NCBI RefSeq assembly: GCF_020567705.1
Contig: NZ_JAJDJU010000003.1
Location: forward strand, 124,001 to 188,000
DNA: 64,000 bases
Source of the DNA: Acidocella sp. KAb 2-4
Lineage (GTDB): Bacteria; Pseudomonadota; Alphaproteobacteria; Acetobacterales; Acetobacteraceae
Direction of reading: 5' to 3'
Shown here: positions 1 to 64,000 of the stretch, piece after piece
Position numbering within the stretch: the stretch's first letter is position 1
Layout of the letters: each line of letters starts with the position of its first letter
Position numbers and translations under genes: made by a program
The notes under the pieces: generated by a model
Database searches by the model: none
What the model saw: only the letters and a program-made list of their open reading frames with translations
Told to the model about the DNA's origin: nothing

Positions 1-74
1 AGCCGCTCGGCCGCGCGGGTGAAATTACGCTCATGCGCGACGGCGACAAAATAGCGGAGATGACGCAGTTCCAT
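1..74 (-). CDS. LysR-family transcriptional regulator, N-terminus (cut by window edge)
   Basis: Only the first 24 codons are inside the window, reading leftwards from an ATG at 74. The peptide begins MELRHLRYFVAVAHERNFTR and continues AAERL, the typical first helix and start of the helix-turn-helix of BenM/CatM/CbnR-type LysR regulators. It is divergent from the catechol 2,3-dioxygenase at 251. By analogy with aromatic-degradation LysR proteins it is the likely regulator of that gene and of itself, acting in the 176-nt space between them. Effector specificity cannot be judged because the ligand-binding domain is off the window. Confidence 0.85.
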   Translation of the reverse strand, partial: MELRHLRYFVAVAHERNFTRAAER

Positions 75-153
75 CAGATACCTCCCGGCCACAGGCGGAT
101 TTTTCCTGATCCGAAGCGGCATTTTTAGAGATATGCGCGGGATTCGTGGTCTG

Positions 154-164
154 GCAAGCGTTGC
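154..164. promoter_or_regulatory. Palindrome between lysR and catechol dioxygenase (candidate operator)
   Basis: GCAAGCGTTGC is a perfect 4+3+4 palindrome about midway between the divergent starts at 74 and 251. A second inverted pair, GACGTT/AACGTC with a 9-nt spacer, lies at 202-222. LysR proteins bind dyads in such divergent spaces. Neither element fits T-N11-A exactly, so the assignment is tentative. Confidence 0.3.
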
Positions 165-250
165 AAATTTGGTCACACTAGGTGAGAATGCTTTTCATTA
201 TGACGTTCCCTTCTGAAACGTCCTGATTTTAACTGGGGAGTAAGTAAACA

Positions 251-1171
251 ATGGCTCATACAGGCATTTTGCGGCCTGGCTTCGTGCAGGTTCGTGTGCT
301 CGACATGCCAGCCGCGCTAACCCACTATATCGACCGCATCGGCCTCGATAAGGTGACGGAAGGTGCGGATGGCCGCATCTATCTGAAATCCGCGTTCGAG
401 TTTGACCACCACAGCGTCGTGCTGCGGAAAGCCGAGGCCGCGGGCATCGATGTCGTGGCCTTCAAGGTCCGTAGCGACGCTGATCTCGACGCGTTCGAGG
501 CGAAGATCAAAGCGGCGGGCGTGGCGGTGGATCACGTTCCGGCGGGCGAGCAGCCGGGCATCGGCCGCCGCATTGGTTTTTCCGTTGCTTCGGGGCATCG
601 CATCGAGCTCTACGCGCATGCCGATCAATCCGATCCGAAGCCGCAGGTCATCAACCCCGAGCTGTGGAACTACGAGCCGCACGGCATGGCACCGAAGCGC
701 TTCGACCACGTCCTCCTCTACGGTCCGGAGATCGACGCGGTCGAGGAATTCTTCGTCAACGTGCTCGGCTTCCTGGTCGCCGAGCGTGTCGATACGCCCG
801 ACGGCACCATCGGCATCTGGCTCACCGCCGGCATGAAGGCGCATGACATCGCCTTCGTGAAGCACCCGGAGCCCGGCAAGTTGCACCACATCTCCTTCCA
901 GCTTGAAAATTGGAACGCGGTGGGGCATGCGGCGGACATCATCGCGCGCTACGAGATGTCGCTCGATATCGGGCCGACGCGCCATGGCATCACCCAGGGG
1001 CAGACGATCTATTTCTTCGATCCCTCGGGTAATCGTAACGAGGTGTTCACGGGTGGCTACGACTACTACCCCGACAACCCGATGCGCGTGTGGGATGAGC
1101 GCCAGATCGGTAAGGGCATCTTCTACTATGAGCGCGAACTGAACGAGCGCTTCCTCACCGTGGTGACCTGA
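251..1171 (+). CDS. Catechol 2,3-dioxygenase (extradiol ring-cleavage, VOC superfamily)
   Basis: 306 aa, the usual size of XylE/NahH-type extradiol dioxygenases. These use Fe(II) and O2 to cleave catechol meta to the hydroxyls, giving 2-hydroxymuconic semialdehyde. Two VOC domains are visible, the C-terminal one catalytic. The iron ligands are readable: His153 (FDHVLLYG), His213 (second His of KLHHISFQ) and Glu264 (GNRNEVF), almost the XylE numbering. GGGGAG at 235-240 serves the ATG at 251. The gene is alone: a divergent LysR gene lies to the left and a strong terminator follows the stop, so the hydrolase, dehydrogenase and 4-oxalocrotonate genes of a meta pathway are not adjacent. A substituted catechol could be the real substrate. 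Confidence 0.93.
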   Translation: MAHTGILRPGFVQVRVLDMPAALTHYIDRIGLDKVTEGADGRIYLKSAFEFDHHSVVLRKAEAAGIDVVAFKVRSDADLDAFEAKIKAAGVAVDHVPAGEQPGIGRRIGFSVASGHRIELYAHADQSDPKPQVINPELWNYEPHGMAPKRFDHVLLYGPEIDAVEEFFVNVLGFLVAERVDTPDGTIGIWLTAGMKAHDIAFVKHPEPGKLHHISFQLENWNAVGHAADIIARYEMSLDIGPTRHGITQGQTIYFFDPSGNRNEVFTGGYDYYPDNPMRVWDERQIGKGIFYYERELNERFLTVVT

Positions 1172-1182
1172 GCCTCAACACC

Positions 1183-1218
1183 CCGGCGGCTGGTGTCCTC
1201 ACCAGCCGCCGGTTTTTT
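1183..1218 (+). terminator. Rho-independent terminator after catechol dioxygenase
   Basis: A perfect 13-bp stem (1183-1195 with 1200-1212) around a TCCT loop is followed by six T. It begins 11 nt after the dioxygenase stop. The stop codon of the convergent antiporter lies in its T-tract. Confidence 0.93.
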
Positions 1219-2428
1219 ATCGGCGCGGGATGAAGCGCAGCGCGCGCAGCAGCGGGGGCATCGTCAGCCCCTGGCCGACCACCGAGAACGTCACCACCGC
1301 GAAGGTGGCGGTGAGAATATCGTCACGAAAGGGCAGGGTGGGCGGTAACGAGAGCGCCAGCGCCAAACCCAGCGCCCCGCGCAGCCCGCCCCACCACAAA
1401 ATATGTTGCGTGCGCAGCGGCACCGCCCAGCGCGTGCCAGTGAAAATCCGGCAGAGCGGATACACGGTGAGCGCCCGGCTCGCCAAAACTAGCGCGATGA
1501 TGCCCAGCAGCGCCATTACCGCCGGCAGCGGAATGCGCATCGCCCCCACCGCCAGACCGATCAGCAGAAACACCAGCGAATTGGCGAGGTAGGCGATGAA
1601 CTCCCACAGCGCCAGCATGAACTCCCGCTCCTGCGCCGAGAGATGGCTATGCGCGCCGCTGCTCAGCAGCCCGAGATTGCCGATCACCAGACCTGCCGTG
1701 ACGGTGGCCAGCACCCCGGAGCAGCCCGCATGCTGGGCGGCCAAAAACGAGCCATAGGCCGCGACCGTGGTGAGGGCCGCCGTCGCCAGATGGTCGGTGA
1801 AGCGCCCCGCCAGCGCCAGCATCAGCGCCGCTACCCCCAGCCCGATGCCGACGCCCCCCGCCACCGTCCACCCCAGGTTCAGCGCCATCGCGGCCGGGCC
1901 AAGCGCCGGGCCAGCCCCCGGCTGCACCCAGGCCAGCACCAGGCTGAACAGCACTGCCGCGGCGCCGTCGTTGAACAGGCTTTCCGCCTCCACCAACAGG
2001 CGCAGCCGCCCGCTCACCTGGTTGTCCTTGAACATGGCGATCACCGCCACCGGGTCGGTCGCCGCGATCAGCGCCCCAAACAGCGCCGCCGCCCCCACTG
2101 GCCAGCCTAGCCCGGCCACCATGCCCGCCCCCACCACCGCGGCGGCCAGCACCGTGCCCGCGAGCGCCAGCACGGCCACCGGCGCGCCATCGCGGCGCAG
2201 CTCCTGCCAGTGGATGTTGACCGCCGCCTCAAACAGCAGCGGCGGCAGGATGACGTTGAAGATGATGTCATGCGTCAGCGCGATGCCGGAATTCACCCGC
2301 GCCAGCGCCAGCCCCACCCCGGCCAGCACCAGCCCCACCGTATAAGGCAGGCGCAGGCGCCGAGCGACGATGGCGACGGCCGTAGCCGCCAGCAAGAGCC
2401 AGAGCATGTTGGTGATCAGCGTATCCAT
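1217..2428 (-). CDS. Na+/H+ antiporter, CPA1 (NhaP/NHE) family
   Basis: 403 aa, a polytopic inner-membrane protein of roughly 12 hydrophobic segments. It exchanges protons for Na+ or K+ in pH and salt homeostasis. The CPA1 core is clear: AATDPVAVIAMFKD with its Asp, then LVEAESLFNDGAAAVLF, whose ND carries the ion-binding Asp. The start chosen is the ATG at 2428 (MDTLITNMLW), which leads straight into the first membrane helix. The same frame is open further upstream but that part has no membrane-protein character and lies antisense to the enoyl-CoA hydratase. It is divergent from that gene. A CCCGGCCGGCCGGG palindrome sits between them at 2466-2479. Confidence 0.9.
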   Translation of the reverse strand: MDTLITNMLWLLLAATAVAIVARRLRLPYTVGLVLAGVGLALARVNSGIALTHDIIFNVILPPLLFEAAVNIHWQELRRDGAPVAVLALAGTVLAAAVVGAGMVAGLGWPVGAAALFGALIAATDPVAVIAMFKDNQVSGRLRLLVEAESLFNDGAAAVLFSLVLAWVQPGAGPALGPAAMALNLGWTVAGGVGIGLGVAALMLALAGRFTDHLATAALTTVAAYGSFLAAQHAGCSGVLATVTAGLVIGNLGLLSSGAHSHLSAQEREFMLALWEFIAYLANSLVFLLIGLAVGAMRIPLPAVMALLGIIALVLASRALTVYPLCRIFTGTRWAVPLRTQHILWWGGLRGALGLALALSLPPTLPFRDDILTATFAVVTFSVVGQGLTMPPLLRALRFIPRR

Positions 2429-2539
2429 GCCCCGATTGTGCGGCGCTGAAGGCGCGCTGTGAAGGCCCGGCCGGCCGGGTGGCATTTTCCGCAACCGTGC
2501 TAAAAGGGCGCGCAACCGATAACGACTTTGGAGATTTCC

Positions 2540-3313
2540 ATGGCCTATGAAACCCTGCTCGTTGAAACCCACGGCGCCGTCACCCTGGTCCGCCTGAACC
2601 GGCCGCATGCGCTCAACGCCCTGAATTCGCAGGTGATGCGCGATCTGATGGCCGTTCTGGCCGCTTACGACGCCGATTCCACGCAGGGCTGCCTGGTGCT
2701 CACCGGGTCGGAGAAGGCGTTCGCCGCCGGGGCGGACATCAAGGAGATGCAGCCCATGAGCTTCTCCGCCATGTACGCGCAGAACTTCTTCGCCGGGTTT
2801 GACGCTGTTGTCGCCACCCGCAAGCCCTGGATCGCCGCGGTCGCCGGCTTCGCGCTTGGCGGCGGCTGTGAGCTGGCGATGATGGCCGATTATATCATCG
2901 CCGCCGACACCGCGAAATTCGGCCAGCCCGAGGTGAAGCTGGGCGTCGCCCCCGGTATGGGCGGCAGCCAGCGCCTGACCCGCGCCGTCGGCAAGGCCAA
3001 GGCGATGCAGATGTGCCTGACTGGGCGCATGATGGACGCCATCGAGGCCGAGCGCGCCGGGCTGGTGGCCGAGGTGGTGCCGGCCGATAAGCTGCTGGAG
3101 GAGGCGATGAAGCAGGCCCAGGCGATCGCCGCCATGCCGCCGCTCGCCACCATCGCCAATAAGGAAATGGTGAACGCCGCGTTCGAGACGAGTCTGAGCA
3201 TGGGCATCCATTTCGAGCGCCGCCTGTTCAACGGCCTCTGCGCCACCGCCGACAAGCAAGAGGGCATGGCCGCCTTCGCCGAGAAGCGCAAAGGCGTGTG
3301 GCGCGGCGAATAA
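2540..3313 (+). CDS. Enoyl-CoA hydratase (crotonase family)
   Basis: 257 aa, the standard length. It hydrates trans-2-enoyl-CoA to 3-hydroxyacyl-CoA in fatty-acid or branched-chain amino acid oxidation. The oxyanion-hole segments ([26 protein letters not shown]) and both catalytic glutamates are present: Glu111 (CEL) and Glu131 (GQPEV), spaced as in rat mitochondrial crotonase. The start is the ATG at 2540, with GGAG at 2530-2533; a TTG four codons earlier is less likely. It could serve short-chain fatty-acid or valine/isoleucine breakdown; the mms operon nearby lacks its own simple hydratase. It is followed by the palindrome-rich leader of isocitrate lyase. Confidence 0.92.
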
Positions 3314-3326
3314 GCCCGTTTTGCAG

Positions 3327-3366
3327 GCCCGCGATTGTAAAAGCTTTGCCTTTTACGGCCGCGGGC
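3327..3366. promoter_or_regulatory. Interrupted inverted repeat containing TTGTAAA (operator or hairpin)
   Basis: Outer arms GCCCGCG/CGCGGGC (3327-3333 and 3360-3366) enclose inner arms GTAAAAG/CTTTTAC (3337-3343 and 3350-3356). As RNA this is a 14-bp stem with one internal loop and no T-tract, so it is a poor terminator. Its TTGTAAA recurs in the next element 32 nt on, about three helical turns, which favours a DNA-binding role. Confidence 0.4.
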
Positions 3367-3383
3367 TTGTAAACGTATTTACA
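3367..3383. promoter_or_regulatory. TTGTAAA-N4-TTTACA inverted repeat upstream of isocitrate lyase
   Basis: TGTAAACGTATTTACA (3368-3383) is a 6-4-6 inverted repeat, preceded by T to give the same TTGTAAA half as at 3335-3341. The phased pair is a candidate operator for the glyoxylate-shunt gene. The regulator is unknown. Confidence 0.4.
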
Positions 3384-3464
3384 CAATTACAGTGTTTTTG
3401 CAGTTTGAAGACCTTTTCGAGGACATTTTCCTCTCCCTAATCGGGTCGTGAGTTTGTATGAGTA

Positions 3465-3479
3465 TGTTGCGTCGCAACA
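3465..3479. promoter_or_regulatory. Perfect 15-nt palindrome in the isocitrate lyase leader
   Basis: TGTTGCGTCGCAACA is a perfect 7+1+7 palindrome ending 31 nt before the isocitrate lyase ATG. The position suits repression or a leader hairpin. No regulator gene is adjacent. Confidence 0.45.
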
Positions 3480-3510
3480 AGCTCCCCTCCCAACCCGACG
3501 GAAGACGAAG

Positions 3511-5106
3511 ATGTCCTATCAAGACCATATTTCGCAGGTTTCTCAGCTTATCCAGTCCAAAAACGGCACTTGGGACGGCATCAGCCCCGAGTCGGTGGCG
3601 CGCATGCGCCTGCAAAACCGGTTCGCCACCGGCCTGGATATCGCCCGCTACACCGCCAAGATCATGCGCGAGGACATGGCGGCCTATGACGCCGATCCCG
3701 CGAACTACACCCAGTCGCTCGGCTGCTGGCACGGCTTCATCGCCCAGCAGAAGATGATCTCCATCAAGAAGCATTTCGGCTCGACCAAGCGCCGCTACAT
3801 CTACCTCTCCGGCTGGATGGTCGCCGCCCTGCGTTCCGAGTTCGGCCCGCTGCCCGATCAGTCGATGCACGAGAAGACCTCCGTCCCGGCGCTGATCCAG
3901 GAGATCTACACCTTCCTGCGCCAGGCCGACCAGCGCGAGCTGGGCATGCTGTTCCGCGATCTGGACGCCGCCCGCGCCGCTGGCGACATCGCCAAGCAGA
4001 AAGAAGTCCAGCACAAGATCGACAATTACGAGACCCATGTCGTGCCCATCATCGCGGATATCGACGCCGGGTTTGGCAATGCCGAGGCGACCTATCTGCT
4101 GGCCAAGAAGATGATCGAGGCGGGCGCTTGCGCCCTGCAGATCGAGAATCAGGTCTCCGACGAGAAGCAATGCGGTCACCAGGACGGCAAGGTGACTGTG
4201 CCGCACGAGGATTTCGTGCAGAAGATCCGCGCCCTGCGCTACGCCTTCCTGGAACTGGGCGTTGAGGACGGCGTGATCGTCGCCCGCACCGATAGCCTGG
4301 GCGCTGGTCTGACCAAGCAGATCGCCTTCTCCAAGGAGCCGGGCGATATTGGCGACCAGTACAATGCCTTCCTGGATTGCGAGGAAGTGCAGGCCGACGC
4401 CGCCCATAATGGCGACGTGATCATCAACCGCAACGGCAAGCTGCTGCGTCCGAAGCGTCTGCCTTCCAACCTGTATCAGTTCCGTCCCGGCACCGGGGCC
4501 GAGCGCTGCGTGCTGGATTGCATCAACGCCCTGAACAACGGCGCCGACCTGCTGTGGATCGAGACCGAGAAGCCGCATATCGAGCAGATCGCCGGCATGA
4601 TGGACAAGATCCGCGAAGTGTGGCCGAACGCCAAGCTGGCCTACAACAACTCGCCGTCCTTCAACTGGACGCTGAACTTCCGCCAGCAGGTCTATGATGC
4701 ATGGAAGGATGCGGGCAAGGATGTCTCCGCCTATGACCGCGCCAAGCTGATGAGCGTGGATTACGACGCCACCCCGCTGGCGCTCGAGGCCGACGACAAG
4801 ATCCGCACCTTCCAGCGTGATGCGGCGAAGCGCGCGGGCATCTTCCACCACCTCATCACCCTGCCGACCTACCACACCGCGGCCCTGTCCACCGACAATC
4901 TGGCCAAGGAGTATTTCGGCGAGATGGGCATGCTGGGCTACGTGGCTGGCGTGCAGCGCAAGGAGATCCGCCAGGGCATCGCCTGCGTGAAGCACCAGAA
5001 CATGTCCGGCTCCGATATCGGCGACGATCACAAGGAGTATTTCGCTGGCGAGGCCGCGCTGAAGGCTGGCGGCGTACACAACACCATGAACCAGTTCGCC
5101 GCCTGA
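3511..5106 (+). CDS. aceA: Isocitrate lyase, long form (glyoxylate shunt)
   Basis: 531 aa. It cleaves isocitrate to succinate and glyoxylate, allowing growth on acetate, fatty acids and PHB carbon. The length matches the Pseudomonas aeruginosa-type long isoform, not the 434-aa E. coli enzyme, and an insertion in the middle third is visible. The signature DEKQCGHQDGK carries the catalytic Cys at about residue 221. The ATG at 3511 (MSYQDHISQ) is chosen because it follows a purine-rich GGAAGACGAAG and starts the conserved N-terminus; the frame is open about 21 codons upstream without homology. No malate synthase is in the window. The upstream region holds three palindromic elements. A terminator shared with the convergent deacetylase gene follows. 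Confidence 0.95.
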   Translation: MSYQDHISQVSQLIQSKNGTWDGISPESVARMRLQNRFATGLDIARYTAKIMREDMAAYDADPANYTQSLGCWHGFIAQQKMISIKKHFGSTKRRYIYLSGWMVAALRSEFGPLPDQSMHEKTSVPALIQEIYTFLRQADQRELGMLFRDLDAARAAGDIAKQKEVQHKIDNYETHVVPIIADIDAGFGNAEATYLLAKKMIEAGACALQIENQVSDEKQCGHQDGKVTVPHEDFVQKIRALRYAFLELGVEDGVIVARTDSLGAGLTKQIAFSKEPGDIGDQYNAFLDCEEVQADAAHNGDVIINRNGKLLRPKRLPSNLYQFRPGTGAERCVLDCINALNNGADLLWIETEKPHIEQIAGMMDKIREVWPNAKLAYNNSPSFNWTLNFRQQVYDAWKDAGKDVSAYDRAKLMSVDYDATPLALEADDKIRTFQRDAAKRAGIFHHLITLPTYHTAALSTDNLAKEYFGEMGMLGYVAGVQRKEIRQGIACVKHQNMSGSDIGDDHKEYFAGEAALKAGGVHNTMNQFAA

Positions 5107-5147
5107 GGGTGAACCGCATAGCGCCGGCGCCAACGCGCCGGTGCGAC

Positions 5148-5174
5148 AAAAGGCCCGGAAACCCCGGGCCTTTT
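5148..5174. terminator. Bidirectional terminator between isocitrate lyase and deacetylase genes
   Basis: An 11-bp stem, AAAAGGCCCGG paired with CCGGGCCTTTT around a 5-nt loop, is followed by TTTTTATTTT on the plus strand and has an A-run on its other side. It can end both convergent genes. Confidence 0.9.
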
Positions 5175-5178
5175 TATT

Positions 5179-6210
5179 TTACGCCCCTTCGAACCCGGCA
5201 AGCACGTTCACCGCGTTGATCCCGATTTCGGCCACGGCATAGCCGCCCTCCATCACGAAGAGCGCTGGCTTGCCCAGGGCGCCGATCATCGCCCCGATCC
5301 GGGTGAAATGTTCGTGTTCGAGTTTGAAATGGGAAATCGGATCGTCCTTGTACGTATCGACCCCGAGCGACACCACGAGCGCCTCCGGCCCAAAGGCCCG
5401 TATGCGTTCCAGCCCGGCGGTGAGCGCGGCCTCGTAAGCGGGCCATTCCGTGCCCCAGCGCAGCGGAAAATTCAGGTTGAATCCCTCGCCCCTCCCTGCG
5501 CCCATCTCATCGTCGAAGCCGAGCATGTAAGGGTATTCCTGGTCAGGATGGCCATGCAGCGAGACGAACAGCACATCATTGCGGCCGTAGAAGATTTGCT
5601 GCGTGCCATTGCCATGATGGTAATCGATATCGAGGACGGCAATGCGTCCAGCGCCGTCATCACGCAGCCTCTGCGCCGCGATGGCCGCGTTGTTGAGGAA
5701 GCAATAGCCGCCGTAATGATCCGAGCCCGCATGATGCCCCGGCGGGCGGCAGAGCGAAAACGCGGCGCGCTCCCCGGTATTGAGCAAGTTCGCGCCCGTG
5801 AGCGCCACATCGGCCGAGGTCTTCACCGCCTGCCATGTGGTCGCCGTGATCGGGGTGCCGCAATCGAAGCTGTAAAAGCCGAGGCGCCCGTCCAGCGTCT
5901 GCGGCGCCCTGTCCGCGCGCATCCCCCGCGCCGGCCAAGTATAGGGGTAGGCGGCGCCGCTCCGCCCCATGCCGAGCCATTCCTGGTGCGCGGTTTGCAG
6001 TAAGTCCACCAGCCCCGGCGCGTGGATCCGGGTAATGGCGTCCAGCGGACATGGCTGGGGCGCGATCACGTCGCCCAGCTTCACCTCGCGCACGCGGTTC
6101 AGCACCAATTCGGCGCGTTCCGGTTTCTCGAAGGCAGGCACGAATTCGCCAAATAGCAGCTCGCCCGGGCTTTGGTGCAGCAGATGATCGGCACTGTAGA
6201 CGGTTCGCAT
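5179..6210 (-). CDS. Acetylpolyamine amidohydrolase-like histone-deacetylase-fold protein
   Basis: 343 aa, class II HDAC fold, closest in layout to Mycoplana ramosa acetylpolyamine amidohydrolase (341 aa). That enzyme removes acetyl groups from N-acetylputrescine, -spermidine or -spermine. The zinc site is complete: Asp196 and His198 (DIDYHHGNG) and Asp285 (SLGVDTY). The His159-His160 pair (CRPPGHH) and Tyr324 (MEGGY) are present. The segment between residues about 80 and 120 corresponds to the loop that restricts substrate access in the polyamine enzymes. CGAGGAGGAGAG precedes the ATG. Activity on other small acetyl-amines or on protein lysines cannot be excluded. It is convergent with isocitrate lyase and shares its terminator. 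Confidence 0.88.
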   Translation of the reverse strand: MRTVYSADHLLHQSPGELLFGEFVPAFEKPERAELVLNRVREVKLGDVIAPQPCPLDAITRIHAPGLVDLLQTAHQEWLGMGRSGAAYPYTWPARGMRADRAPQTLDGRLGFYSFDCGTPITATTWQAVKTSADVALTGANLLNTGERAAFSLCRPPGHHAGSDHYGGYCFLNNAAIAAQRLRDDGAGRIAVLDIDYHHGNGTQQIFYGRNDVLFVSLHGHPDQEYPYMLGFDDEMGAGRGEGFNLNFPLRWGTEWPAYEAALTAGLERIRAFGPEALVVSLGVDTYKDDPISHFKLEHEHFTRIGAMIGALGKPALFVMEGGYAVAEIGINAVNVLAGFEGA

Positions 6211-6338
6211 CGGCGCTCTCCTCCTCGTTTTTTCAGATCATAGGCGCATGCCAGCCGCCGTCCAACGCCTCTGGTTGCCTCGGCGCCGCGCTGGGGCTAT
6301 GGCGGCGCAATCATTTCACGCGGGAAGAGATTTGTCGC

Positions 6339-6794
6339 ATGACGCTGCTTTGGACGCTGCTGATCCTCACCTTCATTTTCTCGGCTATCTTCATGCTGCC
6401 CACGCGCTGGTACACGGGCATGGCGAGCTGGGTTAAAAATTCCAGCGCCCGCCAGACGCTGCACGCGCTGGAACAGGAGCTAACCCGCCAAGCCGGGCAG
6501 GGCTTCAGCCAGGATATCAGCTTCTTCGCCGAGGGCGTTGGCCTCGCGCTGGACCGCGCGCGCAAGCTGGTGTTCATCGCTGTGCGCGAGGATGGCAAGC
6601 TGCAATCGGCGGTGGTGCCGTTCAGCGCCGTTGTCGACCATACGCATGGCGAAAAGCGCGATAGCGGCTTCTACGATTACTATGTCGATGTCACCATCAC
6701 TGGCGCGGCGCGGCCCGTGTGGCGCCTGCTCTGCGGCGAGAATCCCGAACTGGCCGCCCGCCTGCGCGCGGCGCTGGACGAAGCCAAGGTCTAA
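6339..6794 (+). CDS. Small membrane-anchored protein of unknown function
   Basis: 151 aa starting MTLLWTLLILTFIFSAIFML. This is one N-terminal membrane helix without a cleavage site, followed by a mixed soluble part (residues about 30-151) with several DxxxDxxR-type turns and no motif I recognise. The start at 6339 follows GGGAAGAGA at 6322-6330. The gene is divergent from the deacetylase. Its last 4 nt overlap the end of the convergent carbamate kinase gene. The frame keeps GC3-type codon use across the whole length, which supports a real gene. Topology suggests a protein tethered to the inner membrane. No function can be assigned. Confidence 0.7.
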   Translation: MTLLWTLLILTFIFSAIFMLPTRWYTGMASWVKNSSARQTLHALEQELTRQAGQGFSQDISFFAEGVGLALDRARKLVFIAVREDGKLQSAVVPFSAVVDHTHGEKRDSGFYDYYVDVTITGAARPVWRLLCGENPELAARLRAALDEAKV

Positions 6795-7702
6795 TCCGGC
6801 CGTACGATCGTCCCCGCCTCGCCGGCAGCGATCGCCTGCGCCTCCTCCAGCCGGCCGATCGCGGCGGTCCGCCCGGTGGCGCGCACAAAGGCGCAGGCCG
6901 CCCGCACTTTCGGCCCCATGCTGCCGGCGGCGAAATCATGCGCCGCCAGCGCCCCTGGCGAGGTCTGCCGCAATATCGTCTGGGCCGGGGTGCCATAATT
7001 CAGATACACGGCGGGCACGTCGGTGAGCATCAGCAGCATGTCGGCGCCGATCTCGGCCGCCAGCAGCGCGGCCGAGGCATCCTTGTCGATCACCGCCTCC
7101 ACCCCGCGCCATTGGCCCGCCGCATCCCGCGCCACCGGAATGCCGCCGCCGCCCGCGCAGATCACGAACACCCCCGCCTGGGTGAGGCGGGTAATGCTGC
7201 CCGTGTTCAGCAGCCGGACCGGCGCGGGTGAGGGCACCACGCGGCGCCAATATTGGCCGTCCGGCGCCACCGCCCAGCCGCGGTCCGCCGCCAGTTGCCG
7301 CGCGGTGGCTTCGTCATAGACCGGGCCGATCGGCTTGCTCGGTTTGGCGAAGGCCGGGTCGTTGGCGGCCACCTCGATGCGCGTGAGCAGCGTCGCGATC
7401 TCCGCCTCGGGCGGCAGGGCGTTGGCCAGCTCCTGCTCCAGCAGATAGCCGATCCAGCCTTCGCTCTCGGCGTCCAGGCTGTCCAGCGCCTGCGCCGCCC
7501 CTTTCGGCCCGGCCTCGGCCTGCAAGGCCAGCAGCCCCACCTGCGGGCCGTTGCCATGGGTGAGGGTGACATGGTGCCCCCGCGCCGTCAGCGCCGCGAG
7601 CTGCACCGCCGCCTGCCGCACATTCTCATGCTGTGCTGCCTCGCTCAGCGCCTCGCCCCGGCGCAGCAGCGCGTTGCCGCCCAGGGCCGTGACGATATGC
7701 AT
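6791..7702 (-). CDS. arcC: Carbamate kinase (arginine deiminase pathway)
   Basis: 303 aa, standard length. It converts carbamoyl phosphate and ADP to ATP, CO2 and NH3, the energy-yielding last step of the ADI pathway. The amino-acid-kinase fold is seen in the N-terminal ALGGNALL phosphate-binding loop, THGNGPQVG, and CAGGGGIPV with the downstream EAVIDKD and LLMLTDVPAVY stretches typical of carbamate kinases. The ATG at 7702 forms TGATG with the arcB stop, implying translational coupling; a GTG one codon earlier is an alternative. It is the third gene of arcABC. Confidence 0.94.
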   Translation of the reverse strand: MHIVTALGGNALLRRGEALSEAAQHENVRQAAVQLAALTARGHHVTLTHGNGPQVGLLALQAEAGPKGAAQALDSLDAESEGWIGYLLEQELANALPPEAEIATLLTRIEVAANDPAFAKPSKPIGPVYDEATARQLAADRGWAVAPDGQYWRRVVPSPAPVRLLNTGSITRLTQAGVFVICAGGGGIPVARDAAGQWRGVEAVIDKDASAALLAAEIGADMLLMLTDVPAVYLNYGTPAQTILRQTSPGALAAHDFAAGSMGPKVRAACAFVRATGRTAAIGRLEEAQAIAAGEAGTIVRPD

Positions 7703-8697
7703 CACGCCAGGGTGGCGACGAGGATCGCCTTGATCGAGTGCATGCGGTTCTCCGCCTGGTCGAACACGATGGAGGCCCCGGACTCGAACACCTCCTCCGT
7801 CACCTCCATGGCCGTAATGCCGTGCCGCTTCTCAATCTCCCGGCCCACGCTGGTCTCGGTGTTGTGGAAGGCGGGCAGGCAATGCATGAACTTCGCCGCC
7901 GGGTTGCCGGTGGCCGCCATCAGCGCGGCGTTGATCTGATAGGGCATCAGCAGCTTGATGCGGTCGCCCCAGAGATGCTCATCCTCGCCCATCGAGAGCC
8001 AGACATCCGTATAGAGGAAATCCGCCCCCTCGACGGCTTTTTGCGGATCGGCCTCGAAGCCGATTTCCGCGCCGCTCTGCGCCGCGATGGTGTGCAGCCG
8101 CGCGATATATTCCGGGGCGGGCCAGAGCGATTCCGGCGCGCCGATTTTCATCCGCATGCCCAGCTTCGCCGCCCCCATCGCCAGCGACAGCGCCATGTTG
8201 TTACGCCCATCGCCCATGAAGGCGAATTTGATATCCTGCAGCCCCTTGCTGCAAAATTCAGGCATGGTCAGAAAATCGGCAAGCACCTGGGTCGGGTGCG
8301 CGGCATCGGTCAGCCCGTTATACACCGGCACGCCGGAATATTTCGAGAGCGTCTCCACATCCGCCTGCGCGAAGCCGCGGAACTCGATTGCGTCATACAT
8401 CCGCCCGAGTACGCGCGCGGTGTCCTTCACGCTCTCCTTGTGGCCGATATGGCTGCCGCCGGGGCCCATATAGGTGACATGCGCGCCCTGGTCATAAGCC
8501 GCGACCTCGAAGCCCGAGCGCGTGCGCGTGGAGTCCTTCTCGAAGATCAGCGCGATGGTCTTGCCGCGCAGGCGTTGCACCTCATAACCGCCGCGCTTGG
8601 CGGCCTTTAGTTCAGCGCCCAGCTTAAGCAGTTCGAGAATTTCGCCGGCGGTGAATTCCTCCAGCGACAATACCGAGCGTCCGCGCAGATGTACCAT
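7702..8697 (-). CDS. arcB: Ornithine carbamoyltransferase, catabolic type
   Basis: 331 aa. In the ADI pathway it runs as citrulline + phosphate to ornithine + carbamoyl phosphate. The carbamoyl-phosphate motif STRTR is at residues 56-60, HPTQ at 134-137 and HCLP at 272-275, followed by AFHNTET. The segment [12 protein letters not shown] after STRTR is typical of catabolic ArcB and longer ArgF proteins. It sits between arcA (13-nt gap) and arcC (1-nt overlap), so the catabolic role rests on context as well as sequence. If the genome has no separate argF it may also act in arginine synthesis. Confidence 0.94.
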
Positions 8698-8710
8698 TCC
8701 CGTATCTCCC

Positions 8711-9946
8711 TCAGATTGCGTCGCGCCGGATCGGGCAGGTCATGCAATGCGCCCCGCCGCGCCCGCGCCCCAGCTCCGCACCCTCGATGGTGATGACCTC
8801 CACCCCGGCCTTGCGCAGCAGCGTGTTGGTGTAAACATTGCGGTCATAGGCGATCACCACGCCCGGTTCGAGGGCGAATACGTTGTTGCCATCATCCCAT
8901 TGCTCGCGCTCGGCCTCATAGGAATCACCGCCCGTCTCGATCACCCGCAGCTTGGCATGCCCCAAGGCGCTGGCGACGACGTCGAGAAAACTGCCGGTCT
9001 CCTCGACGATCCGGATGCCGCTCTCGTTGGCGTCAGGATAAACCGAGAAGGGCCGCAGCCTGTGCACCACGTCGGGATAGATGGTGACGAGATCGCGGTC
9101 GCAGAAGGAGAACACGGTGTCGAGATGCATGAAGGAGCGGTCGCTCGGCATTAGCGCCGCGATCACCCGCTCCGCCGCCTTGTGCGCGAAGAGCCGCCGC
9201 GCATATTGCGTTACCGCCTGCGGGGTGGAGCGTTCACCCATGCCGATCAGCACCACACCATGGCCGACGGGCATGAAATCCCCGCCCTCCAGGCTGAGCG
9301 GCCCGGCCTGCTCCTCGGCGGCGTTGAAATATTTGTGGAACTTGGCGCCCTTGAAGCGCGGATGAAAGCCATACACGGCGGCCACATTCGCGGCTTCCTG
9401 CTGGCGCGCGGGCCAGTGCATGGGGTTGATGAACACGCCATTGCCGCTCCAGCAGGAGGTGTCGCGCGTGAAGAGCTGGTTGGGCAGCGGAGGTAACACG
9501 AATTCATGCGCCGCGCGGGTCATGCCGAACAGCGAATGCGGGGTGAACGGCAACTCCGCCCGCGCGATGCCGCCGATCATATATGCTGCGAGCTGTGTCG
9601 CGTTCATCTCGTCGAGCCAGGCGCGCAGCTCGGCATCGGTGCCGGTGGCGCTGTCCGCCGTGCCCAGGCGCTTGTCGAGCAGCCAGTCCCGCGCCGGTTT
9701 GTGCGTCATGGTCTCGGCCAGGGCCTGGCCGAATTCCACCACCGCCACCCCGCGCTCGCGCAGCGTGTCGACAAAGGCATCATGCTCCTGCCGCGCCTTT
9801 TTCACCCAGATCACATCGTCGAACAGCAACTCATGGCAGTTGCCGGGGGTGAGGCGGGTAAGGCTGAGATCCGGCCGATGCACCAGCACTTCGCGCAGCT
9901 TGCCAACTTCGGAATGGACACCAGGGTCCGCTTGGGTGGTGCTCAT
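8711..9946 (-). CDS. arcA: Arginine deiminase
   Basis: 411 aa. It hydrolyses L-arginine to citrulline and ammonia, the first step of the ADI route, supplying ATP and base under low oxygen or acid. The catalytic Cys is Cys401 in [10 protein letters not shown] near the C-terminus, equivalent to Cys406 of the Pseudomonas enzyme. [10 protein letters not shown] and EGGDF are further guanidino-modifying signatures. It leads the operon arcA-arcB-arcC. No arginine/ornithine antiporter (arcD) lies in the operon or elsewhere in the window, so the transporter must be encoded away from here. An FNR/FixK-like box is centred about 65 nt upstream of the start. Confidence 0.96.
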
Positions 9947-10004
9947 GGCGCGTTTCCTGTCCTTGTCGTTGCCGTGCTTCTAGCGCGTGGCGGCCAGGGC
10001 GGCC

Positions 10005-10018
10005 TTGCGCAAAATCAA
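10005..10018 (-). promoter_or_regulatory. FNR/FixK-type box upstream of arcA
   Basis: On the minus strand the sequence is TTGATTTTGCGCAA, which fits TTG(A/C)-N6-(T/G)CAA exactly and matches TTGAT-N4-ATCAA at 8 of 10 positions. A CTAGAA -10-like hexamer (plus 9978-9983) lies about 31 nt downstream, placing the box near -40, as at FNR-activated promoters. ADI genes in Pseudomonas are controlled this way by Anr. Confidence 0.5.
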
Positions 10019-10085
10019 TCCGGCGGCATCGGGGGGCAGAAAACGAAGCGGCAGCGGCCAGAGCCGATGCCGCCTCAGAGCGGGC

Positions 10086-10976
10086 TTATTTGCCTTCGGC
10101 GCCGCGGAAGAAGTTGATGATGGCCGAGAAATCCTCGCCGCCATGGCCGAGCTTCTCGAAGATGCTGTACAGCGCCGCCGCCTGCGCGCCCATCGGGCTC
10201 GAGGCACCGGCGCTGATCGCGGCCTCCTGCGCCAGGCGCAGATCCTTCAGCATCAGCGCGGTCGCGAAGCCCGGCTTGTAGTCGCGGTTGGCGGGCGAGG
10301 CGGGCACCGGCCCGGGTACCGGGCAATTGGTGGTCAGCGCCCAGCACTGGCCGGAGGAGGTGGAGGCGACATCGAACAGCGCCTGATGCGAGAGGCCGAG
10401 GCGCTCGCCGAGCACAAAGGCTTCCGCCACCCCGGCCATGGAGATGCCGAGGATCATGTTGTTGCAGATCTTCGCCGCCTGGCCGGCCCCGGCATCGCCG
10501 CAATGCACCAGGCGCTTGCCCATTTTCTGCAACACCGCCTCGCCCTTGGCGAAGGCCGCGGCCGAGCCGCCGACCATGAAGGTGAGCGTGGCCGCCGCCG
10601 CCCCCATGGTGCCGCCAGAAACCGGGGCGTCCAGCGTCAGCATACCCATCCCGGTGCCGAGCTGGTGCGCCTTGCGCGCGCTCTCCACGTCGATGGTCGA
10701 ACTATCGATGAACAGCGTGCCGGGCCGCGCCACCTGCGTCAGCTCGCCCCACACCGAGAGCACGTGCTTGCCCGCGGGTAGCATGGTGATCACCACATTG
10801 GCATGTTCCACCGCCGCGGCGGCGCTGGCGGCGAATTTCACCCCCTGCGCCGCGGCCGCCGCCTCGGCATTGGGGGCAAGGTCGAAGCCGGTGACGTCGA
10901 AACCCGCTTTCATCAGATTGCCAGCCATCGGCAGGCCCATATTGCCCAGGCCGATAAAGGCGATTTTTTCCGCCAT
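10086..10976 (-). CDS. mmsB: 3-hydroxyisobutyrate dehydrogenase
   Basis: 296 aa, beta-hydroxyacid dehydrogenase family. It oxidises 3-hydroxyisobutyrate with NAD+ to methylmalonate semialdehyde in valine catabolism. The Rossmann motif GLGNMG is at residues 9-14, the substrate loop DAPVSGG at 116-122 and the catalytic Lys169 in GQAAKICNNM. It is the last gene of a four-gene minus-strand operon (mmsA, acyl-CoA dehydrogenase, 3-hydroxyisobutyryl-CoA hydrolase, mmsB) with gaps of 13-22 nt. That placement makes the 3-hydroxyisobutyrate substrate much more likely than other beta-hydroxyacids such as tartronate semialdehyde. Confidence 0.94.
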   Translation of the reverse strand: MAEKIAFIGLGNMGLPMAGNLMKAGFDVTGFDLAPNAEAAAAAQGVKFAASAAAAVEHANVVITMLPAGKHVLSVWGELTQVARPGTLFIDSSTIDVESARKAHQLGTGMGMLTLDAPVSGGTMGAAAATLTFMVGGSAAAFAKGEAVLQKMGKRLVHCGDAGAGQAAKICNNMILGISMAGVAEAFVLGERLGLSHQALFDVASTSSGQCWALTTNCPVPGPVPASPANRDYKPGFATALMLKDLRLAQEAAISAGASSPMGAQAAALYSIFEKLGHGGEDFSAIINFFRGAEGK

Positions 10977-10998
10977 GTTGTCCTCCTGTGTGTAAATT

Positions 10999-12048
10999 TC
11001 AGAAAAGTCTGTCAGGGCTATTGCGCAGATACGCCTCCACGGTGGCGGCGCTCACCTCTTCCAGTGTGGCCGGGCGCCATTTCGGGGTGCGGTCCTTATC
11101 CACCACCGCCGCGCGCACGCCCTCATAAAACTCATCCGAGGCCAGCACCGAATGCGTGGCGGCGAATTCGCGCTCCAGGCTGTCCTTCAGGCTCTCGTCA
11201 TGCCGCGCCAGGCGTAGCATCCGCAGCGTCACCTTCATGCTGGTGGGCGATTTCTGCGCCATCACGGCAAGGGTCTTTTGCGCGAACGCGGAGCCCGAGG
11301 CCTTGAGCGCCGCCACGATCTGCTCCACCTCGTCATGCGCGAAGGCGGCGTCGATCTCGGCGCGGTGCGCGGCCATCGGCGCCGGCACAGTCTCGGCAAG
11401 GCGGCTGACCACGCCGCGCACATCCGCCAGCGTGGCGGTGGCGGGCAGGGTGGCCAGGGCCTCATACAGCGCGGGCAGCCTGTCGCTTGGCACGAAATGA
11501 TCGGCAAACCCGGCGTAGATCGCGTCCGCGCCGCCGAAACCATCCCCGGTCAGGCCCATGAAGGTGCCAATCTCGCCGGGAGCGTGGCTGAGCAGCCAGG
11601 TGCCGCCGACATCGGGGAAAAAGCCGATGCCCGTCTCCGGCATCGCCATGCGCGTGCGCTCGGTCACCACCCGCACGCTGCCATGCGCCGAGATGCCAAC
11701 GCCCCCGCCCATGGTGATGCCGTCCATGATCGCGACATACGGTTTGGCATAGGCGGCGATATGCGCGTTCATCCGGTATTCATCGCGGAAGAATTCCCCG
11801 CCGAAGCCGATGTCGCGCGGGCCGCGCTCATACAGGGCGCGGATATCCCCGCCCGCGCACAATCCGCGCTCGCCTTCGCCGGTCACCAGCACAGCCCCCA
11901 CGGCCGGGTCAGCCTCGAAGCGCTTCAGCGCGGCGGCGAGGTGCTTGATCATCTCCAGCGTCAGGCTGTTGAGTGCCTTGGGCCGGTTCAGCCGCACGCG
12001 CCCCAGCGCGCCCACGGTCTCGACCAGAATGTCGGGGCTTTCGGACAT
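10999..12048 (-). CDS. 3-hydroxyisobutyryl-CoA hydrolase
   Basis: 349 aa, the longer HIBCH-type crotonase. It releases free 3-hydroxyisobutyrate from its CoA ester in valine degradation. GLCAGGDI (residues 62-69) and MGGGVGISAHG form the oxyanion hole. Glu138 (MPETGIG) and Asp146 (FPDVGGT) have the 8-residue spacing of the human HIBCH catalytic pair, which separates it from ordinary enoyl-CoA hydratases. The C-terminal extension of about 90 residues is also HIBCH-like. It is flanked by the isobutyryl-CoA dehydrogenase (13-nt gap) and mmsB (22-nt gap). Confidence 0.9.
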   Translation of the reverse strand: MSESPDILVETVGALGRVRLNRPKALNSLTLEMIKHLAAALKRFEADPAVGAVLVTGEGERGLCAGGDIRALYERGPRDIGFGGEFFRDEYRMNAHIAAYAKPYVAIMDGITMGGGVGISAHGSVRVVTERTRMAMPETGIGFFPDVGGTWLLSHAPGEIGTFMGLTGDGFGGADAIYAGFADHFVPSDRLPALYEALATLPATATLADVRGVVSRLAETVPAPMAAHRAEIDAAFAHDEVEQIVAALKASGSAFAQKTLAVMAQKSPTSMKVTLRMLRLARHDESLKDSLEREFAATHSVLASDEFYEGVRAAVVDKDRTPKWRPATLEEVSAATVEAYLRNSPDRLF

Positions 12049-12061
12049 TCAGTGTTTCCTC

Positions 12062-13204
12062 TCAGCTCTTGGCGGTGATGCCGCGCGCGATGATCACGCG
12101 CATGATCTCGTTGGTGCCTTCCAGGATCTGGTGCACGCGCAGATCGCGCACGATCTTCTCGATGCCGTAATCGGCGAGATAGCCGTAGCCGCCATGCAGT
12201 TGCAGTGCCTGGTTGGCGATGTCGAAGCTGGCATCGGTGACGAAGCGCTTGGCCATGGCGCAGAGCCGGGTGGCGTCGTCGGTCTTGGCATCCAGCGCCG
12301 CCGCCGCGCGCCAGAGGAAGGTGCGCGCCACCTCCAGCTCTGTCGCCATGTCGGCGAGGCGGAATTGCAGCGCCTGGAACTCGTGCAGCGCCGCGCCGAA
12401 GGCCTTGCGCTGCCCCATGTACTCCACCGCCTTGTCGAACGCCGCCTGGGCGCCGCCGAGCGAGCAGGCGGCGATGTTCAGCCGTCCGCCATCCAACCCG
12501 GCCATGGCGATGTTGAAGCCCTTATTCTCCAGCCCGAGCAGATTGGCGGCGGGCACGCGCACGCCGTCGAAGGTGACGGTGCGGGTGGGCTGCGCGTTCC
12601 AGCCCATCTTCTTCTCATTGGCGCCGAAGGACAGCCCCGCCATCCCCTTCTCGACGATGAAGGCGGAAATGCCGCGCGCCCCGGCATCGGCGGTGCGGGC
12701 CATCACCACATAGATGTCGCTGGCCCCGGCGCCGGAGATGAATTGCTTCTCCCCGGTCAACACATAATCATCGCCATCGCGGACCGCGCGGGTGCGCAGC
12801 GCCCCGGCATCCGAGCCCGCCCCCGGCTCGGTGAGGCAATAGCTGGCCAGATGCTCCATGCTGGCGAGCGCCGGGATATAGCTTTGCCGCTGTTCGTCAT
12901 TGCCGAAGCGGTCGATCATCCACACGCACATATTATGGATGGAGAGATAGGCGGCGACAGAGGGGCAGCCCTTGGCCAGGGCCTCGAACACCATCACCGC
13001 CTCCTGGCGGCCCAGCCCCGAGCCGCCCACATCGTCACGCGTATAGATCGCGCCAAGGCCCAGAGCGGCGGCCTTGCGCAACGTCTCCACGGGGAAGGTC
13101 TTCGCCTGATCCCATTCCACCGCGAACGGGGCGAGTTCCTCGGCCGCGAAGCCCTCCGCCATATCGCGGATCGCGGCCTGTTCCTCAGACGGCAGAAAAT
13201 CCAT
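12062..13204 (-). CDS. Acyl-CoA dehydrogenase, probable isobutyryl-CoA dehydrogenase
   Basis: 380 aa, full-length FAD acyl-CoA dehydrogenase. It should convert isobutyryl-CoA to methacrylyl-CoA and pass electrons to ETF. Visible signatures are CLTEPGAGSDAGALRT, the QALQLHGGYGYL segment and the catalytic base Glu362 in ILEGTNEIMRVI. Substrate choice is inferred mainly from its place between mmsA and the 3-hydroxyisobutyryl-CoA hydrolase; a 2-methylbutyryl-CoA or broader short-branched-chain activity is possible. The hydratase needed between this step and the hydrolase is not in the operon and could be the crotonase at 2540. Confidence 0.88.
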   Translation of the reverse strand: MDFLPSEEQAAIRDMAEGFAAEELAPFAVEWDQAKTFPVETLRKAAALGLGAIYTRDDVGGSGLGRQEAVMVFEALAKGCPSVAAYLSIHNMCVWMIDRFGNDEQRQSYIPALASMEHLASYCLTEPGAGSDAGALRTRAVRDGDDYVLTGEKQFISGAGASDIYVVMARTADAGARGISAFIVEKGMAGLSFGANEKKMGWNAQPTRTVTFDGVRVPAANLLGLENKGFNIAMAGLDGGRLNIAACSLGGAQAAFDKAVEYMGQRKAFGAALHEFQALQFRLADMATELEVARTFLWRAAAALDAKTDDATRLCAMAKRFVTDASFDIANQALQLHGGYGYLADYGIEKIVRDLRVHQILEGTNEIMRVIIARGITAKS

Positions 13205-13222
13205 TCCCCGTGCCTCCCTGCT

Positions 13223-14719
13223 TTACGACATGGTGGGGATGACGAAGCTCGCGCCATCCTTGTTGGTGCTGGGCCAGCGCGCCGTCACCGTCTTGGTCTT
13301 GGTATAGAAGCGGATGGAATCCGGCCCGTGCTGGTTGAGATCGCCAAAGCCCGAGCGCTTCCAGCCGCCGAAGGTGTGGTAGGCGATGGGCACCGGAATG
13401 GGCACGTTGATGCCGACCATGCCCACCTGCACGCGGGCCGCGAAATCGCGCGCCGCATCGCCGGACTGGGTGAAGATCGCGGTGCCGTTGCCGTATTCAT
13501 GGTTGGTGGCCAGGGCGAGCGCGTCCTCGTAGGTCTTGGCGCGCACCACCGAGAGCACGGGGCCGAAGATCTCCTCCTTGTAGATGCGCATCTCCGGGGT
13601 CACGTGGTCGAACAGCGAGCCGCCGATGAAGAACCCGTTCTCATAGCCCTGTAGCTTGAAGCCGCGGCCATCGACGGCGAGTTTCGCGCCTTCCTCGACG
13701 CCGATCCTGATGTAATCCTCCACCCGCGCCAGCGCCTGGGCGGTCACCAGCGGGCCGTAATCGGCGGTGCCATCGGTCGAGGGGCCGATTTTTAGATTCT
13801 CCACGCGCGGGATCAGCTTCTGCACCAGCCGCTCGGCGGTGCCTTCGCCCACCGGCACCGCCACCGAGATCGCCATGCAGCGCTCACCGGCCGAGCCATA
13901 CCCGGCGCCGATCAGCGCATCCACGGTCTGGTCCATATCCGCATCCGGCAGGATGATGGCGTGGTTCTTGGCGCCGCCGAAGCATTGCGCGCGCTTCCCG
14001 GTCTCCGCCGCGCGGTGGTAGATGTAATGCGCGATCGGCGTGGAGCCAACGAAGCCCACCGCCTTGATGTCGGGATCATCGAGGATCGCGTCCACCGACT
14101 CCTTGTCGCCATTCACCACGTTCAGCACGCCCGGCGGCAGCCCGGCCTCAAGGAACAGCTCGGCGATGCGCATCGGCACGCTGGGGTCGCGCTCCGAGGG
14201 TTTCAGGATCATCGCATTGCCGCAGGCCAGCGCCGGGGCGGCTTTCCACAGCGGGATCATGGCCGGGAAGTTGAACGGGGTGATGCCCGCCACCACGCCG
14301 AGCGGCTGGCGCATGGAATACACGTCGATGCCCGTGCCGGCGGAGTCGCTGTACTCGCCCTTCAGCAGATGCGGGATACCGATGGCGAATTCCACCACCT
14401 CCAGCCCGCGCTGGATGTCGCCCTTGGCGTCGGGGATCGTCTTGCCATGCTCCGAGGCCAGCATCGCCGCCAGCTCGTCATATTCCTTCTGGATCAGTTC
14501 CAGGAACTTCATCAGCACGCGCGCGCGCCGCTGCGGATTGGTCGCCGCCCAGCCGATCTGCGCGTCGCGGGCGTTCTCCACCGCCGCGCGCAGCTCGGCC
14601 TTGGAGGCCAGCGCCACCTTGGCCTGCACGGCGCCGGTCGAGGGGTTGAAAATATCGGCAAAGCGGCCGGACGTGCCGGGTACGCGCTTGCCGCCGATGA
14701 AATGTCCGATTTCACGCAT
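13223..14719 (-). CDS. mmsA: Methylmalonate-semialdehyde dehydrogenase (CoA-acylating)
   Basis: 498 aa. It oxidises methylmalonate semialdehyde to propionyl-CoA with NAD+ and CoA, the exit step of valine catabolism. The ALDH fold has TPFNFPAMIPLW and the catalytic Cys281 in GSAGERCMAIS. Where most ALDHs have the general-base glutamate there is GGAKNHAI, as in CoA-dependent MMSDHs. The start is the ATG at 14719 with GGAGGAACCAAACC in front; the frame stays open about 15 codons further but lacks homology there. It is first in the operon, divergent from the LysR gene at 14812. Confidence 0.95.
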   Translation of the reverse strand: MREIGHFIGGKRVPGTSGRFADIFNPSTGAVQAKVALASKAELRAAVENARDAQIGWAATNPQRRARVLMKFLELIQKEYDELAAMLASEHGKTIPDAKGDIQRGLEVVEFAIGIPHLLKGEYSDSAGTGIDVYSMRQPLGVVAGITPFNFPAMIPLWKAAPALACGNAMILKPSERDPSVPMRIAELFLEAGLPPGVLNVVNGDKESVDAILDDPDIKAVGFVGSTPIAHYIYHRAAETGKRAQCFGGAKNHAIILPDADMDQTVDALIGAGYGSAGERCMAISVAVPVGEGTAERLVQKLIPRVENLKIGPSTDGTADYGPLVTAQALARVEDYIRIGVEEGAKLAVDGRGFKLQGYENGFFIGGSLFDHVTPEMRIYKEEIFGPVLSVVRAKTYEDALALATNHEYGNGTAIFTQSGDAARDFAARVQVGMVGINVPIPVPIAYHTFGGWKRSGFGDLNQHGPDSIRFYTKTKTVTARWPSTNKDGASFVIPTMS

Positions 14720-14796
14720 GGTTTGGTTCCTCCACGATCTTGCCCACAGCTTGCACGAATTCACGCACAGTCATAGGCTCTAATTTTCAAAACCGT

Positions 14797-14812
14797 TGTG
14801 CAAAAATTCACA
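14797..14812. promoter_or_regulatory. Dyads in the mmsA/lysR divergent promoter
   Basis: TGTG-N8-CACA at 14797-14812 abuts the LysR start codon. TTGCAC (14751-14756) and GTGCAA (14798-14803) form a wider inverted pair in the 92-nt divergent space. Such layout suits autoregulation by the LysR protein. No T-N11-A match is convincing. Confidence 0.25.
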
Positions 14813-15711
14813 TGAACCAGACGCTCGATTGGGATTTGCTGCAATCCTTCCTCGCCGTGGCGCGCACCGGGCGGCTCACGGGCGCGGCGCGGCGGCTGGG
14901 CATCGACCATTCCACCCTGTCGCGCCGGCTCACGGCGCTGGAGGCGGCTCTGGGCACCAAGCTGTTCGAGCGCCAGCTCTCCGGCTACCGGCTCACCCGC
15001 CAGGGCGAGCATCTGCTCGGCCAGGCGGAGACGATGGAGAGCACGGTGCTGGCCATCCAATCCGATGCCGGGCGCGAGCGCGCGCAGGTCTCCGGGCTGG
15101 TGCGCATCGGCGTGCCGGATGGGTTCGGCACCTTCTTCCTCGCCCCCGAGATCGGCCGCCTTGCCGCCGCGCAGCCTAATCTGCAAATCGACCTCGCCGC
15201 CACCCCGCGCGGCTTCTCGCTCTCCAAGCGCGATGCCGACATCGCCATTATGCTCTCGCGCCCGGCGCATGGGCGCATTCATGCGCGCAAGCTCACCGAT
15301 TACGAGCTGGGCCTCTACGCGGCGGCCGATCTGGCCCCGCTCGTGCGCAGCGCCGAGGACATCGCCCGCCTGCCGTTCATCTCCTATATCGACGACATGC
15401 TGTTCGCGCCGGAGCTGGATTATGTCCCCGCCATCGGTAAGGGGATCGAGCCGAAGCTGCGCTGCTCCAACCTCATCGCCCAGCACATGGCCGCCGCCGC
15501 CGGGGCGGGGCTGTGCATTCTGCCCTGCTTCCTGGCCGATGGCGATGCCCGGCTCACCCGTGTGCTGCGCCAGGAGATCCGGCTGATCCGCAGCTTCTGG
15601 ATGCTGGTGCCCTCCGATATCCGCGAACTGGCCCGCATCCGCGTCACCTGCGACTTCATCGCCGACGCGGTGGCCCGCGCCGCGCCGCGCTTTCTGCCAG
15701 AAAAGGGTTGA
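14812..15711 (+). CDS. LysR-family regulator, probable controller of the mms valine operon
   Basis: 299 aa. The winged HTH occupies residues about 6-65 (WDLLQSFLAVARTGRLTGAARR, then HSTLSRRLTALE), and the LysR substrate-binding domain runs from about 95 to the end. The ATG at 14812 is used although the frame runs upstream, because it begins the HTH consensus. Its divergent position 92 nt from mmsA makes it the candidate regulator of valine/isobutyrate catabolism. Most mms operons elsewhere use AraC- or Bkd-type regulators, so a LysR gene here is a mild variation. A methyltransferase gene follows after 2 nt. Confidence 0.88.
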   Translation: MNQTLDWDLLQSFLAVARTGRLTGAARRLGIDHSTLSRRLTALEAALGTKLFERQLSGYRLTRQGEHLLGQAETMESTVLAIQSDAGRERAQVSGLVRIGVPDGFGTFFLAPEIGRLAAAQPNLQIDLAATPRGFSLSKRDADIAIMLSRPAHGRIHARKLTDYELGLYAAADLAPLVRSAEDIARLPFISYIDDMLFAPELDYVPAIGKGIEPKLRCSNLIAQHMAAAAGAGLCILPCFLADGDARLTRVLRQEIRLIRSFWMLVPSDIRELARIRVTCDFIADAVARAAPRFLPEKG

Positions 15712-15713
15712 CC

Positions 15714-16472
15714 ATGACCGAAGAGGATTTCACTGCCCGCCATTACGGCCCCCGCGCCAGCGCCTATGTCGCCAGCGCGGTGCATGCCCAGGGGGCGGAT
15801 CTCGACGAGGTCGCGGCCTTGCTGGCGGGGCGCGGCTTTGGCCGCGTGCTTGACCTTGGCTGCGGCGGTGGGCATGTCAGCTATCGCGCCGCGCCGCATG
15901 CGGGCGAGGTGGTGGCGGCGGATGTCACCCCGCCAATGCTCGACGAGGTGGCGCGCGAGGCCGCGCGGCGGAACCTGCCCAACATCACCACCGCCAACGC
16001 GGCGGCCGAGGCGCTGCCCTTCCCGGACGCGGATTTCGACGCCGTGCTAAGCCGCTTCAGCGCGCATCACTGGCGGGACTTCGCCACCGGGCTGCGCCAG
16101 GCGCGGCGTGTCGCCAAGCCCGGCGCGTTGGCGGTGTTCATCGACACCACCGCCCCCGCCGCGCCGGTGCTGGACACGCATCTGCAAACCATGGAGTTGC
16201 TGCGCGACGCCTCGCATGTGCGCAATTACAGCGTGGCGGAATGGGCGGCGGAACTCTCCCGCGCCGGGTTCGCCCTGCGCGGCTTCACCGCGCGCCGCCT
16301 GCCGCTCGATTTCGCCAGTTGGACGGCGCGCACCAGCACGGCGCTTGAGTTCCGCGCCGCGATCCGCGCGCTGCAAACCGGAGCGCCGGAGGCGGTGAGG
16401 GCGCATTTCGCCGTCGCCGCCGATGGCAGCTTCACGATCGACACCGCCAGCTTCGTCGCCGAGGCGGTTTAG
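15714..16472 (+). CDS. Class I SAM-dependent methyltransferase
   Basis: 252 aa. Motif I is VLDLGCGGG (residues 45-53), followed by an acidic end to strand 2 (VVAADVTPPML) and ALPFPDADFDAVLSRFSAHHW as motif II/III, the methyltransf_11 pattern also found in YcgJ-like and UbiE-like proteins. The substrate is unknown. The start lies 2 nt after the LysR stop, so it is probably cotranscribed with the regulator. Its last 4 nt overlap the end of the convergent pqiC. The C-terminal third (residues about 170-252) has no extra recognisable domain. Confidence 0.83.
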   Translation: MTEEDFTARHYGPRASAYVASAVHAQGADLDEVAALLAGRGFGRVLDLGCGGGHVSYRAAPHAGEVVAADVTPPMLDEVAREAARRNLPNITTANAAAEALPFPDADFDAVLSRFSAHHWRDFATGLRQARRVAKPGALAVFIDTTAPAAPVLDTHLQTMELLRDASHVRNYSVAEWAAELSRAGFALRGFTARRLPLDFASWTARTSTALEFRAAIRALQTGAPEAVRAHFAVAADGSFTIDTASFVAEAV

Positions 16473-17020
16473 AGCAGCGCCGCCACGGCGTCCGCCGCCT
16501 GGCCCCAGAGCGTGCTCATCGCCGCGGCCAGCCCCTCCGGCGTGGTACCGCCCGGCGCGCTCGCGGTAAAGTCGCGCAGTGTGAACGCCGCGGCGGCGGC
16601 GGGGCGCAGGCCGAGCTGCGCCTGCAGCGTCACCACCCCGGCGGCATCCGGCGCGAAGTGGAGCACCTGAATCTCGACATACACATCCGGCACGGCGCCG
16701 ATCGCCCCGCCATCCTCCAGCACGGTATCCCCCGGCAGGCGCTGGGCGAGGTCCCGCACCATCACGTTTTGCAGCATCCCCACCAGCGGCGATGCCCATA
16801 CGGTGTTGGCGTCGCTGTTCAACTCATAGGCGCTGCCGGGCTGGGGCAGGGCGGTCTGGTCCAAATCGCCGGGGATGCCGACATTGCGCACCCCGATGCG
16901 CCGGCCCCCGCCCGCGCGCACCGCGCCCGGCACGGCGGCGAGGCGGTAATAGCGTGGCGCGGGGGCGGCGCAGCCAGCGAGGCTGGCGCCCAGCAACAGG
17001 GCGAAGGCGCGGCGGTTCAT
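16469..17020 (-). CDS. pqiC: PqiC-like ABC-transport auxiliary lipoprotein
   Basis: 183 aa. The N-terminus MNRRAFALLLGASLAGCAAP is a lipoprotein signal with lipobox LAGC, so acylation at Cys17 is expected. The rest matches the PqiC/DUF330 auxiliary lipoprotein fold in layout (YRLAAVPG near the N-terminus and a long beta region). In E. coli PqiC forms the outer-membrane-side ring that receives the PqiB tube. The start codon overlaps the pqiB stop by 4 nt (ATGA), giving operon pqiA-pqiB-pqiC. Confidence 0.85.
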   Translation of the reverse strand: MNRRAFALLLGASLAGCAAPAPRYYRLAAVPGAVRAGGGRRIGVRNVGIPGDLDQTALPQPGSAYELNSDANTVWASPLVGMLQNVMVRDLAQRLPGDTVLEDGGAIGAVPDVYVEIQVLHFAPDAAGVVTLQAQLGLRPAAAAAFTLRDFTASAPGGTTPEGLAAAMSTLWGQAADAVAALL

Positions 17021-18609
17021 TGGCTCTTTCTCCCCAGCAACAGCGCCTGCGGATTACGGCTGAGATAATCCGTGAGCGCCTTCAGCGACTGCATGGTATC
17101 ATCGGTCTCCTGCAAGACCTGCTGGATATTGCGCTGGAAATCAGAATCCGTGCCGAAGCCCTGGTTGAGGTTTTGCAGCGTGGTGTTGGCGCTCTTCAGC
17201 GTGGCGGCGAGCTGGGCCAGGCTTTCCTGCGCCGCCTTGCCGCCCAGCGTGCCATTGGCGGTGGCCAGCAGCTTGTTGAGGTTATCGCCGATCTGCGCGA
17301 ACGGAACCTGGTCCAGCTTGGTGGTGATATCAGCGGCATTGGCCATCACCTGATCCAGCCCGCCGGGCTGCACCGGCAACACCAGCGCGCCGTTTTCGCG
17401 TGTCACCTTGGCGGGGGCGGCGTTGGCGACGTAATCCAGCGCGATCATTTTCTGCCCGGTGACATAGCTGGCCGAGGCCAATTCCACCCGCATGCCCTGG
17501 TCGACGAGGTGCTGGAACACCGCCTCGGGGTCGAGGCCCGGCTGTGCCCGCGTCAGGGCGAAGACCCGCTCGGGCTGCACCTGCATGCCCACGCGCACTT
17601 GCGCGGCGCCCGTGGCGGGGTTGATCTGCAGGCTCACATCGGTGACATCGCCCACTTGAATGCCGAGCATGTTGACTGGCGCGCCAGGGGTGAGGCCGTT
17701 CACATCGGCGCGCAGATAGGCGACCAGCGGGATCTGCGTGCGGTAGGAGGCGGCGTCCGCCTCCTGGTGCGAGGCGTAGAGCGTGAAGCTCGACCCGCTC
17801 GGGCTGGGCGCCTCGCTCATCGCCGCGGGCGGCACGTTGAAGGTGATGCCGCCCGCCAGCAGCGCCTGTGCCGATTGCAGCTGCATTTGCAGCACCCCGC
17901 CCTGGATGCCGAGCGCGATGCCCGAGGAATTCCAGAACCGGCTATCGGGGCGGACCAGCTTGTCGAACGGCGCGCGGATGAACACGCTGATCTTCACCGG
18001 GCCGAGCCCGTCGCCCAGATCATAGCCCAGCACTTCGCCCACCGCGACATCGCGGTAAAACACCGGCGAGCCCGATTGCAGCGAGCCGATGCGGCTGGCG
18101 GTGAGGACAAAGGTGCTGCCCGGCTCGTCCGAGCGCACCCCGGGCGGCTGTTCGAGGCCGATGAAATTATCCTGGTAATCGCCGCCGGGCGGGCCGGGAT
18201 CGACAGAGATATAGGCCCCCGAAACCAGCGTCTCGAAGCCTGATGTGTCGGCGAAATTCAGGCGCGGGCGCTCGACCCAGAAACGCGCATGGCTGGTCAG
18301 GAAGCGCGCCCCGACATGGTTCATCCGCACCTTGACGATGACATGGCTGTTATCCTTGGCGAGGTCGATGCTCTCCACCGTGCCAAGCGCCACGTCCTTG
18401 AACTTGAGCTGGGTTTGCCCGGCCTCCAGCCCCTGGGCGGTGTCGAAGGTGAGGGTGAGCAGAGGCCCCTGTTCGATGAGCGTGCGGTAGCCGAGATAGC
18501 CCGCGATCATCGCGGCGATGATCGGGATCAGCCAGACGAACTGAAAGCGCGGGCGGCGCAGCCTGGCGCGCGGCGGCGGCGCGGCTGGGGGAGGCGTGGT
18601 CTCGTTCAT
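17017..18609 (-). CDS. pqiB: PqiB-like MCE-domain lipid transport protein
   Basis: 530 aa. A cytoplasmic Pro/Arg-rich tail is followed by one membrane helix (about residues 24-42) and then three successive MCE/MlaD domains; each shows the repeated pattern of TFDTAQGLEAGQTQLKFKDV, GSPVFYRDVAVGEVLGY and PVNMLGIQVGDV. A C-terminal coiled region of about 100 residues should form the periplasm-spanning needle. PqiB carries phospholipids between inner and outer membranes. The start is the ATG at 18609, which overlaps the pqiA stop (ATGA). The length agrees with E. coli PqiB (546 aa). Confidence 0.92.
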   Translation of the reverse strand: MNETTPPPAAPPPRARLRRPRFQFVWLIPIIAAMIAGYLGYRTLIEQGPLLTLTFDTAQGLEAGQTQLKFKDVALGTVESIDLAKDNSHVIVKVRMNHVGARFLTSHARFWVERPRLNFADTSGFETLVSGAYISVDPGPPGGDYQDNFIGLEQPPGVRSDEPGSTFVLTASRIGSLQSGSPVFYRDVAVGEVLGYDLGDGLGPVKISVFIRAPFDKLVRPDSRFWNSSGIALGIQGGVLQMQLQSAQALLAGGITFNVPPAAMSEAPSPSGSSFTLYASHQEADAASYRTQIPLVAYLRADVNGLTPGAPVNMLGIQVGDVTDVSLQINPATGAAQVRVGMQVQPERVFALTRAQPGLDPEAVFQHLVDQGMRVELASASYVTGQKMIALDYVANAAPAKVTRENGALVLPVQPGGLDQVMANAADITTKLDQVPFAQIGDNLNKLLATANGTLGGKAAQESLAQLAATLKSANTTLQNLNQGFGTDSDFQRNIQQVLQETDDTMQSLKALTDYLSRNPQALLLGRKSQ

Positions 18610-19862
18610 GCGCTTGGCTCCTGCGCTGCGTCCAGCGCGTCCCACATCAGCCGCGGGTCAAAGGCGTTGACGGCGAAGATCGTCAGCACCACCACCGCGG
18701 CGAAGCAGGAGGCGCCGAGATCGGCGCGCACATTTGCGAATTGCCCGAAGCGCAGCAGCGCCGCCAGGATCGAGACCATGAACACGTCGATCATCGACCA
18801 GCGGCCGACGAAATCGATGATCCGGTACGCGCGGGCGCGCAGCGGCAGCAGCGTCGGGCGGCGCAGCTGCGTCGTCACCAGGATCACCACCATGATCAGG
18901 AGTTTCGCCAGCGGGATGGTGATGCTGGCGAAGAACACCAGCAGTGCCAGCGGCCATAGCCCCGCCTGGGCTAGTTCGACAATGCCGTGCATGATGGTGA
19001 AACTCTGCGTGCGCGCCAGCTGGGTGACGACCATGAAGGGATAAAGATTGGCCGGGACATAGAGCAGCGCCGCCGCCAGCACCAGCGACCAGGCGCGGCT
19101 GATGCTGTGCGGCTTGCGCCGGCGCAGCGGCGCGTGGCAGCGCCGGCATTGCTCACCCTCCGCCGTGGCATGGTTGAGCAGTCCGCACGCCTCACAGCCG
19201 ATTATTTCATCGCCCACGCCGGGCGGGGGCGGGGTGTCGCGCTGGTCCAGCGCGCGCCACAGCCCTTCCAGGTCCAGGCTGCCATCGGCGGCGGCGGTGG
19301 CCAGCATGCAGCCGATCAGGGCGTAGAGCGCGGTGTCGAGATGCACGCTCGCCATGCCGGTCAGCCGCGTATAGGCGACGAGAAAGCCGAGCAGATACAC
19401 ATCCAGCATCGCCCAGGGCGAGAGCGGCCGGTACCAGCGCAGCGCCGCCTTCAGCAGGCGCGGCGGCAGGCTGTGGCGCCCGCCCAGGGCGAGCAGCAAG
19501 ATGCCGAGCTTGGCCGCGGGCGCGAGCAGGGTGACGCCAAACACCAGCGCCGCCACCAGCCCCCAACCCTGGGCCAGCAACTGGGCCGGGCCGGTATCCA
19601 GCCGCGCCTGGGCGAAGCGGCCATAGGCCTCGATTTCGAGAAACGGGGCCGCGAGGGCGAACAGGTAAAACAGCAGCGCCGCCATCGCGCAGGCCAAAGG
19701 GAAGCTGGCATCGAACTGACGCATCCGCCATAGCGGCTCGGCGCAGCGCGGGCATTCGGCCACCATGCCGGGGCGGCGCGGTCCCAGCCGGCAAAGCTGG
19801 CCGCATTGCGGGCATTCCCGTGCGTCCGGGGCGTCGGCCAGCAGGGGCGGGGCGGGTGACAT
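18606..19862 (-). CDS. pqiA: PqiA-like membrane protein with two zinc ribbons
   Basis: 418 aa from the ATG at 19862. There are two PqiA modules, each a Cys4 zinc ribbon (CPQCGQLCRL...CPRC near the N-terminus; CEACGLLNHA...CRRC near the middle) followed by four membrane helices. PqiA is the inner-membrane partner of the PqiB MCE tube and probably loads lipid. An ATG 19 codons upstream (19919) is possible, but that stretch contains the FNR-like box at 19919-19932 and shows no conservation, so the later start is preferred. Neither start has a strong Shine-Dalgarno sequence. It is divergent from the HlyD gene at 19982. Confidence 0.88.
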   Translation of the reverse strand: MSPAPPLLADAPDARECPQCGQLCRLGPRRPGMVAECPRCAEPLWRMRQFDASFPLACAMAALLFYLFALAAPFLEIEAYGRFAQARLDTGPAQLLAQGWGLVAALVFGVTLLAPAAKLGILLLALGGRHSLPPRLLKAALRWYRPLSPWAMLDVYLLGFLVAYTRLTGMASVHLDTALYALIGCMLATAAADGSLDLEGLWRALDQRDTPPPPGVGDEIIGCEACGLLNHATAEGEQCRRCHAPLRRRKPHSISRAWSLVLAAALLYVPANLYPFMVVTQLARTQSFTIMHGIVELAQAGLWPLALLVFFASITIPLAKLLIMVVILVTTQLRRPTLLPLRARAYRIIDFVGRWSMIDVFMVSILAALLRFGQFANVRADLGASCFAAVVVLTIFAVNAFDPRLMWDALDAAQEPSA

Positions 19863-19918
19863 GGCGCGAGGGAGGCACGCCGGAGCCGCTCGCGTCAAGC
19901 CGCCGCTCGCCAAAGGCA

Positions 19919-19932
19919 TTGATCAGGGTCAA
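19919..19932. promoter_or_regulatory. FNR/FixK-type box between pqiA and the HlyD/ABC operon
   Basis: TTGATCAGGGTCAA matches TTGAT-N4-ATCAA at 9 of 10 positions and fits TTGA-N6-TCAA exactly. Its centre lies about 31 nt from a CTATCG -10-like site, which itself precedes the Shine-Dalgarno AGGAGG of the HlyD gene, so the box would sit near -40. It could also act on pqiA in the other direction. Confidence 0.55.
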
Positions 19933-19981
19933 TGTGCGGCGGCGGCGGCGCGGCTATCGGGCGGGGCAGGAGGCATAGGGC

Positions 19982-20956
19982 ATGCAAGCGAGGCGTAAAT
20001 ACATCCTGCTCGTCGCGGCGGTGGCCGTCATCACCCTGGGGGGCTGGTGGCTGCTTGCCCCTGGCGGCGAAACCAACACGCTGTACGGCGATGTCGAGAT
20101 CCGCCAGGTGGACCTCGCCTTCAACGCCGAGGGGCGGGTGAGCCAGATGCTCTGCCAGGAGGGCGACAAGGTGAAGGCCGGGCAGCTTCTGGCCACGCTG
20201 GACGACGCCACCTATGCCAACGCCCTGGCCCTGGCCGAGGCCCGCCGCGATGCCGCCAAGGCCCAGCTCAACCTGTTGCTCGCCGGCTCGCGCTATGAGG
20301 ATATCGACCGCGCCCGCGCCGCGCTCGACGCCGCCAAGGCGCAGCTTGCCAACGCCAAGGCCTCCTATGCCCGGCAGCAGGCGCTGATCGGCCGTGGCGC
20401 GACGCCGCAGCAAACGCTGGATAACGCCCGCATGGCGCTGGACTCCGCCCAGGCGCAGCAGGACGGCGCCCAGGCGCAGCTGACCGAGCTGATCAACGGC
20501 CCGCGCAAGCAGGAAATCGATGCCGCCCGCGCCGCTTATCAGGAGGCCGAGGCCCAGGTCGCGCTGGCGCAGACCGGGGAGGACGACACCAAACTCTACG
20601 CCCCGGTGGATGGGGTGGTGATGACCCGCGTGATCGAGCCCGGCACCGTCGTGCTGCCCACCAACACCGTGTATTCGCTTGCCAACACGGCGGAGACCTG
20701 GGTGCGCGCCTTCGCGCCCGAGACCATGTTGGGGCGCGTCGCGCCGGGAACGAAAGTGACCATCACCACCGACACGCCGGGCAGCAAGATCTATCACGGC
20801 ATCATTGGCTATGTGTCGCCGGTGGCTGAATTCACGCCCAAGACGGTGGAGACGCCCGATCTGCGCACGCAGCTTGTCTATCGCTTCCGTGTGCGGGTGA
20901 GCGACGCCGATGACGGGCTGCGCCAGGGCATGCCGGTGACCGTGACGCTGCCATGA
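19982..20956 (+). CDS. HlyD-family periplasmic adaptor (membrane fusion protein)
   Basis: 324 aa. One N-terminal membrane anchor (residues about 8-25) is followed by a biotinyl-lipoyl half (VDLAFNAEGRVSQMLCQEGDKVKAGQ), a long alpha-hairpin rich in Ala/Gln/Arg (about 85-195), the second lipoyl half (LYAPVDGVVMTRVIEPG) and a beta barrel. It links an inner-membrane ABC exporter to an outer-membrane channel. Organisation follows E. coli YbhG with YbhFSR: the ATPase starts inside its 3' end (4-nt overlap). AGGAGG at 19968-19973 precedes the start. No TolC-like gene is present nearby. Confidence 0.9.
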   Translation: MQARRKYILLVAAVAVITLGGWWLLAPGGETNTLYGDVEIRQVDLAFNAEGRVSQMLCQEGDKVKAGQLLATLDDATYANALALAEARRDAAKAQLNLLLAGSRYEDIDRARAALDAAKAQLANAKASYARQQALIGRGATPQQTLDNARMALDSAQAQQDGAQAQLTELINGPRKQEIDAARAAYQEAEAQVALAQTGEDDTKLYAPVDGVVMTRVIEPGTVVLPTNTVYSLANTAETWVRAFAPETMLGRVAPGTKVTITTDTPGSKIYHGIIGYVSPVAEFTPKTVETPDLRTQLVYRFRVRVSDADDGLRQGMPVTVTLP

Positions 20957-22683
20957 CCGCGCTCGCCCGCACCGAGGGGCTGAGCCATGTCTTCCCTGGC
21001 AAGGCGGGCGGGGCCAGGGCACTCGACAATATCACCGCCGAGATCGCGCCGGGGGTGATCACCGGCGTCGTCGGGCCTGACGGCGCGGGCAAGACCACGC
21101 TGCTGCGGCATCTGGCCGGGCTGCTGCGGCCGAGCGCCGGGCGGGTCGAGGTGCTGGGGCATGACATGGCCATGGCCGCCGCCGCCGCGCATCCGTTCAT
21201 CGGCTACATGCCGCAGCGTTTCGGGCTTTATGAGGATCTCACGGTCGGCGAAAACCTCGCCTTGTTCGCCGATCTTCACGGGCTGCGCGACGCCGCGCGC
21301 GCGCAGCGCAGCGCCATGCTGCTCTCATTCACCGGCCTCGCGCCGTTCACCGCGCGCCAGGCCGGGGCGCTCTCGGGCGGGATGAAGCAGAAGCTCGGCC
21401 TCGCCTGCGCGCTGCTGGCCCGCCCCCGGCTGCTGCTGCTCGACGAACCCTCGGTCGGCGTGGACCCGGCCTCGCGCCGGGAGCTGTGGCGCATCGTCGA
21501 GCGCATGATGGCGGAGGCGAAGGCGGCAGGCGCCGAGATGGGCGTGGTGTGGGCGACCTCTTATCTCGACGAAGCCGAGCGCTGCGCCAAGGTGCTGCTG
21601 CTGCATGAGGGCAGGCTGCTCTCGGCGGCGCCGCCTGCAGAGTTTCTGGCGCCGCTGGCCGGGCGGGTGTGCCGGGTGACGCTGCCGGCCGCGCAGCGCC
21701 GCCGCGCCGTGGCGCTGGCCAAGACGCTGCCCGGCGTGCTCGATGCGCTGGTGCAGGGCGACAGCCTGCGCCTGGTGCTCGCCCCCGGCGCCACCCCGCC
21801 CGCGGCGGCGCTGCTTGGCGGCAGTGAGACCAGCCTGGTGCCGCCGCGCTTCGAGGACGGATTCATCGACCGCCTGCTCGCCGCCACGCCGCCCGACCCG
21901 CCAGCGCCGCCACCACCCGCCGCGCCGCCGCCGCCGGATGGCGCGGTGATCGAGGTGCGCGACCTGATCCGCCGGTTCGGCGATTTCGTGGCGGTCGATC
22001 ATGTCAGCTTCTCCATCGCGCGGGGCGAGATCTTCGGCCTGCTCGGGCCGAATGGGGCGGGTAAATCCACGACCTTCCGCATGCTCTGCGGCTTGCTGCG
22101 CCCGAGCGCGGGTAGCGCCCTGGTGGCTGGGCAAAACCTGCTCACCGCCGCCGCCGAGGCGCGCGCCAAGCTCGGCTACATGGCGCAAAAATTCTCGCTC
22201 TATGGCGAGCTGACGGTGCGCCAGAACCTGGATTTCTTCGCCCGCAGCTACGGGCTGCGCGGGGCGGCGCGGCAACGGGCGATCACCGATGCGCTGGCGC
22301 GGTTCGAGCTGGACGCGGTGGCAGGCAATGTGGCCGGGGCGCTGCCGCTGGGGCTCAAGCAGCGCCTCTCCCTGGCCGCGGCGCTGCTGCACGAGCCGGA
22401 GATTTTGTTTCTCGACGAGCCAACCTCGGGCGTCGATCCGCTCAACCGCCGCGCCTTCTGGGCGCGCATCGGCGAGCTGGCGGCGCGCGGTGTCACCGTG
22501 CTCGTCACCAGCCATTTCATGGATGAGGCGGAGTATTGCGACCGGCTCGCCATCATCAATGCCGGGCGGGTGCTGGTCACCGACACGCCCGCCGCCCTGC
22601 GCGCCAGCGTGCGCAGCCCGGACTTGCCGGACCCGACCCTGGAAGACGCCTTCATCTCCCTCATCGACGGCGCCGCCGCATGA
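20953..22683 (+). CDS. ABC exporter ATPase with two fused nucleotide-binding domains (YbhF-like)
   Basis: 576 aa. First NBD: Walker A GPDGAGKT at 41-48, signature LSGGMKQK and Walker B LLLLDEPSVGVDP. A Pro/Ala-rich linker lies near residues 313-330. Second NBD: Walker A GPNGAGKST near 366, signature LPLGLKQR and LFLDEPTSGVDP. Both sites look competent, although LPLG departs from the LSGG consensus in the second. It powers the two ABC-2 permeases that follow. Overlaps of 4 nt with both neighbours show tight operon structure. Substrate could be drugs, cations or an envelope component. Confidence 0.92.
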   Translation: MTALARTEGLSHVFPGKAGGARALDNITAEIAPGVITGVVGPDGAGKTTLLRHLAGLLRPSAGRVEVLGHDMAMAAAAAHPFIGYMPQRFGLYEDLTVGENLALFADLHGLRDAARAQRSAMLLSFTGLAPFTARQAGALSGGMKQKLGLACALLARPRLLLLDEPSVGVDPASRRELWRIVERMMAEAKAAGAEMGVVWATSYLDEAERCAKVLLLHEGRLLSAAPPAEFLAPLAGRVCRVTLPAAQRRRAVALAKTLPGVLDALVQGDSLRLVLAPGATPPAAALLGGSETSLVPPRFEDGFIDRLLAATPPDPPAPPPPAAPPPPDGAVIEVRDLIRRFGDFVAVDHVSFSIARGEIFGLLGPNGAGKSTTFRMLCGLLRPSAGSALVAGQNLLTAAAEARAKLGYMAQKFSLYGELTVRQNLDFFARSYGLRGAARQRAITDALARFELDAVAGNVAGALPLGLKQRLSLAAALLHEPEILFLDEPTSGVDPLNRRAFWARIGELAARGVTVLVTSHFMDEAEYCDRLAIINAGRVLVTDTPAALRASVRSPDLPDPTLEDAFISLIDGAAA

Positions 22684-23807
22684 GCCCGCGCCTGCAAAGG
22701 CTGCGCGGCCTGGTCCGCAAGGAGGTCTGGCAGATCCTGCGCGATCCCTCGGCGCTGCTAATCGCCTTCCTGCTGCCCTTCATCCTGCTCATCATCAACG
22801 GCTTCGGCCTGTCACTGGATGCGCACCGCATGAAACTCGCCGTGGTGGTCGAGGCCGGGGCGGCGCCGACGCGTAGCATCGAACAGGCGCTGGATGCCTC
22901 GCCCTATCTCGCGGTGGAATGGGCGCCGAGCGGGCAAGCCGCGCGGCGCGCGCTGGAGCAGGGCGAGGTGCGCGGCATTCTCACCCTGCGCCAGGATTTC
23001 GCGGCGAAGCTGGCCCGCCCTGCGCGCTGGCCCGCGGTCGCGCAGCTCGCGGTGAACGCCACCGACCCCAACACCGCCCGGCTGTTGCAGGGCTATGTCA
23101 CTGGCGCGTTCAGCGTCTGGTTGCAAGATGTGGCGACCGAGCGCGCTCTCACCCCCGGCGGCGGCCCGGTGCTGGAAACCCGCTACTGGTATAACCCGCA
23201 GCTGCGCTCGACCGATTTCATCGTGCCCGGGGTGATCGCGCTGGTCATGTCGATGACCGGCACGCTGCTCACCGCGCTGATCGTGGCGCGCGAATGGGAA
23301 CGCGGGACGATGGAATCCATGCTCGCCTCGCCCGCCGCCATGGGCGAGCTGGTAGGCGCCAAGCTGGGCACTTATTTCGTGCTGGGCATGGGCTCGATGG
23401 CGATGTCGGTGCTCATCACCGTGTTCGTGTTCGGGGTGCCGCTGCATGGCAGCCTCGGGGCGCTGGGGCTCACCGCCGCGCTGTTTCTGGTCTTCACCCT
23501 GGCGCAGGGGCTGTTCATCTCCACCCTCGCGCGCAACCAGTTCGTCGCCGCGCAGCTCGCCTTCATCACCACCATGCTGCCGGCGATCATGCTCTCGGGC
23601 ATGTTGTTCGACATCGCCTCCATGCCGCGCTGGCTGCAATGGCTGACCTATGTGTTCCCGGCGCGCTATTTCGTCGCGGCGGTGCAGACGCTGTTCCTCG
23701 CCGGCGATGTCTGGTCGGTGCTGCTGCCCAATCTCTGCGGCCTGGCCATCGCCGCGGCGCTCACCGTCGCCGCCACGCTGGCCGTGACCCATCGCCGTCT
23801 GGACTGA
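22680..23807 (+). CDS. ABC-2 type permease (YbhS-like)
   Basis: 375 aa from the ATG at 22680, which overlaps the ATPase stop (ATGA). One N-terminal membrane helix is followed by a periplasmic domain (about residues 45-175) and five C-terminal membrane helices. This is the DrrB/YhhJ/YbhS layout, and FIVPGVIALVMSMTGTLLTAL and ERGTMESMLASP are conserved family segments. It pairs with the permease at 23814 as a heterodimer driven by the fused ATPase. Confidence 0.9.
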   Translation: MSPRLQRLRGLVRKEVWQILRDPSALLIAFLLPFILLIINGFGLSLDAHRMKLAVVVEAGAAPTRSIEQALDASPYLAVEWAPSGQAARRALEQGEVRGILTLRQDFAAKLARPARWPAVAQLAVNATDPNTARLLQGYVTGAFSVWLQDVATERALTPGGGPVLETRYWYNPQLRSTDFIVPGVIALVMSMTGTLLTALIVAREWERGTMESMLASPAAMGELVGAKLGTYFVLGMGSMAMSVLITVFVFGVPLHGSLGALGLTAALFLVFTLAQGLFISTLARNQFVAAQLAFITTMLPAIMLSGMLFDIASMPRWLQWLTYVFPARYFVAAVQTLFLAGDVWSVLLPNLCGLAIAAALTVAATLAVTHRRLD

Positions 23808-23813
23808 CCCGCC

Positions 23814-24914
23814 ATGCTCGCCCGCATCATTGCCCTCGTGATCAAGGAACTGATCTCCCTCTGGTCGGACCGTAAAACCCGCTTCGTCATGCTGATCCCG
23901 CCGCTGATCCAGGTGGTGATTTTCGCCAACGCGGCGACCTACGATGTCTCGCATGTGCCGCTCTCCGTCTGGAACGAGGATCTCGGCGCGCAATCGGCCG
24001 AGTATATCCGCGGGTTTTCCGGTTCGCCCGCCTTCGCCCCGGCGCCCGACGTATTCAGCCCCGCCCAGGCGCAGCACATGCTGGAATCCAAGACCGCCGC
24101 AGCGGTGCTGCATGTCCCGCAGGATTTCTCGGCCGACATGCTGGCCGGGCGCGCCGCGCATGTGCAATTGCTGATCGACGCCCGGCGCTCCAACACCGCA
24201 TTGCTGATCGGCAATTACGCCGCCGAGATCACCGCCGCCTATGCCGCCAGCTTGCACCCGGACACGCCGCCGCCCGTGGATATCGAGCTCACCGACCTGC
24301 TCAACCCGGAGCTGCAAAGCCGCTGGTTCATCCTGCCGGGGCTGGTCGCCATCCTGTCGCTGATCATGACCACGATGGTCAGCGCGCTCTCGCTGGCGCG
24401 TGAGCGCGAACTGGGCACGTATGAGCAGATGCTGGTGACGCCGCTGCGCCCGGCAGAGATCATGCTCGGCAAGGCGATCCCCTCGCTCATCGTCGGGCTG
24501 CTGGAGGCGAATATCGTGCTGGTCGCCGCGCTGGTCCTGTTTGGCCTGCCGTTCAAAGGCAATCTGCCGGTGTTTGAGTTCTGCACGGCGCTGTTCAGCT
24601 TGGCCGGGGTCGGGGTGGGGCTGGCGATCTCGGCGTTCACCCGCACCCAGCAACAGGCGATTCTGGGGGTGTTCGTGTTCGTCGCCCCGGCGGTGATGAT
24701 CTCGGGTTACGCCACGCCGGTGGAGAACATGCCGCGCGCCATGCAGCTGCTCAGCCTGCTCGACCCGATCCGCTACATGCTGGTGATCGCGCGCGGGATG
24801 TTCCTGGAGGCCTTGCCCGCCAGCGTGGTGCTGGCGCAATCCTGGCCGATGGCGCTCATCGCCCTGGTGCTGCTCATCGCCGCGACCTTCATGGTGCGCC
24901 GCTCCATCGCCTAG
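23814..24914 (+). CDS. ABC-2 type permease (YbhR-like)
   Basis: 366 aa, the same architecture as its neighbour: N-terminal helix near residues 22-42, a periplasmic domain to about 170, then membrane helices beginning WFILPGLVAILSLIMTTMV, with ERELGTYEQMLVTPLRPAEI as the coupling segment. The start lies 6 nt after the preceding stop. It is the last gene of the HlyD-ATPase-permease-permease operon. The similarity of the two permeases suggests old duplication. Confidence 0.9.
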   Translation: MLARIIALVIKELISLWSDRKTRFVMLIPPLIQVVIFANAATYDVSHVPLSVWNEDLGAQSAEYIRGFSGSPAFAPAPDVFSPAQAQHMLESKTAAAVLHVPQDFSADMLAGRAAHVQLLIDARRSNTALLIGNYAAEITAAYAASLHPDTPPPVDIELTDLLNPELQSRWFILPGLVAILSLIMTTMVSALSLARERELGTYEQMLVTPLRPAEIMLGKAIPSLIVGLLEANIVLVAALVLFGLPFKGNLPVFEFCTALFSLAGVGVGLAISAFTRTQQQAILGVFVFVAPAVMISGYATPVENMPRAMQLLSLLDPIRYMLVIARGMFLEALPASVVLAQSWPMALIALVLLIAATFMVRRSIA

Positions 24915-24926
24915 GCGCGGGGCGGG

Positions 24927-24940
24927 TTGATCCAGGTCAA
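24927..24940. promoter_or_regulatory. FNR/FixK-type box upstream of FAD monooxygenase
   Basis: TTGATCCAGGTCAA matches TTGAT-N4-ATCAA at 9 of 10 positions. It lies after the ABC operon and about 87 nt before the monooxygenase ATG. A TTATCC -10-like hexamer is at 24968-24973, a little farther from the box than at the other two sites. Confidence 0.5.
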
Positions 24941-25027
24941 AGACAAGATCTTGCCGCGTGCCCAGGCTTATCCTTAGCAAAGGCATGCCGCCGCATGGCG
25001 TGGCGGTGGTCAGGGGGGAATAGTTTC

Positions 25028-26530
25028 ATGAGCAACGAGGTTCTGGTGGTTGGGGCGGGGCCAGTGGGGTTGAGCATGGCCGCGGCGCTGTGCCGCTACG
25101 GCGTGCCGGTGCGCATCATCGAAAAGGCGGCACAGCCTTCCGGGCAGTCCCGCGCGCTGTTTCTGTGGACCCGCACGCTGGAATTGCTCGACCGCTCCGG
25201 GCTGGGCGGCGAGTTGATCGCGGCTGGGCGCAAGATCGACGCGGTGAACCTGCTGGCCGGGGCCAAGCGCATCGGCCGCATCGAATTATCGGAGGTCGAC
25301 AGCACCCATCCTTATGCGCTGATGCTGCCGCAGGCGGAGACCGAGCGCTTGATCACCGCGCAGCTAGAGGCGCTGGGCGGCCGGGTCGAGTTCGGCACCG
25401 CGCTCGCGGGTTTCACCAGCGGCCCGGACCATGTGCGCGTCACGTTGCAGCATGCGGATGGCCGCGAGGAGGTGGTCGAGGCCGCCTATCTCGTTGGCTG
25501 CGACGGCGGCGGCAGCGTTGTGCGCAAGGCTCTTGGCCTGTCCTCCTCCGGCCCGGCGCAGCAGAGCGACTGGCTGCTGGCGGATGTGACGCTGCAAGGG
25601 TTCGACGGCGCGCCGACGGAACTGCATTCCTTCTGGCATGAGGATGGGTTCTTCGGCATCTTCCCGCTGCCATCCGGCCGCTACCGTGTGGTGGGCGATC
25701 TGCACGATGTGCATGGCGAGCACCCCGAACCGCCGACGCTGGCGCAGGTGCAGGCGATGATGGATGCGCGCGGCCCCGGCGGCGTCACCGTCTCCGATCC
25801 GGTCTGGCTCTCCGCCTTCCGCATCCATCAGCGCAACATCTCGACTTATCGCGTGGGGCGCGTGTTTCTGGCTGGCGACGCCGCGCATCTGCACAACCCG
25901 GTCGGGGCCCAGGGGCTGAACATGGGCATCCATGATGCCGTCAACCTCTCCTGGAAGCTGGCATTGGTCTATCGCGGCGCCGCCAATGCCGAGGCGCTGC
26001 TCGAAAGCTATAACGCCGAGCGCCACGCCGTGGCGGATGCGGTGGTCAATGAACTCGATCGCGCCGCCGCGCTGGCGATGCTGAAGAACCCGACCCTGCA
26101 ATTCGCCCGCAACCTGTTCGGCGGCCTGTTTTTCGGCATGGAACCGGCGCGCAAGGCCCTGGCGGAGACGGTGAGCGAGGTCTCGCACGGCTACCGCCAC
26201 AGCCCGATCAATGGCACCAATGACCGGGCGCTGCCCGGCCCCGGCCCCGGCGAGCGCCTGCCCCCGCGGCCCGACGAGCCACCGCTTGGCAGCGGCAATG
26301 CCCCGCGCTTCGCCCTGTTTGCCGCCCCCGGCCCGCGTGTGGACCGGCTGCGCCGGGACTTCGCCGCCCTGTTGGAGCCGGAATTGCGCGCGCCGATCAG
26401 CCCGCGCACGATCTGGCTCGGCCGCCCGGATGGCTATGTCGCCGCCGCGGCGATCGACGAAGACAGCGACCAGATCGAGGCCTATCTGCGCACCTACCTG
26501 CCCGACAGCGCCGCCCTGGCCGCGATGTGA
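25028..26530 (+). CDS. FAD-dependent aromatic-ring monooxygenase (group A, PheA/TfdB/MhpA type)
   Basis: 500 aa. GAGPVG at residues 9-14 is the dinucleotide fold, the DG motif reads YLVGCDGGGSVVRK, and the second FAD motif GRVFLAGDAAHLHNPVGAQG lies near residue 280. These are typical of single-component flavoprotein hydroxylases that use NAD(P)H and O2 to hydroxylate phenolic rings. A short thioredoxin-like C-terminal tail resembling phenol hydroxylase relatives is present. The substrate is not evident. It might feed the catechol dioxygenase at 251, but the genes are 24 kb apart. GGGGGGA precedes the ATG at 25028. An FNR/FixK-like box upstream is unexpected for an O2-using enzyme. Confidence 0.85.
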   Translation: MSNEVLVVGAGPVGLSMAAALCRYGVPVRIIEKAAQPSGQSRALFLWTRTLELLDRSGLGGELIAAGRKIDAVNLLAGAKRIGRIELSEVDSTHPYALMLPQAETERLITAQLEALGGRVEFGTALAGFTSGPDHVRVTLQHADGREEVVEAAYLVGCDGGGSVVRKALGLSSSGPAQQSDWLLADVTLQGFDGAPTELHSFWHEDGFFGIFPLPSGRYRVVGDLHDVHGEHPEPPTLAQVQAMMDARGPGGVTVSDPVWLSAFRIHQRNISTYRVGRVFLAGDAAHLHNPVGAQGLNMGIHDAVNLSWKLALVYRGAANAEALLESYNAERHAVADAVVNELDRAAALAMLKNPTLQFARNLFGGLFFGMEPARKALAETVSEVSHGYRHSPINGTNDRALPGPGPGERLPPRPDEPPLGSGNAPRFALFAAPGPRVDRLRRDFAALLEPELRAPISPRTIWLGRPDGYVAAAAIDEDSDQIEAYLRTYLPDSAALAAM

Positions 26531-26533
26531 ACC

Positions 26534-27445
26534 TCAGCCGGGGCGGTCCTGCCGTCCCGCATGGTGCTTGAGTTGCTCGACAAACCAGCGCCCCGCTGGC
26601 CCTGGCGGGGCGTCGGCGCGATAGGCGGCGGACATCGCCATCTGCACGCGCGGCGAGGTGTCGAGCAGCGTGAGCTCCACCAGCGCGCCCTCGCGCAGGT
26701 CGCGCGCCACCATCTCCAGCGGCATCCCGCCCCAGCCCAGCCCGGCGAGCAGAAAGGCGTGTTTCGCCCCCATATCCGCCAGCCGCCAGCTGCGCGGTGA
26801 CATCACGCTGAACTCCCGGCCCTTGGAGAGATCGGTGCGGTCGGTGAGCACGAGTTGCACATGCGCCGCCAGATCCTCGGCCGTGATGCCGCGCCCGAGT
26901 TGCGCCAGCGGGTGGCCGGGGGCGGCGACGAACACGATCTGCACCGGCAGTAGCCGCTCAGTGACCAGCGAGGGCGAGCTGAGCGGCAGCGAGCCCATGA
27001 TGCCCAGCCCGCATTGGCCCTCCAGCACCGCCTTGGCCACGCCGCCCAGCGCCTCGACATAAAGCCGCAGCGGGGTGGTGGGGAAATGCTCGCCAAACGC
27101 GGCGGCGGCGCGGGTGAGCAGGCTCATCGGAAACATCACGTCGATCGCCACGGCCAGCTCCGGCTCTAGCCCGGCCGCCATGCCCTTGGCCCGCGCCTTT
27201 AGCGCCGCGAGGCTGGCGGTCACCGCCTTGGCATCGGCCAGCAGCAGCTTGCCCTGCTCGGTCAACTCCGGAAACCGCCCGGTTCGGGTGAACAGCGTCA
27301 CGCCCAACTGCCCCTCCAGCGTGGCGATGGCCTGGCTGATGACCGATTGCGCACGGTTGAGGCGCCGCCCAGCGGCGGAGAAGCTCTGCAATTCCGCCGC
27401 GGCGATGAACATGCGGAGCTGGTCAACGGTCACACCTTCGAGCAT
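26534..27445 (-). CDS. LysR-family regulator divergent from azoreductase
   Basis: 303 aa. The HTH is at residues about 6-65 (VDQLRMFIAAAELQSFSAAGR; QSVISQAIATLE) and a LysR effector domain follows from about 90. It is divergent from the FMN azoreductase at 27567, an arrangement common for LysR regulators of quinone- or electrophile-responsive oxidoreductases. Its stop lies 3 nt from that of the convergent FAD monooxygenase, so that gene could also be a target. The effector is unknown. Confidence 0.88.
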   Translation of the reverse strand: MLEGVTVDQLRMFIAAAELQSFSAAGRRLNRAQSVISQAIATLEGQLGVTLFTRTGRFPELTEQGKLLLADAKAVTASLAALKARAKGMAAGLEPELAVAIDVMFPMSLLTRAAAAFGEHFPTTPLRLYVEALGGVAKAVLEGQCGLGIMGSLPLSSPSLVTERLLPVQIVFVAAPGHPLAQLGRGITAEDLAAHVQLVLTDRTDLSKGREFSVMSPRSWRLADMGAKHAFLLAGLGWGGMPLEMVARDLREGALVELTLLDTSPRVQMAMSAAYRADAPPGPAGRWFVEQLKHHAGRQDRPG

Positions 27446-27469
27446 CGGAGCGTCCTATCGGTAAAACAG

Positions 27470-27480
27470 ATGGTATCCAT
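27470..27480. promoter_or_regulatory. Palindrome in lysR/azoR divergent promoter
   Basis: ATGGTATCCAT is a perfect 4+3+4 palindrome 25 nt from the LysR start, followed by an A/T-rich stretch with a TATATA -10-like site near 27485. It is a candidate LysR operator. Confidence 0.35.
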
Positions 27481-27566
27481 ATTTTTATATAGGCTTCTTT
27501 AGGGGGACGCACAGCCTTAATTACACGCCGTCACGCCGGAAAACGGCGCTTAACAGGAGTGATCCC

Positions 27567-28175
27567 ATGAGGCTTTGGCATATCGACTCGTCCGTGCTGG
27601 GCGAAAATTCCGTCTCCCGCAAACTCACCGCCGAGATCGTGGCGCGCCAGCGCGCCCTGCATTCGGGGCTGGAGGTGCGTCACCTGGACCTCGCGGCTTC
27701 GCCGGTGCGCCATCTTTCGCCCGCGCATATCGGCGCCATGTTCGGGCATCCGCCCGCCGACGCCGCGGTGCAGGCCGACATCGCCACCGGCGCCACGTTC
27801 CTCGACGAGCTGTTTGCCGCCGATGTCATCGTGATCGGCGCGCCGATGTATAATTTCGGCATCCCCAGCCAGCTCAAGGCGTGGATCGACCGCATCCTGG
27901 TCGCGGGCAAGACCTTCAAATACGGCGAAAACGGCGCCCCAATCGGGCTGGTGCCGGCGGGCAAGAAGGTGATCATCGCCTCCTCGCGCGGCGGGCTCTA
28001 CAGCCCTGGTAATCCGGCGGCGGCGATGGAGCACCAGGAATCGCACCTGATCGCGGCGCTCAACTTCATCGGCCTGACCGACATCACCGTTGTCCGCGCC
28101 GAGGGCGTGGCCGTGCCGGACCTCAAGCCCGCCGCCATCGCCACCGCCGAAGCCGCGATCGCGGCCCTGGCCTGA
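27567..28175 (+). CDS. azoR: FMN-dependent NADH:quinone oxidoreductase / azoreductase
   Basis: 202 aa, flavodoxin-like fold of the AcpD/AzoR family. It makes two-electron reductions of quinones (and azo dyes) with NADH and FMN, protecting against quinone and thiol stress. Conserved parts: N-terminal [16 protein letters not shown] phosphate-binding loop, [20 protein letters not shown] and ASSRGG. CAGGAG precedes the ATG. It is followed after 28 nt by the yceI-cytochrome b561-yceI genes, which may be part of the same redox-stress unit, and is controlled presumably by the divergent LysR protein. Confidence 0.92.
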
Positions 28176-28203
28176 TCACCCTCACCCCAAAGGACATAAG
28201 CAC

Positions 28204-28806
28204 ATGAAGCGTACCGCCCTGGCCCTGGCCCTGAGCCTGGCCCCCGCCGCCGCCTTCGCCCAAGCCACCGCGCCCGACACCAACCCGGCCGATGTGAAGC
28301 CCGGCGCCTATACGGTTGAGCCCACCCATACCCGCGTGCTGTTCGCGGTCTCCCACATGGGTTTCACCACCTGGTACGGCAATTTCACCGGCGTCACCGG
28401 CTCGCTCACCCTGGACCCCAAGGATCTGGCCAAGACCGCGTTTGATATCACCATCCCGGCCAATTCGGTGAGCACCACCAACACCAAGCTGGACGGTGAG
28501 CTGAACTCGCCGGAATGGTTCGACACCGCCAAATACCCGACCATCGAGTTCAAGTCGGAGAAGGTGGTGCGCACCGGCAAGGACACCGCGCTGGTGACCG
28601 GCGAGCTGAGCTTCCACGGCGTGACCAAGCCGGAGACGCTGAAGGTGAGCTTCAACGCCGCGGGCATCAACCCGCTGTCGAAGCAGTACACGGTCGGCTT
28701 CAATGCCACCGGCACGCTGAAGCGCTCGGATTTCAACCAGACGACCTATGTGCCGCTGATCGGCGATGAGGTGACGCTGACGATCAGCGCCGCCTTCGTG
28801 CAGTGA
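28204..28806 (+). CDS. YceI-family periplasmic lipid/isoprenoid-binding protein (first copy)
   Basis: 200 aa with a Sec signal peptide (MKRTALALALSLAPAAAFAQ, cleavage after AFA). The mature part is the YceI beta-barrel: YTVEPTHTRVLFAVSHMGF at the start, LTGELSFHGVTKPETL in the middle. YceI barrels bind polyprenyl or fatty-acyl chains such as quinones. The stop overlaps the GTG start of the cytochrome b561 gene. This matches the E. coli yceJ-yceI pairing in which a b561 and a YceI protein act together, probably on quinone-linked electron transfer. Confidence 0.9.
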   Translation: MKRTALALALSLAPAAAFAQATAPDTNPADVKPGAYTVEPTHTRVLFAVSHMGFTTWYGNFTGVTGSLTLDPKDLAKTAFDITIPANSVSTTNTKLDGELNSPEWFDTAKYPTIEFKSEKVVRTGKDTALVTGELSFHGVTKPETLKVSFNAAGINPLSKQYTVGFNATGTLKRSDFNQTTYVPLIGDEVTLTISAAFVQ

Positions 28807-29366
28807 ACAAGGCGCGTTACGATGCCGTGGCGATCACCCTGCATTGGGTGATCGCGCTGGGCATCCTGGCGCAGATCGGCGTGGGCTGGTGGATGGCGAG
28901 CTTTCATCTGCCCATCCATCTGAAATTCGTGATCTACCAGCTGCATAAATCCGTCGGCATCACCATCCTGTTCGCGGTGGCGGCGCGGGTGCTCTGGCGG
29001 CTCACGCATAGGCCGCCGCCGCTGCCCGCCACCATGCCCGCGCTGGAGCGCAAGGCCGCCACGGGTGCGCATCACCTGCTTTATTTGGCGATGCTGGCCA
29101 TCCCATTCACCGGGTGGGCCGTGGTTTCGCTCTCGCCCTACAACATCCCCACCGTGCTGTATGGGCTGCTCCCCTGGCCGGATCTGCCCTGGCTCTCCGC
29201 CCTGGCCGACAAGGCGGCCATCGAGCCCTGGGCCGAGGATGCGCATGCCTGGCTGGCCTATGGCGCGCTTGGGCTGGTGGGGCTGCATGCGCTGGCGGCC
29301 CTGCGCCACCACTTCCTGCTGCGTGACGGCATGCTGCGCCGCATGCTGCCGCTATTCAAGGAGTAA
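28803..29366 (+). CDS. Cytochrome b561 family di-heme membrane protein
   Basis: 187 aa, four membrane helices. His14 (ITLHWVIALG), His48 (LHKSVG) and later His residues in GAHHLLYL and LVGLHALAALRHH are the probable ligands of two b-type hemes. It moves electrons within the inner membrane, probably with quinone; the YceJ/CybB branch is implied by its YceI neighbours. Translation starts at GTG 28803, overlapping the preceding stop. A second yceI gene starts 4 nt after its stop. Confidence 0.9.
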   Translation: MNKARYDAVAITLHWVIALGILAQIGVGWWMASFHLPIHLKFVIYQLHKSVGITILFAVAARVLWRLTHRPPPLPATMPALERKAATGAHHLLYLAMLAIPFTGWAVVSLSPYNIPTVLYGLLPWPDLPWLSALADKAAIEPWAEDAHAWLAYGALGLVGLHALAALRHHFLLRDGMLRRMLPLFKE

Positions 29367-29370
29367 CCCT

Positions 29371-29919
29371 ATGCGCCGTTTCCTGCTTCCTGCCCTGCTG
29401 CTGGCGGCCTCACCCGCCGCCGCCGCGACCTGGACGATGCAGCCCGGCTCCACGCTGAGCTTCTCCGGCACCGAGACCGGCGCTGCCTTCACCGGCCATT
29501 TCGCCAAGTGGAACGCCGCCATCAGCTACGATCCGGCGCATCCGCAAGCCGCCCATGTGCGCATCGTCATCGACACCGCCAGCGCCGCCTCGGGCGACAC
29601 GCAGCGCGACGAAGCCATGCCCAGCGCCGATTGGTTTGATGCCGGCGCCTTCCCGCAGGCGGTGTTCGAGGCCACCGGCTTCACCAGCCTGGGTGGCGAT
29701 AAATTCACCGCCACCGGCACGCTCGACATTCGCGGCGTGCGCCAGACGGTGACGCTGCCCTTCACCCTCGACGTGTCGGGCGCCACCGCCACCGCCAAGG
29801 GGCAGATCAGCCTGACCCGCACTGATTACGGCGTGGGGCAGGGGCAATGGACGAGCGGCGATTATGTCGGGCTCAACGTCACCGTGAATTTCACGCTGCT
29901 GGCCAAGGCCGCGCCGTAG
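29371..29919 (+). CDS. YceI-family periplasmic protein (second, diverged copy)
   Basis: 182 aa with a signal peptide (MRRFLLPALLLAASPAAAAT). YceI barrel features: TWTMQPGSTLSFSGTETGAAF, then FDAGAFPQAVFEATGF and GTLDIRGVRQTVTLPF. It differs strongly in sequence from the first copy, so it is either an old duplicate or a different subfamily. The two copies flank the b561 gene in one operon, suggesting two carriers or a heteromeric partner for a single electron-transfer protein. Confidence 0.88.
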   Translation: MRRFLLPALLLAASPAAAATWTMQPGSTLSFSGTETGAAFTGHFAKWNAAISYDPAHPQAAHVRIVIDTASAASGDTQRDEAMPSADWFDAGAFPQAVFEATGFTSLGGDKFTATGTLDIRGVRQTVTLPFTLDVSGATATAKGQISLTRTDYGVGQGQWTSGDYVGLNVTVNFTLLAKAAP

Positions 29920-30047
29920 GCGCCGGCGTTTGGGTCGACAACCCGCGAACCATCCCCTATCCCGGTCCGAACCAGCTTTTTCCTTGCTGCGCCGCCGCCA
30001 GCGGCGCGCCGGGAGGTGGCGAAGGGGAGGAAAGTGTACTGGATTTC

Positions 30048-30809
30048 GTGGTGTTTTGTATCCGTGTGCCCAAGAGCGGCAGCTCCAGCCTGAGGCAGTT
30101 GCTGGATGCCGCCTTTGCCGGGCACCGCGTGTTCGAGGTGCCGAAGCTCACCGAATTGGATGCCAGCCTCTCGCGCTTCCAGGCTTGGCGCCTGCGCCGC
30201 TCGCAAAGGCGCGTGACGCGGCGGCTCTACGGCCAGCCCGATCTGGCGCGGGCCATTGCGCTGATCAACCGCGAGGCGAAGCCGGGCGATCTGATCGACG
30301 GCGGGCATTTCTCCTACCCGGAGATCCAGCGCCTCATCCACCAGCCGGGCCGGATCATCACCTTGCTGCGCGATCCGGTGGCGCGGGCGGTGTCCGACTA
30401 TAATTACGCGCGCGAGGGCTATCTGCGCCGTTTGCCCTGGCGGCGCTTCGATTCCGGGCTGAGCGCGAAGATGGCAGGGCGCTACAGCCTGGAGGGGTAT
30501 CTCGACTGGCTCCTGGAGCATGCGGATGTCTATGGCAACATCGCCAGCACTTTTCTCGGCTGGGATGGCGCGCAGCCGCTGGCAGCCTTCTTCGCCGATC
30601 ATGTGTTCCATGCCGGGGTGCTGGAGCGGAAGGAGCGATTCGCCGCCGGGTTGTCGGAGAAAATGGGCAAGCCGCTCGCCTTCCCGTGGGAGAACAAGAC
30701 CGGAAAGCGCGAGGTGAGCGAGGTGTCGGCCGCTGTTCGCCAGCGCATCGAGCGTCTGCATGCCCGCGATTTTGCGCTATACGCCTTCACCGCCCTCCAT
30801 GCCGGGTGA
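30048..30809 (+). CDS. Sulfotransferase-family protein
   Basis: About 253 aa from a GTG at 30048. The PAPS-binding loop is VPKSGSSSLRQLL and the 3'-phosphate motif is LLRDPVARAVSDYNYAR, the pattern of Sulfotransfer_2/3 enzymes that move sulfate from PAPS to a sugar, lipid or protein hydroxyl. There is no ATG near the conserved start. GGGGAGG at 30024-30030 stands 17 nt from the GTG and 8 nt from a CTG at 30039, so the start is unsettled. No PAPS-synthesis genes are in the window. It stands alone before ftsK. A role in decorating an envelope glycan or glycolipid is possible but not shown. Confidence 0.75.
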   Translation: MVFCIRVPKSGSSSLRQLLDAAFAGHRVFEVPKLTELDASLSRFQAWRLRRSQRRVTRRLYGQPDLARAIALINREAKPGDLIDGGHFSYPEIQRLIHQPGRIITLLRDPVARAVSDYNYAREGYLRRLPWRRFDSGLSAKMAGRYSLEGYLDWLLEHADVYGNIASTFLGWDGAQPLAAFFADHVFHAGVLERKERFAAGLSEKMGKPLAFPWENKTGKREVSEVSAAVRQRIERLHARDFALYAFTALHAG

Positions 30810-30862
30810 GGCGGGAGGTGGCGCGCGCCAGCAAAAAACTTTCAGAATCAGCGCCTGCCAAG

Positions 30863-30868
30863 TATAAT
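30863..30868 (+). promoter_or_regulatory. -10 element TATAAT immediately upstream of ftsK
   Basis: A perfect TATAAT ends 7 nt before the ftsK ATG at 30876, with TTTCAG (30840-30845) at 17-nt spacing as a weak -35. Transcription would begin at or next to the start codon. No Shine-Dalgarno sequence is present. Confidence 0.5.
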
Positions 30869-30875
30869 CGCAGAC

Positions 30876-33269
30876 ATGGCGGTTGATCTTGGGGCCCAGC
30901 GGCTGATCTCTCCGGCCATGCGCGCGCAGTTGCGCCGGCGCATGGCTGAATTCTCGGGCTTGTTTCTGGCCCTGCTCGCGCTCGCGCTACTGCTGGCGCT
31001 GTTTACTTATAATCCGGCTGATCCGTCGTTTGACACCGCGAGCGGCGCGTCGACCACCAATCTCGCCGGGCCGCCAGGGGCGTTCCTGGCCGATCTGCTG
31101 CTGCAGGGCTTCGGCGCGGCGGGGGCGATGCCGGCGCTCATGCTGCTGGCCTGGGCCTACCGGCTTGGCGCGGGTGGCGGCATTGGGCGGCTGAAGACGC
31201 GCCTCGCTTTCGGCGCGCTGGGCATGCCATTGCTGGCGATGGCCCTGGCGCTGGCGATCAAGACGATTCCCGGCCCCGCCACAGCCTGGCCGACCGCGGC
31301 CGGGCCGGGGGGCGCGGCGGGTGATATCCTCGCTGGGCTGCTGCTGCGCGCCGCCAGCGGCCATCTGTTCGTCGCCATTGCCATGGCGGTTTCGCTCGTG
31401 CTCGGGCTGGGGTGCCTTGGCTACGCGCTGGGTATCAGCCCCGGCGAATGGCGCGCGGGCGGGCAGCGCGCGGCACGCGCGGCGGCGGCTTCGGTGGAGC
31501 AGGGGCGGCGCGGGGCGGAGGCTGTGTCCTCCTGGTTGAGCGTGCTACAGAGCGCGGCCGAGCAGCAGAGCGCATCGCATAGCGCCTGGGTGCCCGCGCC
31601 GCAGGATGATGACGACGATTCCGATTTCGCCGCGCCGATGCTGCCCGTTTCCGCCCCCGTGGCGCCGCAGCCGCAGGCCCGGCCGGTGGCGGTGAAGCCG
31701 GTGGCCCCGGTCCGCCCGGCCTTGCGGCAGGAGCGCCTGCCTCTGCCCGAAAGCTGGGCGCTGCCCTCTCTCGACCTGCTGCGCCCGGCGCCGCAACGCT
31801 CAGGCACCGGCCCCTCGGAGGAAGCGCTGGAGAACAATGCCCGTCTGCTCGAAACCGTGCTCCAGGATTACGGCGTGCAGGGCAAGATCGTGGAAATTCG
31901 CCCCGGCCCCGTGGTCACGCTGTATGAGCTGGAGCCCGCCCCCGGCATCCGTTCCGCCCGCGTGGTTGGGCTGGCCGAGGATATCGCCCGCTCGCTCTCG
32001 GTCATCGCCGTGCGTATCGCCGTGGTGGCGGGGCGCAATGTCATCGGCATCGAAGTGCCGAACGCTAAGCGCGAGACCGTGTATCTCTCCGAACTGCTCG
32101 GCAGTTCGCTGTGGGAGACGCAGCACGGCGCGCTCTCCCTGGCGCTGGGCAAGGATATCTCGGGCGCGCCCGTGGTCGCCGATCTCGCCCGCATGCCGCA
32201 TCTGCTGATCGCGGGCACCACCGGCTCCGGCAAGTCGGTGGGTGTGAACGCGATGATCATCAGCCTGCTTTACCGGCTCTCGCCCGAGCAATGCCGGCTG
32301 ATCCTGATCGACCCGAAAATCCTCGAACTCTCGGTCTATGACGGCATCCCCCATCTGCTCACCCCGGTGGTGACCGAGCCGCCAAAGGCGGTGGCGGCGC
32401 TGAAATGGGTGGTGCGCGAGATGGACCGCCGCTACCGCGCCATGAGCCAGCTCGCGGTGCGCAACATCGCCGGATACAATGAGCGGGTGAACGAAGCCCG
32501 CGCCCGCGGCGAGGTGGTGACGCGCCGGGTGCAGACCGGCTTCGACTCGGAGACCGGCAAGCCGGTGTTCGAGGAGCAGCCGCTGGCGCTCGAGCCGCTG
32601 CCCTTCATCGTCGTGTTCATCGATGAAATGGCCGATCTGATGCTGGTCGCGGGCAAGGAGATCGAGATCTGCGTGCAGCGCCTGGCGCAGAAGGCGCGCG
32701 CGGCGGGCATTCACGTGATCATGGCCACGCAGCGCCCCTCGGTGGACGTGATCACCGGCACCATCAAGGCGAATTTCCCCACCCGTATCTCGTTCCAGGT
32801 GATCTCGAAATTCGACAGTCGCACCATCCTGGGCGAGCAGGGGGCGGAGCAGCTGCTGGGGCAGGGCGACCTGCTCTACATGCAGGGCGGCGGGCGCATT
32901 ACCCGCGTGCACGGGCCGTTTGTCTCCGACCAGGAGGTGGAGGCGGTGGTGGAGTATCTGCGCGAGCAGGGCGAGCCGGCCTATCTCGACGAGGTGACGG
33001 AGCCGGCCGAGGACGAGGAAGGCCCGGCAATGCCCGCCGGGGCGGTGGGTGGCAACACCAGCTCAGAAAACGCGCTCTACGACCAGGCCGTGGCCATCGT
33101 GGCGCGCGACCGCAAGGCGAGCACCTCTTATCTGCAGCGCTGCCTGACCATCGGCTATAACCGCGCCGCGAAGCTGATCGAGCAGATGGAGCGCGACGGC
33201 ATCGTCAGCCCGGCCAACCATGTCGGCAAGCGCGAGGTGCTGGTGCGGGCCGAGCGCGAAGACGTGTAG
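30876..33269 (+). CDS. ftsK: FtsK/SpoIIIE DNA translocase
   Basis: 797 aa. Four or five N-terminal membrane helices (residues about 28-190), a Pro/Ala linker (about 215-310), then the alpha/beta motor with Walker A GTTGSGKSVG near residue 447 and Walker B FIVVFIDEMADLM. The C-terminal gamma winged helix (YDQAVAIVARDRKASTSYLQ onward) reads KOPS/SRS polarity sites. It pumps chromosome ends across the division septum and activates XerCD at dif. The linker is short compared with E. coli FtsK (1329 aa), as usual in alphaproteobacteria. The mRNA may be leaderless. A terminator follows. Confidence 0.96.
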   Translation: MAVDLGAQRLISPAMRAQLRRRMAEFSGLFLALLALALLLALFTYNPADPSFDTASGASTTNLAGPPGAFLADLLLQGFGAAGAMPALMLLAWAYRLGAGGGIGRLKTRLAFGALGMPLLAMALALAIKTIPGPATAWPTAAGPGGAAGDILAGLLLRAASGHLFVAIAMAVSLVLGLGCLGYALGISPGEWRAGGQRAARAAAASVEQGRRGAEAVSSWLSVLQSAAEQQSASHSAWVPAPQDDDDDSDFAAPMLPVSAPVAPQPQARPVAVKPVAPVRPALRQERLPLPESWALPSLDLLRPAPQRSGTGPSEEALENNARLLETVLQDYGVQGKIVEIRPGPVVTLYELEPAPGIRSARVVGLAEDIARSLSVIAVRIAVVAGRNVIGIEVPNAKRETVYLSELLGSSLWETQHGALSLALGKDISGAPVVADLARMPHLLIAGTTGSGKSVGVNAMIISLLYRLSPEQCRLILIDPKILELSVYDGIPHLLTPVVTEPPKAVAALKWVVREMDRRYRAMSQLAVRNIAGYNERVNEARARGEVVTRRVQTGFDSETGKPVFEEQPLALEPLPFIVVFIDEMADLMLVAGKEIEICVQRLAQKARAAGIHVIMATQRPSVDVITGTIKANFPTRISFQVISKFDSRTILGEQGAEQLLGQGDLLYMQGGGRITRVHGPFVSDQEVEAVVEYLREQGEPAYLDEVTEPAEDEEGPAMPAGAVGGNTSSENALYDQAVAIVARDRKASTSYLQRCLTIGYNRAAKLIEQMERDGIVSPANHVGKREVLVRAEREDV

Positions 33270-33298
33270 CCAGCACACCAGATTGTGACGAAATCTTG

Positions 33299-33327
33299 AA
33301 AACGAGGCCTTGAAAAAACCTCGTTTT
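33299..33327 (+). terminator. Terminator after ftsK
   Basis: AAAACGAGG and CCTCGTTTT form a 9-bp stem around an 11-nt loop, 30 nt after the ftsK stop. The T-tail is only four long. It may also act on the convergent GST gene. Confidence 0.65.
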
Positions 33328-33351
33328 GCGTAGATCAAAGAGGTGTCCGGG

Positions 33352-34008
33352 TCAGAAATCCAGGTCGAGTTCGATGATTTCCTGCGGCTCGTCCTTGGCG
33401 TCGGCGATCCACTCCTTCAGGGGCGACCATGACAGGATGGTGTCGCAATATTCCTGACAAAGCGGGCCGACATTGACGTCGTAGGACTGAAACCGGGTGA
33501 CCACGGGGGCATACATGCAATCGGCGATGGTCGGCTGATGGCCGAACAGGAACGGACCTTTCCAGGTGGTCAGGCAATCGCGCCAGATCGCGGTGATGCG
33601 GTCGATATCCGACTGCGCCGAGGACCAGACGGTAAAGCCCGGCTTGCGGAAGCGCAGATTCATCGGCAGCGAGGAGCGCAGCGCCGCGAAGCCGGAATGC
33701 ATCTCGCCCGAGATGGAGCGGCAACGAGCGCGCGCCACCGTATCGGCGGGCAGCATATGCGCTTCGGGGTAAAGCTCGTTGAGGTATTCGGCGATGGCGA
33801 TAGTGTCCCAAACCGTGACATCGCCATGAATGAGGCAGGGCACCAAAATGGACGAAGAGCGCATCAGCAGCTCCTCGCGGGCGCGTGGGTCATCGGGCGA
33901 AACCCGTTCTTCCGTAAAGGAAAGGCCGGAGAGCTTGGCCAGCAGGAACCCGCGCAGCGACCAGGAGGAATAGTTCTTGCTGCTAATCAGCAAAGTCGCC
34001 TCAGCCAT
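33352..34008 (-). CDS. Glutathione S-transferase family protein
   Basis: 218 aa, with an N-terminal thioredoxin-like domain (about 1-80, ISSKNYSSWSLRGFLLAKL with the Ser of the active-site region; VPCLIHGDVTVWDTIAIAEYL with cis-Pro and the glutathione gamma-glutamyl site) and an all-helical C-terminal domain. This is the YfcF-like subgroup. The ATG at 34008 follows AAAGGGCG; an upstream TTG is unlikely. It is divergent from phaZ. The electrophilic substrate is unknown. Confidence 0.88.
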   Translation of the reverse strand: MAEATLLISSKNYSSWSLRGFLLAKLSGLSFTEERVSPDDPRAREELLMRSSSILVPCLIHGDVTVWDTIAIAEYLNELYPEAHMLPADTVARARCRSISGEMHSGFAALRSSLPMNLRFRKPGFTVWSSAQSDIDRITAIWRDCLTTWKGPFLFGHQPTIADCMYAPVVTRFQSYDVNVGPLCQEYCDTILSWSPLKEWIADAKDEPQEIIELDLDF

Positions 34009-34044
34009 GTTCGCCCTTTCTTTTTTGCTCAAATGAACCCATGA

Positions 34045-34071
34045 TTAACAAACCGGATTCCGCCGTACAAT
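34045..34071 (+). promoter_or_regulatory. Possible phaZ promoter
   Basis: TTAACA (34045-34050) and TACAAT (34066-34071) are separated by 15 nt, shorter than ideal, 55 nt ahead of the phaZ ATG. Confidence 0.3.
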
Positions 34072-34125
34072 GGGAGTTATCCCCCGTTAAGCGGCAGGAT
34101 ACCGCTTTGGGGTAAGATTAAAAGT

Positions 34126-35343
34126 ATGATTTACCAGCTTTATCAGGCGCAAGCCGATTTTGTGGATCCGTGGCGCAAGGTGGCGCGGCATACGGGCCGT
34201 TTGTTGCGTGCGGTGACGCCAAAATCGCCCTACGGGCTGATGCTGCGCCATGTCACTGCCGCGCTTGAGGTCTTCGGCTACGCCGGCACCACCCATGACC
34301 GTCCGCATTTCGGGTTCCGCAACGTCCTGATCGGTAACGAGGAAGTGGCGGTGCGCGAGGAGTCGGTGTTCTCCACGCCGTTCGGCACGCTGCTGCACTT
34401 CAAGAAGGATTGCGCCCGCCAGCAGCCCAAGGTGCTGGTGGTGGCGCCGCTCTCCGGGCATTTCGCCACCTTGCTGCGCAACACGGTGGAGACCCTGCTG
34501 CGCGACCATGACGTGTACATTACCGACTGGCACAATGCGCGGGACATTCCTCTCTCCGCCGGGCGGTTTGGGTTCGATGAATATGTCGAGCATGTGATCC
34601 GCTTTCTTGAGCAGCTTGGGCCGCGCGCCCATGTGGTGGGCGTTTGTCAGCCGACCGTGGCGGTGCTGGCCGCTGTGGCGGTGATGGCGGAGGATAACAA
34701 CCCCGCCACCCCGCGCAGCATGACGCTGATGGCCGGGCCGATCGACACGCGCCGCAACCCCACCCGTGTCAACGTGCTGGCCAAGAGCAAGGATATACGC
34801 TGGTTCGAGGACAAGATGATCGGCATCGTGCCGTGGCGCTACCGTGGCGCCGGGCGGCGGGTGTATCCGGGCTTCATGCAGCTCACCGCCTTCATGTCGA
34901 TGAATCTCGACAAGCATATCGGCGCGCATGTCCGGCAATTCCGCTCCCTGGCCACCGAGGACTACGAAACCGCCACCAATCACCGCGAATTCTATGATGA
35001 ATATCTGGCGGTGATGGATCTGCCGGCGGAATTCTTCCTGGAGACCGTGGAGCGCATCTTCATGAGGCACGAGCTGGCCACCGGGGAGCTGTATTATCGC
35101 GGCCGCCGGGTACGGCCGGAGCTGATCAAGAAGACCTTCGTGTTCACCGTCGAGGGCGAGCGCGACGATATTTGCGGCCTCGGCCAGACCATGGCGGCGC
35201 TCGATCTGTGCAAGGGGCTGCGCCCCACCCTCAAGCGCCACCACGTGCAGACCGGCGTCGGCCATTATGGCGTGTTCTCAGGCAAGCGTTGGCAGAATGA
35301 GATTTACCCGCTGGTGCGCGAGGTCATCCAGTTCGCCGCTTAA
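34126..35343 (+). CDS. phaZ: Intracellular polyhydroxybutyrate depolymerase
   Basis: 405 aa, the PhaZa1-type intracellular depolymerase. It attacks amorphous PHB granules and releases 3-hydroxybutyrate oligomers for reuse. The nucleophile is Cys174 in GVCQPTVA, replacing the Ser of usual lipase boxes, as in Ralstonia PhaZa1. VEGERDDICG and HHVQTGVGHYGVFSG carry the Asp and His. The first 60 residues (IYQLYQAQADFVDPWR) are also family-typical. No phaC, phaA or phaB gene is nearby. The stop overlaps the end of convergent chrA by 4 nt. Together with isocitrate lyase it indicates use of stored or external C2/C4 carbon. Confidence 0.94.
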   Translation: MIYQLYQAQADFVDPWRKVARHTGRLLRAVTPKSPYGLMLRHVTAALEVFGYAGTTHDRPHFGFRNVLIGNEEVAVREESVFSTPFGTLLHFKKDCARQQPKVLVVAPLSGHFATLLRNTVETLLRDHDVYITDWHNARDIPLSAGRFGFDEYVEHVIRFLEQLGPRAHVVGVCQPTVAVLAAVAVMAEDNNPATPRSMTLMAGPIDTRRNPTRVNVLAKSKDIRWFEDKMIGIVPWRYRGAGRRVYPGFMQLTAFMSMNLDKHIGAHVRQFRSLATEDYETATNHREFYDEYLAVMDLPAEFFLETVERIFMRHELATGELYYRGRRVRPELIKKTFVFTVEGERDDICGLGQTMAALDLCKGLRPTLKRHHVQTGVGHYGVFSGKRWQNEIYPLVREVIQFAA

Positions 35344-36533
35344 AGCGCGGCTCCCGCCGCGGCGCAGAATGCCACGACCAGGATTGGCCTCGCCTGTCCG
35401 GCGGTGAGCAGCAGCAGCGCCCCGGCCGCGATCGGCAAATCCCAAAGGCTGCGCACGGTGCTCAGGGTCAGCAGGTTGATGAAGGCCGCGCCCAATAGCC
35501 CGACGACGGCGGCGTTCAGCCCCTTCATCACCGCGGCGATATGCGGGCGTGTGCGCAGTTGCTGCCAATAGGGCAAAGCGCCGGAGACGATGAGCAATCC
35601 AGGCAGGAAGATCGCCACCGTGGCGATGGCGGCGCCTTTGTAGCCGGCGCTGACGGCGCCGAGAAACGCGGCGACGGTGAAGAGCGGCCCCGGCACGGCC
35701 TGGGCGGCGCCGTATCCGGCCAGAAACACCGGCGGCGAGACCCAGCCGGGCACCACCACGGCATCGCGCAGCAGCGGCAGCACCACATGGCCGCCGCCAA
35801 ACACCAGCGCGCCGGAGCGGTAAAACGCCCCGGCCAGCGCCCACGGCCCCGAGGCCGGGACGATGAACGCGGCCAGCAGCAAGAGGCCGAACAGCGCCAC
35901 AGCCAGCAAAGCGGGGCCGTGCAACCGTAATTCACGTTGCGCGTCAGGCCATTCGCGGGCGAGGCGGCGCGTCTCGCGGTGCCGCACGAGGCTGGAGTCG
36001 TCGAGCGCCAGCCAGCCGATGACACCGCCGATGACCAGCACCAGCACCTGCCCGCCCGTATCGGGAAAGATGGCCAGAATCGCCGTGGCCAACAGCGCCA
36101 GGGCGCGCCGTGGTGTGTCCGGGCAGAGGCTCCGGGCCATCAGCCACACCGCCTGCGCCACCACCGCCACCGCCGCCAGCTGCAACCCGTGCAGCACGCC
36201 ATGCAGCAAGGGATGGCCCTGGAACAGTGCCGCGTAATGGGCCAGAGCCGCCATCAGCAGCGCCGAGGGCAGGGTGAAGCCGAGCCAAGCGGCCACGCCG
36301 CCGAGCAGTCCGGCCCGGTTCAGCCCGATGCAGAACCCGGTCTGTGATGAGGCTGGGCCGGGCAAGAACTGGCAGAGCGCCAGCAGCGCGCCGTACTCCT
36401 CGGTGCTCATCCAGCCGCGCTTTTCCACGAATTCGCGGCGGAAATAGCCGAGATGCGCGATCGGCCCCCCAAACGAGGTTAGGCCCAGGACGAGGAACGT
36501 CCGGAAGACCTCGAAGGGCGAGCCTTTGGCCAT
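35340..36533 (-). CDS. chrA: Chromate transporter, CHR family (long form)
   Basis: 397 aa with two homologous CHR domains, each with the GL.SFGGP-like start: FLVLGLTSFGGPIAHLGYF in the first and FYRSGALVFGGGHVVLPLL in the second. About ten to twelve membrane helices. Long CHR proteins export chromate by anion/proton exchange, although many members of the family have no proven substrate. The ATG overlaps the HIT-gene stop (TGATG), making it the last gene of the his-operon transcript, an odd position for a metal-resistance gene. Confidence 0.88.
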   Translation of the reverse strand: MAKGSPFEVFRTFLVLGLTSFGGPIAHLGYFRREFVEKRGWMSTEEYGALLALCQFLPGPASSQTGFCIGLNRAGLLGGVAAWLGFTLPSALLMAALAHYAALFQGHPLLHGVLHGLQLAAVAVVAQAVWLMARSLCPDTPRRALALLATAILAIFPDTGGQVLVLVIGGVIGWLALDDSSLVRHRETRRLAREWPDAQRELRLHGPALLAVALFGLLLLAAFIVPASGPWALAGAFYRSGALVFGGGHVVLPLLRDAVVVPGWVSPPVFLAGYGAAQAVPGPLFTVAAFLGAVSAGYKGAAIATVAIFLPGLLIVSGALPYWQQLRTRPHIAAVMKGLNAAVVGLLGAAFINLLTLSTVRSLWDLPIAAGALLLLTAGQARPILVVAFCAAAGAAL

Positions 36534-36895
36534 CAGCCGGGAACGAGCAGATGTCCGAGCGCCCGCCCGCCCAGGATATGAGCGTGGAAATGCGGCACTT
36601 CCTGCAGGCTGTCAGGCCCGGCATTGCAGATCAGCCGGTAGCCGGTATCCTCGACGCCCAGCTGCTTCGCCACCAGGCTGACGGCGCGGAAGAAGCCGGT
36701 CATCTCCGCGGGGCTGGCCTTGGCGCCAAAATCGGCGATGGAGATGTATTTGCCTTTGGGGATCACCAGCACATGGGTCGGCGCCTGCGGGCGGATATCG
36801 GGGAAGGCGAGGGCGTATTCGTCCTCGTAGAGCTTCGTGCAGGGGATCTCGCCGCGCAGGATCTTGGCGAAGATGTTGTTCTCGTCATAGGCCAT
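36533..36895 (-). CDS. HIT (histidine triad) family nucleotide-binding protein
   Basis: 120 aa. The triad HxHxH is His102-Phe-His104-Ala-His106 in VPHFHAHILGG, as in HinT/PKCI purine nucleoside phosphoramidases, which hydrolyse AMP-lysine and adenylated intermediates. The start used is the ATG at 36895 (MAYDENNIFAKIL), the family N-terminus; upstream codons in the frame are antisense to hisE. HIT genes often follow hisE in alphaproteobacteria, with 11 nt here, and the chrA start overlaps its stop. Confidence 0.92.
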   Translation of the reverse strand: MAYDENNIFAKILRGEIPCTKLYEDEYALAFPDIRPQAPTHVLVIPKGKYISIADFGAKASPAEMTGFFRAVSLVAKQLGVEDTGYRLICNAGPDSLQEVPHFHAHILGGRALGHLLVPG

Positions 36896-36906
36896 GCGGA
36901 GTCTCC

Positions 36907-37368
36907 TCAGGGGATCTTCTTGGTGGGGAGGCCGAGCGCCAGCGGCTTGCGCGCCGCTTTTTCGGCGATGCCGCTCATGCCCTCGCGCCGGGTGAGTTCG
37001 GCCCAGACCTGCTCGGGGCGCAGCCCGGCATTCACCCACAGAACCATCAGGTGATACAGCACATCGGCGCTCTCACCGATCAGCGCCGTGGTCTTGCCAG
37101 CGACGGCCTCGATCACGCATTCCACAGCCTCCTCGCCAAATTTCTGCGCCACCTTCTCGGTGCCGCGCGAGAGCAGGCGGGCGGAATGGCTCTGATTGGG
37201 GTCGGCGTCCTTGCGTGAGAGCACGGTGGCCCAGAGCCGGTCCAGCACCCGCGCATCCGGGGCGTCGAACGGCGGTGGCACCCGCACCGCGCGCTTCACC
37301 GGCGCGGGTTTGGCCGCGAGCTTCTTCTTCGGCGTGGTCTGGGTGGTTTTGGCGGCTTTTTTGGCCAT
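36907..37368 (-). CDS. hisE: Phosphoribosyl-ATP pyrophosphatase with Lys/Ala/Pro-rich N-terminal tail
   Basis: 153 aa. The MazG-like helical core (residues about 40-140: [19 protein letters not shown], then [14 protein letters not shown]) hydrolyses PR-ATP to PR-AMP in histidine synthesis; the EExxE and ExxD metal ligands are present. The first 35 residues are unusual: [20 protein letters not shown] and more, a basic low-complexity tail resembling histone H1 C-termini. Typical HisE is about 105-110 aa. No better internal start exists: the next Met is far inside the core. Fusion to HisI is absent. Confidence 0.88.
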
Positions 37369-37385
37369 GGCGGATAACAGACTCC

Positions 37386-38162
37386 TTACGCGGGCAGTAT
37401 CGCGCGGGGCTGGCGCACCGGCAAGCCAGCCGCCGCCAAAGCCTGCTTCACCTGGGCGATGGTGAACTGGCCGAAATGGAACACGCTCGCCGCCAGCAGC
37501 CCGGTGGCCCCGGCCTGCGCGCCCTCGACGAAATGCTGCAGTGTGCCGACTCCGCCCGAGGCGATCACCGGCAGGCGAATCGCATCGCACACCCGGCGCA
37601 GTAATTCGAGGTCGAAGCCCTTGCCGGTGCCGTCGCGGTCCATCGAGGTGAGCAGGATCTCGCCCGCGCCGTAGGCCTCCATCCGCTTGGCCCATTCCAG
37701 CACGTCGAGCCCGGTATTGGTGCGCCCACCATGCGAGAACACCTCCCACTTGCCGGGGGCGCTCTGGCGGGCATCGATGGCCACGACCACGCATTGGCTG
37801 CCAAATTTCTCGGCGGCTTCCTTCACCAACTCGGGCCGCGCGATGGCGGCGGAGTTGATCGAGCATTTATCCGCCCCGGCCAACAGCAGGCGGCGCATAT
37901 CGGCCACCGAGCGGATGCCCCCGCCCACGGTGAGCGGCAGGAACACCTTCTCCGCCGTGCGGTGCACCACGTCGAGAATCGTGTCGCGGTTGTCGGAGGA
38001 GGCGGTGATGTCGAGGAAGGTCAGCTCATCCGCCCCGGCGGCGTCGTAGACCACGGCCTGCTCCACCGGGTCTCCGGCGTCGCGCAGCGAGACGAAATTC
38101 ACGCCTTTGACGACGCGGCCATCCTTCACGTCGAGGCAGGGGATGACGCGCAGTTTCAGCAT
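37386..38162 (-). CDS. hisF: Imidazole glycerol phosphate synthase, cyclase subunit
   Basis: 258 aa TIM barrel. It uses ammonia from HisH to convert PRFAR into imidazole glycerol phosphate and AICAR. The first-strand Asp is in [14 protein letters not shown] (Asp11) and the second catalytic Asp in [10 protein letters not shown]; phosphate loops GGGIRS and SGGVGT are present. The ATG at 38162 overlaps the hisA end by 7 nt. It is part of hisB-hisH-x-x-hisA-hisF-hisE. Confidence 0.96.
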
Positions 38163-38887
38163 GCGGCCAGGGCCTCCGCCGGGGTGAGGGAGCCATCGTA
38201 CAGCGCGCGGCCGAGGATGGTGCCGTTGAGGTTGGGCTGCTCTGCCGCGGCGGCCTTCAGCGCCACGATATCCGCCACCGAGGCGACGCCGCCCGAGGCG
38301 ATGATGGGGATGTTCACCGCCCGCGCCAGTGCCTTGGTCTCGCCGAGGTTCAGCCCGGTCTTCATGCCGTCGCGCGCGATATCGGTGTAGATGATGGCGG
38401 CGATGCCGGCATCCTCGAAGCGCTTGGCCAGTTCGGGGGCGGGGATGTCCGAGGTCTCGGCCCAGCCCTCGGTGGCCACCATGCCGCCCTTGGCGTCGAT
38501 GCCCACCACCACGCGGCCGGGAAACAGCTTCGCCGCCTCGCGCACCAGGGCCGGGTTTTTGGCCGCGGCGCTGCCCAGGATGACGCGGGTGATGCCCGCC
38601 GCCAGCCAGCGCTCGACCCCCGCGATGTCGCGGATGCCGCCGCCGAGCTGCACCGGGATTGAGACATGGGCGAGGATCGACTTCACCGCGTCCTCGTTCA
38701 CCGTTTTGCCGGCGAAGGCGCCGTTGAGGTCCACCACATGCACCCAGGCGAACCCGGCGCGCTGCCAGGCGGCGGCCTGCGCGCCCGGATCGGTGCCGAA
38801 CACGGTGGCCTGGTCCATCTCGCCGCGCAGCAGGCGCACGCAATGGCCGTCTTTGAGGTCGATGGCGGGGTAAAGGGTGAGGGTCAT
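38156..38887 (-). CDS. hisA: ProFAR isomerase
   Basis: 243 aa TIM barrel. It isomerises ProFAR to PRFAR. Asp in [14 protein letters not shown] and Asp in [11 protein letters not shown] correspond to the two catalytic aspartates, with phosphate loops GGGIRD and SGGVAS. It overlaps the GNAT gene upstream by 4 nt (ATGA) and hisF downstream by 7 nt. Confidence 0.96.
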
Positions 38888-39426
38888 TTCAGGAACTTAT
38901 AATAAAAATGGCCGGGCACGATCGCCCCACGGATGCGCGCATAGGCCGGGTGCGTGCCCCAGCGGATGAAGCCTTCCGATTCGTAGAGCGAGATCGCGCC
39001 TTTTTGCGTGTCGCGCACATCCAGGTTGAGCACCGCGAAGCCGAGCGCGCGCGCCCGTTCCTCGGCCTTGCGCAGAATGATCCGCGCCAAGCCATGGCCG
39101 CGCGCATAGGGGGCGACGAAATGGTGCATCATCTGCGCGGCGAAGGCCTGGGCCTCGTTGTTGCGCGACGGTTTCTGCAGCTGCGCGGCGCCATATACCA
39201 TGCCGTCCATGCGCCCAACGATCAGCTCGCGCTCGGGCACCAGCAGCACGCCGCGGTAATATTGCTCGACCACCGCGGCCTTGGGCGGGCGCACCCAGCC
39301 AAAGCCGCCGCCATCGAGGATCGCCGCCGTGGCGGCCTCGGCCAAAGCGTGCAGATCGGTCTCGTCCTCGAAGCGTTCGAGGCGTTCGGCAACCAGGGTG
39401 GTGGGTGGGGGTAAAGCTTGGCTCAC
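38884..39426 (-). CDS. GNAT-family N-acetyltransferase inside the his operon
   Basis: 180 aa. The acetyl-CoA site is visible as [22 protein letters not shown], a variant of the Q/RxxGxG/A loop (RGHGLA), followed by [21 protein letters not shown], the usual beta5-alpha4 pattern. Substrate unknown. It lies between the alpha/beta hydrolase and hisA with 4-nt overlaps at both ends, so it is translated with the his genes. A link to histidine synthesis is not known. It may be a passenger that benefits from constant expression. Confidence 0.85.
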
Positions 39427-40283
39427 GGTTGCCTCTTGGCCTCATCTCCGCCCGCGATCAAGCCGCCCGGCGCATTTTGCGGCGGGGCGAGCAGGGCGGT
39501 CCATTGCGCGGCGGAGAGCTGGGTGTCCCAGTCGTCATGCCCGGCTTCGGGCAGGGCGACGACCTGCGCCGGTGGCAGCGACAGGCAGGCCGCCAGCGCC
39601 TGCGCGTGATGCGGGGGGATCGTATGATCCTGCCCGGCATAGACGATGAACACGCGCGCGCTCAGCTTGGCCAGGGCGGCGCAGGAATCATAGTCGGTGC
39701 CATCGGCATCGAGCAGCAGGCGCACCGGCACATAGGGGTAGCGCTCCTGCGCCACGGCGCTCATCCGGTCCCACGGCACGAACAGGATCACCCGCGCCGG
39801 ATCGGCCGCCGACGCGGCCTGGGCGGCGATGCCCGCGCCCAGCGAATTGCCGGCGATGAAGAAAGGCGTGCCGGGATAGGCCTGCTGGATGCGCCGCGCC
39901 AGGGCCCGTGCCTCGGCGATCACGGTGTCATGGCGCGGGATTTTACCGGCGCGGATGTCGTAGCCGGGATATTCGACGAACACCACGCGCCAGCCGCGGG
40001 CGGTGAAGAACGGGCCGTAATTCTTGGCGGCGGCCCAGGCTTCCTCGTTATTGCCGTGGAAATACAGCACCGTGCCCACCGGCGTGCCAGCGGGGGCGTC
40101 GATCCAGCCGATCGTGTGCCCGGCGGCGTCGGTGAGCGGGGGCAGGGCGATGGGGGCGTCATGCGGCGCCAGGGCGGTGCCCACATAGAGCAGCCGGTTC
40201 TGGTTGAGCAGCAGGTAGCCGCAGATGCTGGCATAGACTAGCGCGGCCAGGAACCCCAGGCTCAGGAGCGTCTTTTTGATCAT
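39423..40283 (-). CDS. Membrane-anchored alpha/beta hydrolase (ABHD13/YfhR-like)
   Basis: 286 aa. One N-terminal membrane helix (about residues 5-26) is followed by a serine-hydrolase domain: oxyanion region LYFHGNNE, nucleophile Ser147 in AGNSLGAG, Asp219 in AGQDHTIP and His249 in EAGHDDW. The arrangement resembles ABHD13/Bem46/YfhR proteins of unclear substrate, possibly a thioesterase or lysophospholipase. The ATG at 40283 is 28 nt after hisH. The frame's upstream extension is antisense-like and lies inside hisH. Confidence 0.85.
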   Translation of the reverse strand: MIKKTLLSLGFLAALVYASICGYLLLNQNRLLYVGTALAPHDAPIALPPLTDAAGHTIGWIDAPAGTPVGTVLYFHGNNEEAWAAAKNYGPFFTARGWRVVFVEYPGYDIRAGKIPRHDTVIAEARALARRIQQAYPGTPFFIAGNSLGAGIAAQAASAADPARVILFVPWDRMSAVAQERYPYVPVRLLLDADGTDYDSCAALAKLSARVFIVYAGQDHTIPPHHAQALAACLSLPPAQVVALPEAGHDDWDTQLSAAQWTALLAPPQNAPGGLIAGGDEAKRQP

Positions 40284-40311
40284 GGCGTTTCCCCCCGGGG
40301 CTGCGGCCCGT

Positions 40312-40947
40312 TCAGGGCTCCCAGGTGAGGAAGTTGCCGAGGATGCGCAGCCCCACCTGCTGGCTCTTCTCGGCATGGAATTGCGTGCCCGCCATGTTGC
40401 CGGTGGCGACCATGGCGACGACATCGCCCTCATAATCGGTGGTGGCGATGATCTGATCGGCCCGCCCGCCGGTGAGCGCGTAGGAATGCACGAAATAGGC
40501 GTGGTCGCCGGGTTGCAGCCCCTCCAACAGCTTATGCGCGCCGGGGGTGAAGCGCAGCTCGTTCCAGCCCATATGCGGCAGCCGGGCATTGCCGACTTGC
40601 ATCGGCGCGATCTCGCCCCGGACCCAGCCGAAGCCCTGGGTGACACCATGCTCCAGCCCGCGCTCGGCCATCAGCTGCATGCCGACGCAGATGCCCAGAA
40701 ACGGCGCGCCCTGGGCGACACGGCCGAGCATCGCCTCCTCCAGCCCGCTAACGCTGGCGAGCCCGCGCGCGCAATCGGGGAAGGCGCCCTGGCCGGGCAG
40801 CACGATGCGGTCGGCCTTGGCCACGAGATCGGGGTCGGCGGTGATGCGCACATCGGCGGCAATGCCGCGCAGCGTGGCGGCGAGCGCCAGCCCGCGCGCG
40901 GCGGAGGCGAGATTGCCGCTCTGGTAATCGATGACGGTGACGAGCAT
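40312..40947 (-). CDS. hisH: Imidazole glycerol phosphate synthase, glutaminase subunit
   Basis: 211 aa class-I amidotransferase. The triad is readable: Cys87 (GICVGMQ), His191 and Glu193 (QFHAEKSQ). It supplies ammonia to HisF. The hisB stop precedes it by 4 nt. Confidence 0.95.
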   Translation of the reverse strand: MLVTVIDYQSGNLASAARGLALAATLRGIAADVRITADPDLVAKADRIVLPGQGAFPDCARGLASVSGLEEAMLGRVAQGAPFLGICVGMQLMAERGLEHGVTQGFGWVRGEIAPMQVGNARLPHMGWNELRFTPGAHKLLEGLQPGDHAYFVHSYALTGGRADQIIATTDYEGDVVAMVATGNMAGTQFHAEKSQQVGLRILGNFLTWEP

Positions 40948-40951
40948 GGGG

Positions 40952-41542
40952 TTAGATCACGCCCTTGGTCGAGGGGATCTCACCGGCCACGCGCGGCTCG
41001 ATGGCCACGGCCGCGCGCAGCGCCCGGCCGACGGCCTTGAACGAGGCCTCGGCCACGTGGTGCGCGTTATGCCCAGCGCGCTGGATGACATGCAGGTTGA
41101 ACAGCCCGTTGCCGGCCAGGGCGCGGAAGAATTCCTCGACGAGCTGGGTGTCCATCTGCCCCAGCATCGGGCGCTCGAAGCTCACATTCCAGACGACGAA
41201 GGCGCGGCCAGAGAGGTCGAGCGCCGCTTCCACCAGCGCCTCGTCCATCGGCACCACGGCATGGCCGAAGCGCTGGATGCCGCGCTTGGCGCCCAGCGCG
41301 TTGCACAGCGCCTGGCCGAACACGATGCCGACATCCTCGACTGTGTGATGCGCGTCGATATGCAAATCGCCCTTGGCCTGCACCGTGAGGTCGAACAGAC
41401 CATGCCGGGCGAAGGCGCTCAGCATGTGGTCGAAATAGCCGATGCCGGTGTTGATATCGGCCTTGCCCGTGCCGTCGAGGTTGAGCCGGATCAGGATGTC
41501 GGTCTCGGAGGTTTTGCGGCTGAGTTCGGATGTGCGTGTCAT
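40952..41542 (-). CDS. hisB: Imidazoleglycerol-phosphate dehydratase
   Basis: 196 aa, the monofunctional form without a histidinol phosphatase domain. It dehydrates imidazole glycerol phosphate to imidazole acetol phosphate. The manganese-binding repeats are present: GYFDHMLSAFARHG, DAHHTVEDVG and, in the second half, AGHNAHHVAEASFKA. It is the first gene of the minus-strand operon. The promoter should lie in the 124 nt between it and the divergent MFS gene; I see no strong consensus there. Confidence 0.96.
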   Translation of the reverse strand: MTRTSELSRKTSETDILIRLNLDGTGKADINTGIGYFDHMLSAFARHGLFDLTVQAKGDLHIDAHHTVEDVGIVFGQALCNALGAKRGIQRFGHAVVPMDEALVEAALDLSGRAFVVWNVSFERPMLGQMDTQLVEEFFRALAGNGLFNLHVIQRAGHNAHHVAEASFKAVGRALRAAVAIEPRVAGEIPSTKGVI

Positions 41543-41666
41543 GTCTCACGCCTACAACAAAGGCGCGCGAAGTTAAACCGGATTGGCGCGAGGTGGCGGC
41601 GCGGGCAAGGCTCGGTTGCGGTTTTGCGCTCTGGCCGCGGGCGTGGCGCCCCGGTAAAGCTGGCTC

Positions 41667-42857
41667 ATGGTCCGCCGCGTTACCACCAGATTGCCGCTGC
41701 TGCTCGGGTTTCTGATCGCGATCGGGCCGGTCTCGACCGACATGTATCTGCCGGCCTTTCCGCAGATCGCACGCGAGTTCCACAACGCGGCTGCCCCGCA
41801 ATATTCGCTGGCGGCCTATTTCGTCGGCCTTGCCATCGGCCAGATGACGCAGGGCGCGCTCTCCGACCGGCTGGGGCGGCGCGTGCCGCTGCTCGCCGGG
41901 CTGGTGCTCTACACCTTCGCCACCATTGGCTGCTGGCTGAGCTGGAGCGTGTCCTCGCTGGTGGTGTTCCGCTTTCTCACCGCGCTCGGGGCTTCGGCGG
42001 GCACGGTGATCCCGCGCGCCATGGTGCGCGACTTGGCCGACGGGCCGGAGGCGGCGAAGTTGTTCTCCAAGCTGATGCTGGTGATGGGCGTGGCGCCGAT
42101 CACCGCGCCAATGCTGGGCGCGGCGGTGGTGGGCTGGCTTTCCTGGCGGGTGATCTTCGCCGTTTGCGCGCTCTATGGCGTGGTGGCGGTGGTGCTGGCC
42201 TGGCGCTATCTGCCCGATACGCTGCCGCGCGAGCGGCGCACGCTCATCGGCGCCGGGGCGGTGCTGCTGCGCTATGTGCATATTTTCCGCGAGCCCGCGT
42301 TCCTCAGCCACGCGATGATCGGCGCCGCCACCTCGGCCTGCCTGTTCGCCTATCTGGCCGCCACGCCGCAGATCTTCATCGGTGAATATGATTGGAGCAG
42401 CGCCGGCTACGCGCTGCTGTTCGGCGTCAACTCCACCGCCTATATCGCCTACAGCCAGATCAACCCGCTCCTGGTGAACCGCTTCGGCCTGGCGCCGGTG
42501 ATCACCGCCAGCGTGGCGGTGCAGCTTGCCGCGTCGCTCTATTTGTCCGGGTTGGCGCTGCATCCGTTCGGGGCGCTGCCCATCGCGGGCGGGTTGCTGA
42601 TCGCGGAGATCGGGTTCGGGCTGCTCACACCCTGCGCCATGGTGGGGGCGCTGTCGCGGCACCAGGCCCATGCGGGCAGCGCGGCGGCCCTGCTCGGCAC
42701 CATGCAATATACGGGCGGCGCCATCGCCGGCCTGGCCGTGGGCGTGCTGGCCGATGGCACCTCCCGCCCCATGGCATTCGCGATGCTGGGTTGCGCCGTC
42801 GTGGCGCTGCTTGCGGCGCGCAGGCGCCCCAGCTTAAGCTTCAGTCCTGCGGAGTGA
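41667..42857 (+). CDS. MFS exporter, Bcr/CflA drug-resistance family
   Basis: 396 aa, 12 membrane helices. The N-terminal IAIGPVSTDMYLPAFPQIA with its conserved Asp and the loop 2-3 signature GALSDRLGRRVPLL are characteristic of DHA1 Bcr/CflA proton-driven exporters (bicyclomycin, chloramphenicol, also cysteine). An ATG at 41667 is used. The amidotransferase-like gene starts 10 nt after its stop, so the two are probably cotranscribed. Confidence 0.9.
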   Translation: MVRRVTTRLPLLLGFLIAIGPVSTDMYLPAFPQIAREFHNAAAPQYSLAAYFVGLAIGQMTQGALSDRLGRRVPLLAGLVLYTFATIGCWLSWSVSSLVVFRFLTALGASAGTVIPRAMVRDLADGPEAAKLFSKLMLVMGVAPITAPMLGAAVVGWLSWRVIFAVCALYGVVAVVLAWRYLPDTLPRERRTLIGAGAVLLRYVHIFREPAFLSHAMIGAATSACLFAYLAATPQIFIGEYDWSSAGYALLFGVNSTAYIAYSQINPLLVNRFGLAPVITASVAVQLAASLYLSGLALHPFGALPIAGGLLIAEIGFGLLTPCAMVGALSRHQAHAGSAAALLGTMQYTGGAIAGLAVGVLADGTSRPMAFAMLGCAVVALLAARRRPSLSFSPAE

Positions 42858-42867
42858 TCAAGAAAAC

Positions 42868-43602
42868 ATGTCCAGACCCAATCTCATCGGAATTCCCGCC
42901 TGCACCAAATTCGTGTCGGGCTATGTCCAGCATGCCACCCCGGCCCGTTATGGCGCCGCGCTGGTGGCGGCCTCCAACGCCATGCCGGTGCTGATCCCGC
43001 CCGAGGGCGAGGCGATGCTGCCGTTGCTGGAGCGCCTCGACGGCATCATGTTCAACGGCTCGCCCTCCAACGTGGCGCCGATGCGCTACGGCGCGGATTT
43101 CGACGCCACCCCCGACGACCACGACCCCGACCGCGACGCCACTACGCTGCCGATGATCCGCGCGGCGCTGGATATGGGCATGCCGATCCTGTGCATCTGC
43201 CGCGGCCTGCAGGAGCTGAACGTGGCCCTGGGCGGCACGCTGTATCAGGAGGTCCACAAGATCCCCGGCCGCCTCGACCACCGCTCACCCGAGGGCGAGC
43301 ACCGCTTCGATCTCAAGCACGGCGTGTCGCTCACCGGCGAGCTGGCGCATCTGCTCGGCGCGGCGGAAATCCAGGTGAACTCGCTGCACGGCCAGGCGAT
43401 CGACCAGCTCGCCCCCGGCTTGGCGGTGGAGGCGATGGCGCCGGACGGGACCATCGAGGCCGTGCGCGTGGAAGGCGCGAAAGCCTTCGCCATCGCCGTG
43501 CAATGGCATCCCGAGTGGGAAGTGACCCATTTCCCCGACCGGCTGCGCCTGTTCAACGCCTTTGGCGAGGCCTGCCGGGAGTTCGCGGCGAAGCGCAAGT
43601 AA
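42868..43602 (+). CDS. Class-I amidotransferase-like gamma-glutamyl hydrolase (peptidase C26, PuuD-like)
   Basis: 244 aa. The triad is complete: Cys111 (ILCICRGLQELN), His214 and Glu216 (QWHPEW). PuuD releases GABA from gamma-glutamyl-GABA in putrescine degradation. Other C26 members act on different gamma-glutamyl amides, so the exact substrate is open. There are no other puu genes here. The acetylpolyamine amidohydrolase-like gene at 5179 is the only other possible polyamine gene in the window, and the link is weak. Confidence 0.86.
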   Translation: MSRPNLIGIPACTKFVSGYVQHATPARYGAALVAASNAMPVLIPPEGEAMLPLLERLDGIMFNGSPSNVAPMRYGADFDATPDDHDPDRDATTLPMIRAALDMGMPILCICRGLQELNVALGGTLYQEVHKIPGRLDHRSPEGEHRFDLKHGVSLTGELAHLLGAAEIQVNSLHGQAIDQLAPGLAVEAMAPDGTIEAVRVEGAKAFAIAVQWHPEWEVTHFPDRLRLFNAFGEACREFAAKRK

Positions 43603-43663
43603 GTCCGGCGTTACCGAACGAAACACATCTTCGCGCCGGAATCCCGCCGCAATCGGGTACATA

Positions 43664-43687
43664 ATGACCCTCGAAAAGGAGGGTCAT
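43664..43687 (+). promoter_or_regulatory. Perfect hairpin overlapping the Shine-Dalgarno of the Pro/Gln-rich gene
   Basis: ATGACCCTC (43664-43672) and GAGGGTCAT (43679-43687) are perfectly complementary with loop GAAAAG. The AAAGGAGGG ribosome-binding site lies across loop and right arm, ending 6 nt before the ATG at 43690. If transcribed in full it could hide the site. A CATAAT -10-like hexamer at 43660-43665 would start transcription inside the left arm, so the hairpin's presence in mRNA depends on the promoter used. Confidence 0.5.
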
Positions 43688-43689
43688 CA

Positions 43690-44133
43690 ATGGATATCCA
43701 GACCATCGACAATCAGTACGGCCAGTTGCAGACGCGCTCACAGCAGACGGTGGGCGAGTTGCAGGGGCTGGCCCAGAAGCTGCAAGCCGCGGCGCAGGCC
43801 GGGAACATGGACGCGCGGGAATGGCTGCTCGATCTGCGTGGCGTCGCGCTGGCGATCAAGGCTGAGCAGGATCAGGTGGCCAATCTGTTGCAGGCGATTC
43901 ACAACATGTTGGCCGCGCAGCCTGTGCCGCAATCAGTGCCGCAGGCCATGCCGCAATCGCCTTGGGGCGCGCCGCAAGGTTATCCGCAGCAGGGCGGTTA
44001 TCCGCCGCAGGGTTACGCGCAGCCGCAGCAAGGCGGGCTGCTGGGCGCGTTCCTCAATTCCGGCTTCGGCCGGGCGCTGGAAATGGGCGCCGGGTTTGGC
44101 ATCGGCGAAGACATCATCAATAAAATCTTCTGA
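43690..44133 (+). CDS. Unknown protein: coiled N-half, Pro/Gln/Gly-rich middle, Gly-rich C-terminus
   Basis: 147 aa, no family recognised. Residues 1-78 are helical and Gln/Ala-rich with regular hydrophobic spacing, likely a coiled coil. Residues about 79-118 are low-complexity, with repeated QPVPQSVPQAMPQ and GYPQQGGYPPQGYAQPQQ. The last 30 (GLLGAFLNSGFGRALEMGAG) resemble the membrane-interacting Gly/Ala tail seen in some DUF-type stress proteins. No signal peptide. It has a very strong Shine-Dalgarno sequence, possibly occluded by a hairpin. Codon use is like the neighbours. The Tyr/Gln/Pro/Gly composition suggests phase-separating or scaffold behaviour, which is speculation. Confidence 0.75.
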   Translation: MDIQTIDNQYGQLQTRSQQTVGELQGLAQKLQAAAQAGNMDAREWLLDLRGVALAIKAEQDQVANLLQAIHNMLAAQPVPQSVPQAMPQSPWGAPQGYPQQGGYPPQGYAQPQQGGLLGAFLNSGFGRALEMGAGFGIGEDIINKIF

Positions 44134-44139
44134 GCGCGG

Positions 44140-44159
44140 CGGGAGGGCGAAAGCCCCCC
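44140..44159. terminator. Weak GAAA-loop hairpin between convergent genes
   Basis: GGAGGGC-GAAA-GCCCCCC forms a short G/C stem with one mismatch and a stable tetraloop, but no T-tract follows in either direction. Termination here is uncertain. Confidence 0.3.
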
Positions 44160-44178
44160 GGACCATGCTGGGCGCGGC

Positions 44179-45720
44179 TCAGCGCGGGCCCGATTTCACC
44201 CCGCGCCGGAGCGCCGACCAGGTTCCCGCCAAGCTGGCGGCGGCTTTGGCCAGGGCTGGCGGGTGGCGGTTGCGCAGCAGCAGCCCCGCATAGGTCAGGC
44301 CGGTGGCCATCACCACGCTGGCGATACGGAACACGGGCGCATCGCCCCAGGGCAGCAGCCGCAGCGCCGAGGCCATCGCCACCATGGCGGCGATGCCGAT
44401 GGCGGGCGGCAGGAATGGGCGCAGCAGCTGGGCGAGCGTGATCTGCCAATGCCGCCACAGATAATGCGCCCCCCAGGCCAGCAGCGGCGGATAGACGGCG
44501 AACCAGATGCTGGCCACGGCGATCAGCCCGATCTGCGTATGGCAGCTGAACCCGACCGCCAGAATGCCGAGGGTGAGCATTGTCAGCGTGATGGTGGAGA
44601 GGCTGGCGGCGGTGCCCGGCTTGCCGGAGGCGAGCAGCACCGGCGGCAGTAATTGCGAGGTCACGCGCAGGATGGCCGCTGCGGCCAGGATCTGCAAAGG
44701 CAAGGCGCCCGCGGCGTAGCTATGGCCCTGGCTGTCATGCAGCAGCGAGGTCAGCGGCAGCGCCACCAGCATCAGCGCGGCCATGAATGGCGCGACCAGC
44801 GTGGTCAGCCGTTGCAGCGACCATAAGAGCGCCTCGCGCAGATGCGCGGGCACCGCGGCCACGCGGGCAAAGACTGGCAGCGCCGTGCGGTTGACGAGCG
44901 TGCCCACGGCCATCGCCGGTTCCATCGCCAGATCGAACACCACGCGATACAGCGCCAGCGGGGTCGGCCCGTAGAACCAGCCGACCAGCAGATAGTCGAT
45001 ATTCTTGAAGATCTGGTCGGAAATATGGGCTGTGGCCGAGCGCAGGCCGAAATGCGCGAGCGGCCGGATCTCGGCCAGGGAGAAGCGCAGCGATGGGCGG
45101 AACGGCCTGGCCCATAAGCTGCCAGCCAGGATGAACACGCCGCTGGCCAAAAAGCTGCCAACCAGTGCCCAGGCGCCGCCGCCCAGCAATGCGATGACCA
45201 GGCGCGTGAGCGCGGCGCCGAAGGTTGAGGCGACGTTGATGGCGGCGATGCGCTCGTAGCGCAATTCACGGTTCAGCAGCGCCATCGGGATCACGGCGCC
45301 GCCGACGATCGGCTGCTTGAGCGCGATGACGATGAAATACGCCGCCATGCCCGGCACGTTGTAGAACATCTGCACCAGCGGCGCGGCGGCCAGGGTGAGG
45401 CCGGAGACGATCACCGCGATCCCGAGAATGTACCAGAACAGCGATTGCAGATGGCGATGGCTAAGCTCTTGCGCCTGCACGATGGCGTCGCCCGTGCCCA
45501 GCCCGTCAAAGGCCTCGATCATCATGCCGAAGGAGATGACCAGCGAGCCGATGCCGACCTGCTGCTGCGTGAGATACAGCAGGACGACGATGATCGTGGA
45601 AAAATCGGTGATTTTGGCGACGAGCGTGGCGCCGCCCAGCCAGTTGAAGCCGCGCGCCAGATGCCGGCGGTGATGCGCCGTGGCATCGGCGCCGGGCTGT
45701 GCCGGAGGGGGCGCGTCCAT
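44179..45720 (-). CDS. Lipopolysaccharide/oligosaccharide flippase (Wzx/MOP superfamily)
   Basis: 513 aa, 12-14 membrane helices of the polysaccharide-transporter branch of the MOP superfamily. N-terminal LARGFNWLGGATLVAKITDF and GDAIVQAQELSHRHLQSLFW resemble WzxC/AmsL-like flippases for undecaprenyl-linked sugars. Its ATG directly follows the stop of the GT9 gene with no gap, so the two are coupled. It marks the left edge of the envelope-glycoconjugate region. It may flip an O-unit, an exopolysaccharide unit, or a glycolipid made by the adjoining cluster. Confidence 0.86.
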   Translation of the reverse strand: MDAPPPAQPGADATAHHRRHLARGFNWLGGATLVAKITDFSTIIVVLLYLTQQQVGIGSLVISFGMMIEAFDGLGTGDAIVQAQELSHRHLQSLFWYILGIAVIVSGLTLAAAPLVQMFYNVPGMAAYFIVIALKQPIVGGAVIPMALLNRELRYERIAAINVASTFGAALTRLVIALLGGGAWALVGSFLASGVFILAGSLWARPFRPSLRFSLAEIRPLAHFGLRSATAHISDQIFKNIDYLLVGWFYGPTPLALYRVVFDLAMEPAMAVGTLVNRTALPVFARVAAVPAHLREALLWSLQRLTTLVAPFMAALMLVALPLTSLLHDSQGHSYAAGALPLQILAAAAILRVTSQLLPPVLLASGKPGTAASLSTITLTMLTLGILAVGFSCHTQIGLIAVASIWFAVYPPLLAWGAHYLWRHWQITLAQLLRPFLPPAIGIAAMVAMASALRLLPWGDAPVFRIASVVMATGLTYAGLLLRNRHPPALAKAAASLAGTWSALRRGVKSGPR

Positions 45721-46860
45721 TCAGCGCCCCTCAGCCGCCGCCAAGGTCTCGTGAGCGGCCCAGAGCCGCCCGATGGCCGTGATGACCTGCGCCACGCCGA
45801 GCCCGGCCATGCAGCGCGCGTTATAGTGGCACTGCCGGGGCGCGCGGCCGCAGCGGCGGATCCAAGGGCGGCGGCGCTTGAACAGATCGTCCTGATCGCG
45901 GCAGGGCATATCCTCGACCATCACCTCGGCGCAGGGCGTGTTCCGCCAGAATTTGCCCCGGCCGAACAGGGCAGGGGCGCCCGGCCCGAATAGCGCCACG
46001 GCGGGCACGCCGGTCAGACGGGCCAGATGCGCGACCCCGGTATCGGGCGAGACGAACAGGCGCGCTTGCGCCATCAGGTGCCAGATTTGGGCGAGATCAA
46101 GCCGCCCGGCATAGGATTGGTGTTGCCCCTCCGGGTCGATCTCGCGCACCAGCCCGTCTTCGCCCGGCCCGCCGCTCCACACCACGTCCAGCCCCTGCGC
46201 GCCAAGCCATTGCGCCAATTGCCGCCAGTTTTGCGCGGGCCAGAATTTCAACGGGGTGCTGGCGCCGGCATGCAGCACCGCATAGGGGCGGGCGGGCAGC
46301 GCAAAGGGCGTGCAGGCTGGCTTTGGCCAGTCCCCCGGCGTGAAGGCTTCCGGCTCCGGCCCCGGCACCAGGGCCGAGAAGATTTCGCCGGTGGCGGTTG
46401 GCGTCTGGGGGTATTCGACCAATTCATCGATCGGCCAGCTCTTCACCACTGGGCTGTCCCCCGCATGGGCGACGATCCATTTCGCCCGCAAGGCCCGTGC
46501 CAGCCAGCTATGCCGGTTGTCGCCGGGCAGAATGGCGAGGTCGAAGCCGTCCTGGCGCAGCATCGCCGCCACGGTCTCGAACTGGCGCGGATGATAGGGC
46601 CAGGCGATCACGCCGTAAGGGCGCGTCTCGTAGAGCGGCATCATCGGCAGCGGGGTGATGAGTACGATCTCCGCCGCGGGGTAGCGTGCGCGCAGCTTGG
46701 CCAGCAGCGGCGTCACCATCAGCGCGTCGCCAAGCCGCAGATGCGGCGCCACCAAAATCCGGCGCGGATCGGCCGGGCGTCCGCGGGGGCGGGGGTGGCG
46801 CGGGCGCAGATACAGCGCCCGCCAGACCGTGCGGATGATCGAGGGAACCTCGCTGTCCAG
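45721..46860 (-). CDS. Glycosyltransferase family 9 (heptosyltransferase-like), probable non-ATG start
   Basis: 379 aa if started at the CTG at 46860. GT9 hallmarks: ILVAPHLRLGDALMVTPLLA at the first beta-strand and VSPDTGVAHLARLTGVPAVA near the nucleotide-sugar site; a Cys-rich tail (CRDQDD, RRCGRAP, CHYNARC) follows. GT9 enzymes add heptose or related sugars to LPS cores. The first in-frame TTG/GTG (46758 and 46755) would cut into the first strand. No ATG, GTG or TTG occurs between that point and the upstream in-frame stop. AAGGAG (46868-46873) stands 7 nt before CTG 46860, so I prefer CTG. A sequence error is an alternative. Confidence 0.8.
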   Translation of the reverse strand: MDSEVPSIIRTVWRALYLRPRHPRPRGRPADPRRILVAPHLRLGDALMVTPLLAKLRARYPAAEIVLITPLPMMPLYETRPYGVIAWPYHPRQFETVAAMLRQDGFDLAILPGDNRHSWLARALRAKWIVAHAGDSPVVKSWPIDELVEYPQTPTATGEIFSALVPGPEPEAFTPGDWPKPACTPFALPARPYAVLHAGASTPLKFWPAQNWRQLAQWLGAQGLDVVWSGGPGEDGLVREIDPEGQHQSYAGRLDLAQIWHLMAQARLFVSPDTGVAHLARLTGVPAVALFGPGAPALFGRGKFWRNTPCAEVMVEDMPCRDQDDLFKRRRPWIRRCGRAPRQCHYNARCMAGLGVAQVITAIGRLWAAHETLAAAEGR

Positions 46861-47056
46861 AATGATACTCCTTACAAACCGGCCCGTGGCCGGGTTTCGC
46901 TATACCGCTGTTCGCGCGCCAGCCGCCAGAGGCCCAGGCGCGCCGGGGGGTGGTTTGCCTTGGCCGGACCCCGCATGCTATGCAAAGCGGGCTGGCACTG
47001 GCTGGCATTTTCCCGAGATTCTTCAAAATTTTCAGGGGCCTGGGCGAAATAAGGCG

Positions 47057-47842
47057 ATGGCAAAGAAATTCGTTTGGGGCCGGGCCTGGCATGGCCGCAG
47101 CTATGATCTGGGGCGGATGACGCTGCCCGAACTCTGGGTGGCGTATCTCACCTATCCCGCCATCAATCTTTACGTGGCACTGGCGCTGCTTGCTGGCGCT
47201 TATGCGGTGCTGGAGGCCCGGCGCGGGCTGGAGATCGCGATGCCGGCGCTCGCGGTACTGATCGTCTATCCGCTGGTCTGGTATGGGCTGCACCGCTATG
47301 TGCTGCATGGGCGCTGGCTCTACCGCATGCGCTGGAGCGCGGGGCTGTGGAAGCGCATCCATTTCGACCATCACCAGGACCCGCATAAGCTGGAAGTGCT
47401 GTTTGGCGATCCGCTCAACACCATCCCGACCATGGCGCTCATCACCGGCCCAATCGGCTACGCCCTGGCGGGCTGGACCGGCGCGGCGGCGGCCTTCGCC
47501 ACGGCGCTCATCACCACCTGCGTATATGAATTCTTTCACTGCATCCAGCACCTCAACTACAAGCCGAAAAACGCCTTCGTGCAGCGGCTCAAGCGCGACC
47601 ATCTGCTGCACCATTTCCACAGCGAGACGGTGAATTACGGCATCGTCAGCTTTTTGCCCGACAAGATGCTTGGCACGTATCACCCGAACGCCAAGGACTG
47701 CCCGAAAAGCCCGACCGTGTTCAACCTGGGCTATGACCTCGATGAGGCGGCACGTTTCCCCTGGGTGATGGAACTGACCGGCGCCCCGCCGCGCGACAAG
47801 CCCCCCGGCGCCATGACGGAGCAGAGGGGGCGCGCGGCCTGA
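47057..47842 (+). CDS. Fatty-acid/sphingolipid hydroxylase (sterol desaturase superfamily, FA2H-like)
   Basis: 261 aa membrane di-iron enzyme with two hydrophobic hairpins. The histidine clusters are all present: His79/His84 (HRYVLH), His102/105/106/110 (HFDHHQDPH), His161/165 (HCIQH), His182/185/186/188 (HLLHHFH) and His209. The segment HHFHSETVNYGIVS recalls HHFAHQKSGFGIS of FA2H/Scs7, which hydroxylate C2 of ceramide N-acyl chains. Sphingoid C4-hydroxylases are the other possibility. The ceramide-synthase candidate follows with TGATG overlap, which supports action on ceramide. The ATG at 47057 begins the conserved part; earlier codons of the frame are not protein-like. Confidence 0.82.
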   Translation: MAKKFVWGRAWHGRSYDLGRMTLPELWVAYLTYPAINLYVALALLAGAYAVLEARRGLEIAMPALAVLIVYPLVWYGLHRYVLHGRWLYRMRWSAGLWKRIHFDHHQDPHKLEVLFGDPLNTIPTMALITGPIGYALAGWTGAAAAFATALITTCVYEFFHCIQHLNYKPKNAFVQRLKRDHLLHHFHSETVNYGIVSFLPDKMLGTYHPNAKDCPKSPTVFNLGYDLDEAARFPWVMELTGAPPRDKPPGAMTEQRGRAA

Positions 47843-48972
47843 TGAGCAAGATCGAGATCATCCCGGTTTCCGGCAAGAAAGAACTGAAGCGCTTCATCCT
47901 GCTACCCGAGCGGCTGCACTGCGGCGACCCGGCCTATATCGCGCCGCTGCATATGGAGCGCGAGGAGGCGCTGGGGCCGAAGAACCCGTTTTTCGGCCAT
48001 GCCGAGGCGCAGTTTTGGCTGGCGGTGCGCGATGGGCGCGATGTTGGGCGCATCAGCGCGCAGATCGACAAGCTGGCGCTTTCGCTCAGGCCCGACGCGC
48101 CGGGCATGTTCGGCATGTTGGCGGCCGAGGATGATCCCGAGATTTTCACGGCATTGCTCGACACCGCGCGCGCCTGGCTGCGCGAACGCGGCATGACGCG
48201 CATGCAGGGGCCGTTCAACCTCAATATCAACGAGGAAACCGGCGCCCTGGTGGATGGCTTCGACACGCCGCCAATGCTGCTGATGCCGCATGACCGGCCC
48301 TATGTCGGCGCGCGGCTCGAAGGGCTGGGGCTGGTCAAGGCCAAGGATGTCTTCGCTTATCTGTACGACACGCGGGTGGAGCTGCCCGCCAGCGTGCGCC
48401 GCCTGCTCTCTCGCCCGTTGCCGCCGGGGGTCACGGTGCGCCCGCTCGACCTCAAGCGGATCAAGGAGGAAATCCGCAACGTCACCGCCATCTTCAACGA
48501 TGCATGGGCGAATAATTGGGGCTTTGTCCCGCTTACCGAGGCGGAGACCGATTACCTCGCCAAATCGCTGAAGCCGCTGCTCAACCCGCGCATGACCAGC
48601 CTGGTCGAGCGCGATGGCGAGCCGGTGGCGTTCATGATCGCGCTGCCGAATCTAAACGAGGCGATCAAGGGGCTGGACGGCAAGCTGCTGCCCTTCGGCT
48701 GGGCCAAGCTGCTCTGGCGGCTGAAGGTGGCGGGGGTGAAGACCGCGCGCGTGCCGCTGATGGGCGTGCGCCGCGCCGCCGCCAAGGACATGATCGGCAG
48801 CCTGCTGCCCTATCTGATGATCGACATGGTCCGCCGCGAGGGGCTGCAGATGGGCTTTACCCATATCGAGCTGTCCTGGATCCTCGAGGACAACATGCCG
48901 ATGCGCCGGATGATCGAGAGCCTCGACGCCAAGGCGTACAAAACCTACCGGGTGTACGAGACGGCGGTCTGA
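47842..48972 (+). CDS. GNAT-fold acyltransferase, candidate bacterial ceramide synthase
   Basis: 376 aa, cytosolic, of the large GNAT-like family (N-acyl rather than N-acetyl transferase) to which the ceramide synthase of Caulobacter belongs. That enzyme acylates 3-ketosphinganine or sphinganine. Two GNAT-like lobes are suggested: residues about 1-165 (KKELKRFILLPERLHCGDPA; GMTRMQGPFNLNINEETGAL) and about 170-376 (NDAWANNWGFVPLTEAE; SWILEDNMPMRRMIESL). The family is usually annotated hypothetical. The identification rests on memory of the family plus its setting: coupled to an FA2H-like hydroxylase and 1 nt from the convergent ceramide-reductase candidate. No alternative substrate is indicated. 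Confidence 0.75.
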   Translation: MSKIEIIPVSGKKELKRFILLPERLHCGDPAYIAPLHMEREEALGPKNPFFGHAEAQFWLAVRDGRDVGRISAQIDKLALSLRPDAPGMFGMLAAEDDPEIFTALLDTARAWLRERGMTRMQGPFNLNINEETGALVDGFDTPPMLLMPHDRPYVGARLEGLGLVKAKDVFAYLYDTRVELPASVRRLLSRPLPPGVTVRPLDLKRIKEEIRNVTAIFNDAWANNWGFVPLTEAETDYLAKSLKPLLNPRMTSLVERDGEPVAFMIALPNLNEAIKGLDGKLLPFGWAKLLWRLKVAGVKTARVPLMGVRRAAAKDMIGSLLPYLMIDMVRREGLQMGFTHIELSWILEDNMPMRRMIESLDAKAYKTYRVYETAV

Positions 48973-48973
48973 G

Positions 48974-49921
48974 CTAGCGCAGCCAGCCCGCCGCCCGGTA
49001 CCACGCGGCGGTGTGCGCAAACCCCTCGGCCAGCCCGAAGCGCGGCGTGTAAATCTCGCGCGGCAGCAGCTCATCGGGCCGCACCGACCAGTCCGGGTGC
49101 AAAATCTCCCGCGCCTTGCCGCGTGTGAAGATCGGTGGCGTGGCGCGTGTCCTGCCCCATAATTCGGATGCGAGCCCGGCCGCCATCACCAGCCCGGCGG
49201 GCAGGCGCAGAAAGCGCGGTTTTCCGCCCGTGGCGCGGGCGGCTTCCTCCAGCAGGGCGCGCAGGGTGTAGCCCTCCGGGTGTTCATCCGCGAGGCTGAA
49301 CAGGCCGGGGCGAAATTTTTCGCCTGCCAGGGCGGCGATGGCGCCCGCCGCGTCCTGCGCGTGGATCACGGCGGCCTTGCCGTTGCCCAGCAGCGGCGCC
49401 ACCGGGCGCAGGCTGGCCTTGAACAGTGCCAGGGTTTCCTTGTCCCATGGCCCATAGATGGCGGGTGGGCGGATGATCGCCAGCCGCGCGGCTTGGAGGC
49501 CCTGCCGCGCCTCCGCCTCCGCCGCCTGCTTGCTGAAGGCGTAGCCGGAGAGTTCCGGTTCCCGCGCCGCTAGCGAGGAGATCAGGATGAATTTCGCCTC
49601 TGGCGCAATCTGTGTCGCCATCCGCGCCATGGCCGCCGTGCCGTCGCGGTTGGCGCGTAGGAAGGCGGCGTGGTGATGCGCCTTGATCACCCCCGCCGCG
49701 TGGATCACCACATCCGCGCCGCGCACCAGCTCGGCCAGGGCGGCTTCATCCTCCAGGCTGCCGCGCAATGTCGCGAAGGTGAGGCCCGTGAACGCGGGAT
49801 GCGCAGGGGCGCGCCGCGCCAGCAGGCGCAGGCGGAACCCGGCTTGCGCCAGGGCGGTAACGAGATGAACCCCCAGAAACCCCGTGCCGCCCGTGACGGC
49901 GGCGAGCGGTGCTTGGCTCAT
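48974..49921 (-). CDS. Extended SDR, candidate ceramide reductase (CerR-like)
   Basis: 315 aa. The Rossmann motif TGGTGFLG (residues 10-17), Ser115 and Tyr127-x3-Lys131 (YAFSK) give the SDR catalytic set. An atypical-to-extended epimerase/dehydratase fold follows with a long C-terminal lobe. In Caulobacter an SDR of this type reduces the 3-keto group of N-acyl-3-ketosphinganine to dihydroceramide. The role here is inferred from adjacency: it overlaps the stop of the fatty-acyl-AMP ligase upstream by 4 nt (ATGA) and converges on the ceramide-synthase candidate. A sugar epimerase role is the main alternative. Confidence 0.75.
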   Translation of the reverse strand: MSQAPLAAVTGGTGFLGVHLVTALAQAGFRLRLLARRAPAHPAFTGLTFATLRGSLEDEAALAELVRGADVVIHAAGVIKAHHHAAFLRANRDGTAAMARMATQIAPEAKFILISSLAAREPELSGYAFSKQAAEAEARQGLQAARLAIIRPPAIYGPWDKETLALFKASLRPVAPLLGNGKAAVIHAQDAAGAIAALAGEKFRPGLFSLADEHPEGYTLRALLEEAARATGGKPRFLRLPAGLVMAAGLASELWGRTRATPPIFTRGKAREILHPDWSVRPDELLPREIYTPRFGLAEGFAHTAAWYRAAGWLR

Positions 49922-51657
49922 TCCGCCGCGGTGGCGGCAGCGCGGGGCTCGAAGGCGCCCTCCAGATACATCAGCCGGGCGCGCGAGCGGCTGAGCTTGC
50001 CCGAGGAGGTTTGCGGCAGGCTATGCGGCGGCACCAGCACCACGCGCGTCTCCAGACCCTGGCGGCCACGGAAGAAATTGGTGAGTTCCATGGCCAGTGC
50101 CTCGCGCGCGGCGGGGGCGGTGAGGCGGCATTCGACGAGCACGACGACCTCCTCCTCCTCGCCGGTATCGACGGAAAACACCGCGACATCGCCGCTGCGC
50201 AGCGACGGGATTTCCGCCTCGGCGGCCCATTCCAGGTCCTGCGGCCAGACATTGCGGCCATGGACGATGATAAGGTCTTTCGCCCGCCCGGTGATCACGA
50301 TCTGCCCGTTGGTGAGGTAGCCGAGATCCCCGGTATCCAGCCAGCCATCCTGGGAGAGCACGCGCGCGGTCTCCTCCGGGGCGCCGAAATAGCCGAGCAT
50401 CAGGCTGGGCCCGCGCACGAAGATGCGGCCAACCGCGCGCTCAGGCAGCAACGCGCCATCATCGCCGCGCACCTCGATTTCGTGCGCCGGCAGCATTCGC
50501 CCGCAGACCACGAAATGGCGCACGCGCTCGCTGTGCTCATCGGCGGGCACGGCGATGTGCTCGTGTTCCAGCGCCAGCCCGTCCACCGCGTCTTCCTTCG
50601 CGCCCTGGCCGTCCGGGCTGAAGCTGAGGGCGAGGGTTGCCTCCGCCATGCCGTAGCAGGGGATGAAGGCGGCGGCGTTGAAGCCGTTTTCGGCAAACCG
50701 CGCGGCGAAGCGGGTGAGCACGGCGGGGCGGATCATGTCTCCGCCAATGCCTGCCCGGCGCCAGGAGGCGAGGTCGATGCCCTCGGTCGAGGCGGTTTTC
50801 GCACGGCGGGTGCAAAGCTCGTAGCCGAAGGACGGGCTGAACGAGATGCTGCCCTTGTTGCGCGTGATGAGCGAGAGCCAGAGCAGCGGGCGGCGCGCGA
50901 ATTCGCGCGTCGGCAGGATATCGACCGAGAGCTGGCACGCCATCGGCATCAGCAGGAAGCCGACCAGCCCCATATCGTGATAATAAGGCAGCCAGGTGGT
51001 GCAGCGGTCGTCATCATTCACCTGCAGCCCGTATTTGGCCATGTAATGGGCGTTGGCCATGAAGGCCGGTTGTGTGACCGCCACGCCCAGCGGAAACCGC
51101 GTGCTGCCGGAGGAAAATTGCAGATAAGCCAGCGACTCAGGCGCGGGCAGATCGGCCTCGGGCACCATCGGCGCGGCATCAAGCGCCGCGATGGTGCCGG
51201 AGCAGCGCAGGTCCAGCCCGTCCACCGCCTCGGCCAGCCATTCGGCCAGCACCGCGGGGCCGAACACGGCATGCGCGTCGGCCGCCTGGATCATCCGGCG
51301 CAGGAAGGAGATATACCCCGCCTTGCCGCCAAAGGCCGCGGGCAGGGGCAGCGGCGCGGGCACCAGCCCGGCATATTGGCAGGCGAAGAAGGCGCGGGCG
51401 AAATCACCGTCGCTCTCGGCCAGCAGGCCGACGCGCTGGCCAGGCTTCAGCCCCGCGCCGAGCAGGCGGCGCGCCAGGGTTTTGGCCTGGGTGCGCAGCG
51501 TGGCGTAGGGCAATGCCTCGGTCAGCACCCCCTTGCCGGAGTAGAAATTAAGCCCGGTTGGGCCTTGGGCGGCATAGTCCAGGGCCTCGGCGATGGTGCC
51601 GAAATCGGCGAGACGCTTCACCAGCCCCGCGTGACGAGTCGGGGTCGGCTCAGTCAT
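49918..51657 (-). CDS. Fatty acyl-AMP ligase / acyl-ACP synthetase
   Basis: 579 aa, ANL superfamily, FAAL branch (FadD32-like). The adenylate-forming P-loop is LQFSSGSTRFPLGV (residues about 179-192), PCYGMAEATLAL is motif A5, and GWLDTGDLGYL and the C-terminal PQTSSGKLSRSR with its catalytic Lys are present. FAALs activate fatty acids as acyl-AMP and load them on ACP. The probable partner is the ACP at 58096, whose acyl group Spt would use; in Caulobacter such an acyl-ACP synthetase (AasR) is one of five ceramide genes. It leads a two-gene operon with the SDR and is divergent from the GT32 gene. Confidence 0.88.
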   Translation of the reverse strand: MTEPTPTRHAGLVKRLADFGTIAEALDYAAQGPTGLNFYSGKGVLTEALPYATLRTQAKTLARRLLGAGLKPGQRVGLLAESDGDFARAFFACQYAGLVPAPLPLPAAFGGKAGYISFLRRMIQAADAHAVFGPAVLAEWLAEAVDGLDLRCSGTIAALDAAPMVPEADLPAPESLAYLQFSSGSTRFPLGVAVTQPAFMANAHYMAKYGLQVNDDDRCTTWLPYYHDMGLVGFLLMPMACQLSVDILPTREFARRPLLWLSLITRNKGSISFSPSFGYELCTRRAKTASTEGIDLASWRRAGIGGDMIRPAVLTRFAARFAENGFNAAAFIPCYGMAEATLALSFSPDGQGAKEDAVDGLALEHEHIAVPADEHSERVRHFVVCGRMLPAHEIEVRGDDGALLPERAVGRIFVRGPSLMLGYFGAPEETARVLSQDGWLDTGDLGYLTNGQIVITGRAKDLIIVHGRNVWPQDLEWAAEAEIPSLRSGDVAVFSVDTGEEEEVVVLVECRLTAPAAREALAMELTNFFRGRQGLETRVVLVPPHSLPQTSSGKLSRSRARLMYLEGAFEPRAAATAAE

Positions 51658-51740
51658 ATTGCCTGGAAGTTACAATGGCAGCCATCCGCCGCCGCTAACA
51701 GAGTCGCGGTGGAATGGCAATGGCTTGCCCGCATGGGTGC

Positions 51741-51770
51741 TTGACAGTGCCGCGCGCCGCCGCCTAGCAG
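51741..51770 (+). promoter_or_regulatory. Possible promoter of the GT32 gene
   Basis: A perfect -35 TTGACA (51741-51746) is followed after 18 nt by TAGCAG, a poor -10, 31 nt before the ATG at 51801. Confidence 0.3.
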
Positions 51771-51800
51771 CCGCGCAACGTAACATTTGGGCACCCTGTC

Positions 51801-52772
51801 ATGGCCATTCCGAAGCGCGTGCATTTCTGCTGGATTGGTCAGCATTTTCCCTGGGCATATGTGTTCGCCGTGCTCTCCGCCGCCCGCCATGCCGGAGTGG
51901 ATGAGGTGATCCTGCACCATACGGACGAGCTGGCGGACGGGCCGGAAACGCAAGCCTTGCGCGCCGCGCCCGGCGTGCGGCTGGCGCGGCTGGACCCCGC
52001 GGCGCTGCTTGGGCCGGTGGGGGCTGAGTTGGGGCTGGGCGAGGCGTTGAGCGGGTTGTATGGGCGTGCGCAAAGTCCGGCTCAAAAAGCCGATATTTTG
52101 CGGGCCGCGATTCTCCACCAGCAAGGCGGCATTTATCTGGATGTCGATACTCTCACCGTTGCCCCCCTGATGCCTTTATTGGTGGCGCGGCAGTTCATGG
52201 GCGCAGAGCGGATCGTGTGGCCGCACTGGGTCTATCATTCCCGCTCGCCGCTGGTCTGGGGGCGGCATTTGGGGCTCGACGTGCTGCGCAAGCTATTGCG
52301 TCTGACTCCCGGCGGATGGCGTGCATTCCGTAAAGTGGAGGGCTGGTATGTACCGGCCGTGAATAATGCGGTGATGGGCGCAGAGGCCGGCGCCCCTCTG
52401 ATCGTCGCCGCTCTACGCGAGATGGCTGCATTGCCTGAGCAGCAAGCGCATGGGGCCTATGCTTTGGGGCCGGATCTTTATCAGGCGTTGCTGGCCGCCT
52501 CGCCAATGCCGGACCTCGCCATCCATGCGCCGCCCTGTTTCTACCCCTTCGCCCCGGAAATCTCGGAGCACTGGTTCCGCTCCTGCCGCAATGCCGCCGC
52601 CGCCCTGCGCCAGGCGCTGCGGCCCGAGACGCGGATCGTGCATTGGTATGGCTCGGTCCGCACCAAGCCTTATGTGGCGCAGATCAGCCCTGATTATGTG
52701 CGCGCCCACCGGCAAACCCAGCTTTACAGCGCGCTGGTCTGCGAGCTGCTGCCGGACCTCGCCAGCGTGTAA
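51801..52772 (+). CDS. Glycosyltransferase family 32 (DXD sugar transferase)
   Basis: 323 aa. IPKRVHFCWIGQ at the N-terminus and KADILRAAILHQQGGIYLDV, with the metal-binding Asp114-Val-Asp116, are the Gly_transf_sug/GT32 signature. The family includes bacterial capsule enzymes, alpha-1,4-galactosyl transferases, and yeast Sur1/Csh1, which mannosylate inositol-phosphoceramide. No signal or membrane segment. It stands alone between the FAAL operon and the inositol operon, 178 nt before the inositol phosphate synthase. Transfer of hexose to an inositol-containing sphingolipid is an inference from position. Confidence 0.85.
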   Translation: MAIPKRVHFCWIGQHFPWAYVFAVLSAARHAGVDEVILHHTDELADGPETQALRAAPGVRLARLDPAALLGPVGAELGLGEALSGLYGRAQSPAQKADILRAAILHQQGGIYLDVDTLTVAPLMPLLVARQFMGAERIVWPHWVYHSRSPLVWGRHLGLDVLRKLLRLTPGGWRAFRKVEGWYVPAVNNAVMGAEAGAPLIVAALREMAALPEQQAHGAYALGPDLYQALLAASPMPDLAIHAPPCFYPFAPEISEHWFRSCRNAAAALRQALRPETRIVHWYGSVRTKPYVAQISPDYVRAHRQTQLYSALVCELLPDLASV

Positions 52773-52911
52773 CACTTGCGACACATGGCGGAAAGCGGTA
52801 CCACGCTGACTTAACTTACCGCGCAGAGTTCGGATTCACCCCGATTTTCCCGCAGTCCGTCGAGAGCCGTGACGTGTAGCTTTCTCTAGGGCCAGGGGCT
52901 GTGAGGACATG

Positions 52912-52925
52912 CTGCCCGCGGGCAG
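52912..52925 (+). promoter_or_regulatory. Self-complementary CTGCCCGCGGGCAG before inositol phosphate synthase
   Basis: A perfect 14-nt palindrome is followed by AATTTT, 25 nt ahead of the ATG at 52951. It could be an operator or a short hairpin near the ribosome-binding site GAGG (52941-52944). A terminator is unlikely so close to the gene. Confidence 0.35.
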
Positions 52926-52950
52926 AATTTTGAGATAGACGAGGTTGAAG

Positions 52951-54084
52951 ATGGCGAAGAACGGCGGCATCCGCATTGCGATCGCAGGGATCGGCAATTG
53001 CGCCAGCTCCCTGATTCAGGGGCTCTATTATTACACGCCGGAGCGTTGCGCCGATGGCGTGGTCGGCCTCATGCACACCGAGATCGGCGGTTATCAGCCG
53101 AACCACATCCGGGTGGTGGCGGCGTTTGACGTGGATGCCCGCAAGGTCGGCCAGGACGTGAACCGCGCCATCTTCGCCAAGCCGAACTGCACCAAGGTGT
53201 TCCAGGCCGACATCCCCGATTGCGGCGTGACCGTGCAGATGGGCCAGGTGCTGGACGGCATCTCCGAGCATATGGCGAATTACGACGAGGACCGCACCTT
53301 CGTCCGCGCCGACGCCCGCGAGCTGAGCAAGGCCGAGATCGTCGCCCTGCTGAAGGACAGCAAGGCCGATGTGCTGCTGAATTACATGCCGGTCGGCTCC
53401 GAGCAGGCGGCGCGCTTCTATGCCGAATGCGCGCTGGAGGCCGGGTGCGGCTTCATCAACAACATGCCGGTGTTCATCGCCAGCGATAAGGCGTTCGCCG
53501 ACCGCTTCGCCGCGGCCGGGCTGCCGATCATCGGCGATGACATCAAATCCCAACTTGGCGCCACCATCACCCACCGCGTGCTGACCGATATTTTCGCCAA
53601 GCGCGGCGTGAAACTGCTGCGCACCTACCAGCTCAACACCGGCGGCAATACCGACTTCCTGAACATGAAGAACCAGGACCGTCTGGCCTCCAAGAAGAAG
53701 TCGAAGACCGAGGCGGTGCAGTCGGTGGCCAAGACGCGGATGGAGAACGAGAATATCCATATCGGCCCGTCCGATTACGTGCCCTGGCAGAACGACAACA
53801 AGATCTGCTTCATCCGCATGGAAGGGCTGCTGTTCGGCGACGTGCCGATGGATCTGGAACTGCGCCTCTCGGTGCAGGACAGCCCGAACTCCGCTGGCGT
53901 GGTGATCGACATGATCCGCTGCTGCAAGCTGGCGCTGGAGAACGGCATTGGCGGCGTGCTGGCCGGGCCGAGCGCGTATTTCTGCAAGCATCCGCCGGTG
54001 CAATACACCGACGACGTGGCCTATGAGATGACGGAGGCGTTCATCCGCACCCGTCCGGCGCTGGCGGTGACCGCCGCCGAATGA
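52951..54084 (+). CDS. ino1: myo-Inositol-3-phosphate synthase
   Basis: 377 aa, the shorter actinobacterial/archaeal-type INO1. It converts glucose-6-phosphate to 1L-myo-inositol-1(3)-phosphate with bound NAD+. Seen: IAIAGIGNCASSLIQGL Rossmann start, LLNYMPVGSEQAARFYAECA, GDDIKSQLGATITHR and LNTGGNTDFLNM, all family-defining. The ATG at 52951 follows GAGG; a TTG two codons earlier is less likely. The nucleotidyltransferase start overlaps its stop by 4 nt. Bacteria seldom make inositol de novo, so this gene points to an inositol lipid or thiol. Confidence 0.95.
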   Translation: MAKNGGIRIAIAGIGNCASSLIQGLYYYTPERCADGVVGLMHTEIGGYQPNHIRVVAAFDVDARKVGQDVNRAIFAKPNCTKVFQADIPDCGVTVQMGQVLDGISEHMANYDEDRTFVRADARELSKAEIVALLKDSKADVLLNYMPVGSEQAARFYAECALEAGCGFINNMPVFIASDKAFADRFAAAGLPIIGDDIKSQLGATITHRVLTDIFAKRGVKLLRTYQLNTGGNTDFLNMKNQDRLASKKKSKTEAVQSVAKTRMENENIHIGPSDYVPWQNDNKICFIRMEGLLFGDVPMDLELRLSVQDSPNSAGVVIDMIRCCKLALENGIGGVLAGPSAYFCKHPPVQYTDDVAYEMTEAFIRTRPALAVTAAE

Positions 54085-54797
54085 AGTGCCTGATCGTCGC
54101 CGCCGGGCAGGGCACACGCCTGCGTGAGAAGGGCGAGCTGAAGCCGCTGATCCCCATTCGCGGTGTGCCGTTGATTGAGCGCGTCATCGCCAACGGTGCG
54201 CGCGCGGGGATTGACGAGTTCATCGTCGTCACCGGCTATCGCGCGGAGCAGTTGCAGGAGCGGCTGGGGGAATTCTCCCGCCGCGCCGGTATCCATATCA
54301 CCCGTATCTTCAACCGCGCCTGGGACCGGGCGAACGGTGTGTCCGTGCTCTCCGCCAAGCAATATCTGGATGAGCCGTTTCTGCTCACCATGTGCGACCA
54401 TCTGGTCGACCCGGAGATTTTGCGCCGCCTGATCGAGGCCCCGCAGGAGCCGGACACGGTGACGCTGGGCGTGGATTTCAACATTACCAACCCGCTGAAC
54501 GACCCCGAGGACGTAACCCGCGTGAAATGCGAGGGCGAGCGCCTCATGCATATCGGTAAGGTCATCCGGGACTTTAATTGCTTCGACACCGGGGTGTTCC
54601 GCTGCACGCCCGTGATGTTCGAGGCGCTGGAGGAATCTCAGGCGCGCGGCGATGACAGCATCTCCGGCGCGATGAACGTGCTGGCCGAATGGGGCAAGGC
54701 GCGGGTGTTCGACATCGGCGACCGGCTCTGGGTGGATGTGGACGACCCGATCGCCTTCGGCAAGGCCGAGGCGCTGCTGGACGAAGGCCGCCTCTGA
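54081..54797 (+). CDS. Nucleotidyltransferase, probable CTP:inositol-1-phosphate cytidylyltransferase
   Basis: 238 aa. The GT-A nucleotidyltransferase start AAGQGTRLREKGELKPLI (with Lys21) is followed by the MCDHLVDPEILRRL segment, which replaces the usual LVxxGD loop and resembles the IPCT half of archaeal IPCT-DIPPS. IPCT makes CDP-inositol from CTP and inositol-1-phosphate. Context is strong: translationally coupled to the inositol phosphate synthase (ATGA) and 2 nt before a CDP-alcohol phosphotransferase. Other sugar-phosphate nucleotidyltransferase activity is less likely. Confidence 0.85.
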   Translation: MKCLIVAAGQGTRLREKGELKPLIPIRGVPLIERVIANGARAGIDEFIVVTGYRAEQLQERLGEFSRRAGIHITRIFNRAWDRANGVSVLSAKQYLDEPFLLTMCDHLVDPEILRRLIEAPQEPDTVTLGVDFNITNPLNDPEDVTRVKCEGERLMHIGKVIRDFNCFDTGVFRCTPVMFEALEESQARGDDSISGAMNVLAEWGKARVFDIGDRLWVDVDDPIAFGKAEALLDEGRL

Positions 54798-54799
54798 CC

Positions 54800-55684
54800 A
54801 TGAGCGACGCCGCCGGGCTGGCCGGGGCCGACCCGGTGCGGCGCACCTATGAGATCGAGGACCCGACCAACCTCTATTTCATCCATCCGATTTCGGCGCG
54901 GCTGGTGCCGGTTTTCGCCAAGCTCGGGGTTACGCCCAATGCCGTATCGCTGATCGGCATGGGCTGCGGCATTCTGGCCGGGCTCGCCTACCGGTTTTAT
55001 GGGCAGACATGGAGCGCGGGCCTCGGCTTTCTGCTGATGCTCGCCTGGCATGTGATGGATGGCGCCGATGGCCAACTCGCGCGGCTGACCAAGAGTTACT
55101 CCGAACTCGGCAAGGTGCTGGACGGTATCTGCGACTACGTGACCTTCACCGCGGTTTATGCCGGGCTGGCGGTGGCGATGAGCGCCACGCTGGGCGGCTG
55201 GGCCTGGGTGCTGGTGGCGGTGTCGGGCGTGGCGCATGCGGTGCAGTCGGCGGCGTATGAGATGCAGCGGCAGGATTACAATTTCTGGGGCTGGGGGCGG
55301 CAATCCGCCGCCTTGCCCAAATTGGACGCCATGCCCCAGGGAGTCGCCGGGCATCTGCATCACCTCTATGCGCGGGTGCAGCTTTGGGCCGCTGGCGGGG
55401 CGGCGGAATTCCACGCGGCGTTCAGCGCCGTGCTGGCGGCTCAGCCGGCGCGCGAGGCCGGGTTGCGCGCCGCCTACCGCGAAGCTTTCGCGCCGCTGGT
55501 GCGCCGCTGGGGCGTGCTCTGCGCCAATTACCGTACGCTCGGGATCTGCATCGCGGCGCTATTGAAGCTGCCGGCGTTGTATTTCCTGTTCGAAATCTTC
55601 GGCTTCAGCGCCCTTCTGCTCCTGTTGCTCAAGGCGCAGCGGGCGCAATACCGCGCCTTTTTGGCGCGCGTGCGCGTCAGTTAA
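54800..55684 (+). CDS. CDP-alcohol phosphotransferase (candidate inositol-phosphoceramide or inositol-phospholipid synthase)
   Basis: 294 aa, integral membrane enzyme. The active site is complete: Asp87, Asp90-Gly91, Ala94-Arg95, Gly104, Asp108, Asp112, exactly D-x2-DG-x2-AR-x8-G-x3-D-x3-D. The N-terminal 40 residues (DPTNLYFIHPISARLVPVFA) match the soluble lead-in of IPCT-linked DIPPS-like enzymes. With CDP-inositol from the previous gene it would pass phosphoinositol to an alcohol. Ceramide is the attractive acceptor in this locus; another inositol phosphate, glycerol or diacylglycerol are alternatives. The start is the ATG at 54800. The last 8 nt overlap the convergent lptG-like gene. Confidence 0.88.
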   Translation: MSDAAGLAGADPVRRTYEIEDPTNLYFIHPISARLVPVFAKLGVTPNAVSLIGMGCGILAGLAYRFYGQTWSAGLGFLLMLAWHVMDGADGQLARLTKSYSELGKVLDGICDYVTFTAVYAGLAVAMSATLGGWAWVLVAVSGVAHAVQSAAYEMQRQDYNFWGWGRQSAALPKLDAMPQGVAGHLHHLYARVQLWAAGGAAEFHAAFSAVLAAQPAREAGLRAAYREAFAPLVRRWGVLCANYRTLGICIAALLKLPALYFLFEIFGFSALLLLLLKAQRAQYRAFLARVRVS

Positions 55685-56744
55685 GTTCGCGCGTCAGCCG
55701 CCAGCCGCCCAGCGCCAAGAGCAGCAAAGACGGCGCCAGTGCCGACACCGCCGGGTTCAGCGCCAGCAGCAGCCCCGCATAGCCGGTGATCTCCTGTGCC
55801 AGGAGAAACACCATGCCGAGCAGCGCACCGATCACGAGCTGCCGCCCCGCCCCGCCCGCGCGCTGCGGCCCAAACACGAAAGGCCCCGCGATCAGCGCCA
55901 TGCCGATCAGCGATAGCGGAACCGCCACCATGCTCCAGAAGGCTTGCTCATAGAGCAGCGCCGCCTGATGCAGGTGTTTCAACTGCCGCACATAGGCGTA
56001 GAGGGCGAGCGGCGGCATGGTTTGGGGCGGGATCGCCAGGAGCTGCAACTGCTTGCTGGAGAGAAAAGGCTGCCAGATCAGGCTGGCTGGTTTGTCGGCC
56101 ACCGGCTGGCCGTTGGTGATGGTATCGCGGGTGATGCCGCTGAGCGCCCATGTGCCGTCGGGTTGCGGGGCGGCGGTGTCGGCCTCGATCAGGCTTTGCA
56201 GCCCGCCATCCGGCCCGAAGGTGAAGATCGCCACGCCGCGCAGGTCGGCCCCGCCCGCGAAGCTCTGCACGTTGAGGAACACGCCGTTTTTCTGGGCCCA
56301 GAAGCCGCCATTGGAGAGGCCGGAGAGCGCGTCGCCCAGCGCCGCCGCCTGTTGGCGCTGGGCCGCCTGCTGCGCGGGCGGAATGATGAATTGCGCGATT
56401 ATGAACAGGGCCAGGATGATGGGCAGGCATAGGCGCACCACGGCGCCGATGAGGCGCGCCTGCGACACGCCGAAGCTGCGGAAGGCGGTGAGTTCGGAGT
56501 GTCTGGCAAGCCCGCCCAGCCCCAGCAGCGTGGCCAGCAGCATGGAGACGGGCGCGATTGGCAGCAGCCGGGCCGGCGCGGTGAGCAGGGTGTAGAGCAG
56601 CGCGTCGCGCAGCGTGTAGCGCCCCTGACCGATGAGCCCCAGCTGCTCGACGAAGCTGAGCAGGCTGAACAGCGCCGTCAGGCCGGTGGTGATGAGCAGG
56701 AAGGCGCGGCCTACCGTCCAGCCGATATAGCGGTCAAGCAGCAT
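55677..56744 (-). CDS. LptG-like permease (YjgP/YjgQ family)
   Basis: 355 aa. LLDRYIGWTVGRAFLLITTG at the N-terminus, GLARHSELTAFRSFGVSQ as the coupling helix, a periplasmic beta-jellyroll (about 135-250) and three C-terminal helices reproduce LptG. LptF/LptG with LptB2 extract LPS from the inner membrane. The start is the ATG at 56744, which overlaps the lptF-like gene by 11 nt. No lptD, lptA or lptC gene is near. Its location between the inositol headgroup and spt operons suggests extraction of the sphingolipid instead of LPS. Confidence 0.85.
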   Translation of the reverse strand: MLLDRYIGWTVGRAFLLITTGLTALFSLLSFVEQLGLIGQGRYTLRDALLYTLLTAPARLLPIAPVSMLLATLLGLGGLARHSELTAFRSFGVSQARLIGAVVRLCLPIILALFIIAQFIIPPAQQAAQRQQAAALGDALSGLSNGGFWAQKNGVFLNVQSFAGGADLRGVAIFTFGPDGGLQSLIEADTAAPQPDGTWALSGITRDTITNGQPVADKPASLIWQPFLSSKQLQLLAIPPQTMPPLALYAYVRQLKHLHQAALLYEQAFWSMVAVPLSLIGMALIAGPFVFGPQRAGGAGRQLVIGALLGMVFLLAQEITGYAGLLLALNPAVSALAPSLLLLALGGWRLTRELN

Positions 56745-57870
56745 CGCGGCTCCCGGCGGGCTGGGCAAGGCGGGGGCGGGGCGGGTTGGCAGGCGGGGCG
56801 AGCCAGCGCCGGCGCAGCGCCGGACCATACCAGAGCAGCGCGACAATCAGCGCCAGCAGGGCGGGCGCCCACCATAGCCCGGGGAACCGCCCGACCGCGC
56901 CGTGCTGCACCCAGGTTCGTGCCGTGGTGCTGAGCAGGTAATAGGCCGAATAGGCAAAAATGGCGGGGCCGAATTTCGCGTGGCGGTTTTGGCGCGGGCG
57001 GCCGCGGCTGAGCAGGGCGCCCAGCAGCGCCAGCAGCAGGGTGGAAATGCCGGTGGAGAACCGCCATTGCCGTTCGGCGACATCGGCGGGCAGGTCGGAG
57101 GCGATGAGATGCGCGGTGCTTGCCGCCACCGGGCTATAGCCGGGCGCGGCGGGAACGGTGCCATCGGGGGTCACGTTCAATGCCGCGGCTTCCAGAGACT
57201 GGTCGTTGCCCGGGTTGTCGCGGTCGAATTCATAAACATGCACGCCGGTGAGATGCACCTTGCGCTGCCCGCTGGCATCGGGGGCTGCGGGGGCGGCGTT
57301 GTCGGCGAAGATCACCTCGATATGCCCGCCGCTGCGCCGCGCCACGAACACGCCCCGCGCCTGGCTGTGCGGCCCGGCGCGCTGGCTGAGAAAGATGACG
57401 CGCGAGCCATCGGCGCTGGCATAGAAGGTGCCCGCCTCCATCGCGTTCACGTTGAGCATGATGGCCGCGCGGCGGGAGATGTCGTGCGAGGTGGCATAGG
57501 CCCAGGGGCGGGCGAATACCGAGAGGCAAGCCACCCCGAGCGCCAGCCCCAAGGCCAGCGCCAGCACCGGGCGCACGAGCCTGGGCGGCCCGATGCCCAG
57601 CGCCAGCATGGCGGTGATCTCGCCATCGGCCTGCAACCGCCCAAACCCCGCCACCACGGCGATGAACAGCGAGATCGGGATCAGCACATCGAGTGCGATC
57701 AGGAGTTTCAGCCCGGTGAGAGCGGCAATGACATGTATTGGCAGCAAGCCGTTCACGGCGTCAGACAGGATTCCCGCTAAGCCATAGCCGCCAAACAACG
57801 TGGCCAGGATGGCCAAGATCACGATGAAGGGCCGCGCGATCTCACGAAGCAGATATCTGTCTATATTCAA
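56734..57870 (-). CDS. LptF-like permease (YjgP/YjgQ family)
   Basis: About 378 aa from a TTG at 57870 (NIDRYLLREIARPFIVILAI), the point where LptF homologs begin. No ATG is available; TTG and GTG codons further upstream (57921, 57915) are possible and none has a clear Shine-Dalgarno sequence. GEITAMLALGIGPPRLVRPV is the coupling helix, a periplasmic jellyroll runs from about 140 to 265, and three helices end the protein with a basic tail. It pairs with the LptG-like protein and should need an LptB-type ATPase encoded elsewhere. It is divergent from the ACP gene. Confidence 0.83.
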   Translation of the reverse strand: MNIDRYLLREIARPFIVILAILATLFGGYGLAGILSDAVNGLLPIHVIAALTGLKLLIALDVLIPISLFIAVVAGFGRLQADGEITAMLALGIGPPRLVRPVLALALGLALGVACLSVFARPWAYATSHDISRRAAIMLNVNAMEAGTFYASADGSRVIFLSQRAGPHSQARGVFVARRSGGHIEVIFADNAAPAAPDASGQRKVHLTGVHVYEFDRDNPGNDQSLEAAALNVTPDGTVPAAPGYSPVAASTAHLIASDLPADVAERQWRFSTGISTLLLALLGALLSRGRPRQNRHAKFGPAIFAYSAYYLLSTTARTWVQHGAVGRFPGLWWAPALLALIVALLWYGPALRRRWLAPPANPPRPRLAQPAGSRDAA

Positions 57871-57998
57871 GACGCCAAACCAATTCTCTCCGGCCTGTCT
57901 GAGATGGCCGGCCACCCCCAAGGCGCCAAGGAGCTCAGCCGCCCATTAGGCCCGTGACAACGCGGTGCCCGCTCTTTAATAGAGAGGCAGATGAATTG

Positions 57999-58004
57999 TA
58001 TAGT
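57999..58004 (+). promoter_or_regulatory. Possible -10 of the acp-spt operon
   Basis: TATAGT lies in an A/T-rich patch 91 nt before the ACP start, with TTAATA at 17-nt spacing as a weak -35. A CGCCCG-CCAC-CGGGCG hairpin follows in the leader at 58028-58043. The 225-nt space shared with the lptF-like gene holds nothing else recognisable. Confidence 0.35.
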
Positions 58005-58095
58005 TTTTCTTGCATGACTGTCATCAGCGCCCGCCACCGGGCGGCTTTCGCCAAATGGGCATGCAGGAACCAGCAAAGGAGCTGCGCGGGGCCAC

Positions 58096-58347
58096 ATGTC
58101 TGACCAGGCCAATGAAATCCGGGAGACCATCTTCAGCACGCTGCGCGCGGCCCTGCCTCAGGACCGTCCGCTCTCCGACTCCACCCATATCATCGAGGAT
58201 CTGGGGCTCGACTCCGTCGCGGTGATGGATTTCGTGATGGAGATCGAGGACAAGCTGGACATCACCGTACCGCTGGACAAGATCGCCGAGGTGGTCACGC
58301 TGGGGGATCTGATCGCCACCGTGCAGCGCCTCAAGCAAGCCGCGTAA
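58096..58347 (+). CDS. Acyl carrier protein dedicated to sphingolipid synthesis (AcpR-like)
   Basis: 83 aa. The phosphopantetheine site is Ser40 in EDLGLDSVAVMDF, with the usual four-helix pattern. Val after DS, where housekeeping ACPs have Leu (DSL), is seen in specialised ACPs. The spt gene starts 4 nt after its stop. Together with the fatty-acyl-AMP ligase at 49918 it should deliver palmitoyl-ACP-like donors to Spt, as reported for Caulobacter. Confidence 0.9.
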   Translation: MSDQANEIRETIFSTLRAALPQDRPLSDSTHIIEDLGLDSVAVMDFVMEIEDKLDITVPLDKIAEVVTLGDLIATVQRLKQAA

Positions 58348-58351
58348 CCTC

Positions 58352-59572
58352 ATGGCGCTGCTTGATAAATACGCGCCGGTGGCGGAGCAGTACCGCCAGC
58401 TGGAACTGGCTGGCGCGAATCCGTTCAACGTGACTTTCGATGAGGTGCTCTCACCCACCGAGGCGCTGATCGCCGGGCGCAAGACGCTGCTGCTCGGCAC
58501 AAATAATTATCTGGGGCTGACCTATGACCCGGCGGTGGTGGAGGCGGCCGTGGCGGCCACGCGCGCCGCGGGCACCGGCACCACAGGCTCGCGCATCGCC
58601 AATGGCAGCTATGGCGGGCATAAGCGGCTGGAGGCGGCGCTGGCCGAATTCTACGGCCGGCGGCATGGCCTCGTCTTCTCCACCGGCTATCAAGCCAATC
58701 TCGGCATCATCTCGGCGCTGGCGGGTAAGGGCGATCATCTGCTGCTCGATGCCGATTCCCACGCCTCCATCTATGATGGTTCGCGCCTCGGCTATGCGCA
58801 GGTCACGCGCTTTCGGCATAACAGCCCCGATGATCTCGCCAACCGGTTGCGCCGCCTCGCGGACGAGCCGGGCGACAAGGTGATCATCGTCGAGGGCATT
58901 TATTCGATGCTGGGCGACACCGCCCCCTTGCGCGAATTCGCCGCGGTGAAGCGCGAATACGGTGCTTATCTGGTGGTGGACGAGGCGCATTCGCTCGGCG
59001 TTCTGGGCGAGACCGGGCGCGGGCTGGCGGAGCGGGAGGGGGTGGAAGCGGATGTCGATTTCATCGTCGGCACCTTCTCGAAGAGCCTGGGCGGGGTCGG
59101 CGGCTTCTGCGTCACCGACATGGAGGGCGCGGATATCCTGCGCGTCGTCAGCCGCCCGTATATGTTCACCGCCTCGCTGCCGCCCGGCGTGATCGCCGCC
59201 ACCGAGGCCGCCCTGCACGAGCTGCGCGCCCAGCCCGAATTGCAGGCGCGGCTGAACGCCAACGCGCTGCGGCTGTATCGCGGGCTGGAGGCTTTGGGCT
59301 TCGCGCTGGGGCCGGAGCCGAGCCCGGTGGTCTCCGCCATCATGCCCTCGCCGGAGGCCGCGTTCGGCTTCTGGGCGGCGCTGCTGGAGGCCGGGCTATA
59401 CACCAATGTCAGCCTGCCGCCCGCCACGCCGAAAGGGCTGGCGCTGCTGCGCTCCAGCGTCAGCGCCGCGCATACCCCGGCGCAGATCGACCGCGCCGTG
59501 GCTTTGTTCGCCGAGGTCGGGCAGGCGCTCGGGCTGCTGGCGGGGGCGCCGGGCTTGGCGGCGGCGCGGTAG
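58352..59572 (+). CDS. spt: Serine palmitoyltransferase (alpha-oxoamine synthase family)
   Basis: 406 aa PLP enzyme. The Schiff-base Lys244 is in GTFSKSLGGVGGF; Asp210 and His213 (VVDEAHSLG) and the stacking His138 (DADSHAS) are present. Alpha-oxoamine synthases include Spt, AONS (BioF), KBL and ALAS. Context (ACP, FAAL, ceramide-synthase and reductase candidates) selects Spt, which condenses serine with an acyl thioester to 3-ketosphinganine. No biotin genes are near. It is the second gene of acp-spt-GT4-PIG-L. Confidence 0.88.
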   Translation: MALLDKYAPVAEQYRQLELAGANPFNVTFDEVLSPTEALIAGRKTLLLGTNNYLGLTYDPAVVEAAVAATRAAGTGTTGSRIANGSYGGHKRLEAALAEFYGRRHGLVFSTGYQANLGIISALAGKGDHLLLDADSHASIYDGSRLGYAQVTRFRHNSPDDLANRLRRLADEPGDKVIIVEGIYSMLGDTAPLREFAAVKREYGAYLVVDEAHSLGVLGETGRGLAEREGVEADVDFIVGTFSKSLGGVGGFCVTDMEGADILRVVSRPYMFTASLPPGVIAATEAALHELRAQPELQARLNANALRLYRGLEALGFALGPEPSPVVSAIMPSPEAAFGFWAALLEAGLYTNVSLPPATPKGLALLRSSVSAAHTPAQIDRAVALFAEVGQALGLLAGAPGLAAAR

Positions 59573-59598
59573 CCACGCCCCAGGCCGAAGGAGGGCGG

Positions 59599-60735
59599 AT
59601 GCGCAGGGTCGGGATCTTCCGCCATAATCTCTTCAAGCTGTCGGAACCGTTTATCGCCCAGCAGGCGCAGCGCCTTAGCCGCTACCAGCCGCTTTATCTC
59701 GGCCGGCTGCGCTATGGCGCCGCCCCGGCCGGGGCGGAGGTGCTGGCGCTGGAGGACCGGACGCCCCGCGCCCGGCTGCTGCCCGCCGCATGGCACATGC
59801 TCTCCGCTGATCCGCGCCCCTATCTAACCCTGTTGGCGGGGCGCGAACCGGCCCTGATCCACGCCCATTTTGGCGTTGAGGGCGTGTATGCCCTGAAGCT
59901 GGCCGCCAGGCTCGACGTGCCACTGCTCACTACCTTTCATGGGTTCGACGCCACGCTCTCCACCCCCGGCCTGCTCGCCAACCCGGCCTGGGCGCGTTAC
60001 GCGCTGGGGCGCGGGGCATTGGCGCGGCGGGGAGCGCTGTTCCTCGCCGCCTCGGGCTTTCTGCGCGGGCGGCTGCTGGCGCTGGGGTTTCCGCCTGAGC
60101 GCGTGCGCGTGCATTATATCGGCGTGGATACCGGCGCCATCACCCCGCGCGATTTGGCGGAGGAGGAACCGGTCATCCTGCATGTGGCGCGGCTGGAGGA
60201 GGTGAAGGGCACGGCGTTTTTGATCCGCGCCTTCGCCCGGATCGCCGCGCAATTCCCCGCCGTTCGGCTGGTGATCATCGGTGACGGCAAGCTGCGCCCC
60301 GCGCTGGAGCGGCTGGCGCGGGAGGCCGGCATCGCGCCGCGCGTCGCGTTTCTGGGGGCGCGGGCGCATGGCGAGGTGTTGGCCTGGATGCGCCGCGCCG
60401 CCGTGCTGGCGCTGCCTAGCGTGCGGACGGATTCGGGGCGCGAGGAGGGGCTGGGCATGGTGATGCTGGAAGCCGCCGCGACCGGCGTGCCGGGTGTGGG
60501 CTCGCGCGTCGGCGGCATCCCGGAAGGCATCGCGGAGGGCGAGACCGGGCTGCTGGCACCTGAACGCGACCCGGAGGCGCTGGCCGCCGCCCTCGCCACG
60601 CTGCTCGCCGATCCGGTGCTGCGCCAGCGCATGGGCGCGGCGGCGCGGGCGCGGGCGGCAGCGTGTTTCGACATCCGCCTCCAGACCGCGGCGCTGGAGG
60701 ATCTCTACGACGAAATCCTGGAGGGCGGGGCATGA
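59599..60735 (+). CDS. Glycosyltransferase family 4 in the spt operon
   Basis: 378 aa GT-B enzyme. HAHFGVEGVYALKLAARLDV in the acceptor half, then ILHVARLEEVKG and REEGLGMVMLEAAATGVP with the E-x7-E motif for the nucleotide-sugar ribose/phosphate. GAAGGAGGG precedes the ATG, 26 nt after spt. A PIG-L-type deacetylase overlaps its end, the same pairing as MshA/MshB in mycothiol and PIG-A/PIG-L in GPI synthesis. Transfer of GlcNAc to an inositol-containing acceptor is therefore a reasonable inference. Colanic-acid-type transferases look similar. Confidence 0.85.
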   Translation: MRRVGIFRHNLFKLSEPFIAQQAQRLSRYQPLYLGRLRYGAAPAGAEVLALEDRTPRARLLPAAWHMLSADPRPYLTLLAGREPALIHAHFGVEGVYALKLAARLDVPLLTTFHGFDATLSTPGLLANPAWARYALGRGALARRGALFLAASGFLRGRLLALGFPPERVRVHYIGVDTGAITPRDLAEEEPVILHVARLEEVKGTAFLIRAFARIAAQFPAVRLVIIGDGKLRPALERLAREAGIAPRVAFLGARAHGEVLAWMRRAAVLALPSVRTDSGREEGLGMVMLEAAATGVPGVGSRVGGIPEGIAEGETGLLAPERDPEALAAALATLLADPVLRQRMGAAARARAAACFDIRLQTAALEDLYDEILEGGA

Positions 60736-61481
60736 GCCGCGCCGTGCTCGTCGCCGCGCACCCGGATGATGAAATCCTCTGGCTGAGTTCGGCGCTCGCC
60801 GGGGCCGATCTGGTGGTGCTGTGCTTCGGCGCGGCGCTGGGCAAGCCCAGGATGGCGGCGGCGCGGGCGCGGGCGGTGGCGGCGCTGGGGCTGAAGGCGT
60901 TGGCGTATCTGGCGCTGCCGGAGAGCGGCACGCGCAAGCTGGTGGATTGGCGAAACCCCGCGCTCACGCCGACGGGCATTGCGATTTCCAGCGCCGAAGG
61001 GCAGACGCGGTATGACGCGAATTTCGTCGCCCTGGTGGCGCGGCTGCGGCCGCTTCTGGCCGGGGCGGATGAGGTTTACACCCATAATCCCTGGGGCGAA
61101 TACGGCCATCCCGAGCATATCCAGGTCTATCGCGCCGTCGCCGCCCTGCAGGGGGAGCTTGGGTTCAGGCTGTGGTTCTCCAACTATGCCGCGCCGCTCA
61201 CCTGGCCATTGGCGCAAACCCTGGGCGCCGCGCCACTCTGGGCGGAGAAGCGCGCCGTGGCGCCGGATCTGCCGCTGGCCCGGCGGCTACGCGGGGTTTA
61301 CCTGCGCCATGGGGTCTGGACTTGGCCGCGCCTGCATCGCTGGCCGACCGCAGAGACGCTCTACGCCCAGCCGCCCGGCCCGCGCGAGGGCTGGCGCACG
61401 CTGCGCGGCGAGACGCTGCTGGATGCCACGGCGCTGCGCTGGTGGAAGCCCGCCCGCGCCGCGCGGCGGGTGCTTGGTTAA
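60732..61481 (+). CDS. PIG-L/LmbE-family zinc deacetylase
   Basis: 249 aa. The zinc site AAHPDDE (His10, Asp13) and His129 in YGHPEHIQV are intact. The family (MshB, PIG-L, BshB) removes acetyl from GlcNAc bound to inositol, phosphatidylinositol or malate. It overlaps the GT4 gene by 4 nt (ATGA) and closes the acp-spt operon. With inositol phosphate synthase encoded 6 kb away, deacetylation of a GlcNAc-inositol-phospholipid to the GlcN form is the best guess. Free mycothiol-like thiols are not expected in proteobacteria. Confidence 0.85.
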   Translation: MSRAVLVAAHPDDEILWLSSALAGADLVVLCFGAALGKPRMAAARARAVAALGLKALAYLALPESGTRKLVDWRNPALTPTGIAISSAEGQTRYDANFVALVARLRPLLAGADEVYTHNPWGEYGHPEHIQVYRAVAALQGELGFRLWFSNYAAPLTWPLAQTLGAAPLWAEKRAVAPDLPLARRLRGVYLRHGVWTWPRLHRWPTAETLYAQPPGPREGWRTLRGETLLDATALRWWKPARAARRVLG

Positions 61482-62710
61482 CCCCCCGGCGGCAGGATGA
61501 TCGAGCGCGTGCGCGCGAAATGCGCGAACCAGCGCCGCGATTCGCGTTTCCAGATTCCGGCCTGAGCATCGCCCCAATGGCCGGGCTTGGGCGTCGCCTC
61601 ATCCGCCCGCCAGGCCTGGATGGTGGCGAGGATTTTCTCCGCCCTGGCGCTCCAGGTGTAGTTCTTGTTGTCCTCGCGCGCGCCCGCGGCCAGCCGCGCC
61701 GCCAGGGCGTCATCCTCGGTCAGCGCCTTCAGCCCGGCCACCAGCGCGTCCAGCGAATCTGGTGGGCAGAGCAAGGCGGTTTCGCCGCTTTTCAGCACCT
61801 CCGCCACATCCGGCGTGTTGCCTGCCAGAATGGGGCGACCGGAGCCGAGATAGAAGAACAGCTTCAGCGGCAGCACGGTGGAGCCGAACTTGGCCAGAGG
61901 CTGCAACGAGGGTGGGATCAGCAGCACATCGGCGGCGTAGATATAGCGCCCGAGCGTCGCCTCGCTTTGCCAGGGCACGATGATGATATTCGGCACGGCG
62001 CGGGCCAGGGCCTCGACCGGCCCCTCGCCATAGGAGCCGACGAACAGGAAGGTGAGCTGCGGCAGGCGCTTCGCCGCCTCGATCACCAGCTCCAGCCCCT
62101 TCTTGTGGTTTACGCGGCCGGTGTAGACCACGGTTTTCGCGTCCTCCGGCACCCCGATCAGCCGCTTCGCTTCGTCCAGCGGAATTGGCGCCGCGAAGCG
62201 CCGCGGCTCGAAGCCGTTATGCACACAGCGCAGCTTCGCCGCCGGCACGCCCAGCTCGATATATTTGCGGCGCGTGTACTCCGAGTGGCAGATGCTGCCG
62301 AGAAAGCGCGGGTGGCAGAACAGCTTGTAGAGCCAGCGTTGCAGCGGCGGAATCTGGTCCGGCCAGGGGCGGTAATGGTCGAACACCACGCGCTGGCCGC
62401 AGAGGATGGACATCCACGCGACCCAGAGATTGCGCGTGTAAACGAGATCGGCCTGCCGGAACGCCCGGCGCAGCCCGATCGTCAGCCCGCTCATGAAGTG
62501 CCGCAGCGCGGCGGGGCGCAGCGGGGCGAAGGCGCGCAAAATGGGCATGCCCGCCAGCGCCGTAGCGGTGCCCAAATTTTCCCGCGCCACCGGCACATGC
62601 AGCCAGCTTGTCTCCAAATGCGCGCCCAGGTAGCGGGCCGTGGTGATGAACACTTCCGCATCCGCCTCGGCATTGGGCAGGACATTCTCGAAGGCGAAGA
62701 GGATTTTCAT
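61478..62710 (-). CDS. Glycosyltransferase family 4 (second)
   Basis: 410 aa. MKILFAFENVLPNAEADAEV starts the GT-B fold. VVYTGRVNHKKGLELVIEAA and the segment PLKLFFYLGSGRPILAGNTP, with the conserved Lys/Glu-equivalent region, mark GT4, close to GumH/Alg2-like proteins. The ATG at 62710 is chosen; the frame upstream is not conserved. It converges on the deacetylase gene with a 4-nt overlap and is not in its operon. It may add a further sugar to the lipid headgroup, or act in another glycan. Confidence 0.83.
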   Translation of the reverse strand: MKILFAFENVLPNAEADAEVFITTARYLGAHLETSWLHVPVARENLGTATALAGMPILRAFAPLRPAALRHFMSGLTIGLRRAFRQADLVYTRNLWVAWMSILCGQRVVFDHYRPWPDQIPPLQRWLYKLFCHPRFLGSICHSEYTRRKYIELGVPAAKLRCVHNGFEPRRFAAPIPLDEAKRLIGVPEDAKTVVYTGRVNHKKGLELVIEAAKRLPQLTFLFVGSYGEGPVEALARAVPNIIIVPWQSEATLGRYIYAADVLLIPPSLQPLAKFGSTVLPLKLFFYLGSGRPILAGNTPDVAEVLKSGETALLCPPDSLDALVAGLKALTEDDALAARLAAGAREDNKNYTWSARAEKILATIQAWRADEATPKPGHWGDAQAGIWKRESRRWFAHFARTRSIILPPGG

Positions 62711-62810
62711 GCGTATTCCGGCAAAGACCCAGCCCCCGGGAGGGCCGGCGAAGGCGATGGAGAGCGCCGGGCGGCCGGCGGCGCACCCTAGGCGCAACCG
62801 CGGGGCGGGA

Positions 62811-64000
62811 TCAATAACCCGCGCGGGCGGCGGCGCGCAGGATGATCGGCGCCGGGTCGATCTCGCCGGGCAGCGTGCCCAGCGCAGACCCGCCCCTGCG
62901 CCCCAGCCGTGTGGCGCAATAGGCCGCGGCGATGGCGGGCGGCGCGTGGCGTAGTAACAGGCTCGCCGCCAGAGCCAGGGCAAGCTCTTCGGTCAGGCGG
63001 CGGGCATCGCGCTCCTCGGCGGCGGGGGGCGGGGTGGCCAGCCATGCGTCCAGCGCCGGATGCAGGCCCTGGGCGCGGGCGATCTCGCCGCGCAGCAGTG
63101 CCGCGCCTTGCGGCATGCGGGCGAGGGCGCGCATCACATCCAGGCAGATGACATTGCCCGAGCCTTCCCACAGCCCGTTCAGCGGCGCGTCGCGATACAG
63201 CCGGGCGATGTCGAACTCTTCGATGAAGCCGTTGCCGCCATGGCATTCCAGCGCCTCGGCGATCATCACCGGGGCGCGCTTGCACACCCAGTATTTGGCC
63301 AGCGGCGCCAGGATGCGGCTCAGGGCCAGCTCGCCCTCATCGCGCGGCGCGGCATCGAGCGCGGCGGCCGCGCGCATCGCCAGCCAGGTGGCGGCCTCGC
63401 TCTCCAGCGCCAGATCGGCCAGCACATTGGCCATGGCGGGCTGCTCCACCAGCCGGCGGCCAAAGGCGGTCCGATACCAGGTATGGTGCAGGGCCAGACG
63501 CAGCGCCTGGCGCATTTGCCCGGCGCTGCCCAGCGCGCATTCCAGCCGGGTGAGATGCGCCATCTCAAGCATGATGGCGATGCCGCGCCCTTCCTCGCCG
63601 ACGATGCGCGCCTCCAGTCCCCTGAACTCCACCTCGGACGATGCGTTGGAGCGGTTACCGGCTTTCTCCTTCAGCCGTTGCAGGCGCAGGAAGTTGCGGC
63701 TGCCATCATCGCGCCAGCCTTGCGCCAGAAAGCAGGTCGGCCCGGCCGCGGTGCGCGCCAGGGTGAGGAACAGATCGGCCACCGGCACTGAGAAGAACCA
63801 TTTATGCCCGGTAAGCGCATACCAGCCACCGCCGAGTGGCCGGGCTTCGGTGCTGATCTGCCGCAGATCCGAGCCGCCTTGCTTCTCGGTCATCGCCATG
63901 GCCACGGTGAGCGCGCGCTTTTGCCCGGGCGGTAGCGGGCGCGGGTCGTAAAGCGGTGAGAGGATTTTGTCCTGAAACGCCGCCAGCAGGGCGGGGGCGT
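62811..64000 (-). CDS. aidB: AidB-like acyl-CoA dehydrogenase family protein (5' end outside window)
   Basis: The frame runs from the stop at 62811 through the window edge (about 396 codons seen) with no stop. AidB signatures: AMAMTEKQGGSDLRQ, ALTGHKWFFSVP, LKEKAGNRSNASSEVEFRGL, GGNGFIEEFDIARLYRDAPL and LWEGSGNVICLDVMRAL, in the order of E. coli AidB. AidB is a flavoprotein of the alkylation (Ada) response that binds DNA in its C-terminal domain. Dehydrogenase substrate is unknown. The internal ATGs near 63905 are not the start, because conserved sequence continues upstream. It is not obviously linked to the lipid locus. Confidence 0.88.
   Translation of the reverse strand, partial: APALLAAFQDKILSPLYDPRPLPPGQKRALTVAMAMTEKQGGSDLRQISTEARPLGGGWYALTGHKWFFSVPVADLFLTLARTAAGPTCFLAQGWRDDGSRNFLRLQRLKEKAGNRSNASSEVEFRGLEARIVGEEGRGIAIMLEMAHLTRLECALGSAGQMRQALRLALHHTWYRTAFGRRLVEQPAMANVLADLALESEAATWLAMRAAAALDAAPRDEGELALSRILAPLAKYWVCKRAPVMIAEALECHGGNGFIEEFDIARLYRDAPLNGLWEGSGNVICLDVMRALARMPQGAALLRGEIARAQGLHPALDAWLATPPPAAEERDARRLTEELALALAASLLLRHAPPAIAAAYCATRLGRRGGSALGTLPGEIDPAPIILRAAARAGY

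Follow-up and report, generated by a model that had tools for sequence, protein, structure and literature searches.

Does the block of genes at 47057-62710 of the window, the 64,000-nucleotide stretch of DNA analysed here, encode a complete route to a glycosylated inositol sphingolipid? Sphingolipids that carry inositol are characteristic of fungi and plants. In bacteria, inositol lipids count as comparatively uncommon (PMC9246714). We consider it likely that the block is a self-contained island whose product is a 2-hydroxy inositol-phosphoceramide formed by way of CDP-inositol, to which a GT4 glycosyltransferase and a PIG-L deacetylase probably add glucosamine and which a second LptFG pair (LptFG2) would export.

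Candidate ceramide synthesis genes

The block spans 15.7 kb, contains about 15 genes and behaves as one unit, passed on as a whole in some acidophilic bacteria. Gene families were assigned by searching its ORFs against Pfam and NCBIfam profiles. The initial annotation had listed candidates for five ceramide steps, an FA2H-like hydroxylase, an inositol operon, three glycosyltransferases, a PIG-L deacetylase and an LptFG-like pair. All of these families were recovered where it had placed them, the hydroxylase, glycosyltransferases and deacetylase by Pfam matches and the GNAT by predicted structure only.

The serine palmitoyltransferase Spt (58352-59572, + strand) matched NF047599 with 660 bits (1.1e-198, cut-off 500). 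The AcpR-like acyl carrier protein (58096-58347, +; PF00550, 3.9e-11) has a homologue immediately upstream of spt in 16 of the 16 spt loci compared. For the other ceramide genes, gene order was compared with that of L187, a Caulobacter-like spt locus, using the Caulobacter order given in PMC11324152. The AasR-like fatty acyl-AMP ligase or acyl-ACP synthetase (49918-51657, -; NF006624, 848 bits, cut-off 600) has its L187 homologue at the position of CC_1165 (aasR). The homologue of the CerR-like SDR reductase (48974-49921, -; PF01370, 4e-18; best NCBIfam model HpnA, far under cut-off) lies between FAAL and ACP, the position of CC_1164 (cerR). The 47842-48972 (+) gene matched no Pfam or NCBIfam family and no PDB entry by sequence. 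Its product was predicted to be a tandem GNAT (AlphaFold pLDDT 91), its best Foldseek matches were tandem GNATs (9e-15), and its homologue occupies the CC_1154 (cerS) position in L187, which makes it a candidate ceramide-forming CerS (bCerS). Families and the gene order common to L187 provide aasR, acpR, cerR and cerS candidates alongside spt. An FA2H-like fatty acid hydroxylase (47057-47842, +; PF04116, 6.4e-19), predicted to 2-hydroxylate the N-acyl chain, has counterparts that are 55-60% identical to it in 7 of these 16 spt loci.

The GNAT fold is common to MshD and many other acyltransferases, an observation that we counted against our reading of the block.

Predicted inositol head group and its probable acceptor

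Three consecutive genes could supply the head group. The myo-inositol-phosphate synthase (MIPS, Ino1; 52951-54084, +; PF01658, 2.9e-36) matched the inositol-3-phosphate synthase 1gr0 at 1e-114, the next PDB match being a cyclitol-phosphate synthase (4e-59); its TIGR03450 match was under cut-off. For the nucleotidyltransferase at 54081-54797 (+), the top three PDB matches of the profile search, 2xme, 4mnd and 4jd0, are all CTP:inositol-1-phosphate cytidylyltransferases (IPCTs), 4jd0 being so named in PMC12275187, and R13, K21 and D106 were invariant in 19 of 19 sequences. The corresponding active-site R, K and D are discussed in PMC12275187 and also occur in CpgD, so that they leave the substrate unfixed. 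Inositol phosphate is supported as substrate by the MIPS gene in the operon, and we predict from these sequence features that the protein is an IPCT.

The CDP-alcohol phosphotransferase (CDPPT; 54800-55684, +; PF01066, 2.1e-13), predicted to be a CDP-inositol:ceramide phosphoinositol transferase, carries a complete D-x2-DG-x2-AR-x8-G-x3-D-x3-D motif, which we take to be that of CDP-alcohol phosphotransferases. Little or no variation was seen in the motif columns of 18 and of 77 sequences. Partial sequences were excluded from the alignments, leaving 18 of 21 CDPPT (window included), 19 of 21 IPCT, 15 of 16 GNAT and 18 of 18 PIG-L sequences, and alignment A5 took in the window together with 76 of 80 loci. 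No Pfam match to an Aur1-like IPC synthase was found among the block genes.

Could CDPPT make phosphatidylinositol on diacylglycerol, the ceramides bearing another head group or sugars only and the genes being merely co-inherited? The predicted CDPPT fold is closest to AF2299 and then to PIP synthases. A profile of the protein picks up the diacylglycerol enzymes CPT1/CEPT1 as well. In Bacteroides, inositol lipids are built on both backbones and a route from CDP-inositol to PI-DAG has been proposed (PMC9246714). The distribution of CDPPT points the other way. In a survey outside the genus, restricted to the 80 best of 128 relatives, spt was nearby in 31 of the 80 loci. Among the 49 others, 36 genomes were tested, with 13 loci outside this test, and 35 had a Spt match elsewhere, 33 of them clear. 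Spt thus accompanied CDPPT in 66 of 67 loci or genomes examined among these best 80 of 128, two of the matches being weak or partial, and the only one of the 36 genomes to show no Spt was G115, a fragmented MAG. A class sample of 387 genomes contained Spt in 56 and CDPPT in 4, all 4 with Spt. Such near-confinement to Spt genomes would be unexpected for a general glycerolipid enzyme. We therefore favour ceramide over diacylglycerol as the probable acceptor, diacylglycerol being possible, and regard synthesis of phosphatidylinositol with mere co-inheritance as quite improbable.

Co-inheritance and exchange of the block

Within the genus, 13 of 23 good Acidocella genomes possess spt, MIPS, CDPPT and a second LptFG pair, and the other 10 have no strong orthologue of spt, MIPS or CDPPT and a single LptFG pair. 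LptFG genes accordingly number 4 in 13 of 13 block-bearing and 2 in 10 of 10 block-free genomes. Block gene order is kept in most of the same-genus loci fetched (it is rearranged or split in G007, G020 and G028) and partly kept in other genera, and its recurrence indicates an association beyond chance. The proposal that ceramide core, inositol operon and second LptFG form one co-inherited unit is supported by the genus and the CDPPT loci. Inositol genes occurring independently of spt, which the initial annotation had named as evidence against itself, were not the pattern in the genus, the CDPPT loci or the class sample.

An apparent discordance of Spt, CDPPT and MIPS in G001, G018 and G025 was discarded, all three genomes being less than 90% complete: spt is broken by a contig end in G018, the contig begins in LptF in G001, and the G025 contig measures 4.6 kb.

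The pattern of 13 versus 10 genomes is explained by 2-3 changes on the FtsK marker tree. We counted this small number of changes against our reading of the block.

Most of the unit is also found in other Acidocella and in Nitrospirillum, hence in more than one organism. The head-group core recurs in Gluconacetobacter, Acidisoma, Lichenicoccus and others, where it often lies apart from spt. Two features of Gluconacetobacter count against the proposed island: its inositol core is unlinked to spt, the spt locus having its own LptFG, and a search of 10 kb on either side of that core found no PIG-L.

The block was exchanged as one piece. Each of the 15 block genes resembles A. aminolytica more closely than A. 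aromatica; the reverse holds for FtsK, LptFG1 (the pair outside the block) and one left-flank gene. In the ceramide, head-group and LptFG2 trees, G000 groups with A. facilis/aminolytica (support 100/99-100), and AU tests reject the A. aromatica grouping (p = 5e-10, 9e-7 and 6e-4, respectively). The LptFG1 (98/97) and FtsK (95/95 or 93/96) trees give the reverse placement (p = 5e-6 and 4e-5). From these opposite affinities of block and flank or core genes we deduced a single-piece exchange, and the limits 47057-62710 coincide with the genes of one common evolutionary history. The right-flank gene at 62811 says nothing about the transfer: the two values are 83% and 82%, and 2 of 6 genomes gave no match.

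Two upstream candidates were not counted in the unit. The Wzx/MOP flippase (44179-45720, -; PF13440, 2.6e-52), a candidate accessory outside the exchanged block, differs from the block in that its window copy is nearer to A. aromatica, and its identities give no support to its being part of the unit. The ORF at 46027-47052 (+) has an odd composition, is antisense to a GT9 gene (45721-46752) and is probably non-coding.

Predicted sugars and export

Directly after spt lie a GT4 glycosyltransferase (59599-60735, +; PF00534, 6.6e-39), predicted to add an N-acetylhexosamine, and a PIG-L/MshB-type N-deacetylase (60732-61481, +; PF02585, 8.2e-9, above cut-off). All 3 PDB sequences matched by the latter are MshB/Rv1170. 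Across 18 sequences HPDDE is fully conserved and GHPEH almost so, corresponding to the AHPDDE and HxxH zinc motifs of PIG-L/MshB. A second GT4 (61478-62710, -; PF00534, 6.1e-16) and a DXD glycosyltransferase (Gly_transf_sug; 51801-52772, +; PF04488, 9.3e-8) complete the set, the DXD gene not being found in the G014, Gluconacetobacter or Nitrospirillum loci.

We weighed whether the inositol-phosphoceramide is made but left unglycosylated, these enzymes acting on LPS or an O-antigen-like polysaccharide encoded next door. Wzx and GT9 sit immediately before the block, many loci of the genus have Wzx next to the second GT4, and Gluconacetobacter loci retain MIPS-IPCT-CDPPT-LptGF with the second GT4 close by and no PIG-L found. 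Against this, the ceramide and head-group genes have a history in common with GT4, PIG-L and the second GT4 but not with Wzx; and among the best 80 of 128 CDPPT relatives, GT4 adjoins PIG-L in 23 of 24 PIG-L loci, 22 of which contain spt. An entirely unglycosylated product thus seems unlikely, although, given the neighbouring GT9 and Wzx, some of the glycosyltransferases may serve a surface polysaccharide. We favour sugars attached to the inositol of the ceramide lipid, probably including glucosamine.

A soluble product would be either di-myo-inositol phosphate, by IPCT and DIPP synthase, or a mycothiol-like GlcN-Ins, by Ino1, MshA, MshB and perhaps the GNAT as MshD. Among NCBIfam models, IPCT scores best with the IPCT/DIPP synthase fusion, under cut-off; MIPS, GT4 and PIG-L match mycothiol models, all under cut-off (far under for GT4 with MshA, 1.4e-31); and the fold of the GNAT has MshD among its top matches. 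But no MshC or MshD model match occurs in the block, the GNAT has no family match, and the full mycothiol set (Ino1, MshA and MshB equivalogs with MshC and MshD) was not found among the block genes. CDPPT reaches 31 bits against a DIPP-synthase cut-off of 580 bits, and linkage to spt and LptFG2 leaves a cytosolic solute no obvious place. We judge a soluble product highly improbable.

The permeases LptG2 (55677-56744, -; TIGR04408) and LptF2 (56734-57915, -; TIGR04407), both within 55677-57921, score above the equivalog cut-offs. LptFG1 adjoins LptD and SurA on contig C12, and LptG2 shares 26% identity with the copy linked to them, LptF2 31% over part of it. The existence of that pair rules out the block LptFG as sole or canonical LPS-export pair. 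We propose that LptFG2 carries the lipid product of the block; spt-linked LptF2/LptG2 have a precedent in Caulobacter (PMC11324152). In Emcibacter, CDPPT is present and the second pair is absent in 2 of 2 genomes counted, which counts against our reading.

Proposed pathway and significance

In the pathway that we propose, AasR would charge AcpR, Spt would condense acyl-AcpR with serine, the tandem-GNAT CerS would N-acylate the product, CerR would reduce it and the FA2H-like enzyme would introduce the 2-hydroxyl. MIPS would supply inositol phosphate and IPCT convert it to CDP-inositol, from which CDPPT would transfer phosphoinositol to the 1-hydroxyl of ceramide. Inositol-phosphoceramide would thereby form with no need of an Aur1-type synthase. 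GT4 would then attach an N-acetylhexosamine and PIG-L strip the acetyl group, further glycosyltransferases might lengthen the glycan, and LptF2/LptG2 would extract the lipid from the inner membrane and send it on in the direction of the outer one. Caulobacter CerR is reported to be periplasmic (PMC11087976), a location hard to square with head-group addition to completed ceramide in the cytoplasm, unless the steps run in another order.

As a bolder and tentative extension, the block may be a mobile cassette for a GPI/GIPC counterpart, GlcN-inositol-phosphoceramide, made by CDP-inositol:ceramide transfer through a new class of IPC synthase, with GlcNAc addition followed by PIG-L and a head-group-matched LptFG. 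The CDPPT family is not known to be related to Aur1/IPCS. If true, direct transfer from CDP-inositol to ceramide would add another way to inositol sphingolipids, by a non-Aur1/IPCS enzyme family, and a GlcN-Ins-P-ceramide, being zwitterionic, would have converged strikingly on GPI anchors. How sphingolipids are exported to the outer membrane is called unknown in PMC11087976 and PMC11324152; the pairing of a second LptFG with head-group genes makes it testable in cultivated genera such as Acidocella and Gluconacetobacter, and block presence and absence inside one genus provides ready comparison strains.

Comparison with known systems

Individual parts of the block have precedents; the full gene combination was not found in the searchable open literature. 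The literature search found nothing usable on Acidocella polar lipids. The text consulted of PMC7565709 assigns its ceramides to Bacteroidetes, and that of Heaver et al. describes lipid extraction from Acetobacter malorum and states no PI-DHC result for the species.

The ceramide/CPG2 locus of Caulobacter crescentus, CC_1152-CC_1168, likewise comprises aasR, cerR, acpR, spt, cerS and a second LptF/LptG (PMC11324152); no counterpart of its LptC2 was found among the block genes. Where the block has MIPS-IPCT-CDPPT, the Caulobacter head group is phosphoglycerate and the enzymes described are a ceramide kinase (PMC11324152) and CpgD (PMC12275187). The alternate Bacteroides cluster contains MIPS, an NTP-transferase and CDP-AP as in the block, plus HAD, with CDP-inositol use proposed and unconfirmed, and the Bacteroides inositol-lipid clusters also include the BT_1522/23/25 type (PMC9246714). 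Unlike these clusters, the block has no match to the AUR1-like and HAD families among its genes, and it joins the inositol genes to spt, cerS, LptFG2, glycosyltransferases and PIG-L, in Alphaproteobacteria. The IPCT-DIPP synthase of archaea and thermophiles shares the cytidylyltransferase family (2xme, 4mnd, 4jd0) and the CDP-alcohol phosphotransferase fold (4mnd), but the block encodes two separate, ceramide-linked proteins that fall under the cut-off of the fusion model.

In GPI synthesis (PIG-A/PIG-L), a GT4 enzyme first places GlcNAc on an inositol phospholipid, and the N-acetyl group is removed afterwards; in fungi and plants the enzyme is Aur1/IPCS and phosphatidylinositol serves as the donor for inositol-phosphoceramide. 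The likeness to GIPC/MIPC lipids drawn in the initial annotation is fair as an analogy of products and does not extend to the predicted chemistry: the block would share with GPI synthesis the order of GT4 and PIG-L, and would draw its phosphoinositol from CDP-inositol rather than through Aur1/IPCS.

Gene content of the block

The genome that carries the 15-gene block at 47057-62710 is assembled into 71 contigs (3.1 Mb). The gene families that the initial annotation had claimed for the block were borne out in Pfam and NCBIfam scans. The only block gene without a family in these scans lies at 47842-48972 and had been proposed as a GNAT-fold ceramide synthase; here the fold stood, the predicted structure being a tandem GNAT (pLDDT 91.3) with tandem GNATs, MshD included, as top PDB matches. 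Its homologues (43-57% identity) are present in 7 of 16 loci of the serine palmitoyltransferase gene (spt) retrieved from other lineages.

In the head-group operon, the myo-inositol-phosphate synthase (MIPS, 52951-54084) matched the PDB inositol-3-phosphate synthase 1gr0 (1e-114), followed by a cyclitol-phosphate synthase (4e-59). The first PDB matches of the nucleotidyltransferase profile were three CTP:inositol-1-phosphate cytidylyltransferases (IPCT; 2xme, 4mnd and 4jd0). Its R13, K21 and D106, invariant in all 19 aligned sequences, would line up, on our reading of the alignment, with the catalytic positions that PMC12275187 considers in T. maritima IMPCT and Caulobacter CpgD. As the example of CpgD shows, having these residues is not in itself proof of the substrate; inositol phosphate is supported by the adjoining MIPS gene. 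The CDP-alcohol phosphotransferase (CDPPT) has a complete family motif and a predicted fold (pLDDT 88.7) nearest to AF2299, then to PIP synthases. Neither an AUR1-like nor a HAD family was matched among the block genes in the Pfam scans.

A GT4 glycosyltransferase gene and then a PIG-L gene lie directly 3' of spt. In PIG-L, whose PDB matches were MshB only, the HPDDE motif is invariant and GHPEH nearly so; 23 of 24 PIG-L loci hold the GT4 gene, the exception starting at a contig end. On the simplest reading, GT4 and PIG-L would put GlcNAc on the inositol and deacetylate it, in parallel with PIG-A and PIG-L. Possibly, some block glycosyltransferases serve a polysaccharide instead, in view of two genes adjoining the block: a GT9 heptosyltransferase-like gene upstream (45721-46752, minus strand) and, next to it, a Wzx flippase. 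Elsewhere in the window, at 17017-23807, the minus strand encodes an MlaD-domain protein and the plus strand a double ABC ATPase together with an ABC-2 permease; this may be an additional locus for envelope transport.

Co-occurrence within the genus and beyond

Strong orthologues of CDPPT, Spt and MIPS were found in 20, 20 and 21 of 38 same-genus genomes, respectively. Among the 23 good genomes (completeness at least 90%, contamination at most 5%), 13 hold all three and 10 hold no strong orthologue of any, weak CDP-alcohol phosphotransferase relatives being present in almost all genomes; LptF/LptG genes number 4 in all 13 and 2 in all 10. On an FtsK tree of these genomes and two outgroups, the presence/absence label required 3 changes (bootstrap 2-3) against 8.7 under shuffling, so that the 13-versus-10 pattern represents a few independent events, not 23.

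No strong CDPPT orthologue turned up in a first sample that covered 22 further genera of the family. Scanning named genomes with the CDPPT alignment and keeping the best 80 of 128 relatives, we found it in Acidocella, Gluconacetobacter, Nitrospirillum, Azospirillum, Acidisoma, Lichenicoccus, Acidomonas, Acetobacter peroxydans, Nguyenibacter, Elstera, Emcibacteraceae/Kordiimonadaceae, some Gammaproteobacteria-labelled MAGs and one MAG each labelled Rhodothermia and Geothrix. These 80 loci, many on short contigs, contain IPCT (64), MIPS (57), LptF (47), LptG (47), Spt (31), the first GT4 (31) and PIG-L (24). For the 49 loci without spt nearby, Spt was sought elsewhere in 36 genomes: it was clear in 33, weak or partial in two (38% in G133, the Rhodothermia MAG; a partial 48% in G125) and without match in one (G115). 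Among 62 control genomes without strong CDPPT, 10 had Spt at 50% identity or more (14 at a looser cut-off). Of 387 genomes of the class, 56 have Spt and 4 have CDPPT, all 4 with Spt. CDPPT therefore accompanies Spt and not vice versa, the distribution of a head-group module.

At 2528-9726 of L181, from another genus of the family (genome G058, without strong CDPPT orthologue), some 6 kb separate a MIPS (51% identity) from spt and the GNAT gene, and a methyltransferase is also present, possibly another inositol-lipid arrangement. The Geothrix-labelled MAG carries a nearly complete Acidocella-type block lacking an FA2H match (L072), and is perhaps misbinned or mislabelled.

Probable exchange of the block as one unit

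All 15 block genes are nearer by identity to A. aminolytica than to A. aromatica: 88 versus 78% for Spt, 78 versus 62% for CDPPT, 75 versus 50% for LptG of the block's pair (LptFG2) and 66 versus 59% for PIG-L; FA2H was compared on a partial sequence. The MIPS margin is small (89 versus 87%), two other members of the A. facilis/A. aminolytica group tying with A. aromatica. The relation is reversed for Wzx (62 versus 66%), the left-flank C26 peptidase (76 versus 92%) and FtsK (78 versus 87%), and the LptD-linked pair (LptFG1) is likewise nearer A. aromatica; the right flank is uninformative. Trees rejected the grouping of this genome with A. aromatica for the ceramide core (AU, p 4.6e-10), head group (9.1e-7) and LptFG2 (5.9e-4), and the alternative grouping for LptFG1 (5.2e-6) and FtsK (4.1e-5), p-values that are indicative because the clades were chosen after the identities were known. 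This opposition between block and flank or marker genes argues that the block, including glycosyltransferases, PIG-L and LptFG2, was most likely swapped as one piece with the limits 47057-62710.

Predicted export

In Gluconacetobacter, MIPS-IPCT-CDPPT-LptG-LptF are clustered, and spt has a separate site with a different LptFG pair near it; in each of the three genomes counted, LptFG genes number 6. This fits a head-group-matched exporter without proving it. Against it, two CDPPT-bearing Emcibacter genomes, the MAGs G128 (locus L187) and G131, have one LptFG pair only, near spt. Both LptFG genes found per genome are no more than about 5 kb away from spt, which gives the impression that there is no pair other than the sphingolipid-linked one; conventional LPS export may be absent, or the pair shared. 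Acetobacter peroxydans (G111) has 8 LptFG-family genes, two very divergent.

Comparison with known systems

The block is a real pathway unit, co-inherited and exchanged at least once. It is best read as predicted inositol-phosphoceramide synthesis via CDP-inositol with GlcN-type decoration and dedicated export. The open PMC papers listed in our searches gave no alphaproteobacterial description of this gene combination. Heaver et al. (PMC9246714) put forward a CDP-inositol route, unconfirmed, for an alternate Bacteroidetes cluster, and reported a PI-DHC-like lipid in Novosphingobium acidiphilum, in which neither known cluster has homologues. The Emcibacter locus L187 (fatty acyl-AMP ligase, SDR, ACP, Spt, LptF, LptG, GNAT) repeats the order published for C. 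crescentus in PMC11324152: aasR (CC_1165), cerR, acpR, spt ... LptF2/LptG2 ... cerS (CC_1154). The ceramide core is, by family and gene order, of the Caulobacter type, and the block is a variant of known bacterial sphingolipid systems.
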